NCBI GenBank assembly: GCA_009602725.1
Contig: WELB01000158.1
Location: forward strand, 201,534-239,572
Direction: 5' to 3'
From: Spirogloea muscicola
Lineage: Eukaryota > Streptophyta > Zygnematophyceae > Spirogloeales > Spirogloeaceae
DNA length: 38,039 nucleotides
Below the pieces are notes generated by a model. It saw only the letters and a list, made by a program, of their open reading frames with translations, was not told where the DNA came from and ran no database searches. This document shows, in pieces, positions 1 through 38,039 of the stretch. The number at the start of each line of letters is the position of its first letter. Position 1 is the first letter of the stretch. A program made the position numbers and the translations under genes.

Positions 1-70
1 GGCGGCGCTGCTGGCGGCGCAGGCGGCGGCGGCGGCGGGCGGCGGCGGCGGCGGCGGGGGGGGGGCTGTT
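1..70. repeat. (GGC)n low-complexity tract
   Basis: The first 70 bases are almost pure GGC/GCG triplets with a terminal G run. The same kind of tract recurs inside coding exons near 4,530-4,560, 15,690-15,722, 26,690-26,715, 26,780-26,815 and 33,680-33,715. The tract may be the edge of a coding exon of a gene outside the window, but no frame can be defended. Confidence 0.8.
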
Positions 71-252
71 GTGGTCGGTTCGGAGACGGAAGCAAAGCGG
101 CTGCGAACGACGTTGAGACGTCGCCTTTGGAAGGCCAGCCGACGTCAGGCTGTGTGCCAATACCGATCGGGACTGTCGCCTCTGGGACCCCCAGCCGACG
201 TTAGAGGGGTACTTTGTGTAGTGAAGTATCCATTCGAAGAAGTGGCTTCGAA

Positions 253-470
253 GCGTGCTGGTCGTGCATTAGCCCAGGCTAATGGCTTACGTGGTGGTGG
301 TTTGGCGCCTCAATTTAGCTTGTCAGATATGCATGTAATATCCCCTCACTCGGGGATATTAGTGTCCCCTTAGCCAGCTCATTACCCAGTTAACAGGACA
401 TTTGTAAGGCTAGAATTGGCCTCCCTTTCAATTTCATGCGCACCGCGCACCTTCTTCACCAGAAGGGAGA
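253..470 (+). repeat. Retroelement 3' end, AQANG subfamily, copy 1
   Basis: This stretch is nearly collinear with 15,229-15,425: both encode the peptide RAGRALAQANG followed by a Gly-rich turn and a SLSDMHV segment. Both then continue through the same noncoding tail (Ser-Pro stop region, AGCCAGCTCATTACCCAGTT, AATTGGCCTCCCTTTC, ATTTCATGCGCACCGCGC). Similarity begins abruptly at 253 and upstream sequence is unrelated, as expected of 5'-truncated insertion. Copy 1 has extra bases around 328-345 that break the frame relative to copy 2. Confidence 0.75.
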
Positions 471-489
471 AGGCTTCTCTTTGGTTTCT

Positions 490-1188
490 CTCAAAGACAG
501 CACAGGGTGGGCCTGGCCTGCGGCATGCCTCTCTTCCTAGGCAGACGTCTTGCGTACCTTTAAGGCCCTTTCAAGGCCCTAGGTGATACTATATACGCCA
601 GGTTTCAAAGGTGGACTTGGGTGTCAGATTAGATCAAGCTCACTCTCACAAACGAAGGCAACTTGGTACTATGGCATTGTCAGCCGTGTCGAGAGCTGTA
701 TGGTTTCTATATGCGTGGTACTGCGAAGTGCTTCTCTTAGCTACACCATTATCACGAATGCAAGAGATTGATGCACAACTATAAGCCTACCAAAGAGTCC
801 AGCAAGAGGTTGCCTTCATCTCTGGTCAAGCAGATAGAGCCCTTCCATCTGCCAACGCTGTAAAGCATTATCCATCCTTTTCAGATGGTCAACCCTCTTG
901 GCTGAACATGAGAGAAACCCTCAAGGTTCTCCCTGAATTTGTGAGCAGAGGAGGTATTCGTACAAATAGTATGTGCAGTGAGGTATCTGCTTATGGTATG
1001 AACATGTGGTTGGCTGACTTTCAAGGTTGCTGACTTACTCGGCATCCCATCCTAAGATTTCCAAAGCATCAGCCTATGCCACATGTGAACAAATTTGCTA
1101 ATGGAAGCGGGACCAGAGACAACCTCTGGCGCAAGACTATCTTCAGAAGACCTGTAGGACAACTAAAGACCTCAAACACACAGACTAG
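490..1188. other. Intergenic, no gene seen
   Basis: Only short ORFs without recognisable domains or splice-bounded exons occur here. It lies downstream of the minus-strand glycosyltransferase stop codon at 1189-1191 and should hold its 3' UTR. Confidence 0.5.
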
Positions 1189-4100
1189 CTATTGGCTGCT
1201 CGGGCAACTACTCTGCTCCAGAACACAAACAGTGCTGCCATTTGCGAGGTATGATCGCACGATGCTGTTCCGGCAGTAGGGGTTGATTGACCTGGACTGG
1301 CAAATGGCGGGGTACTTGCTACGCAGCATCGTGCCCGCACCCTCCTCGTCCACCTTAGAGGCCGCTGTAAATTCGGCCGCAAGCGTCAGCATGCGCTCCA
1401 ATGTCTGGAGGTCTGGATTGGTCAGCTCGATCGGCCGGAACTGCGTGAAGTAGCGCTTGCACTCATTGAACATCATGCACTTGGGGACGGTCATGTGGCT
1501 GAAGCGTTCATCACCAGCCCGCGGTGTGCCAGCGTGGCATTGGTGCATCATGTAAGTCAGGCCCGAATTTACACTCATAAAGTGGAAAATGTCGTGCAGC
1601 GTGTGGTAAGGCTGAATCTCGAGCAGCACGCTGGCCGCGCGGCCGAAAGCCGCGGGGTTGAGCAGCCCTGCTCCATGCAGCGACACGATGATGTCTGCCT
1701 CCTGCGCCGCCCTGAACTGGTCCATGAACGCCATGCCCTGTCGATGCCGAGCAAGGCAGAGGTAGGTCAGTGCATGGGACAGATCTCAACATTCCAAGCC
1801 ATCGCTTGTGGCAAGATACTACAAGCAGACTCATCAGCATGGCGAAGCTCGGCCAGTAACGCACCTGAAACTCGACCATGCGGACGCGGAAGCCCAGTTT
1901 GTTGAGAAGAGCCAGCAGCGCCTCGTGGCTCTCCGGCGTGAACATGCGCCTCCCAGAGCTGATTGTTCTGTCCAGACGTGTGACATAAAGCACTGACGTG
2001 GCGTTCTTGGCAATCTGTGGCTGGGGGGTAAGGCTCCGTCGCAGCTCCCGCTTGAACTTCTTGGCCGCCTTTGGACCGCCAGGGTATGCATTGGCCTGCG
2101 CTGAAGGGTGCAGGAATATAAGCCAGGCAGCTCGCCTGCTCAGACATCTGGAGTTCACGCTCGCTCGCCACCAGGTCAATTGTATCGCTGCACAGTCCTC
2201 CTGAAGCCACAAACCGCTACTTGCGACTCGCTCCAATCACGCTGTCTCACCTTGAGCACCCCTGGCATGATGACGCGCTCAAAGCACAGAGGCCGCTCCT
2301 CCGTCGCTGCATTGAAGGCGTCCTCAAACTCCAGCGTGTTCCACGCCATGGGCCTGCATAAGCGGCAGTAGTTGGTAAATGGCAGCTGACCAACAAGCAG
2401 GACTCCCGTGATGCACTATTGTGAATCGACATTCTGCCCGCAGGCCACGCATGCTCCCTGCACTTCCTGGCAGGCTCCTGCGACGTGTATGATGGAAGGT
2501 GCTGGAAAAATGTCTATGCTCGATTCACACTCTGCATCCTTCGACTTGCTACCAGGTACATCCTGATACCCCCAGACTCCTCTTATTGCTGAGCCACGCC
2601 AACCTCCTGCTGCTTTTAAGGCATAGGGTTTAGGTTTAGGGTTTAGGGCTTGTCCCCAACAATGTCCCAAACATGCAGACTTTGTGAGAGGGAGCTTGAG
2701 CATGCGCACTTGTCACCGAGCACACGGTGGGGCTCCATTTCTGGGTGCCACTCGAATCGGGTGCCAAGCTGCTGGCGTAGCACGAGGATGGCGAGCTGCC
2801 GGATGACCGTCGCGTGGAATCCCTGGAATCCCAACTTGCGCAGCCTGAGGAGGATCAACAACAACTCAGCACAGATTCAGGGGGGACGGGTGGTCAGTAT
2901 TACTTGACAAGCGCAAATCAGCATGGCAGCTCATCTCAGTTGTGCTTGGTGTACAGTTTGTGCGGCTATTGTACTGTCGATCCTATCGACCATCTGGTCG
3001 ATGCAGCTGGCAGCGGTCCTCCACCACCTTCTCAAGAGGCCGGAGAGCTCTCACCTGTCCAGCGTGTCGCGCGAACGCGGAAGGGCCACGCGGTGGACGG
3101 GCAGTGCCAGCGCCGGCTCTGCAAAGGGAATGAACCGCATCCAGGCTTTGCATCATAGTCAATGATCTAAGGCTCTTGTCCACGTCAGTTCGTCAAGTGC
3201 ACCAGCCAACCTCTGGTCAGGCACGCGCTGCACCATGCTGGAGATGGGCGAGGCAGGTGGCGCTGACCGGTGGCGTTGTTGACCAGGAGCATCTGCACGA
3301 TCTTGCTGAGGAGGTGTGCAACGTTGGTATTACTCTTGTCCAGGTACTGCAGATAGGTCGTGCCGAGGCGCCACGCGATCGACTTTCGACTGTCGCGCGA
3401 GTCCACCAGGCGGGATGCATCAGAGGAGGCAAGCTCTCACTCCAGCGTACAGCTCAATCCTCAGCCCATGGTGCTCACCTGGCGAGCCAGGACGCTGGTC
3501 GCTGGCTGAATGGCATGTCAATCTCCTTCAGAAGCTGCAGAGGCAGTGACATGGTGCAGGTGGACCAGCATCAGGCCACGGTGGCCGCTCAGGACGACAG
3601 GGCCAACCAGGCGCCAATGCGCCGCAGGCCGTGAAAGCTGGCAGCATCCCCAGGCTTACTAGACGGCGGTGGCGGTCGAGCTCGGGCGAGCCACACGGGA
3701 TCACCTCCACCGGCCCGCCTGGCACTGCAGCAAGGCGAGGTTGGCAGGATCAAGCTGCCCGTCAATATAGCAAAGCCCGCGGAAGGGCGCGGCGCTCAGT
3801 GGCGAACACAATGTCCAGGCTTGTGGCTGTCGCTGGCACCAGCGGCGTCTCTGTCGTCGCACTGGTCGTCCATCGTCAGCGCATGCGTGCCATTGAAGCA
3901 CAAGGTGTCGACCACCGCCAGGATCTGTACGCAGCAGAACTGCGGGGACGGTAATGGCAAGTGAGTGCCGGCACAGTGCCGCAGGGACAAACCCCGCAGT
4001 GCATGAGCTGATCATGCATCTTGGAATATCATAAATGTCCACTCTTTCTGTCAGTCATGAGTCTGAGACATGAATGTGCGTCTACCTCGTTCCTGATGGA

Positions 4101-4529
4101 ATGCATGCTCCATGCTGAGGGCAGTGCGACAGTTGCTGGCGCGTCCAGTGCTACGGGAGCCTCGACAGGCGCAGCAGCCCAGTCCGTGAGCCCGAGACCG
4201 AGGATCGTGCGAAGCTCCGTGTGGGCCACCTGCCCGCGCGACAGCCAGCACCTGTGCAGTCATCAGGGAAGAGCCACTGCACTTGGTCGCTGGACTGCTC
4301 GAACGCGAAGCATCGGGCCAGTGATCGCATGCACGGCAGCTGCAGCGCCGGCTCACCTCGTCGCTCTTCTCCGACGTCGCGACGACGTCGGCGGCCACTG
4401 GCGCAGGCGCTGCCGCAATGGCTGCCGGAGCGGCGACGTCAGCTGCGCCCGGCCCGCACTCGTGCTCCAGGCGCGCAACCTTTGCCTCGAGGCTCCGCAG
4501 CTTCTCTGCCTCTATCGCCGCTGCCACTA

Positions 4530-4561
<32 letters not shown>

Positions 4562-4954
4562 GAGGCCTCAATATCGCCGCGTCACTGTCGTCCAGCCGAG
4601 GCCGACAGCACGCCATACCCCCGCAGACATGGCCAGGACCTGGCGATGGCCTGCGGTCTGACCGATCGCCGCAGTCTTGAACGTCAAGTGGCTCAAGACT
4701 GAAGCCGCCTTGCCGTCAATGGACGTCTCTGACATGGACTGACTGCGACTATGGATCAACCGGAGTGGCACTGCGGGGTGGCCGAGAGCGGCCGGGCTGA
4801 CCTGGGGCGATCTGCGACTGGCGACCGGCCAGCGCCACGGCGCTGCTGAGGAGCGCGAGCGCCGCGAGCGCCGCGGCGACCCCCAGCCTCGGCCAGGCCC
4901 GGACGCCAGCGGCCTGCTGCAGGGGGCTCGCGCNGTGCCTGCCGGCGGCCTCAT
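1189..4954 (-). CDS. GT61-like glycosyltransferase (multi-exon, putative type II membrane protein)
   Basis: Exon model, transcription order: 4954-4802 (tentative), about 4549-4357, 4229-4086, 3939-3840, 3724-3660, 3534-3479, 3389-3268, 3118-3055, 2844-2710, 2353-2251, 2095-1865, 1737-1189. From 4357 onward all junctions are GT-AG and phases agree. The C-terminal part carries KNATSVLYVTRLDRT, GFRVRMVEFQ and DIIVSLHGAGLLN; the last matches the HGAGLTN-type motif of family 61 glycosyltransferases (EOGT/xylosyltransferase-like). N-terminal pieces include an Ala/Leu-rich membrane-anchor candidate (4902-4820) and a short coiled-coil-like stem (EKLRSLEAKVARLEHE), as in Golgi type II enzymes. It probably transfers a sugar to glycoprotein or polysaccharide; the substrate is unknown. 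The ambiguous base at 4934 lies in the anchor exon: ATG at 4954 and the anchor frame agree only if that N hides an indel. An interstitial telomere-like repeat sits in the 2709-2354 intron. Downstream exons are firm, the first two are not. Confidence 0.75.
2625..2648 (+). repeat. Interstitial telomere-like repeat (TTTAGGG)n
   Basis: About three units of TTTAGGG, one missing a G, lie inside an intron of the GT61-like gene. TTTAGGG is the plant and many-green-algal telomere unit. The array is too short to be a chromosome end. Confidence 0.8.
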
Positions 4955-4994
4955 GCCGCCGGCGCGGCGGCGGCGTGCGTCGGCGGCGCGGCGG

Positions 4995-5211
4995 CGGCGA
5001 TGGCGAGGGTACAATATGTTAAATGCCGCTGATGTGCCCATTCTGCGCGCCCTCAAGCTGTGCCTCGCAGCGGAATAAAGCGGAAAGAGGAAAGCGGAAA
5101 GCTCTCCAAAAGGGAAGCGGAGGGCGATGGCTGTGTGGCCAACCCATGAAGAGAAGTGGCACTCCCAATGAAGGCATGAAGAGGACAAGACAGCGGATTG
5201 GTGGCTGTGTC
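4995..5211. repeat. Degenerate minus-strand retroelement tail upstream of the GT61-like gene
   Basis: Bases 5,120-5,170 resemble an inverted, decayed copy of the hairpin tail (GGCGATGGCTGTGTGGCCAA, then AAGAAGTGGC-like sequence). The 5' flank of the GT61-like gene, where its promoter should lie, is therefore partly repeat-derived. No promoter motif is identified. Confidence 0.4.
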
Positions 5212-5510
5212 TGTCGCCTGGCCCTGCGTGTCGGGGACGGTGCCGCCGCGCGAAGCGCCTTCCCAGGGACCAGTGGCTCTGGCCAGGGGACATACTTCCA
5301 GGAGCATAGCCTCTCCGACCTGCGCCTGCTTAGCAGGGGTTACTGAGTGGTTAGTAGCTGCTTTGTTTTTTCTTGTGTGCTTGTCATTTCTGCTGCTTCG
5401 CCTTAGGGCTTCGCCTGGCTTCCCCCCCCCTCTTCTTGTACTCTGTTCATTCTTTTTTGGGCTGGCTGTTCCAGCCCATATTCTCAATGGGCGAGCCCTT
5501 CTTCTAGTGG
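5212..5510 (+). repeat. 5'-truncated retroelement end, SRGY subfamily
   Basis: The frame ending at 5345 reads HSLSDLRLLSRGY-stop and is followed by the tail block TTAGTAGCTGCTTTG, a C/T-rich stretch, TGTTCATTCTTTTTTGGG and the hairpin GGGCTGG-CTGTT-CCAGCCC (5459-5477), then CTCAATGGGCGAGC. The same order is present in inverse orientation at 37,700-38,037. Coding similarity to other copies fades upstream of about 5,210. Confidence 0.7.
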
Positions 5511-5542
5511 CCGCTTCAGTTCGCCGTGTGTGTACTTCACCG

Positions 5543-5930
5543 CTTTTTCGGTCGGCCTGGCGGCGAGCCAGCTGACTTCAACGCAGCTGGCTCGTGGGCT
5601 CAGGTATACCGGATGAGATTGTCAGTGTCCCTCCAGCGGTTCATGGCCCATGCTCTACATCTGCGTGCTGGCCGTGCTCTCGCTGCGGCCTCTGGCTTTC
5701 GGCAGGGGGATAATTTCCCGGCAGCTAGTCTGTCGGATCTGCGGCTCCTCACTCGTGACTACTGAGTGATCCATCCTCCCCCTGTGCTGACATGACATCT
5801 TCCGGCCCCTCTGTAGCTGCTGAACACTTGTCGGCCCCTCCGAACCCTTGTCAATTCTTTTTGGGCTGGCGTATCACAGCCCTTGCCCCCATTTGGAGTG
5901 CCACTTCTTCTTCTTTTTTCGGTCGGCCCG
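5543..5930 (+). pseudogene. Retroelement C-terminal coding remnant with tail (LTRDY copy)
   Basis: This is one of the best-preserved coding ends. The frame ending at the stop codon 5763-5765 reads ELADFNAAGS-like sequence (EPADFNAAGS here), AQVYRMRLSVSLQR, HLRAGRALAAASGFRQG and SLSDLRLLTRDY-stop. The same order occurs at 14,900-15,080 and 35,760-35,962, so it derives from one protein. I infer the C-terminal end of a non-LTR (LINE-type) polyprotein because copies share the 3' end and differ in 5' extent; no reverse transcriptase core lies in the window to prove it. A hairpin-type tail follows at 5863. Confidence 0.6.
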
Positions 5931-5934
5931 GCGG

Positions 5935-6160
5935 CTGCCTCCGGGTTTCGTCAGGGCGACGTCTTCCCGCCCTCTAGCTATTCTGACCTGCACTTGCTGA
6001 CTAGAGGTTACTGAGAGCCTGCTTGTCGTCTTAGCACTTAGTCCCCTGCTTTCTGCGCCATTCGGCTTCTCTTGACCTTGTCCATTCCTTTTGGGCTGGC
6101 TTCTCCCAGCCACCAGTCAATTCGGCCGCGCTTCTCCCTGGGCAAGGAGCGGAAGTATGC
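5935..6160 (+). repeat. Retroelement end, DVFPPSSYSDL variant
   Basis: A short coding remnant reads ASGFRQGDVFPPSSYSDLHL then LTRGY-stop, ending near 6014, followed by a tail containing TTGACCTTGTCCATTCC, TTTTGGGCTGGC and CCAGTCAATTCGGCC. The tail variant with CACCAGTCAAT recurs at about 13,975-14,035. The matching coding variant (GDTFPPSSYPDL) is at 36,985-37,055. Confidence 0.65.
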
Positions 6161-6179
6161 TGAACACCCGGTTGGTGAT

Positions 6180-6610
6180 GAGTTTGCGGCCCTGGCGATG
6201 GATGTCCATGGTGCTTTCGGCAGTCGCTGGCTGGATCTCCTTCAGCGGCTCGCCCGTCAGGCCATTGATCGGCCGGCCGGGGCTGCCAGGGGCGATGCCG
6301 GGCTTCAAACGCCGCCGGTTCGGTCGCCCGAGTCTTCCGCATGCGCCTGGCGGTATCGTTTCAACGTTCCCTGGCCCACGCTGTCCACACGCGCGCAGGC
6401 CGTGCTATGGCCTGCACTCGAACTAGTGGTTGAGTTGCTTGAGCGCCCACTTGCAGAAGAAGTGGCTCTCCCAATGGGGGCTTGCAGAAGCCTTGGCGAG
6501 TAGTATCCTACAGGCTCAGGTTCGGCTGCTTAGCAGGGGGATTTTGGGCTGGTTTTACCAGCCCCTATCCTCAATGGGCGAGCACTTTCTTCTTTTTAGC
6601 AGGGGTTACT
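6180..6610 (+). pseudogene. Frameshifted retroelement C-terminal remnant
   Basis: The frame beginning near 6180 reads FAALAMDVHGAFG and SRWLDLLQRLARQA, matching AEDVHGALG...WLDLLARLARRA at 14,838 and FPFAIDIHGAFG at 35,668. It then loses the frame, so this copy is dead. It ends in RLLSRG directly fused to a hairpin (GGGCTGG-TTTTA-CCAGCCC, near 6545) and a second SRGY stop at 6600-6612, which suggests nested or recombined copies. Confidence 0.6.
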
Positions 6611-6659
6611 GAGTGTTTGGTAGCTGCCTAGTTCCTTCTGTGCTAGCTTTCTAGCTTTC

Positions 6660-7110
6660 TAGCGCTTCCCTTTTCTCTGGGCTGGCCTCTCCTAGCCATC
6701 GCCCCCTCATGGAAGCTCTTCGAACCTTTGTCCATTCTTTCGGGCTGGCTTTTCACAGCCCTTGCCCCCATTGGGAGTGCCAATTCTTCTCTTCACAGCC
6801 CTTGCCTCCATCGGGAGAGCCACTTTCTTGGGGAGAGCCACTTCCCTTTCAGACCTTGTACATAACTTTTTCGGGCTGGCTTTTACACCCTCGCCACCTT
6901 CGAAGAGAAAGTGGCTCTCCCGAAGGACAGTGGCTCCCCTCTACATCCCTTTGGGCTGGCCTCTCACAGCCATTGCCTTACATTGAAAGGGCTATTTCCT
7001 TTCCTGGCCCCTTCGACTTTTGTTCATTCTTGTGCTGGGGTTGCCAATAACAGCCATCGCCCTCTACTGAGAGAGTCGTGCTTCCAGGGACGCGATTGCA
7101 TGTGAGGCCA
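6660..7110 (+). repeat. Tandem tail-only copies of the hairpin element
   Basis: Four successive hairpin tails occur near 6679, 6742, 6873 and 6953, each with GGGCTGGC, a short pyrimidine loop, CAGCC and a CCC-CATTGG- or CTCTACT-like flank. Several are preceded by GACCTTGT or CCTTTGTCCATTC. None is attached to the conserved coding peptide, so these are tail-only copies rather than full 3' ends. Confidence 0.65.
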
Positions 7111-7114
7111 GCCC

Positions 7115-7320
7115 AAATATTAGCCAAGTGTCAGTGCATAAGTCGGGAAGCTCTTCCGGAAGAAGCAGGTTCTCCGAACTGGGGCAGGACTGCTACATGC
7201 CTTGCTATGAATGGAAAATAAATGGAGAATAAATGGAGAATAAATGGAAAATATATGCTTCCAGTAGAGGGCGATGGCTGTGATTGGCCAGCCCAGATAA
7301 AGAATGCACATAATTTAAAG
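7115..7320 (-). repeat. Tail-only copy, minus strand, with an ATAAATGGA direct repeat
   Basis: Read on the minus strand, bases 7,300-7,255 give GCATTCTTTATCTGGGCTGG, CCAATCACAGCCATCGCC and CTCTACTGGAAGC. On the plus strand this is flanked at 7,205-7,255 by four near-identical units of about 12 bases (GGAGAATAAAT type). Confidence 0.6.
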
Positions 7321-8600
7321 GGGCCAGAAAGTAGTCAAAGCACACAGCGACTCAAGTGGCCACTGGGTGCTCAATGGCCCCCTGCCGGAGGCTGCGGCTG
7401 AGAAGGCCGAGACTGCGAAGGTCATTGTGCTGCAGAAAGTGAGTAATTGCTCGGACTCCCTGAGCCAGTGATTCTATACCGACATAAGTCCGCAACTGCT
7501 TGAGCCAAGCTTAGGTCCTGGAAGGTCAACTTAGACTTACGTCCTCGCCAGATGAGGCACTTCTACTGTGTGAAGTCGAGCATGCCTCTTCGAAGCAGGC
7601 ACGCCTTTCCCTAGCCTTTTCCAGGCAAGCTGGATACTGTGCAGGTGCACTTTCAGCTTGAGGGGGCCCGATGGTATCCGTTGGCCATACAGTACAGCAG
7701 GCCAATCAGATCTGCAGGAGCATCAGGGACATTACTTCGTGCGTGGTTGTGCCAGATTGCGGCAAATTGGTGCAGCCTGTATGCTCACAATGTATGCTCA
7801 CAATGTACTCATAGGAGTCTGGTGAAGAGTCGGCCCAAAGGGCTGAACTGAATACCTTGCCCCTTCAATGGCAGCCTTGAACTGTGACAGAACGAGCAAG
7901 TGCAGTGCCACTAGAGTTATGAGTCTCTGACTAAAACACCCGGCTGCAACTCACACATTTGGGTTGCATTGTCTGCAGTGTCATCTCAAGCAAAGCAAGT
8001 GCCTTGATGTGCAACGGGCTTCGTGGGCGAACAGCAAACGGGGGCACGGTAATTAGGAAGGAGCTGATGTGAAGTACGGCCTCAATACTGGCAACATCAT
8101 GACGTGCCAGGCACGTGTGTAGAAACAGAAGTCTGTAGATCTATTATTATAAATTTGACATAGGGCAAATCGGCTCTCTGCTCTTTGCCGTGAACCTAAA
8201 GGCTGCAATCTGCAGCCTGGTGGAGGTTCACTGAGGAGGTTGTGTGATGTGAGAGCCTGGGCAAGCCCTTTCTCACCAGCGGGCACGTGGGGAATTACTC
8301 ACATTTACAACGTTGACTGTAAGGCGAACCTTTGAGTAAGAATATCAAATTGACTACTGTTCCGCTTCACCATGTATCCCCACCGTCACAGGCGGGCCTT
8401 TATAGGTAAGCATCTCCGTGCAAGGAGGAGAAGAGCCACGCTGAAATGCTAGGCGTGCCAGTCATGATCTGCTCTCGGCTCTTTGTCCGTGAACCCGAGA
8501 TTCTTATGCTAGACAAGCTCGCAACCACACATGGTGGGGTCCTTTGAGGCTTCCTTGCTCTTCTGAAGGAGGCGTTGCCCAGTATATCCCAGCCGCAGAA
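7320..8600. other. Intergenic, no gene seen
   Basis: No ORF here has a domain, a convincing splice frame or a match to the window's repeat peptide. A short motif (CTCTGCTCTTTGCCGTGAACC) at about 8,174 recurs imperfectly near 8,473, hinting at an old local duplication. Confidence 0.4.
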
Positions 8601-8689
8601 ATGGACTAGCTTTAATGGGAAGCCCTAGTGGCGTGGCCCTTCCAAACGACTTGATAGGAAAATAGCTCTTTGTATGTAAGGCAATGGCT

Positions 8690-8860
8690 GTGCCCTTCAC
8701 ACAAAAGGGCTCGCCCATTGAGGAGAGGGGCTGGACAAGCCAGCCCTAAAAAGAATGAACAAAGTACGAGAATGGGGCCAGGGGAATCGCTAAGGAAAGC
8801 AAGCACAAAACGAAGCATCACAAACACTGCCCTTTTGAAGCAACCCCTGCGTTTCTAAGC
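8690..8860 (-). repeat. Retroelement SRGY-type tail, minus strand
   Basis: Reverse-complement reading gives the SRGY-subfamily tail: GTGCTTGCTTTCCTTAGCG, CCTGGCCCCATTCTCGTAC, TTTGTTCATTC, then the hairpin GGGCTGGCTTGTCCAGCCC (8,737-8,757 region) and CTCAATGGGCGAGCCC. The coding part is essentially lost. Confidence 0.65.
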
Positions 8861-9079
8861 TTCTAGTCTATTTGACAGATCTTTGCCTCGTCGCAGCACA
8901 CAGGTGATTCGTTGCCAACCTACATACGGCACACCTCAAGCTCATGATGGCACATGATCATCTCCAGCCACTGGGTGGAGGCAGCCTTCTTCCTTGCGGC
9001 TGCTCAATCTCAACAGGGGATATTGAGCGGCCCAGTGGCCAACTAGTCGCTGTGCGCTTAAGCTAGTGCTTCAGTCTGC

Positions 9080-9160
9080 TGGCCCCATCACATTTGTTCG
9101 TTCTTCTTTCTGGGCTGGTCAATCACAGCCACGCCCTCTACTGGAAGTCTTTCTTTCTTG
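9080..9160 (+). repeat. Tail-only hairpin copy
   Basis: TTGTTCGTTCTTCTTTCTGG, GCTGGTCAATCACAGCCACG and CCCTCTACTGGAAG match the tail variant at 7,255-7,300 (inverted) and 36,020-36,065. Confidence 0.6.
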
Positions 9161-9740
9161 ATGAGCTGTGCACAGTTTCTACGCTCCGGGCGTGGGGGCT
9201 CGGCGATACAGCTACGAGAGTTACGGCGGAATCAGCGGCCATCGACAAGTCGCCCGCTCACTTCCAGCTGGCAATGCCGCCAGCACTTCTTCCGAGAATG
9301 GACTGCTGCATCCGACAACGCGGCCGCATACTACGACATGCCGACATTCGGAATGTTGCAATGGGGGGTGAGAATCACGCCGCCGCCGCCCGGGAAGTCT
9401 TTGTTGCCGCGACGTCGAATACCTCATTGTCAGCTGGGATTCCAGCCGCCACGTAAGCAAAGCAACTTTGTTACAGCCCCTTCGCGAGCTCGACGTGCCC
9501 AGGTCGACATTTGCACTAATTAGATCTCGGTACAGCGCACGCCTACCGCGCGGAGCTGCGCATTCGCCCACGCGCTGGGCGTGCGAGTCCGTGGATCCGT
9601 GTGCCAGCCTGCCGCGCCACGGCATTCCTGACCTGCCGGTGGCCTTGACCGCAGGCTGTTGACCGAGGAAGCCACCCCGTACCTCCCCCGCCGCACAGCG
9701 CACCGGCTGCCCCCCATTGGGAAACTAGCTTCTTCACCAC
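9160..9740. other. GC-rich segment, unassigned
   Basis: Both strands are open over several hundred bases, but the predicted peptides have no recognisable family and I see no exon supported by splice signals. It could be interior sequence of the retroelement or a gene fragment. Confidence 0.3.
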
Positions 9741-9754
9741 CTTGTCACCACCTT

Positions 9755-10135
9755 TTCGGGCTGGCTTTTCACACTTCCAGGAGCCCAGCATCTCTGATCT
9801 GCGGCTGCTTAGCAGGGGTTACTGAGTGTCTCGTAGCAGCTTTGTTTCTGTTACTTAGCGCTTCCCCTGGCCCCCTTCTCGTACTCTGTTCATTCTTTTT
9901 CGGGCTGGTTGTTCCAGCCCCTATTCTCAATGGGCGAGCACTTTCTTCTTTTCACAGCCCTCCGCCCCTTATCCATCACTCAGTACATGTTCCATTCCCC
10001 CTTTTTTCAATTCTTGCGCCCCGCGCGCCTTCTCTCTTTGGCAGAGTGGTCACTGAGCGGGTCCATTGGCAGTGGGTGATGAACGTCATCTGATGTGTTG
10101 CTTTTGTATCTAGCCATTCTGGCCTTCGATTGTTT
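9755..10135 (+). repeat. Two stacked retroelement ends (SRGY tail plus GAGCGGGTC tail)
   Basis: The first unit has EPSISDLRLLSRGY-stop at about 9,780-9,823, the CCTTCTCGTACTCTGTTCATTC block and the hairpin GGGCTGG-TTGTT-CCAGCCC (9,902-9,920). The second, 10,025-10,120, carries GTCACTGAGCGGGTC and TGCTTTTGTATCTAGCCATT. The latter tail recurs at 15,490-15,580 and, in part, 37,455-37,490, defining a second tail subfamily. Confidence 0.65.
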
Positions 10136-10147
10136 GAAATGCAAGAA

Positions 10148-10305
10148 ATGGCAGAGCTCACTTCGTTTCCTTCACCGGCTGGCCAGCCGGCCAGGACTGC
10201 TGGGGCCATCTACTTAAACTACCCCACTGCCAGTCCCAAGCGCATTCCGCTCCTGCGCCCCCCACCTCCCGTCCCACCCGGCTCAAGCACCTCCGCGCCC
10301 CAGGT
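10148..10305 (+). CDS. Possible Pro-rich exon, unrecognised
   Basis: From an ATG at 10148 a Pro/Ser-rich frame runs to a strong donor (CCCCAG followed by GTACGTG, about 10,305). It reads AELTSFPSPAGQPA... LRPPPPVPPGSS. It lies just downstream of a retroelement tail and about 400 bases before the sequon-rich gene. There is no domain and no acceptor that clearly continues it, so it may be a 5' exon or chance. Confidence 0.2.
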
Positions 10306-10687
10306 ACGTGTGCCCACGCCCTCATGCAAGCGGCGTCGGCAGTCGACGTCCCGGTGCTTGATGCTCTGCTTTGATAGCAACCTCGCTAGTAAGGGGGAGT
10401 CATGATGCGCTTCGACTGGCGTTTGCTGTATGTCTTATGATCAACTTCCGCATACTTGGGCTGCTAGCTCGGCACACTTGGTGGCAGTGTGTGTTGTAAG
10501 CTGTCAAAGCATTGAGGAGATATGCAAGTATGCAAGTGAGGACCTTCAGTTAAAGGGTCTCAGATCCGCCTGCATCTGCAGAGGTCGCTCCAGAAGCAAT
10601 ACATGCATGTGTCGTAGCAGTCCGATCGTTCTTTGCCACTTCCCTTCTCAAGGGGCACAGTGAATGGCTTGCAGGCATTCTGCGAAG

Positions 10688-11552
10688 ATGGCAACTCGAG
10701 TGACCTGCCTGGCGCTCCTGGCCCTCCCGCTTGTATGTGTGATACTGCTCGGTGAGTGCTCGGTGGCTAGCAGGCCTGCACGGAGATCAGTCAATAGCAG
10801 AGTAGAGACACCTATGCATTGTGGCATAATGTCTACCAAAACTGCCATTGTTAGTGTGCATATGGCACCTTTGACAGGGGTCTTGTAAAAATCTCGGGTA
10901 GCTTGCTCTCTGAGGCCAAACTTTGGTCAGTGATGGGTAGGGTGCAACAGCAATGTATCGTACTTGCTTGATGATAGTATGGATGGGAGAGAAGCATTTG
11001 TGTCCTACCCAGTGCAGGTGGAATCAGCGCGGTAGATGCTGCAAAAGGTGGCAGCCATCATGGTGAGGCTCCAGACTCTAGCCACGCCGGACATGCACTG
11101 AACTGCGTCACCTGTTTTCTTTGCTTAGCAATATATCTACATCCTCCAGGAGAGGCAAATTGCAGCACTTGATCAAATGCTTACGTGTTCCTTGATGGCT
11201 TGGATGGCTATGATCAGGTGGAGGCAAGAGTATGCCTGGCATGCACCTCACTCCCCACAATGGCACACGCAATGGGACCAAGTTGAAAGGACCTGCTCAC
11301 AACGTGACCGCTGGACACCCGCACAACCATACTCTTCCACATGAGCACCCCAATCGACCCAAAAATCGCACACTCCCCTTGAAAGAACCTCATCACAATG
11401 TCACGGCTGGAGTCCACAAAAATCACACACTTCCACACAATCACACATTGGTATCTCCTAAAAACCACACACTCCCCTTCAATCACACTCATGGCAAGAA
11501 GACTGTGGAAGGAGTGCATCATGGAGGCAAGAAAGGAGGCAAGCGTGGTTAG
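10688..11552 (+). CDS. Secreted His-rich protein with ten N-glycosylation sequons (unrecognised family)
   Basis: Three exons, 10688-10751, 11018-11062 and 11218-11552, join with every intron in phase 1 and GT-AG borders (CTCG|GTGAGT, TGCAG|GT, CATG|GTGAGG, ATCAG|GT), giving 147 residues. Exon 1 is a classic signal peptide: MATRVTC followed by LALLALPLVCVILL. Exon 2 is a small Gly/His linker. Exon 3 is a hydrophilic, His-rich segment with repeated HNVTAG, NHTLP and KNRTLP units: ten N-X-T sequons and 19 histidines in about 106 residues, ending in a basic GGKKGGKRG tail. There is no Cys after the signal. It should be a densely glycosylated, possibly metal-binding extracellular or wall protein; I recognise no family. 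The phase agreement and signal peptide argue strongly that it is real. Confidence 0.7.
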
Positions 11553-12900
11553 GGCAGTGTATACCAAGCAACTGTCAACACCTCAACTCATAGCATATTG
11601 TTCCGTTTTTTGGTCGTGATGCATGTGTGCCCTATCTAGCTTCATGAACAATGTATCTCTATCATGTCTCCTACAAGGCACTTGTGTGCCACTGACAAAC
11701 TCGTTGGCACGAGAGCATTTTATATTATTTCCAGTCAGACTTTGAATTGACTCATGCACTTGTCAGATTCATGCACAAGAAAGAAAAGAAACTGAAAGTG
11801 ACTCATGCACTCGTCAGATTCATGCACAAGAAAGAAAACAAACAATTTCATACGAAAGCTTGCCGATATGTAGGATCCTGCATTGTGAGAGTTGTAAGTC
11901 TTGGCACCGAAGATTTTGCATCTTGGTTGTGCAGTTATCTAGGAAGGAAGGGTCTAAAGTAGCTTACATGGCAGGTAGACGGGGGGACTGTTTATTTGCA
12001 TGTTACATACTTGCTGTCTACGTGTTTGTACATTCTCTGAGAATTTGAACATTACTGACATGTAAACTAATTATGACAATCACTGACTACTTTTGCACGA
12101 ATTTAGTGACTGTCACTCCAGTGCAGTAGCCAACAGAAGACATGCTGTCGTTACGTATCTAGAATAACACATGTTGGAGTCCTCCGAGATAATTGACCAA
12201 CGAGTCTATCATCAAGGCAAGATCCATTTGTGCAGCAGTCCTGAAATTCACATAGAGGACGTTGTAAAGGCGTTCCCTATGGACACAGTCGGATGCTGAT
12301 GATGGGCACGCTTGACGCGCATGACAAGTTGAAAGGATCAGCCAATGCATCTGAAATCTGGGCTCAAAGAATTGCAAGAGCACATGTACACATGAATATA
12401 AATTCTGAAGACTACTTATACCCTATTAATCAACAGAACTCTTGCAGATGAAGACGAAGAGAACTTTCTCATTTGGCCGTTGCCATGCTCGACTAGCATC
12501 CACCACTTCGGCTTGCTTCATCAACTATTGTGTATTTACAACTATCTCCATGATCCTGTAAGACTACTGAGCATGGAGCTCGGACTTCCTCGTTTTTTGA
12601 AAAGTACCTATTGCAAGGACAGTGTCCTGACTCCTATGAGTCTTGTCCCTTGACAGTCCGATAGCCTCATACGGCAATGAGCCTGTCTATAGAAGTGGCT
12701 TAGAGCTTGATAGGTCCATCAATGCCATCAATGGGGACACGAGCTATTGCTGCATCTCAGCGTCCAAAAGCAGAGCATGCATGAAGTCGACAGTGTGCAT
12801 TTGAGCTGCTAGTGTTCTTAATATCTACAACGACCAGAATACTGGCTACTTCTTGACGTACTTGTCATGGTAACACTTATCAGCCTAGCAGCTGCCATAA
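11553..12900. other. Intergenic, A/T-richer, no gene seen
   Basis: Only short ORFs without domains are present. The sole structured feature is the tandem duplication at 11,748-11,845. The first part should include the 3' UTR of the sequon-rich gene. Confidence 0.45.
11748..11845 (+). repeat. Two-unit tandem repeat, 51-bp period
   Basis: TGACTCATGCACTTGTCAG... at 11,748 repeats at 11,799 as TGACTCATGCACTCGTCAG..., with both units ending in CATGCACAAGAAAGAAAA. Over about 45 bases the units differ at only a few positions. Each contains TGACTCA, an AP-1/bZIP-like core, which may be coincidental. Confidence 0.8.
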
Positions 12901-13577
12901 GATCAGCTTAGGAGCGTCTCAGCACAGGAGCCTGCCAAGTCCAGCTCGAGGATCGAAGTTAAGGCTATTGGCTTAATATAGGCATTAGCATGCATGCAGA
13001 CTTCGCCAACAGAAAGCTGTGCAACAGTAGTCTCTGTGGACGGGCTGCAGGTGCGCAGATGGCAGTGCAGGAAAAAGCGCATGGTGGCCGACCCACGAAA
13101 GGCAACAATACAGGAGGAGTCTTGGGAAGATACTGGCACAGAAGAGAGAGCTGCCAACCGAGAAACTCTGTAAGCGAGCACATATACGCAAGTTGCCCCA
13201 AGCTCCCGCGTCATGCACATGCACTGCAGAGGCGCCATGCTGCTGATAAGCTATGATAATGCAATAAACTCACAAAATTAATCTGCCGAGCCTGCCCAAC
13301 CACAACCCACATTTGCTTGCCCCGCATCAAGTGTCGTACCTATCAAGCTTATCTTAGAGTTGCCCTTCTGGCTTCTCCATATTCGTTTTCCCTTACTTAG
13401 AGTGAGCGGCCCGTTTGCAGATGCCCTTATCGACCCTGCAAGTCTATTGTTGCTGCGGATTCTTGCAACCACACGGCTTTGAGCAGAAAAGCAGGAGCCC
13501 TGTGATAGTGCAGAAGGGAGTCCAGCAGGGACCAGCTGCTTACACGATGAGTCCAAACAAGACACGGCACTTTTACA
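12900..13577. other. Intergenic, no gene recognised
   Basis: Minus-strand ORFs at 12,903-13,238 and 13,278-13,565 are open for about 100 codons each but show no domain, signal or clear exon boundary. Confidence 0.35.
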
Positions 13578-13598
13578 GGGTTTAGGGTTTAGGGTTTA
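13578..13598 (+). repeat. Interstitial telomere-like repeat (TTTAGGG)n
   Basis: Three consecutive GGGTTTA units occur between unrelated sequences. This is the second such micro-array in the window (the first is in the GT61-like intron). Confidence 0.8.
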
Positions 13599-13904
13599 AG
13601 CACGCCTTCCACGCTTGCCTCGTTATGCCAGTAACACTTGATCTTGCAAACTGTCATGTGGAGACTCATTTGACGTCGTTCGGCAGGCTTCTGCTGCCAA
13701 ATATGATATCGATACACTTTTTACTAAGTGGCATTGAGCAGTTGCCTTCTGGACGGAGAATACCTATGCCGCTCTGCCAAGGGGTGAAGGGAGATGGGGT
13801 GCGGGAAAGGGTTAATGAGGAAGGGGGCAGACATGTTCTGGGGCTATGAGTCGGCCCGGAAGTGGTGCAGGCGTCACCTACATCAATGCGCATCACACCT
13901 CTAT

Positions 13905-14060
13905 CCTTAGAGGTTACTGAGCGTCCCCTGGATGATGTCTTCGTCCTAGTCCTCCGCACTCCGGCTCCTTCAGACCTTGTCCATTCCTTTGGGCTGGCCT
14001 TTCCCAGCCACCAGTCAATCTGGCCGAGCTTTCTCTTATCCTTCTGGGAGTGCTCATTTG
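13905..14060 (+). repeat. Retroelement tail, CACCAGTCAAT variant
   Basis: It starts with the end of a coding copy (TTAGAGGTTACTGAGCG, equivalent to RGY-stop), then CAGACCTTGTCCATTCC, TTTGGGCTGGCC, a weak hairpin and CACCAGTCAATCTGGCCGAG. It matches 6,070-6,135. Confidence 0.65.
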
Positions 14061-14499
14061 ACCGGCCAATAATAAGGGTGTGCAGTCTCTCAGATTGCAG
14101 GATTCAAGCTTTGTACTCGGTAGAAACACTGCTACATCTGTGTCCATTACAGAGCGATGTCAGACTGACTTGTCCCTAAACATTATTTGTTCGAAGGTCG
14201 CATGCTAGCCCTGCTGCCATCGCTTTCTCAAAGGCCAGTTGTTGGAATTGCCAGCCTATTGCAAGGTGCTCCAGGCAAGCGGATGTCATGCATGCCTATG
14301 CCTCAGCCTGGTTGAGGTCTGAGTAGTTCCAAAAATCTACATGTCACACCGTTGCAATTGTATACGACATGTTTACAGGCAGGATCATCTTGTCCCACTT
14401 GGCAACAGTCAAGCAGAGCTGGTACACTGTTCAGGTGACGAAGCTTCACGACTCGATTCCCTAGGTTCCGAAGGGCTAAGGATCACGAAGAGCGAGAGC

Positions 14500-14690
14500 A
14501 CGGCTGGAGGAGATCTTCTTAACCCACAAATGAGCACATAACAAGTCGGACATGCTAATTTGGGCAGCCGGAGCACCACCGTGGAAGATGTCTGCCAGAC
14601 TTATGGCGCGGCCAGCACGCTGATGAAAGGCTGGGGCCTGCGATCGCTGCAGGCTCAGCGAGTAGCACTCTGCAGCATGCAATCAATGCC
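14500..14690 (-). pseudogene. Decayed retroelement coding end, AQANG subfamily, minus strand
   Basis: The minus-strand frame reads SLSLQRSQAPAFHQRAGRA, matching SLSLQRSQALAIHQRAGRA at 15,200-15,245. Beyond that point it diverges (ISLADIFHGGAP in place of LAQANGFRGGGLAP). It is inverted relative to neighbouring copies. Confidence 0.6.
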
Positions 14691-14759
14691 TGCAGCGCGT
14701 CGCAAGAAAGGGAAGAGAAGAAGGTACTACTAAGGCGGCAATGGCTCTTTAAGCACTGG

Positions 14760-15135
14760 GACCTTGTCCCTTCTTTTCGGGCTGGCTTTTCAACAAGCAA
14801 CACGCAACACGCAACACGCAACATGCAAGCCTGGCCGAGGATGTGCACGGGGCTCTCGGGTCCCAGTGGCTCGACCTGCTAGCCAGGCTTGCGCGACGCG
14901 CTGTGTCCCGCCGGCGAGGTGAGCTGGCTGACTTCAACGCCGCTGGCTCGTTGGCTCGGGTCTACCGCATGAGACTCTCCACATCCCTGCAGCAGTCCAT
15001 GGCCCACGCTTTGCACCCTCGTGCTGGCCGTGCTCTCGCTGCTGCCTCTGGCTTTCGTCAGGGGATTGCTCTCCGCTAGCTAGTCTGTCAGATTTGAGGC
15101 TCATCACTCGTTGCTACCGAGTGATTCATCCTACC
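14760..15135 (+). pseudogene. Retroelement C-terminal remnant plus hairpin tail
   Basis: After a truncated tail (GGGCTGGCTTTTCAACAAGC and four near-identical CAACACG units, 14,795-14,822), the frame reads EDVHGALGSQWLDLLARLAR, ELADFNAAGSLARVYRMRLS, TSLQQSMAHALH, RAGRALAAASGFRQG, then a stop after GIALR near 15,079. A LTRGY-type end (ATCACTCGTTGCTACCGAGTG) follows out of frame. This is the longest single-frame stretch of the repeat protein in the window, about 80 codons. Confidence 0.65.
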
Positions 15136-15179
15136 CCTGTTTTGCGCATTGCGCTTCTGGCCCCGTCGTAGTCTGGCCG

Positions 15180-15480
15180 CTTCGCTATCATTGAGTCTGC
15201 AGCGCTCCCAAGCACTCGCGATTCACCAGCGTGCTGGTCGTGCATTAGCTCAGGCTAATGGCTTCCGTGGTGGTGGTTTGGCTCCTCAGTATAGCTTGTC
15301 AGATATGCATGTGCTCACTCGGGATATTAGTGTCCTCCCTTAGCCAGCTCATTACCCAGTTACCAGGACATTTGTATGGCTAGAATTGGCCTCCCTTTCG
15401 ATTTCATGCGCACCGCGCGCCTTCTCTCTTCGCCCGTTGTCACGTCTCATCGGGCTGGCTTCCCACAGCCCTTGCGCCTT
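15180..15480 (+). repeat. Retroelement 3' end, AQANG subfamily, copy 2
   Basis: It encodes SLSLQRSQALAIHQRAGRA, LAQANGFRGGGLAPQYSLSD and MHVLTRDISVLP-stop (15,343), then the same noncoding tail as 253-470. A GGGCTGGCTTCCCACAGCCC hairpin lies near 15,452. Confidence 0.75.
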
Positions 15481-15484
15481 TGTG

Positions 15485-15600
15485 TTTTGACCCGTGGTTA
15501 TTGAGCGGGTCAATCTGCTGTAGGTTATGTAGATTTTTAGATGTGCTTGCCTTTGTACCTGGCCATTTGGCCTACATTTCTTTCTAATACACGATCTTTT
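15485..15600 (+). repeat. Retroelement tail (GAGCGGGTC/TGTGCTTGCC type) abutting the esterase gene
   Basis: GACCCGTGGTTATTGAGCGG, then TGTGCTTGCCTTTGTACCTG and GCCATTTGGCCTACATTTC, match 10,055-10,120 and 37,455-37,490. It ends about 40 bases upstream of the proposed PC-esterase start codon, so it must overlap that gene's promoter or 5' UTR. Confidence 0.65.
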
Positions 15601-15639
15601 TCCTTGCGCCCATTGGAAGCGCCACTGTCATGTTTCCCA

Positions 15640-18608
15640 ATGCCAGTAGCCGCATTCGTCCGTCCGTCGTTCCCGGCCTCGGCGATCGCCGCAGCGGCGG
15701 CGGCGGCGGCGGCGGCGGCGTTCATGGCCGCGGCGTCGGCCGCGGCGAGCGTGGATCCGCAGCGGCAGCAGCCGCAGCTCCGCCGGGCGCTGGTGGAGCG
15801 GCCGACGACCGATGGCGGCGGTGTCACAGGCTCGCCGAATCCCAATCACCACTGGGCCACGGTGTGCCCGGCGCCGCTCCTCTTCCTCCCCCTCCATCCT
15901 TTCTGGACCTCTGTCTTTCCACCCCCATCCTCCTCCTCGTCCTCTACCTCATGTCTGTGTCACTCGCTCTCCCCAGATAATCACAGACAAATGGAATGCT
16001 CTGAGAATTGCAAATGAGTCTACAAGTTTTGCGTACGTGGGACTGTAATGGATTGCTCTATAGAGCAAATGAATGGCGGGCTCTCACCTCCTCTCTCCCC
16101 TGCTCGGTCAAAGTCTCACCCCCTGGTCCGCTTCATCGCAGGTTTTCGAAAAAGAGGGGTCCCCCGTCTTTGGCCGCACCCACTGGCGCTCTGACCGCCG
16201 CTACGAGCGCTACGCATTCACGCGCATCGACGGCTCGCGCGTGCATTCCACTCCTGACCTCGCGCACGTGAGCACCCCCCCCACCACCACAAGACCTTCC
16301 AGCGTCCATGAGGCAGCTCCTGTGCCCACTTGGCTCTATTGCCACCATCAGTTGTACAGCTAGCAACTCACTTCCCAGCTGCACCGGTGTGTCAGCTACT
16401 GCAGCCACCACCAGAGTGACCACCGCTGCCAAGGTGGACTCAGAGCACTGGCTGCAGTCTGTCCTGGATGCTCATCTGCCACATGCTGCGGTGGCGATGG
16501 GTGCCAATGAGGTGGCAGCTGTTGGCGAACAAGCGCGTGGCGCTGCTAGGGGACTCGCTGTCAGATCAGGTGTACACGATGTTCCTCATCTCGCTCCAGA
16601 AGGCGGGTTATGAGGAATACATCACCCAGCTCGGGCGCATGTGCGTCTGCACCCCCCCTTTTGGCCGCCCTTCTCTGCTCTCCTGATCCTCATGTTTCCT
16701 TCAATACCTCATTACTCTTCCCCTCCTGTTGCCCCACTGGCCTCTCTTATCTCCCATCCACGCATCCTTCAATCACTTCTCCACCCTTGATTCTTTACTC
16801 ACCTACTGCCTTAGTCCAGCTCGCACCCTGCAAGCACAGGTACTCGTGCAATGGCACCATGCATGACACTGCGGAGGAGACCTTGCGCAAGTTCTGGCCG
16901 CTCGACCTGAGTCATAGTGAGGAGGTCATCAATTGGCACGATCGCAACTGCGACACGTGGATCCAGACATCCCTCATTGGTGGGCCGTTCAATATCACGT
17001 GGAAGTACTGGCGCAGTAAGCCAAGCAACCCCCTTCTCCCTTCCGTCCCCTTCTCCTCCCCTGCCCCCACGCCCCTTCCCCCAAGTCCTTGCCTGTTGGC
17101 CCAAAGCTGAAGAAACCAAAGGTGCAGCATCAGCTCCGATGTATCTCTTTCAGTAGTGTAGTCTTCTCTTGGTATTGATCACTTGTAGCTGCGCTCTGCC
17201 GCAGCATACAAGCTGCCGACAAAGGAGGGAATCAAGAACACGAAATACCTCCTGTGGCCGGGCGTTCTGGACTACCTCTTTGAGGATTCGGACATCGTGA
17301 GAATCCTTCGCTGCCCGGATGCCCCTCTAGCATCAAGCGGTTTTTCTATAATTTCTGAGCTCAACCTTATGTCAGATGCAATTCATCTTAGTATTGTTGC
17401 AGGTCATCATATCAACTTGACTGTAAGACCAAGATTATGGTCCAAATACTAGTATTGTATGAGGCATTGCCAAGCCGAGACGATGTGTGTCTGCTCCTTG
17501 ATAATCTGAAGCCTTCCACCCTCAGGTTGGCCAGCATATGCACGCTTCATTCAAGAAGAGTATACCATTGCGTTCGGTCACTTCCAACGTGCAGGTAGTT
17601 GTCAACCTGGGAACACATTACAGCGAAGCAGACCAGGAGGAGCTGGCACTTCACTACGAGCAGCTGGCTGTGCGCATGGAGGCTTTCAACAGGCGGCCGG
17701 GCCGCCTGGCCTTCTTCCGCCAAACGCTCACGCAACATTTTTATTCACCAAATGGCACAGGACGGTACAGGGCGATGAAGGGCCACCCGCCCCATGAGTT
17801 GACCGACTGCCACGCTGTGCCTAATGTCTTCTGGCAGGTCCGTTGCTTAATGCACTGCTGCTACAACAGCGGCCAGTTTATGGTCAATACTTGGAGCTGG
17901 AACCCTGAGTCGGACCCCAAAAGCCTAATCTGTACAAGCCTAATGTCGAGAGGAGCACGCCCTTGTTGAAGATTGAAATGTCTGGCTATACCCCACAAGC
18001 TCTCTGGTCACTCCTGCAGGCGTAGTGTTGCTACAGTGCCCTGTCAATGCTGTCACTGGCAGCACCATCTGCAGACCAGCGTGTGCCGTGTGCTTTGCCC
18101 GCTTATCAGATCAGACAGCTTCAAAGCTGGCGGAATCAGTCAAGGTCAGAGTTGCAGACAGAAATTGAGCGTCCAGGAGTGCAGATCAGGATTAGGGCCT
18201 AGCATGCAGGTGCTTAGCTCTAAGGGGTCAGTTGTAGCATGTAGAGTGTGAATCGCAGCATTGGCTTCTCAGAGGCTGCCTTTGTTGTCACAAACACAAC
18301 AGCTTGGTTCTGATGGCGGCTTGCATGGGCATGGACAGCTGTTCCGGCATCGGCTGATGGCGGCGGCGGCAGAGCCACGCGGCATCCTCGTTCAGCCCGT
18401 ATTGCTGGAGATGAACATGCACAATTTCCACTTTATGTTCGAATTGAAGTTGAAGAGGCGCGACTGCACACATTTTGCGTACATTGTCGCCTGGTGGGCA
18501 CCCGTATTTGACACCATGTACCGTACTGCAGTTGAGGGCATGTGCGCCAAGGGCATGGCGTCTGAAAGAGCATGTCCCAAGCCTCTTAGTGGTGGCGTCT
18601 TTGAGTGA
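15640..18608 (+). CDS. PC-esterase/TBL-like SGNH acyl-esterase family protein
   Basis: Exon model: 15640-15861, 15977-16036, 16142-16267, 16519-16644, 16820-17015, 17205-17296, 17595-17837, 18303-18608; junctions are GT-AG and phases agree (the donors at 15862 and 16645 are the weakest). The N-terminus is an Ala-rich hydrophobic anchor or signal. Block I is NKRVALLGDSLSDQ, the GDS nucleophile motif of Pmr5/Cas1p-like (PC-esterase, plant trichome-birefringence-like) enzymes. A mid block reads DSDIVVVNLGTHYS. It is followed by LAFFRQTLTQHF, comparable with the FRETSPQHF block of algal/plant members, and the final exon has RRDCTHF, supplying the D-x-x-H Asp/His pair. About 390 residues. Known relatives O-acetylate wall polysaccharides in the secretory pathway; the substrate here is not deducible. 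An alternative in-frame ATG at 15541 lies inside a retroelement tail and is disfavoured. Confidence 0.75.
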
Positions 18609-21005
18609 GCAGCCGCCAGAGTCGCACTGCCATGCACCCACCAGTCGCCTTGACCTGGTGCTGTACTGACTTGCTGTCGAAGCTGGCAAAGTAGGACTTC
18701 TGCCCCAAAGTCCCTCCTGCAGACAGGTGCACATTGCACCTCTGGCATTCCTACTTTGCAAATCAGCAGGCACTACCCGTAAGGGAGATTGTAGGACTTT
18801 TTGCTGGTTCAAAGCTCCAGCAACTGCTCCAGCAATTATCAGGAGGAGAATTCAAGGCTCTGAGCCTCGCTTCAATTCAAGAAGCACCTAGACTCTTACT
18901 ACTGCACCGTGAAGGACATCAGCAGTCCAGTGGTCAACCGCCTTCGATGCCAGTGCCTCAGTGTGTCTGTCTATGTCCTCAGTGCCTTTTGAGTGTGGCG
19001 CTTCTCTTCGCTGAGGAGATCGGCCAACGCCTCTTCTTCATCCTGAGATGCAAAGATCAGGAGTTAGTGATACATCTAGTCTCATGCCAAGTACGACATG
19101 TGATGCATTACATCTTCACATTAATTACAGTGACTCAAGGAGAGGAACATGCGAAATTGGGTGATCTGCAGATTGATCTACGCACTACCAGACAAGGGCC
19201 TGCCAACCTTGCGCTTTGGATCAGATAATGCGAGTTACTCACAACGAGCTCTTGGAAATCATTTTCCTCCTCAATCGCAGAGATCACTGCCTCGTCTTCC
19301 AGCAGTTCCTTGAGAATGCATACATTTGCAAGTCAGGCGAAAGGTCAGAAGCAGGTGCTGCTCAAGTGCTGAGCATAGCCTGCCAGGCATCCACAATGCA
19401 CAGGTCAGGTAACGAGCTTGTACCCACAATCAAATGCCACAATCAAGCAAAACAAGTTCTTCTCAAAAGGCATGGCTGTGCATGCGGACATGCTTGATGC
19501 TCGCTGCAAGTAGTATCTAGGACACAAGCTAGTATTAACCATACCTCGTCCGCCAGCCGTATCTCCCCTGTATCGACATCCTGGCAGAAAAGAAGGTGGA
19601 CAAGGCAGTAGTGTGAGGCCTACTCAAGCTAGGCCCCCACTTTCGTGTCAAGAAGTATGTGACTGACAAGCTTCGATCGAGGCAGTTGACCGGGTAAGAG
19701 AAGCACAAGGAGCAAGGAGGACATATCGAAGTAGCTAAGACTTTTAAGGAGTGGGAAATGTGGCTGTTTATGTGACCATTTTAGGCCAAGGTCAGTCCTT
19801 GCAAGTTGAGTTCGATAAATTCAGATTGCACATCTAAACATTCAAATTTTGTCTTCTGACAAGGAGCAGGCATGTGCTGCAATTGATAGCAGGTCATGGA
19901 AGCACAGCAGGGCGAACGGCTGGGTATGAGACTTGCAGGAAGACTACTGCTCTGTTTGGCAGCTTGCAATTGCACATACCCTCTGGACAACAAACATAAC
20001 AGGGTTGAACGGGGTGAAGATGAGGTACTCTCTCCCCTTCTGACTCCACATGCAACAAATTATGTCAAACATGTTGAACATATATTGTGCCAATTTCTCT
20101 TTCAAAGAAGATTTCTGGGCCCCAGGCCTACTTGAACGAGGACCACAGCATCATGTAGAAGCTAAACAGGAGGTGCACAGCGTTGACTCAAGTTGGGTAT
20201 GTCAGGTTGACTTTGGCGCTTGGCAGCATGTCGAGGGACGTGAACAAGCCTGTGGTCTGTAAGCTAAAAAACATGAGTCGTAGTATCAAGGGCACACCAC
20301 TAGGAATCTGCATATCTCCACTCCCTCTGTTAACGAGCCTCCCAAGGACATTCCAAGCTCTGCAGTAATTGCGAGGTTTAACAGGAGGTCACAGAACGTA
20401 ATGAGACTGGCTACTTGTCAGCAGATACTGCAATAGAATGAGCCGTATACAACAATCACTGTGCACTTTCTTTGCCTTGCCAATGCAATCGCTTTTTGCA
20501 CGGAGCAGTGAAATTGTGGATGATTAGAAGAGGCCCCTGAAAAGTAGTAAAAGGACATTCGCACTTGGCTGACTGGAATTATTCGGACTTGCACAGACAC
20601 AGCTGCATATATAATCTTCAACACGTGCTCAACATTGGCATGATTGGCTTATGAGCTGCTCCTGCTGGAGCTACGACCTTCTCCTCAAACACCTTACAAC
20701 ATACTCATAACAGAACCAATGCCTGCAGCACATGACATGTTCTGACCCATACTTAGGACCTCACCTCGAGTGCAGAGACTGACCTGTTTGTAGGTCGGTC
20801 ACATTGTCAGGAGAGTAGCAAAGTGCTCCCCTTGCCGTCAGGCAAAAGCTGCACCAACGCACAGAGGCAAGTCGTGAGCAAGCCAAGGTGCAGGCGAAGA
20901 TGACATGCAGGCTCAAAATTGTGACCTTAAATCCTGACAGTGAACCCCCATGTCAGCACGCCCCATCCGACGTGCACGACGGGCACTGCCTTTTGGAGTG
21001 GCAAG
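18609..21005. other. Long unassigned stretch
   Basis: Several short ORFs exist on both strands but none shows a domain. Around 19,580-19,760 the plus strand reads like decayed protein with stops (KKVDKAVV, GPHFRVKKYVTDKLRSRQLT), which could be a transposase or replication-protein relic. The rest is featureless to me, apart from an imperfect hairpin at about 20,781-20,804 (GACTGACCT...AGGTCGGTC). Confidence 0.35.
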
Positions 21006-22486
21006 CTATGGACGTAGTTGCAACCTGGCTATCAGGGGGGGTGCATTCTCTGTGCTTCTTTTATCACGAAAGTAAATGTCAATCAGTGCCTCCAGATGTG
21101 CCAAAGGCCCTGGACTTTACCCAGTGTGGAGGAGGTGCATACTCTTCTTGGCCATCGCGTAGGCAGCACCTGGGAGGACTCCTTTGAGCTCCTCGTCTCC
21201 AAGCTGGAAACAGCATTGGCGGCTTGATGTGATCTCATCTCAGGACACAGGCATGCAACGACTTTGAGCAGCACTAACAGTTCATTTGTGCAGCGTGAGA
21301 TGACATATGAGGCTGAAGGCTGACCACCGCACACCTCAGTGGCCGCATTTTCGCCACCCTCAATAGCAAATATCTGCAGCGGCCTTCACAGGAAAACTGG
21401 GACAGCGTCATCAAATGAAAACTGCCCCTGAAGTATAGGCTAAGTGGCCGACAGGAGGCTCCGCCTGCCTTCCTGTGCTGACTTGCCAGCTGGGCATGTC
21501 AAAGGCCCAGCTTTCAATCATGACGACGAGTAGAGTAGATGTAAGTGACAGTGCAGAGAATTTCCATATTGACAGTCCACTATGGCGACTTCCAGTCCTC
21601 ACAAGCAGCAAGTTGACAGAAGTTCCAGAGCTTAGGCTGTTGACAAGGTAGCACTGAGCGCATGCCAGATCATGGAGAGTTAAGTATGTGTAACAAGGGG
21701 GTTCAGGATTGACTATATCAAGTGTATGATGGCTCATGTGCAAGACAAGTGGCAGTCATGAAGTGGGCGCCTACACGTCAAGGGGCAGAACGAGCAGGAG
21801 TTGCACGCCGTTGCTGGAGGCAAACGAACGCCTGACGACACACTCTAGGGGCCAGCCTGTCGCTGGATCAACCTGCAGTCGAAGAGAAGCAGGAGACGCA
21901 CTCGATCCAGACTTAAAGAGCCTTCAACCGATTCTTTGCAGCCACTCCTGAAGGCTTTGAAGCGTTTAACCTGAAGGTGTATAACACCTCAACCCTAGGT
22001 CAAGATTGTCAAGACTGGGGCGCCGTTTGAGAAGCTCAGTCTCGGCTCATAGTGATGGAGGACATGACAAGCGGGCGGGCTAGCTCACCAGAGTCACGAC
22101 CCTCTTCTCAGCAGGCGCGACGAGGACAACCTCCCCTGCACTGTCCAGGATGAAGCCAGCTGGCGGGGCTGGGAGGGGCAGCTGAGCAAGCCCTTGGCCC
22201 TGAATCGAAGGGCAGTTTGACGAGTCTGGCGCTGCGCTTAGCGGTCATTCAGCATCGGCAACAAGAGCGGAGCATGGCTGTAGTGAGGCAACAAGGTGTT
22301 CTCTCATGTCTGTCGGGGACAGCGCCATCCATAAGTCCGCCATCAGCTGCAGCTATCAGCACCCTCACCCGGTCCGCGTCCCAGTCCTTGACCGCGCGTG
22401 CCGACAGGTCACCAACGTGTGCCTCGCCCAGTCTGGCAGCCCATCTCAACCTGACCGCACTGGCCCCACCTTGTCCTCGTTGAGCC
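21006..22486 (-). CDS. DUF1292/DUF3727-like protein, probably plastid-targeted (partial model)
   Basis: Exons, minus order: 22486-22369, 22199-22089, 21872-21777, (one unresolved near 21,520-21,479), 21373-21335, 21203-21121, and possibly a last short one ending at the stop 21008-21006. Phases agree wherever exons adjoin. Key reads: AGEVVLVAPAEKRVVTL joined to VDPATGWPLECVVRRS, then NGVQLLLVLPLD. This resembles cyanobacterial and plastid-lineage proteins whose DUF1292 region reads tLxDexGrsLxC and LLxPVDtPV. The later exon LGDEELKGVLPGAAYA then MAKKSMHLLHTG resembles the DUF3727 segment that follows in those proteins. Function is unknown in the family as I know it. The 5' exon(s), expected to encode a transit peptide, may lie at 22,900-23,190, where an Ala/Arg-rich open stretch exists on this strand. 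The family call is from memory of motif style, not a search. Confidence 0.5.
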
Positions 22487-23330
22487 CTGCAAACGACAGC
22501 TCTCGAGGGAAGCAGGTCACACTAAGGCGACATCAACTCCATATGGGTAGCAACCCGCAAAGGCCGGGCACGTGCAGATTGACAGTCAGGGTGCGTCCAA
22601 CATACAGTCAGGACATGCCACAGCGCAGGTTCTCTCTGACATCCTCATATTACATCTTCCAACGCGTAACTATGTGAATGGAGGCTCTGAGCAGTCGCCA
22701 GCCATCTCTGGGCACGCCTTCCAGAGACTGTCAATCCTACAGCCAAGTGTGGGGGTGTCAATGACGTCGCCTTCGGGGCAGCTCGCACCTTCTCAGAAGG
22801 TAGCTGGTGCAGGCAGCGCCGGGAGAAAACCCCTTACGTTGGCCTCCTCTCATAGAGCCGCAGCGAGCCTGCCGACGAGCGGCCCTTGTGACGTGAATGT
22901 GTGTAGCCGAGAATGGTGACCATCTTGAGGTCCATCTCCGCGGCCCGCCTACGCTTGAAGCGCCGTCGGGCACAGAACGTCCAGCGGTTGCGCTGTAAAC
23001 GGTGGCAGTCGCAGGCCACGCCGCGCTGCGGCCAGTGGCGAGGTGCTCGCAAGCTGCAGACGGCGGCGCCCAAGTGCAAGCCGGCATTGGTGGCGGCTCC
23101 CGCTGCAGCACGAGCAGGCCAGAGCTTGCGGCCACACGGGCGCAGACACCGAGGCAGCTGCAGCTGCAGAGACACAGCACAGACACTGGGTGTCCTAACA
23201 ATAGTTCACATTCCAGGACACTGCACATCCGCATCGACAGCAGCGACTAGCAGCAAGCAAGGCACAGCCTTCAAGCTCATCCAGGCAATTGATGTATCTA
23301 GCTTCGTTGAGCTGCATCGCAGCGCCTCTT
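22487..23330 (-). other. Probable 5' region of the DUF1292/DUF3727-like gene
   Basis: The minus strand is open in all three frames over 22,950-23,175 and GC-rich; one frame ends RRRFKRRRAAEMDLKM at a GT, another begins MPACTWAPPSAACEHLATGR, similar in composition to a chloroplast transit peptide. I cannot choose the frame or the splice sites. Confidence 0.3.
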
Positions 23331-23540
23331 CTTCCAGGCCTTGTTCATTTCCTTGGGCTGGCCTCTCAGAGCCGTTGCCTTAAGTCAAAAATCTCTTCTT
23401 CTGGTTCAGTGGGCTGGCCCTCTCAAAAGGAAAAGCAGCTTCTCCAAGAAGAAGCAGCTTCTCTTTCACATAATCAGTTCAAGGGGGCGAAGGCTGTGAA
23501 AGCCAGCCAACAAATGAATGAACAAGGTCTGAAGTAGCTG
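23330..23540. repeat. Paired retroelement tails in opposite orientation
   Basis: Plus orientation: CCTTGTTCATTTCCTTGGGC, TGGCCTCTCAGAGCCGTTGCC (23,340-23,380). Minus orientation: GAAGGCTGTGAAAGCCAGCC and AACAAATGAATGAACAAGGTC (23,490-23,532). They converge with AAGAAGCAGCTTCTC-type sequence between, the same head-to-head design as the perfect inverted repeat at 36,288-36,358 but older. Confidence 0.6.
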
Positions 23541-24299
23541 GAAACGTGGAGTACTAGGGGTGCCTTCTTATTGACCCTTATCCATCCTTGTCACTGTTCT
23601 CTTTCCTCTTTCAAGCACGCACTGATCTGCACAAACAGGCAAGGCACTCCTCTTCCTTTGACCTTCGGAACACTGGACATTGGCCTTCAACAATGAGCCA
23701 GACACGCACTAGCAGCACAGGACTCGTTGCACATGGTAGACATTATCGTAGTGCCCTGCTGACGCCCATTGGACTCAAATGTGAGTGTGGGGCATGCCTC
23801 ACACGCATGCTGGAGTGCGTCATTGCGATCACTGAGGTCGCCATGAAGGGCGCTGCTTTCCGATGCTGATATATCCTTCGTTGGCAGCTATCATCTCCAA
23901 TGAATATTAGCAAAGCTGACTACCTCAAGCCATCCGTTGTCAGTAGAGCAACCCACCAAGTCAGCATATCTGGTTGCCTAAAAAGCAAACAGTGCAGATG
24001 CTGCCAGCACGATCTTCGAGCGGGTGCAAGAGAGTGTCTGAATAACAGCGGTATTTGTCTTTGCAGGCAATTGCTGCGCTACAACAAAGTTGGTGGCTAG
24101 CCACAGACACAACGGATGATGGGCTCACACGAACTGGTCAGGTGAAGGTGTATAGATTTGGAGTGCCGGTCTCGTGCAAGAGGCTTGTGAGTCTGCTATG
24201 CACTTGACAGAGCTGGTGTAATTATCAAGAATTCCGGAGTATGAGGGAGCTTGCGCTGGTTGTAAGCCCTACGGAGCTCTAGCTATCCTAAACTTCACC
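23541..24299. other. Intergenic; possible decayed transposase exon
   Basis: After an acceptor-like TCTTTGCAG at about 24,065 the plus strand reads AIAALQQSWWLATDTTDDGL and QVKVYRFGVPVSCKRL before a stop. It looks protein-like, possibly transposase-derived, but I cannot place it in a family. Confidence 0.25.
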
Positions 24300-26560
24300 T
24301 TAGCTTACTCTCTGGACAACCCGACTAGGTGTCCTCTGCAATGATCCATTTGCAAGGCCACCCGCATGCTGAGCCCTACGGTCTGAGCTGGAGATCTGTC
24401 CCTGCACCGGCGGCATGATGGGCTTTGCATAGTCCGTCAAGTCCTGGAGAGGCTGCAGCGTGGCGACAACGTCGCTCATGAGCGGGCGCGACTTGGGGTC
24501 GCGGTTGATGCAGTGGCCCGCCAGCGCTGCTGCCTTCTGCAGGCCACGCACAGAGTACTGCCCCTCCAGAGCACGGTCGACGAGCTGATGGACCTTCTTG
24601 CGGTCGTTGAGCAGCGGCGCCACCCAGTCCACCAGGTTCTGCTCGTTACGCGGCCGACGCGTGTCAACCGCCTGCAGCCCCGTGAGGATCTCAAGGAGCA
24701 CCACGCCAAAGCTATACACATCGCTCTTGGACGTCAAGTGGCCTGGCAGGCACCAGGATAAAGGCGGCCCCAGTAAGTACAAGCACCATCAAACAAGACA
24801 ACAGAGAGAGACTAGAGACAACACACCATCGCTCCAAATATCCTAGCTACCTAGCTACCTTAGTGCATTTCAGCTTTTAGGTTGTGTCGCCTTCGCACTT
24901 GTGCCCTGCTTCCTACCTGTCAGCATGTAGTCCGGAGCAGCATAACCTACAGTCCCCATGACGCGTGTGGAAACGTGCGACTTGTCACCCACAGGCCCGT
25001 CCGTTGCCAACCCAAAGTCGGACAGCTTTGCCGTCCAGTCCTGCATGGCTCAGGCACTGTGCGGTCAAGTTGCAGAGATGCAGACTAACCTGCTGCTGTC
25101 GTCTGCAATTGCGGCAATCAATGCCTACATCTGGCACTATGGTGACAGCAAGCTTGGTGCCAAGGGCTAGCGCTATGCCAAGAACCCCAAGGACCTTGTG
25201 AGGTAGCTCACTGTATCAAGGAGGATGTTAGATGTCTTGAAGTCGCGGTAGATGACGGGGGGGTCCGCCTCCTCGTGCAGGAATGCCAGGCCCTTTGCAG
25301 CCTCCAGAGCAAGCTTCAGCCGCAACGACCAGGACAGCGGCTGCGGCATTTCTGTAGACAAAGCAAGCACGGAGCATGGGCACGAGGCCCGCAGAAGCAG
25401 AAGCTGGTCAATGGGCTGCAGAAACCTGCCGCTCTTGGTTGCATGAAGGACTCCCTAGATGTGTCTTACAGTTGCAGGCTATCTGTCTGCCACAGAGAAG
25501 CTCCACTTATTCTTCACATTTTCACACTTTGAGTCCCTTGAAAAGGTCTGTCGAAAAGCGCTCTTGCATCGACTGCCCACAATGCAGAGGAGCCGAGATA
25601 GCAGCTGAATGAGCCAGCGCCCACAAGCCGGCAGTTCAGCAAAGGCTTGGCCGAGCTCATGCACAGACACAATGCAGGGAGGTTGCTAGGGACGCTCACT
25701 TCCTGAGAAGAGGGCGAAGTCCAGGCTGCCGCGCGACATGTACTGGTACACGAGCATCTTGTGCTCATTCTCCGCGCAGTAGCCAATGAGGCGGACGACG
25801 TTTGGGTGCTGCAGCTGCCCCAGGTAGCAGACCTCCGCCTGCCAGTTGGCAGGCCGAACAACGTGCGAGCCGGGGCAGATCAATGGCCGAGCGCCACCCA
25901 TGCTGACATGGCCGAGCGCATGACCAAGTCGCCCCTTGAGCGGAGTCGGCGGCAAGAGGATGCAAGGCAGCTGTGACACCTCCACACCCGCGCACAACTG
26001 AGCGAGGGAGGACGCAGTCTACTGGCTACGGCCTGTTAGTGCGTCACTTGTTGGACTACTGAGTATTACCAGCCACTCCTTGTTGCCCTGAATGCCGGCT
26101 TGGTTGAGCCGCTTGACTGCGACATCCAGGCGCTTGCCGTGGTCGTCGACGAAGCCATGGAAGACGGGCCCGAAGCCGCCCTCCCCGACCAGGTTCTTTG
26201 AGTTGAAGTTCTTGGTGGCCACTTTCATCTCGAGGTAGGAGAAGCTGCGCAGGAGGCCGCCGCCGGCGCCGCCGGGGCCACGCTCCTCGCCGCCCTCGCC
26301 GCCCGGCGAGTCCCCATGCTGGCCAAACGAGCTCTCTGGGTGCCCACAACCGCGGCCCCAGCGGAGCGAGCTGCATTGAAGCTCTGCCCGCTGAGGGCCG
26401 CCGGCGGCGCTGCTGCAGGAGCGAGCTAAGGAGGGCGGCGCTCACCGCCGTTGTGGAGGGGCGGCGGCACCTTGGTCCCGCTGTGCTTCACCTTCTCCTT
26501 GGGCTCTGGCAGCGGCGCATTGCGCAAACGAAAGCGCGGCTGTTCAATTCCCCGCCCCGC
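24300..26560 (-). CDS. RLCK-VII/PBL-like receptor-like cytoplasmic kinase, copy 1
   Basis: Exons, minus order: about 26560-26446, 26335-26070, 25838-25700, 25351-25212, 25040-24917, 24742-24300; phases agree. The kinase domain is complete: Gly-rich loop [12 protein letters not shown], lysine in LDVAVKRLN, alpha-C Glu in the [17 protein letters not shown] stretch, catalytic loop [17 protein letters not shown] in KLSDFGLA, activation loop [19 protein letters not shown], and [26 protein letters not shown] and the STRVMGT activation loop are typical of plant RLCK-VII (BIK1/PBL) kinases, which act at the plasma membrane downstream of receptor kinases. The usual APE is APD here. There is no extracellular or membrane domain. 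The first exon with the start codon is not visible; it should lie in the GC-rich sequence or gap beyond 26,560, so N-terminal lipidation cannot be judged. Closest relative in the window is the divergent gene at 27,803. Confidence 0.85.
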
Positions 26561-27802
<1,242 letters not shown>

Positions 27803-30655
27803 ATGGGTGCTTGCCTCTCCTCCGACAAGCCGGTGGCGGCGCTCGGGCCCTCCTCGATGCGCGAGGCGGCGCTCGCCAGCGCTGCTTCTGCCGAACCTCC
27901 GAAGCCGGGTGCGATCTTCGAGCGCCGCCGGCTGGAGGACCGTCCTTTACGCTAATCAGTCAAGGGGTTGATTGGTCTATTCATTGGTACTAGCCAAGTT
28001 GTCAACCTTCGGGTCAGATGACTCGGGCTTGCAGCAACAGACATCACAGCGGCCCTGCCCGTGGGATCGCCAGATACAAATGGAGATTGTCTTGCTAGTT
28101 GTCATGCACAGAATCTTGATGTCTCACGTAGGCAGCCAGTTGCTCGAGCTTATCTGGACGAATGCCTGATGCCGGTGCTGAGCTGCTGTGAGTGCGCAGC
28201 ACTCACTCAGGTCCCTCTGGAAGCTGAGAGCGCTGTCAAGGGAGTGGAGGCTGCCAAGGCGCCTCGGAACCCGCGGGCGCTGTCGCCTCGGGGCCAGCAG
28301 CTGCCGCCTGTCCTCCCGCCGAGCGGCCCAGCGCAGGGCACCGGCGCGGCGGTAGATGCGCCGTCCTTGCCGGCGCCTTCTAATGGGTTTGTCGGCGTGG
28401 GTTACGTGTCCAAGACCGTCTCCGGCAGCTACGCGCCTGTGCGCGCATTCACGTACCTGGAGCTCAAGAACGCGACCCAGAACTTCAAGAACAGGCTCGG
28501 GGAGGGCGGCTTCGGGGGGGTTTACAAGGGCTGGATTGTGGACCAGGGCGAGACGCTCACTGTCGCCGTCAAGGTCCTCAACCATGCGGGTCTTCAGGGT
28601 CACGCAGAGTGGCTGGTGAGTGAGAAGGACACGGGCAAGCTGTAATTGGAAAGTTGTGAATGCTCAGGGCACTGCTTATAATGCTGAGTCTTACGGCTGG
28701 GGATCACTGGTCAGCTTGACTTGCTTGTCCTTACTTTGTGCGGTGTGATCTTGAGCATGTTGCATCGTGGAGTGATGGAACAGGAAGCCGGTATCCCTGT
28801 TAAACCCTTGCCATGGAGATTCGATCCTGCCGGTTCATATTAGTGACACGGTACAAGCGCCGTGGCTGGTCTTGAACAGGCCGAGGTCAACTTCTTAGGT
28901 GCCCTACACCACCCAAAGCTGGTGAGACTGGTAGGCTACTGCTCCGAGGAGAAGCAGCGCCTTCTTGTGTACGAGTTCATGCGGCGCGGCAGCCTCGACA
29001 ACCACTTATTCAGGAGTGAGTGATGAGCGCTTGTCATGTGTGCGCGGGTTGGCTGTGTGTGCGGGCATAAGTTTGTGCAAATTTGATGATGAGGGGTCTT
29101 TAGAGCAGGACATGCCGTGCATATACTGTCTGAGGACTTGCCAGAGCTAGTGATTGAGACTGCCCATAGTGGCTGTAAGTATGTCATAGCCAGAGAGGTG
29201 AAACATCCTCTACAACTGAGGTTTCTGAGTGCCTGTGGCAAGGGCCTCCTGCGAGGGCTGGCACGGGCTTTTACTTATCCTACTTTGTAACAAAGACTGA
29301 CATTCTATCGCTCGTGCAGAGAATGTCCCTCCCATGCCTTGGGACATTCGGCTGAAGATCCTGTTGGATTCAGCGGAAGGCTTGGAGTTCTTGCATGAGG
29401 TCTGCGAGGAGGACGACAAGACGCAAGTTATCTACCGTGATTTCAAGACCTCCAACGTCCTCCTTGACTTCGTGAGTGCCCATACCAGATCACGCCAGAG
29501 AATGACCCACGAGTTTTCCTCTTCTCAAGCCAAGTCCTGCCTCTTGTGAAATCTCAAGTGGGAGTCATGACCTTCTGGTCTTGCTGAGTAGCCCTTGCCT
29601 TTAAGAGCTGCATTCTATGCTCGTCCTACGATGTATGTTCAAGGGGGGTGTTGGGCAAAGGTCAAGGGTCCCTCTGCACAAATATTAAGACAACCTGTAT
29701 CTTCTTGGCCAGGACTTTTCGGCCAAGCTGTCTGACTTTGGACTCGCAAAACATGGGCCCGAGGGCGACAAAACCCACGTGTCGACACGTGTTATGGGCA
29801 CGTATGGATACGCTGCTCCAGAGTACTTCATGACTGGTACCTTGCAGAGCATATCCCTTTTTAGTCAATGACGTGCCCAGCAACTTGTGATGGGAAAGCA
29901 AGCGGTGCTTACTGTTTAGCAATCCACCTTGTCGTAGCAACTGTCTTCAAGAATGGTCTAAACACTGGTGGTCCAACTTGAGGGTTTACACTGTTGACGG
30001 ACTCAGTGACAAGCCCGCTGAAGTTTTGTGCCAAAAGTACCAGGTGATGTGATGTAGAAGTTCTGACTTTGTACAAACTGTACATCTTCATGTTGGCATC
30101 TCAGGCCACCTCACAGCAAAGAATGACGTCTACAGCTTCGGGGTGGTTCTGCTGGAGATGCTGACGGGGCGCAAGTCCATGGACAAGAGCCGGGTTGCGT
30201 CAGAGGTCAGCCTTGTGGACTGGGCCCAGCCCTACCTGCTCGACAAGCGGCGCATGTACAAGCTGCTGGACACGCGGCTGGAGGGCAATTACTCCATCCG
30301 CGCAGCAGCGCGTGCGGTGGGCATCGCCACAGCCTGCCTGAACCAGCTCCCCAAGGAGCGGCCGAGCATGAACCGCGTCGTGAAGGAGCTCCGGCCGCTC
30401 CTGGATCTGAAAGACGTGGCAGTGGCGGCGCCGCTGCCCATACCGCCGCCACCGCCGCTACGCAGCGCCGACCGCATGACGTCTTGGCCACTCTCACAGA
30501 AGGGCATGGAGAACGCTGACCTGCAAGCGCCAAGCGCAGACGAACAAAAGAGGGAAGAGATGGAGCTGGCTCTTCCGCGCGTCAACAGCGTGCATAACGC
30601 ACCGGCAAGGCGACTGCCAGCTACCGTAACCAAGTTTGGCTCATCAAGACAATAG
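27803..30655 (+). CDS. RLCK-VII/PBL-like receptor-like cytoplasmic kinase, copy 2
   Basis: Exons 27803-27908, 28200-28615, 28880-29015, 29320-29471, 29713-29836 and 30105-30655 join with GT-AG borders and consistent phases to about 494 residues. The protein starts MGACLSS, a textbook N-myristoylation (Gly2) plus palmitoylation (Cys4) signal as in BIK1/PBL kinases, predicting plasma-membrane attachment. Domain motifs: [107 protein letters not shown]. All catalytic residues (Lys, Glu, Asp of RD, DFG, APE) are present. The tail is Pro-rich then charged. Five internal introns fall at the same positions and phases as in the divergent copy at 24,300-26,560, and the DFG exon is 124 nt in both, so the pair arose by inverted duplication or an old tandem flip. 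Confidence 0.88.
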
Positions 30656-31177
30656 ACCAGGCTGTGGCTGGAGTGCAGCGCACACACCACAGCACTACAC
30701 ATAGCAGTAGAAATTGCTCTTTGAGCTGTCAATACAAAGCCTCAGGGGTGGTTAGTAGGCTCACTACCCTGGGGCTCCACTCAGCATCAATCTTTGCCTT
30801 GTCACATTTCTTGAGATCCACAGCTTAGCGCCTGCACTCTGGCGGCGAGGCCGCCAAAGCCGTGCTACGGGCTGTCAGCTTTGAAGAGCATTGCAGCATG
30901 GGCAGCTTCGAAGTTGGGCAACGCCTTGTGCTACTGCACTTACAAGCTCGAATGTGGGTCGTTACTGAACTCATTTTCGGCAGGTTGGAGTGATAATTTG
31001 GTGGGCGGTCCAGTGCTGTTTCACTGGCCGCCACATTGAGCTGTACGTCTTTGTGTCTTGCAGGTGCACTACTCTTCGCAGACCCACCGACAAACTTCGT
31101 ATCAAGAGAGAAGCTGCCAGCCACCTGATGATCCTAGAGCTAGCTCAATGAGTGACCAGATGCGGCGCCAGGGGCCA
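30656..31177. other. Convergent intergenic region
   Basis: It lies between the 3' ends of the kinase (+) and the SUVH-like gene (-) and should hold both 3' UTRs. I see no gene. Confidence 0.5.
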
Positions 31178-33679
31178 CTAGAGGAGGCGCTTGCGGCAGC
31201 CGGGAGCACCACAAAGGCACAAGATGCGCTTGACACTGCCATCCTCATTGCGCACTGTTCCGACAGCATAGTTGTAGTCATACGTGAGCTCAACCAGCGG
31301 CGGAACGTGCTCCATGGCAAAGAGACAGACGTGCGGCGCGCGCACGTCGTGGTGGTCGAATAGTACGCACTGCACAAATAGGTTGGGAGCGCAGCTGTGG
31401 TTGAAGTAGCGTGCGACATTGCCCGTCTTGGCAGCGTCCAGGCAAAAGTGCACGTCCCGCATCAGCCGCTCTGAGGAGACCGCCGACCTCTCACCACCAC
31501 CCTTGTCCACCAACAGCTTGCCGTCCCCAAGGTCCCCATGAAGGAGGCCATCGCCTGCACTCCACCGCTCGGTCACAGTCTTGGAGCAGTCGAGGTCGAA
31601 CAGGTAGTCGTCGCGCCCGAGGAGGCACTCAGCGTCAGCGTCCTCCAGAAAGCAACCCGTGTACTCGCAGAGGAAGTCGCCAGCTGCGAGCGCATCCCAT
31701 GAGCGCGCCCCCCACCCTTTGCCGCTCGCCGTGCGGAACACCTCCAGGCGGCGTGTCAGCCCGCGCTGAGCTACGCGGTTGTGGCAGGTCGGCGGGCATG
31801 CGCAAGCGGGCCCGCACTCGTACACCAGCGCCTTGGCCTCCACCAGGCTGCCGTTGCGGTTGTAAGGAAATGTGCCGCCGTTGCGCGCAGCACATGCGCA
31901 TGCGTCTGGGTCCACGCAGCCGCGGGGGCCGCCGCAGCTGCATCCTACTGCTGGCGCCAGAGTCGCAGCGATGGCTGCCGGATACGAGACCCTCGAGAGG
32001 TACTCGAACACTGGAGGCACGCTCGGCGGTCTCCCTCCTGCGGCAGCCGTGTCATCTACGACGCAGATGGGCACCACCTCACGGCCGCCTGAGAGGTCGA
32101 CGAGGAGCAAGCCGGGGCGGTCAGAAGCGACCAAGTCCCGACTCAGGGATGTCCCGAAGGCGTAGCTGGCTTTCATGGGCCCTGGCGCAATCAGTGCCTG
32201 GCCAGGCATGCGCGCCAGTCGGAAGCGATACACGTCGTGGCCACTCGCGCCAGGTGTAGCACGCCACTCCTCGACGAGGTACAGGCCGTCATACGTGTAC
32301 ACGGAGCCGCTGTACGAGTTCAATTCAGGTGCCTGTTGGAGAGCGGAGTTTCAGTTTAAATAACCAGGTCAAAGATGGATGAGAATGTTACTAGGATGCT
32401 CACCTGGCCTGTGGAGAAGCACGCATTGGAGTAGATTCAAGGACGATGAAAAAGATGCAAGCAAGTCATGCAATCCCAAGCTTAGCATACACTGAGAGAA
32501 CTTATGTCTGCCTATGTGGAGGATGCTTGTCAATACCCGGCGGACCACACGCACAGGGAGGGCTAGCGCTGCAGAACCAATGAGCGCAGCATTGCCACGT
32601 ATGGAGTGCGTGCCAGAATCCCTGCCATGCACAGAATACCAAAACTCTTCGCCACCATCCAAGTTGTCTTCGTAACCGCCTGAGAGCACAATGCAGGTCG
32701 CGACGTGCCGGCCCCAGGGGCTGCGCTTGCCGCCGATGCAGTCGACGCCCGCCTGCGGGTGCCGGTGCATGCCCACCATCATCATCTCCTGGCGGCTGTA
32801 GAATGCATGCCCCACCCGCATGCCTGTGGTCAGCCACCACAGGCCACACAATGCCATCAGCTTGACCCCTACAATTGAAGACATGGGCCCCCAAGACCAC
32901 AAATTCTAGTCCTAGAATGGACACTCCAGCTTGCGCAGAAGCTGAGTGGTGGAGCGGCAGGCATTATGACGGCGGCCGCGCCACAGACGGCTCACCAGGG
33001 ATGTGGCCAATTGCAGGCTGGGGGTTGAAGATTAGGCCGCGCTCGCGCATGGCCTTGCCAGCCTTGAAGTCGGCGCGGCGCGACCCGCGGCCCTCCTCGC
33101 ACACACGTGCCTCCTCCTCCTGTCGCCACGCCAATGAACGACGGCTTTGCAATTGGCTTGCAGAATCAAAAGACCGAGCGGCATCAGCAGTGGCTTTAGG
33201 GGTAGTATTTAGGGTCCATAGCCTGCAATGACCTGGGTTCTTCGTCACAACCCGAGAAGCATGCGGTCCGAATGTCAGAGATGGGGTCACGCCTCACGGC
33301 TCTCAAGCTGCTCGCTTGAGCGGCGCTTCCTGTACAGGATGTCGATCTCACGGGCGCTGTCAGTGAGTGCACCTGTAGTGCGCGGCGCCGGAGATGATTG
33401 AAGAGGCGTATCGTGCAGTGGGCGCGCAGCACCGCGGCGCTCTCCTCCTCCGACGCCTCGCCGCTGACGCCGCCGTCGCTGCAGCCGCCAGAGGCGACGG
33501 CCGCCTCCTCAGCTGCAATCGCAGCCGAGGCGGTCGCTGCTGCGAAACCGGCGGCATCGTGTGGCTCTAGCAGGCGCTCTAGACTCTCCTCAAGCTCCTC
33601 ATCATCATCCTCGTCACTGGGCCCGGCGACGGCGTTGCCACTTGGTGGCCGCGCCAGCAGCGGTAGCGTATGCCGCCGA

Positions 33680-33712
<33 letters not shown>

Positions 33713-34521
33713 TGCAGCAGCAGTTTGACAGTCTTCCTCGCTTGCAGGGGCTGGCGGAACTCTGAGGGCGGGCCCCGCCGCAGAGCTGGCGGGCCGGCCG
33801 TCTCCAGAGACTGCCGGCGCTTGAGGAGCCTCCCTCCCTCCTCTCTGCGCTCCGTGACTGCCAGCGCTGCTGCCGTTGCTGCATCCAGGTCCTCGAGAAG
33901 CGCCAACGACGTGTCTGCCAGCCGCTTCTGCAACGGCACGCTCCTCGCCACCGCCATCGCTGCCGTCGCTGCAGCCGGCAGCTGCCGGGCTCTGTTCCGG
34001 CGGGCCAGTGCTCGGCGCTGCAAGAGGCTCTGTGCGCTGCTCGCCGCAGCCGAGCCCCAGATCCCTGCCTGACCAGGCGGCGGCAATGAAGGTGGCAGCT
34101 CTCCAGTGCCATCATCTCGGCACGTCAGCGTGCCCGCCGCCGCTCCGCACCGCTCCGCTGTCTTCGCCACTGCTGCCGCTGCCTCCATCGATACCATCGG
34201 GTCACCATCGCCGCCGCTACCACTGGCCGGCCTCTGAGGCTCTGACCACCCGCTGGCGCCGCCGCCGTTTCCACCGCAGCTGCCCTGGCAGCCATCGTTT
34301 GGCGCGGCCGCTCTGGCTGCCAGAACGCCGGCGGCGGCGTCACCGCCCGCACGTGGGAGGACTGCTGCGGTGAACTCCATGAGGAGCTGCAGCGTCCTTG
34401 CCAGCGGCCCCAGCAGCGGCTTGGCCGGCAGGGGACAAGCTGCTGCCGTTGTGGCGGCGCTGCCGTCCTGCTCCGGCAGGGCAACCTCTGGGGCTGGAGC
34501 CGCGCTCGACGCCACCGGATC
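31178..34521 (-). CDS. SUVH-like histone H3K9 methyltransferase (SRA + pre-SET + SET + post-SET)
   Basis: Exons, minus order: 34521-33373, 33119-32996, 32823-32537, 32332-31178, all phase-consistent (904 residues from 34521; a short first exon, possibly with ATG at 34767, is missing). Exon 1 is Ala/Ser/Pro-rich low complexity. Exons 2-3 hold an SRA (YDG) domain: ADFKAGKAMRERGLIF, HIPG, RVGHAFYSRQEMMMVGMHRH, ATCIVLSGGYED, GNAALIGSAALALPVRVVRR, then GSVYTYDGLYLVEEW in exon 4. Exon 4 adds the Cys-rich pre-SET (GCSCGGPRGCVDPDACAC, YECGPACACPPTCHNRV), the SET core (GDFLCEYTG, NVARYFNHSCAPNLF, VELTYDYNY) and post-SET CLCGAPGCRKRLL. This architecture is that of plant SUVH proteins, which bind methylated DNA through SRA and place H3K9 methylation to silence transposons. 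All zinc-binding Cys motifs and NHSC are intact, so it should be active. Confidence 0.9.
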
Positions 34522-35110
34522 CTGTCAGAGCCACAACGCCAGGCGCCGGCTGACGGCCGAGCAGCGCAGACCCACAGTCACCAGCACCTGGCAAGCTCCT
34601 AGAGAGCACGAGGGCTGGAGGAGAGAGAGAGGGGCTCAGAGGTTGAGCACCGTGATCCAAGGCCTGTCAAGGCCCTCGTCTTGCGCCGTGCTCGTGGTCG
34701 TGTACCTAGCCTCTTGGCTGCTCTCGACAACTTCTTTGCAGCTTCTGCTGTCAGGCGCGGCCGCCATGGCTCCCTCTAAGACTGCAGTGAGACCGTCAAA
34801 GGCTTGTCAATGACAGAGACAGCCAGCATCTGAGACACTGCATGCGTACAAGAGGAGAGAGGAGGAGTGTGAAAGGCAGCCCCAGACTAATTGGACAAGA
34901 TCCAAAAAAGGGCCGAAAGGTGCTAATACGCCACAGCTATGCAAGTGGCTACAGCTGATAGGACTTGGTAACCCCGAAGCGAGGAAAGAGGAGAGATGAA
35001 GATAGGGGGAAGAGTGTTGGAAGGAAGGAGAAGAAGGTGGGGGGAGGATGGGGAGGCGAGGTAAGCGCCGGGGTGGTAAGTAGAGCAGGACATGAAGAGA
35101 AAGGGAGCGG
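34522..35110. promoter_or_regulatory. 5' flank of the SUVH-like gene
   Basis: A minus-strand ATG at 34767-34765 opens MAAAPDSRSCKEVVESSQEA followed by a GT donor. It would be a plausible first exon, but its phase (2) does not fit the 34521 acceptor as I read it. Sequence further upstream is purine-rich. No promoter motif is identified. Confidence 0.35.
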
Positions 35111-35124
35111 GGGAGAGAGAGAGA

Positions 35125-35174
<50 letters not shown>

Positions 35175-35178
35175 GCGA
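35111..35178 (+). repeat. (GA)n/(GAGC)n microsatellite
   Basis: Mostly GA dinucleotides with an internal (GC)n interruption at 35,126-35,134 and a trailing GAGC/GAGCGA run. ORFs through it (RERERERE or SLSLSLS) are artefacts. Confidence 0.9.
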
Positions 35179-35339
35179 GGGAGTGAGGACGAGTCGAGGT
35201 CGAGCACCCGCAGGTGGGAGAGAGAGGGAGTGGACGAGGCCGCCGGCACCGGAGGCCGAGCTGGGGTACTTCGCTGGTCGGGCTTAGGGCAGTGTTAGGA
35301 TCAGCCAGGAGGCGGGCTTCCGGCGGGCAAGCGGCGCTC

Positions 35340-36000
35340 TTGGTTTCGTGACTTTGGCGCCTTTCCGGCCCTTTCAGGCCTCGTTCATTTCTCTGGGAGC
35401 GAGCTCTCTGTCAATGGCCTGGCCATCCAACAGCCCCCGCCCCTCCAAAAGAAGAACGAAAAGCGCTCACTTATGTGGGATGAGCGCTTCTCGGCCCCTT
35501 CGGACCTCGTCACTACATGCGGACGTGGTGACGACAGACGCGTTCGATCGAGCCAACGCCACTGTCTTTGCATCCAGGGCATGCAGTAGGCCAGTGCCGC
35601 AAGAGGCATGGAGGCTAAGTATGCAGATCATCAAGAAGAAGACATCAGCCGCAGTACATATTCTTCCCCTTTGCCATCGACATCCACGGGGCGTTCGGTG
35701 CTCGGTGGCTCGAGCTCCTGCAGTAGAGTCGCGTGCAACGCAGTTTCCCGACGTTCTTAAGATGAGCAGGCGACTTTTAACGTGGCAGGCTCTCGCCCAG
35801 GTGTATCGCATACACCTGTCAGTATCGCTGCAGCGGTCTATGGCACGCGCGTCGCATCTGCGTGCAGGTTGCGCCTTGGCTGCAGCCTCTGCCTGTAGCC
35901 AGGGGACCCACCACCCAGAGACTAGTTTCTCTGACCTGCGGCTGCTCAACAGGGGCTATTGAGCACCCGGTGGCCACTGAAGTCGCTGTGTGCTTCAACG
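35340..36000 (+). pseudogene. Retroelement C-terminal remnant, LNRGY copy
   Basis: From about 35,655 the frame reads IFFPFAIDIHGAFG, ARWLELLQ then a stop. In a shifted frame it continues QALAQVYRIHLSVSLQR, SMARASHLRAGCALAAAS, TSFSDLRLLNRGY-stop (35,962). The internal stop and frame change show decay. Upstream, 35,345-35,420 has tail-like CCTTTCAGGCCTCGTTCATT. The order FPFA-DIHGAFG, RMxLSVSLQR, RAGRALAAAS, SLSDLRLL-RGY is the consensus of the family. Confidence 0.65.
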
Positions 36001-36240
36001 CTTTTCTGGCCCCATAGAACTTTGTCTACTCTTCTGGGCTGGCCATCACAACCATCGCCCTCTACTAATCGAGTATTTCTTCTACTCATTGGGGCTGGCC
36101 TTTTACAGCCTGGCACAGACCTTGTATACTCGTGCTGGTCGTGGCCTAGCTGCTGCCTCAGGCTATAGGCGGCTCCTTTCCGGCTGCTACTTTTCGACTT
36201 GCGGCTGCTGATTAGGCGTGACGGAGCAGGCATCTTCTGT
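36000..36240 (+). repeat. Hairpin tails and a decayed RAGRGLAAASG copy
   Basis: Two tails (GGGCTGGCCATCACAACCATCG at about 36,035; GGGGCTGGCCTTTTACAGCC at 36,090) flank a coding scrap LYTRAGRGLAAASGYRR (36,122-36,172). The scrap ends near TGCGGCTGCTGATTAGGCGTG, a mutated RLLxRG-stop. Confidence 0.6.
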
Positions 36241-36287
36241 GGTCTCTAAGCTTTTGACTTCTTCTGACTTTGTTGGTTTTTGTTGTT

Positions 36288-36358
36288 TGGCTTTTCACAG
36301 CCCTCGCCCCCTCTGGAAGACAAGTGCTTCCAGAGGGGGCGAGGGCTGTGAAAAGCCA
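36288..36358. repeat. Perfect 32-bp inverted repeat with 7-nt spacer (head-to-head tails)
   Basis: Arms 36288-36319 and 36327-36358 are exact reverse complements; spacer 36320-36326 is ACAAGTG. Each arm is the body of the tail element (GGCTTTTCACAGCCCTCGCC then CCCTCTGGAAG). Outside the perfect arms the flanks remain related (TTTGTTGGTTTT versus GACAAGGTCCAAAGG inverted). RNA from either strand would form a 32-bp hairpin. Confidence 0.9.
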
Positions 36359-36412
36359 GCCTAGAAAATATCGACAAGGTCCAAAGGGCCGAAAGGTGCT
36401 ATATCCACACAA

Positions 36413-36745
36413 TTATGTGAAGTACAGCAAATGGAAGCTTAGCAACCCCGAGTCAGCAGCCGCAAGCCGGAGTAAAGTGCAGCTGGCAAGAGACACCCCA
36501 GCTATGCTCAGAAGTAGCAGCCAAAGCACGGCCGGCCCCTGCAAGTGCACAGTTTCCCTGTCACAACCATCGGCATACTTCTTCCGGTCGAGAAATATCA
36601 CAGCCGTCAAGTGGGTCAGTATGGGCCATGCAACCCCCGTTACCAAGATGACGCTGACCCAGGCCATCAGCTGACAAGTCAGCACGACGAGGGCGGGAGA
36701 ATACAAGTGGCCCGCGCAACTGACAGTACATGTAAGCTTTAACAA
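36413..36745 (-). CDS. Possible membrane protein exon, unrecognised
   Basis: A minus-strand frame of about 100 codons, probably starting after an acceptor (TACTGTCAG, about 36,722), reads LVVLTCQLMAWVSVILVTGV, AWPILTHLTAVIF, LDRKKYADGCDRET, PAVLWLLLLSIAGVSLASC and ends LLSFHLLYFT-stop. It has two or three clear hydrophobic spans separated by a charged loop, unlike the chance ORFs around it. It lies between retroelement ends, so it may be the last exon of a host gene or part of a mobile element. No family is recognised. Confidence 0.35.
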   Translation of the reverse strand: MLKLTCTVSCAGHLYSPALVVLTCQLMAWVSVILVTGVAWPILTHLTAVIFLDRKKYADGCDRETVHLQGPAVLWLLLLSIAGVSLASCTLLRLAAADSGLLSFHLLYFT

Positions 36746-36939
36746 GCCTCATGAAGTTGGGAATATTGCAATGTAGCACTGCAGGGCAGGTGAGCGTCAT
36801 ATTCTATATTACGGTGTCTGATGTTACTGAGGAGTTGAGACATTTACAAGCCTACTTCCTCACACGGCTTCGCTTGCATCGCACCTTGCCAGCATGGTCG
36901 TTAGCTTGTGGCCGTGCAGTTCCAAGGGTTCACAGACAG

Positions 36940-37520
36940 GCTTGACCTCGTGATCACGAGTCAACATGCAACTCTTGCCAGGTTTCGCTTGCTATGCAGG
37001 GTGACACTTTTCCGCCCTCTAGTTATCCTGATCTGTTCTTGCTGACGAGAAGAGAAGACGCTCCCAGGACAGGGCGGTGGCTGTGAGAGGCCAGCCCATT
37101 GGTAAAACAACCTAATTTGAAGGGGCCATGGAAAGCTCTAGAGCAGGAAGAAAGCTCTAAAGAGCCCAGCGAGTCGAGTTGCCACGAGAGGTCAGAGAGC
37201 GGTCATTCGCTTAAGTCATAGAAGGAAGACGCTTCCAGTCATAGAGGGTAGTCTCAGATTTGTTGCGCCTTCTGGCCCTTTCGATCCTTGTTCAATTTTT
37301 TTCTGGGCTGGCCAATCACAGCCATCGCAGCCATTGTCCATTCTTTTTGGGCTGGCTTTGCCAGCCCCTCCTCTTCGTCTTCTTCTTCTCTACGGCTCCT
37401 CACTCGTAATTACCGAGTGATCCATCCTCCCCCTCGCATCCTCAGGCCCCTTTGTGCTTGCCTTTGTACTTGGCCACACATGGCCTCCCCATCTCTTAAT
37501 ATACACGCATTTTCTTCGTA
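36940..37520. repeat. Retroelement ends, mixed orientation
   Basis: 36,960-37,050 (+): GDTFPPSSYPDLFLLTRR coding end. 37,070-37,125 (-): tail GGGCTGGCCTCTCACAGCC. 37,285-37,370 (+): two tails in tandem, the second with a symmetric hairpin GGGCTGGC-TTT-GCCAGCCC. 37,385-37,430 (+): RLLTRNY end and CGAGTGATCCATCCTCCCCC, as at 5,745-5,785. 37,455-37,490: TGTGCTTGCCTTTGTACTTG tail. Confidence 0.6.
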
Positions 37521-37534
37521 GCTGCTCAACGCTC

Positions 37535-37690
37535 TTAGGCCCCTTCGAACCTTTGTCAATTCTTTTGGGCTGGCTTTTCGCAGCCCTTGCCCCCATTGGG
37601 AGTACCACTTCTTCTGTGGGCGAGCCCTTTCTTCGCCCTTCACGGAAGAGTCTTTCTTCTACTTTGGGCTGGCCTCTCATAGAAAGAAAG
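37535..37690 (+). repeat. Tail-only hairpin copies
   Basis: CCTTTGTCAATTCTTTTGGG, CTGGCTTTTCGCAGCCCTTG and CCCCCATTGGGAGTACCAC (37,550-37,606) match 6,725-6,782 and 5,850-5,905. A second partial copy begins near 37,661. Confidence 0.65.
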
Positions 37691-38037
37691 AGCGCGCCCA
37701 TAGAGAAAGAAGAAAGTGCTCGCCCATTGAGAATAGGGGCTGGAACAACCAGCCCGAAAAAGAATGAACATAGAGAAAGAAAGGGCTCGCCCATCGAGGA
37801 TAGGGGCTGGACAAGCCAGCCCAAAAAAGAATGAACAAAGAACGAGAAGGGGGCCAGAGGAAGCCAGAGGAAGCGCTAAGAAACCAAAGCACACAAAGAA
37901 AGAAAGCAGCTACAAATTACTCAGTAACCCCTGCTAAGCAGCCGCAAATCAGAGAGGCTAGGGTCCTGGAAGTGGGTCCCCTGGACAGAGCCAGAGGCAG
38001 CAGCGAGGGCTCTCCCGGCACGAAGGTGCAGCGCACG
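37690..38037 (-). pseudogene. Retroelement end, SRGY subfamily, minus strand (runs off the window)
   Basis: The minus-strand frame from 38037 to the stop at 37923-37921 has 38 uninterrupted codons: RALHLRAGRALAAAS, GSVQGTHFQDP, SLSDLRLLSRGY. It is followed by the SRGY tail (GTAGCTGCTTTC, CCCCCTTCTCGTTC, TTTGTTCATTC) and two consecutive hairpins, GGGCTGGCTTGTCCAGCCC (about 37,803-37,823) and GGGCTGGTTGTTCCAGCCC (about 37,737-37,758), each with CTCxATGGGCGAGC after it. It is the most intact 3' end in the window, and the element may be longer outside it. Confidence 0.7.
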
Positions 38038-38039
38038 GG

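Follow-up and report, generated by a model that had tools for sequence, protein, structure and literature searches.

The analysed window, a 38,039-nt stretch of Spirogloea muscicola contig WELB01000158.1, carries ends of LINE open reading frames (ORFs) and short tails with a hairpin, which we assigned to families A to G (Table 1). A search for GGGCTG-N3..9-CAGCC gave 32 strand-wise matches in the window, against 0.67 expected and a maximum of 5 in 100 shuffles; because the motif is palindromic, these represent 20 distinct places. With decayed or truncated tails added, the 'about 30' repeats counted in the initial annotation are a fair figure. The positions it named hold to within a few bases (the hairpin with loop TTTTA lies at 6546, not 6545), and its loops CTGTT (one hairpin), TTGTT and CTTGT (two hairpins each) and its variant GGGCTGGC-TTT-GCCAGCCC are all found as listed in Table 1. 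Across the 153-Mb genome there are 12,931 + 12,801 strand-wise hairpin matches, compared with 6 + 7 for the reversed pattern. Family A accounts for 2,436 tails genome-wide when exact flanks are required and the stem is left open (1,229 + 1,207; reversed control 0), and for 4,804 with an intact stem and the ATGGGCGAGC flank (2,403 + 2,401); exact flanks of family B retrieve 247 (117 + 130). These counts confirm the hairpin as a genuine feature, much more frequent than chance would produce. Rfam returned zero matches reaching gathering scores, and the bacterial/archaeal and viral contig collections searched held no relatives.

Table 1. Tails, hairpins and ORF ends located in the window.
Feature	Position	Strand	Basis
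Family F hairpin GGCTA-GAAT-TGGCC, after TTGTA	408..421	+	hand comparison
Family A2 tail; hairpin 5459-5477 (loop CTGTT), then ATGGGCGAGC, pyrimidine end	5446..5505	+	motif search
LINE ORF C-terminal end (...SLSDLRLLTRDY, stop), then family B tail	5590..5766	+	read from sequence
Family B tail hairpin	5863..5882	+	motif search
Family C tail hairpin	6093..6111	+	motif search
Family A hairpin-only insert, 56 nt, within another LINE copy; hairpin 6546-6564	6540..6595	+	flanking repeats
Family B tail hairpin	6742..6761	+	motif search
Family E tail hairpin	6953..6971	+	motif search
Family D tail hairpin	7276..7294	-	motif search
Family A2 tail hairpin (loop CTTGT)	8728..8746	-	motif search
Family D tail hairpin	9112..9130	+	motif search
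Family A1 tail hairpin (loop TTGTT), after ORF end ...SISDLRLLSRGY	9902..9920	+	motif search, ORF-end listing
Family C tail hairpin	13991..14009	+	motif search
Family F hairpin after ORF end ...SLSDMHVLTRDISVLP; best fold of this copy is another	15378..15391	+	
Family B-like hairpin	15452..15471	+	motif search; family by eye
Family G hairpin GGCC-ATTT-GGCC, after ORF end ...VLTRGY	15561..15572	+	
ORF remnant ending ...SFSDLRLLNRGY (match to C-terminal region at 35375-35959, 33% identity), then family D-like tail (about 36036-36070)	35348..35962	+	tblastn
Hairpin GGGCTGGCCTTTTACAGCC	36092..36110	+	motif search
Two tails face to face: perfect inverted arms of 31 nt, spacer 7 nt	36289..36357	.	
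Tail hairpin (loop CCTCTCA)	37079..37097	-	motif search
Family D-like hairpin	37305..37323	+	motif search; family by eye
Family A3 tail hairpin (8-bp stem, loop TTT)	37349..37367	+	motif search
Family G hairpin GGCCA-CACA-TGGCC	37472..37485	+	
Family B tail hairpin	37567..37586	+	motif search
Family A1 tail hairpin (loop TTGTT)	37737..37755	-	motif search
Family A2 tail hairpin (loop CTTGT), tandem, just upstream of the 37737..37755 tail	37804..37822	-	

The host element encodes a reverse transcriptase domain (RVT_1, E 3.2e-17 in locus L070; 1.5e-6, slightly short of the curated cut-off, in locus L071). Compared with PDB sequences, the L070 piece is closest to R2 (E 3.9e-4), with LINE-1 at 0.82. 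The reverse transcriptase is followed by C-x-C-x12-H-x3-C and then RVDLV...ADVVTTD, and the PD-(D/E)xK-like residues D91, D106 and K136 of this C-terminal region show no change across 7 copies. The region matched no Pfam family; judged by its motifs, it appears to be restriction-like (RLE-type). A first look yielded 17,258 candidates for the ORF C-terminal end genome-wide, and the 150 of these that were scored matched. Frames of 1,400-4,800 aa that terminate in this C-terminal match at first resembled intact proteins; we rejected them, those retrieved being assembly gaps read as X.

As had been proposed, the hairpin comes after a stop codon. It lies about 49-104 nt downstream of a LINE ORF with an R2-like reverse transcriptase, at a distance characteristic of each family; these values are taken from ORF ends fitting the tail family, with at most 6 copies of each family listed out of 102 found. 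Past the 3' UTRs, the hairpin is present where expected in 36 of 41 cases for family A, 24 of 33 for family B (one cut by N) and 11 of 14 for family C; several 3' UTRs lacking it there are, by eye, interrupted by other inserts. It sits about 30 nt ahead of the insertion point, and the 3' end is nearly constant, with a pyrimidine end at or close to CTTTCTTC and no visible poly(A). The 5' ends lie at very different positions, the nearest a few nucleotides before the hairpin; some copies are hairpin-only inserts, the shortest with only about 56 nt of tail left. Among 148 tails, gathered via CAGCC and hence biased toward the hairpin, homology upstream of the hairpin to the other compared copies extends for at most 50 nt in 32 and for more than 1.6 kb in 4. 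Sharing a 3' end while being 5'-truncated to differing extents is typical of LINE copies.

The target sites show a second LINE property, repeats of variable length. The 56-nt insert is flanked by 10-bp target repeats TTAGCAGGGG (6530-6539 and 6596-6605), and the uninterrupted site also occurs at 5330-5339 and 9809-9818. An uninterrupted homologue with a readable junction was found for 30 of 119 tested tails; six of these insertions have no repeat, 11 have 1-3 bp, 11 have 4-9 bp and two have 18 and 24 bp, and by eye they share no common target sequence. Flanking repeats of at least 9 nt within 150 nt accompany 30 of the 148 tails, against 14.4 expected. Copies are dispersed in their thousands throughout the genome, some inside other LINE copies. 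The preceding ORF end, the reverse transcriptase domain, the fixed 3' end, 5' truncation, hairpin-only inserts and target repeats therefore support the identification of the hairpin as part of the 3' tail of a target-primed non-LTR retrotransposon; the six insertions without a repeat speak against it.

Two statements of the initial annotation about the tails need correction. The block TTGTTCATTCTTTT, which it gave to every well-preserved tail, is typical of A1 and A2 and present in D and E copies; family B carries TTGTCAATTC instead, and most A3 and C tails carry TTGTCCATTC. The variants it described as shifted pairing are separate tail families (B, C, D and E), each with its own downstream sequence; the family B hairpin, for instance, has the form GGGCTGG-CTTTTCA/G-CAGCCC. 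Across families A-E the loops differ while the stem is constant. The arms are identical across six family representatives, which counts for little, since the families were collected via GGGCTGG and the first A3 representative, with a changed arm, was swapped for another copy. For representatives with intact arms, the ORF ends of A-E have a mean amino-acid identity of 62%, and their third positions 42% compared with 27% when shuffled. In families F and G the corresponding position also holds a hairpin, whose stem differs but mostly still pairs.

Conserved pairing had also been claimed for the stem. Genome-wide, doubly changed copies at three family A stem pairs number 0 at pair 3, 0 at pair 4 and 1 at pair 2, compared with 4,804 intact copies. 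Single changes at pair 3 break the pair in 22 copies and keep it as a wobble in 22; by base, stem G to A and C to T each occur in 22 copies, with 23 copies showing G to A at a context-matched flank site and 64 a change at another, faster-decaying flank site. The family A stem is nearly invariant and does not covary. Individual family A copies thus show no covarying pairs and equal decay of stem and matched flank, the very outcome that the annotation had named as contradicting its claim: the retroelement 3' tail stands, and selection of the hairpin for pairing finds no support within families.

In the compared copies of family A, wobble-keeping transitions exceed breaking ones by 24 to 4. We considered this as a sign of selection for pairing and rejected it, because the right flank of family A has the same bias (C to T at 18 of 473 C sites, G to A at 5 of 415 G sites) and the genome counts at pair 3 are equal. 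Against that rejection, all families pooled give 34 to 15 with an unbiased right flank (41/1,372 and 36/1,130); without family A the ratio is 10 to 11. In a 54-row alignment (at most 8 per family out of 215 tails, C1 segments left out), we found two two-sided cells and a covariation score of 0.058 versus 0.041 shuffled (4 of 500 as high), while controls slid by +1 to +3 scored 0.096-0.154, above the real score. Dropping two misaligned rows and one with a longer loop (L046:1744-1808, L071:3621-3679, L034:1086-1151) left 51 rows, with one two-sided cell, a score of 0.032 versus 0.027 (84 of 500) and slid controls of 0.018-0.131. Neither the genome counts nor the 51-row alignment contain compensatory changes beyond chance within families. 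What looks to the eye like a conserved stem with a variable loop can turn out to be near-invariant sequence that lacks covariation.

RNAalifold with default weights did not return the consensus hairpin, which emerged only when the covariation weight was lowered or ribosum scoring was used. In three of eight family tails (A2a, D and E) a different pairing gives the minimum-energy fold, and the stability of the family F hairpin does not exceed that of shuffled sequences. An outer helix, seen in the A1 and A3 folds between an ATTC block before the hairpin and AATGGG/ATTGGG after it, is not claimed: with the inner stem forced, the whole tail gains nothing over versions with shuffled right flanks (P 0.19-0.87, nine consensus tails), and the energies of the left-right duplex taken by itself are slightly low (P 0.006-0.38). 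Between related distant families (44-47% protein identity), the hairpin keeps its place while the stems change, mostly still pairing, with switches from G-C to A-U and from U-A to U-G to C-G. This suggests covariation between distant families, on few families and a hand alignment of F and G with A-E, the MAFFT alignment being inconsistent.

We interpret the hairpin as the 3'-terminal recognition hairpin of related non-LTR retrotransposons, of a known LINE kind but with a stem of unusual constancy beside a loop that varies (probability about 0.64). By analogy with similar elements elsewhere, it probably marks where copying starts. The hairpin in the RNA would be bound by the element's own protein, which would nick the target and begin reverse transcription at the pyrimidine end (target-primed reverse transcription); hairpin-only copies would result from early fall-off. 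That the stem stays constant while the loop varies suggests reading of the stem and not of the loop. A more specific version, tentative and to our minds doubtful, is that at least seven RLE-type LINE families (A-G) in one genome may use a minimal terminal hairpin whose stem the protein reads, its core 5'-GGC-Y-R...Y-R-GCC-3' switched by compensation from one distant family to another while loops of 3-7 nt drift freely.

Alternatively, the palindrome might have no function and merely be inherited, its copies deriving from a few recent masters. The neutral decay of family A (22 and 22 in the stem and 23 in the matched flank, beside 4,804 intact) and compensation in one copy at most agree with this; we nevertheless consider it unlikely, given that the stem core is kept in A-E despite the divergence of their ORF ends (62% amino-acid identity, intact-arm representatives) and that in F and G the corresponding position still holds a hairpin, though with a different stem. 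A hairpin serving 3'-end formation, stability or export of the element RNA, instead of protein recognition, would suit its location, immediately ahead of the 3' end in every family seen, and the pyrimidine end without visible poly(A). Nothing specific favours such a role, hairpin-only copies being compatible with either reading, and we regard it as quite improbable. Tails might also act as pyrimidine targets for further insertions, so that tail arrays grow with the hairpin as a passenger. Adjacent tails within 100 nt do include 30 tandem, 14 tail-to-tail and 1 head-to-head arrangements (157 adjacent pairs without N between), and by eye tandem junctions often lie at an old CTTTCTTC end. However, the orientation ratio is biased, as element bodies separate head-to-head pairs, the loci were fetched around tails, and the resolved targets lack a common sequence by eye; this account, which we rate as highly improbable, would explain the arrays and not the hairpin.

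Reading of the 3' UTR structure of R2 RNA, and of 3'-tail hairpins of L2-type LINEs by their own enzyme, is already known. The R2 clade proper has N-terminal zinc-finger/Myb DNA-binding domains. The elements described here resemble R2 in their reverse transcriptase, for which R2 is the closest among solved-structure sequences, and apparently in the CCHC-like motif and PD-(D/E)xK-like residues after it. Unlike the R2 clade proper, they are dispersed rather than inserted specifically in 28S rDNA; unlike R2, their structured tail is much shorter and their 3' end is a nearly constant pyrimidine end. By motif rather than phylogeny, the putative RLE-type protein is also like those of HERO, NeSL, Utopia and other RLE clades. 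Many HERO elements lack site specificity, according to PMC4640811, whose main text does not use the word 'hairpin'.

The putative 3' hairpins that plant L1-clade elements share with SINEs (Ohshima; PMC3747384, which also refers to R2 recognition) likewise lie in a 3' tail of about 50 nt. As described there, they have compensatory stem changes, a conserved loop UCU and mostly poly(A) ends, whereas here the stem is constant in A-E, the loop variable and the end pyrimidine. Directly 3' of the stem, the plant tails carry a conserved CGAG; the occurrence of GGGCGAGC in family A tails is noted as a lead only.

The stringent tails of L2-clade LINEs (eel UnaL2, zebrafish ZfL2-1 and ZfL2-2), as portrayed in PMC4176376, share with ours a single small stem-loop near the 3' end. 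Their loop confers specificity and their stems are exchangeable, whereas in A-E the stem is constant and the loop varies; L2-clade elements also have an EN domain before the reverse transcriptase, in contrast to the apparent RLE-type region after it here. A compact R2-like example with thousands of natural copies would be a simple substrate on which to determine which part, stem or loop, is read and how recognition originated. If the stem is indeed what is read, these elements would mirror the L2 system, in which the loop is read.

The GGGCTGG-type hairpin is present in the window as the initial annotation described it, GGGCTG-N3..9-CAGCC matching 32 times strand-wise where 0.67 matches are expected; these matches fall at 20 distinct places. 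In the assembly of 153,112,186 bases (471 contigs), GGGCTGG-N3..8-CAGCCC has 12,931 and 12,801 strand-wise matches and the reversed pattern 6 and 7; since a 7-bp hairpin matches both strands, the places are fewer than these matches.

The hairpin stands directly before the 3' end of a LINE-type element (non-LTR retrotransposon) whose copies share a 3' end that hardly varies, are 5'-truncated and, in some insertions, lie between target repeats. The reading-frame ends upstream of the tails are interrelated (...SDLRLL-x-RxY, stop), and the 55-aa ORF end from window 5590-5766 gave 17,258 first-look candidates genome-wide, of which all 150 scored were positive. A reverse transcriptase is present in two longer copies, L070 (RVT_1, E 3.2e-17) and L071 (1.5e-6, slightly below the significance required by the curated cut-off). 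Among proteins with a solved structure, the L070 piece comes closest to R2 proteins (E 3.9e-4; LINE-1, 0.82), and the L071 piece has no match up to E 1. Downstream of the reverse transcriptase lies a C-x-C-x12-H-x3-C motif followed by RVDLV...ADVVTTD, with C21, C23, H36, C40, D91, D106 and K136 invariant across L071 and six other copies 44-94% identical to it. This C-terminal region, without a match in a Pfam search, reads as a putative restriction-like endonuclease.

Among 148 tails, gathered through CAGCC and hence biased toward intact hairpins, homology upstream of the hairpin, measured against the other sampled copies only, extends at most 50 nt in 32 and exceeds 1.6 kb in 4. The clearest insertion is the 56-nt segment at window 6540-6595, which starts 6 nt before the hairpin, lies within the ORF end of another copy and is flanked by two TTAGCAGGGG repeats; its uninterrupted target site is found at window 5330-5339 and 9809-9818. 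When 119 tails were tested systematically, 30 could be matched to an uninterrupted homologue with a readable junction, with target repeats absent in 6, of 1-3 bp in 11, of 4-9 bp in 11, and of 18 and 24 bp in the remaining two; some of these are probably not simple insertions. Flanking repeats of at least 9 nt within 150 nt of the tail occur in 30/148 tails, compared with 14.4 expected from mismatched flanks.

By eye, one base and CTTTCTTC directly follow ATGGGCGAGC in 30 of 52 distinct family A strings, and ACTTCTTC directly follows GGGAGTGCC in 13 of 22 family B strings; beyond these ends the sequence is mostly unique. Adjacent tails without N between them form 157 pairs (92 tandem, 33 tail-to-tail, 32 head-to-head); within 100 nt the counts are 30, 14 and 1, the last being biased because element bodies separate head-to-head copies. 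Some family A tails were also seen by eye in tandem, the next copy beginning at the old CTTTCTTC end, as if tails served as targets for new insertions. Two opposed tails at window 36289-36357 form perfect inverted arms of 31 nt separated by 7 nt; a fold-back or template switch would account for such identity better than two independent insertions.

Accepting tails by their flanks, with the stem left unconditioned, yielded 215 tails in 57 sampled segments (234,201 non-N bases), with a mild bias toward intact stems introduced by k-mer prefiltering on the full consensus. They sort into A1, A2 (three loops), A3, B1, B2, C, D and E, families that each have a distinct downstream block. Upstream of 102 tails an ORF end was identified; when ORF end and tail are of one family, the stop lies about 49-104 nt before the tail (up to six copies listed per family), and the distance is larger where the ORF end belongs to another copy. 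The hairpin is found at the expected distance after the 3' UTR landmark in 36/41 cases for family A, 24/33 for B (N interrupts one further case; 42/49 for a nearer B landmark) and 11/14 for C.

The proposal that selection keeps the stem paired while the loop varies was not supported within families, where we find no evidence of selection for pairing. Genome-wide, family A tails anchored by ATGGGCGAGC include 4,804 with an intact stem; double changes number 0 at pair 3, 0 at pair 4 and 1 at pair 2. At pair 3, G to A and C to T each occur in 22 copies, so breaking changes are as frequent as wobble-keeping ones. A flank G that shares the GGGC context is changed in 23 copies (another flank G in 64), so that decay at these stem sites resembles decay at the matched flank site. 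A G-C to A-U double change was seen in 2 of 83 sampled family A tails (pairs 1 and 3). Over the 215 tails, the two arms change at rates of 0.055 and 0.057, the loop at 0.105, the left flank at 0.104 and the right at 0.068, a contrast that is not clean because the flanks were required to match and the loops include subfamily differences. The covariation score of a 51-row tail alignment was 0.032 versus 0.027 when shuffled, a value reached by 84 of 500 shuffles (slid controls, 0.018-0.131). On this alignment RNAalifold predicted no hairpin with default weights and returned it with a lowered covariation weight or ribosum scoring; in 34 of the 51 rows the arm pairs downstream in the row's own best fold. 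The minimum-energy fold holds the hairpin in five of eight typed family tails (A1, A3, B1, B2, C) and is another pairing in A2a, D and E.

Between distant families, the stem changes with pairing mostly kept, which, over few changes in a hand alignment, is suggestive of covariation. When A, A3, B, C, D and E are each represented by a single copy, the arms (7 and 5 nt) are identical (shuffled, 0.69 and 0.64), an identity that is largely ascertainment because these families were recognised via GGGCTGG and a first A3 representative with a changed arm was swapped for another copy. Their ORF ends share a mean 62% amino-acid identity and 42% at third positions (shuffled 27%); identities are 58% in loops (46%), 69% in the left flank (61%), 62% in the right (52%) and 60% in the remaining 3' UTR (54%). 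The more distant LINE families F (copy L058) and G (copy L014), whose C-terminal 247 aa show 47% and 44% identity to B, escape this ascertainment. Flank anchors, starting 20-39 nt past the stop in resolved copies, gave 6 matches for F, one of them no proper F tail; the other five comprise three with GGCTA-GAnT-TGGCC, one carrying an additional base and one in which a pair is broken. Family G gave 10 matches, of which 8 retain GGCC...GGCC, another has lost a pair and the last is too altered; the loops are ATTT, ATACT (or GGCCA-TAC-TGGCC) and CACA (GGCCA-CACA-TGGCC), and the tails extend to about AATACACGA. Relative to GGCTG...CAGCC, A-E have U-A as the fourth core pair, F has U-G and G has C-G; the fifth pair is G-C in A-E and A-U in F and some G, although it cannot form in the ATTT form of G, where a two-base loop would remain. 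Compensation would produce such a pattern, but it amounts to two or three changes aligned by hand. For F, the stability of the hairpin does not exceed that of shuffled sequences (z about 0.2), one of three copies folding otherwise; G tails are more stable (z -2.1 to -2.4, a second small hairpin included). Short F and G hairpins after TTTGTA are seen at window 402-422, 15372-15392, 15553-15573 and 37464-37486.

By eye, TTTAGGG repeats and reading frames of kinase-like and SET-domain-like type may point to a plant or green-algal host.

Other features of the window
Feature	Window position	Strand	Basis
Short internal telomere-like repeat TTTAGGTTTAGGG	2629-2641		
Short internal telomere-like repeat TTTAGGGTTTAGGG	13581-13594		
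Reading frames resembling split plant-type receptor-like kinases	24300-30655	both	by eye
Assembly gap amid the kinase-like frames	about 26.9-27.7 kb		
381-aa reading frame resembling a SUVH-kind SET-domain histone methyltransferase	31178-32323	(-)	by eye

By established knowledge of R2 and stringent-type LINEs, the element's protein would hold its RNA at the hairpin before target-primed reverse transcription. We found no description of this tail among open-access titles and abstract beginnings, a search that leaves subscription journals largely outside and novelty unproven. If recognition is the function, the constant stem and variable loop within A-E suggest that the stem is read. This differs from two described systems: in zebrafish L2 elements the loop confers specificity and stems are exchangeable (PMC4176376), and in plant L1 tails the stems are variable and compensated and the loop is conserved (PMC3747384), whereas within A-E it is the stem that is constant and the loop that varies.
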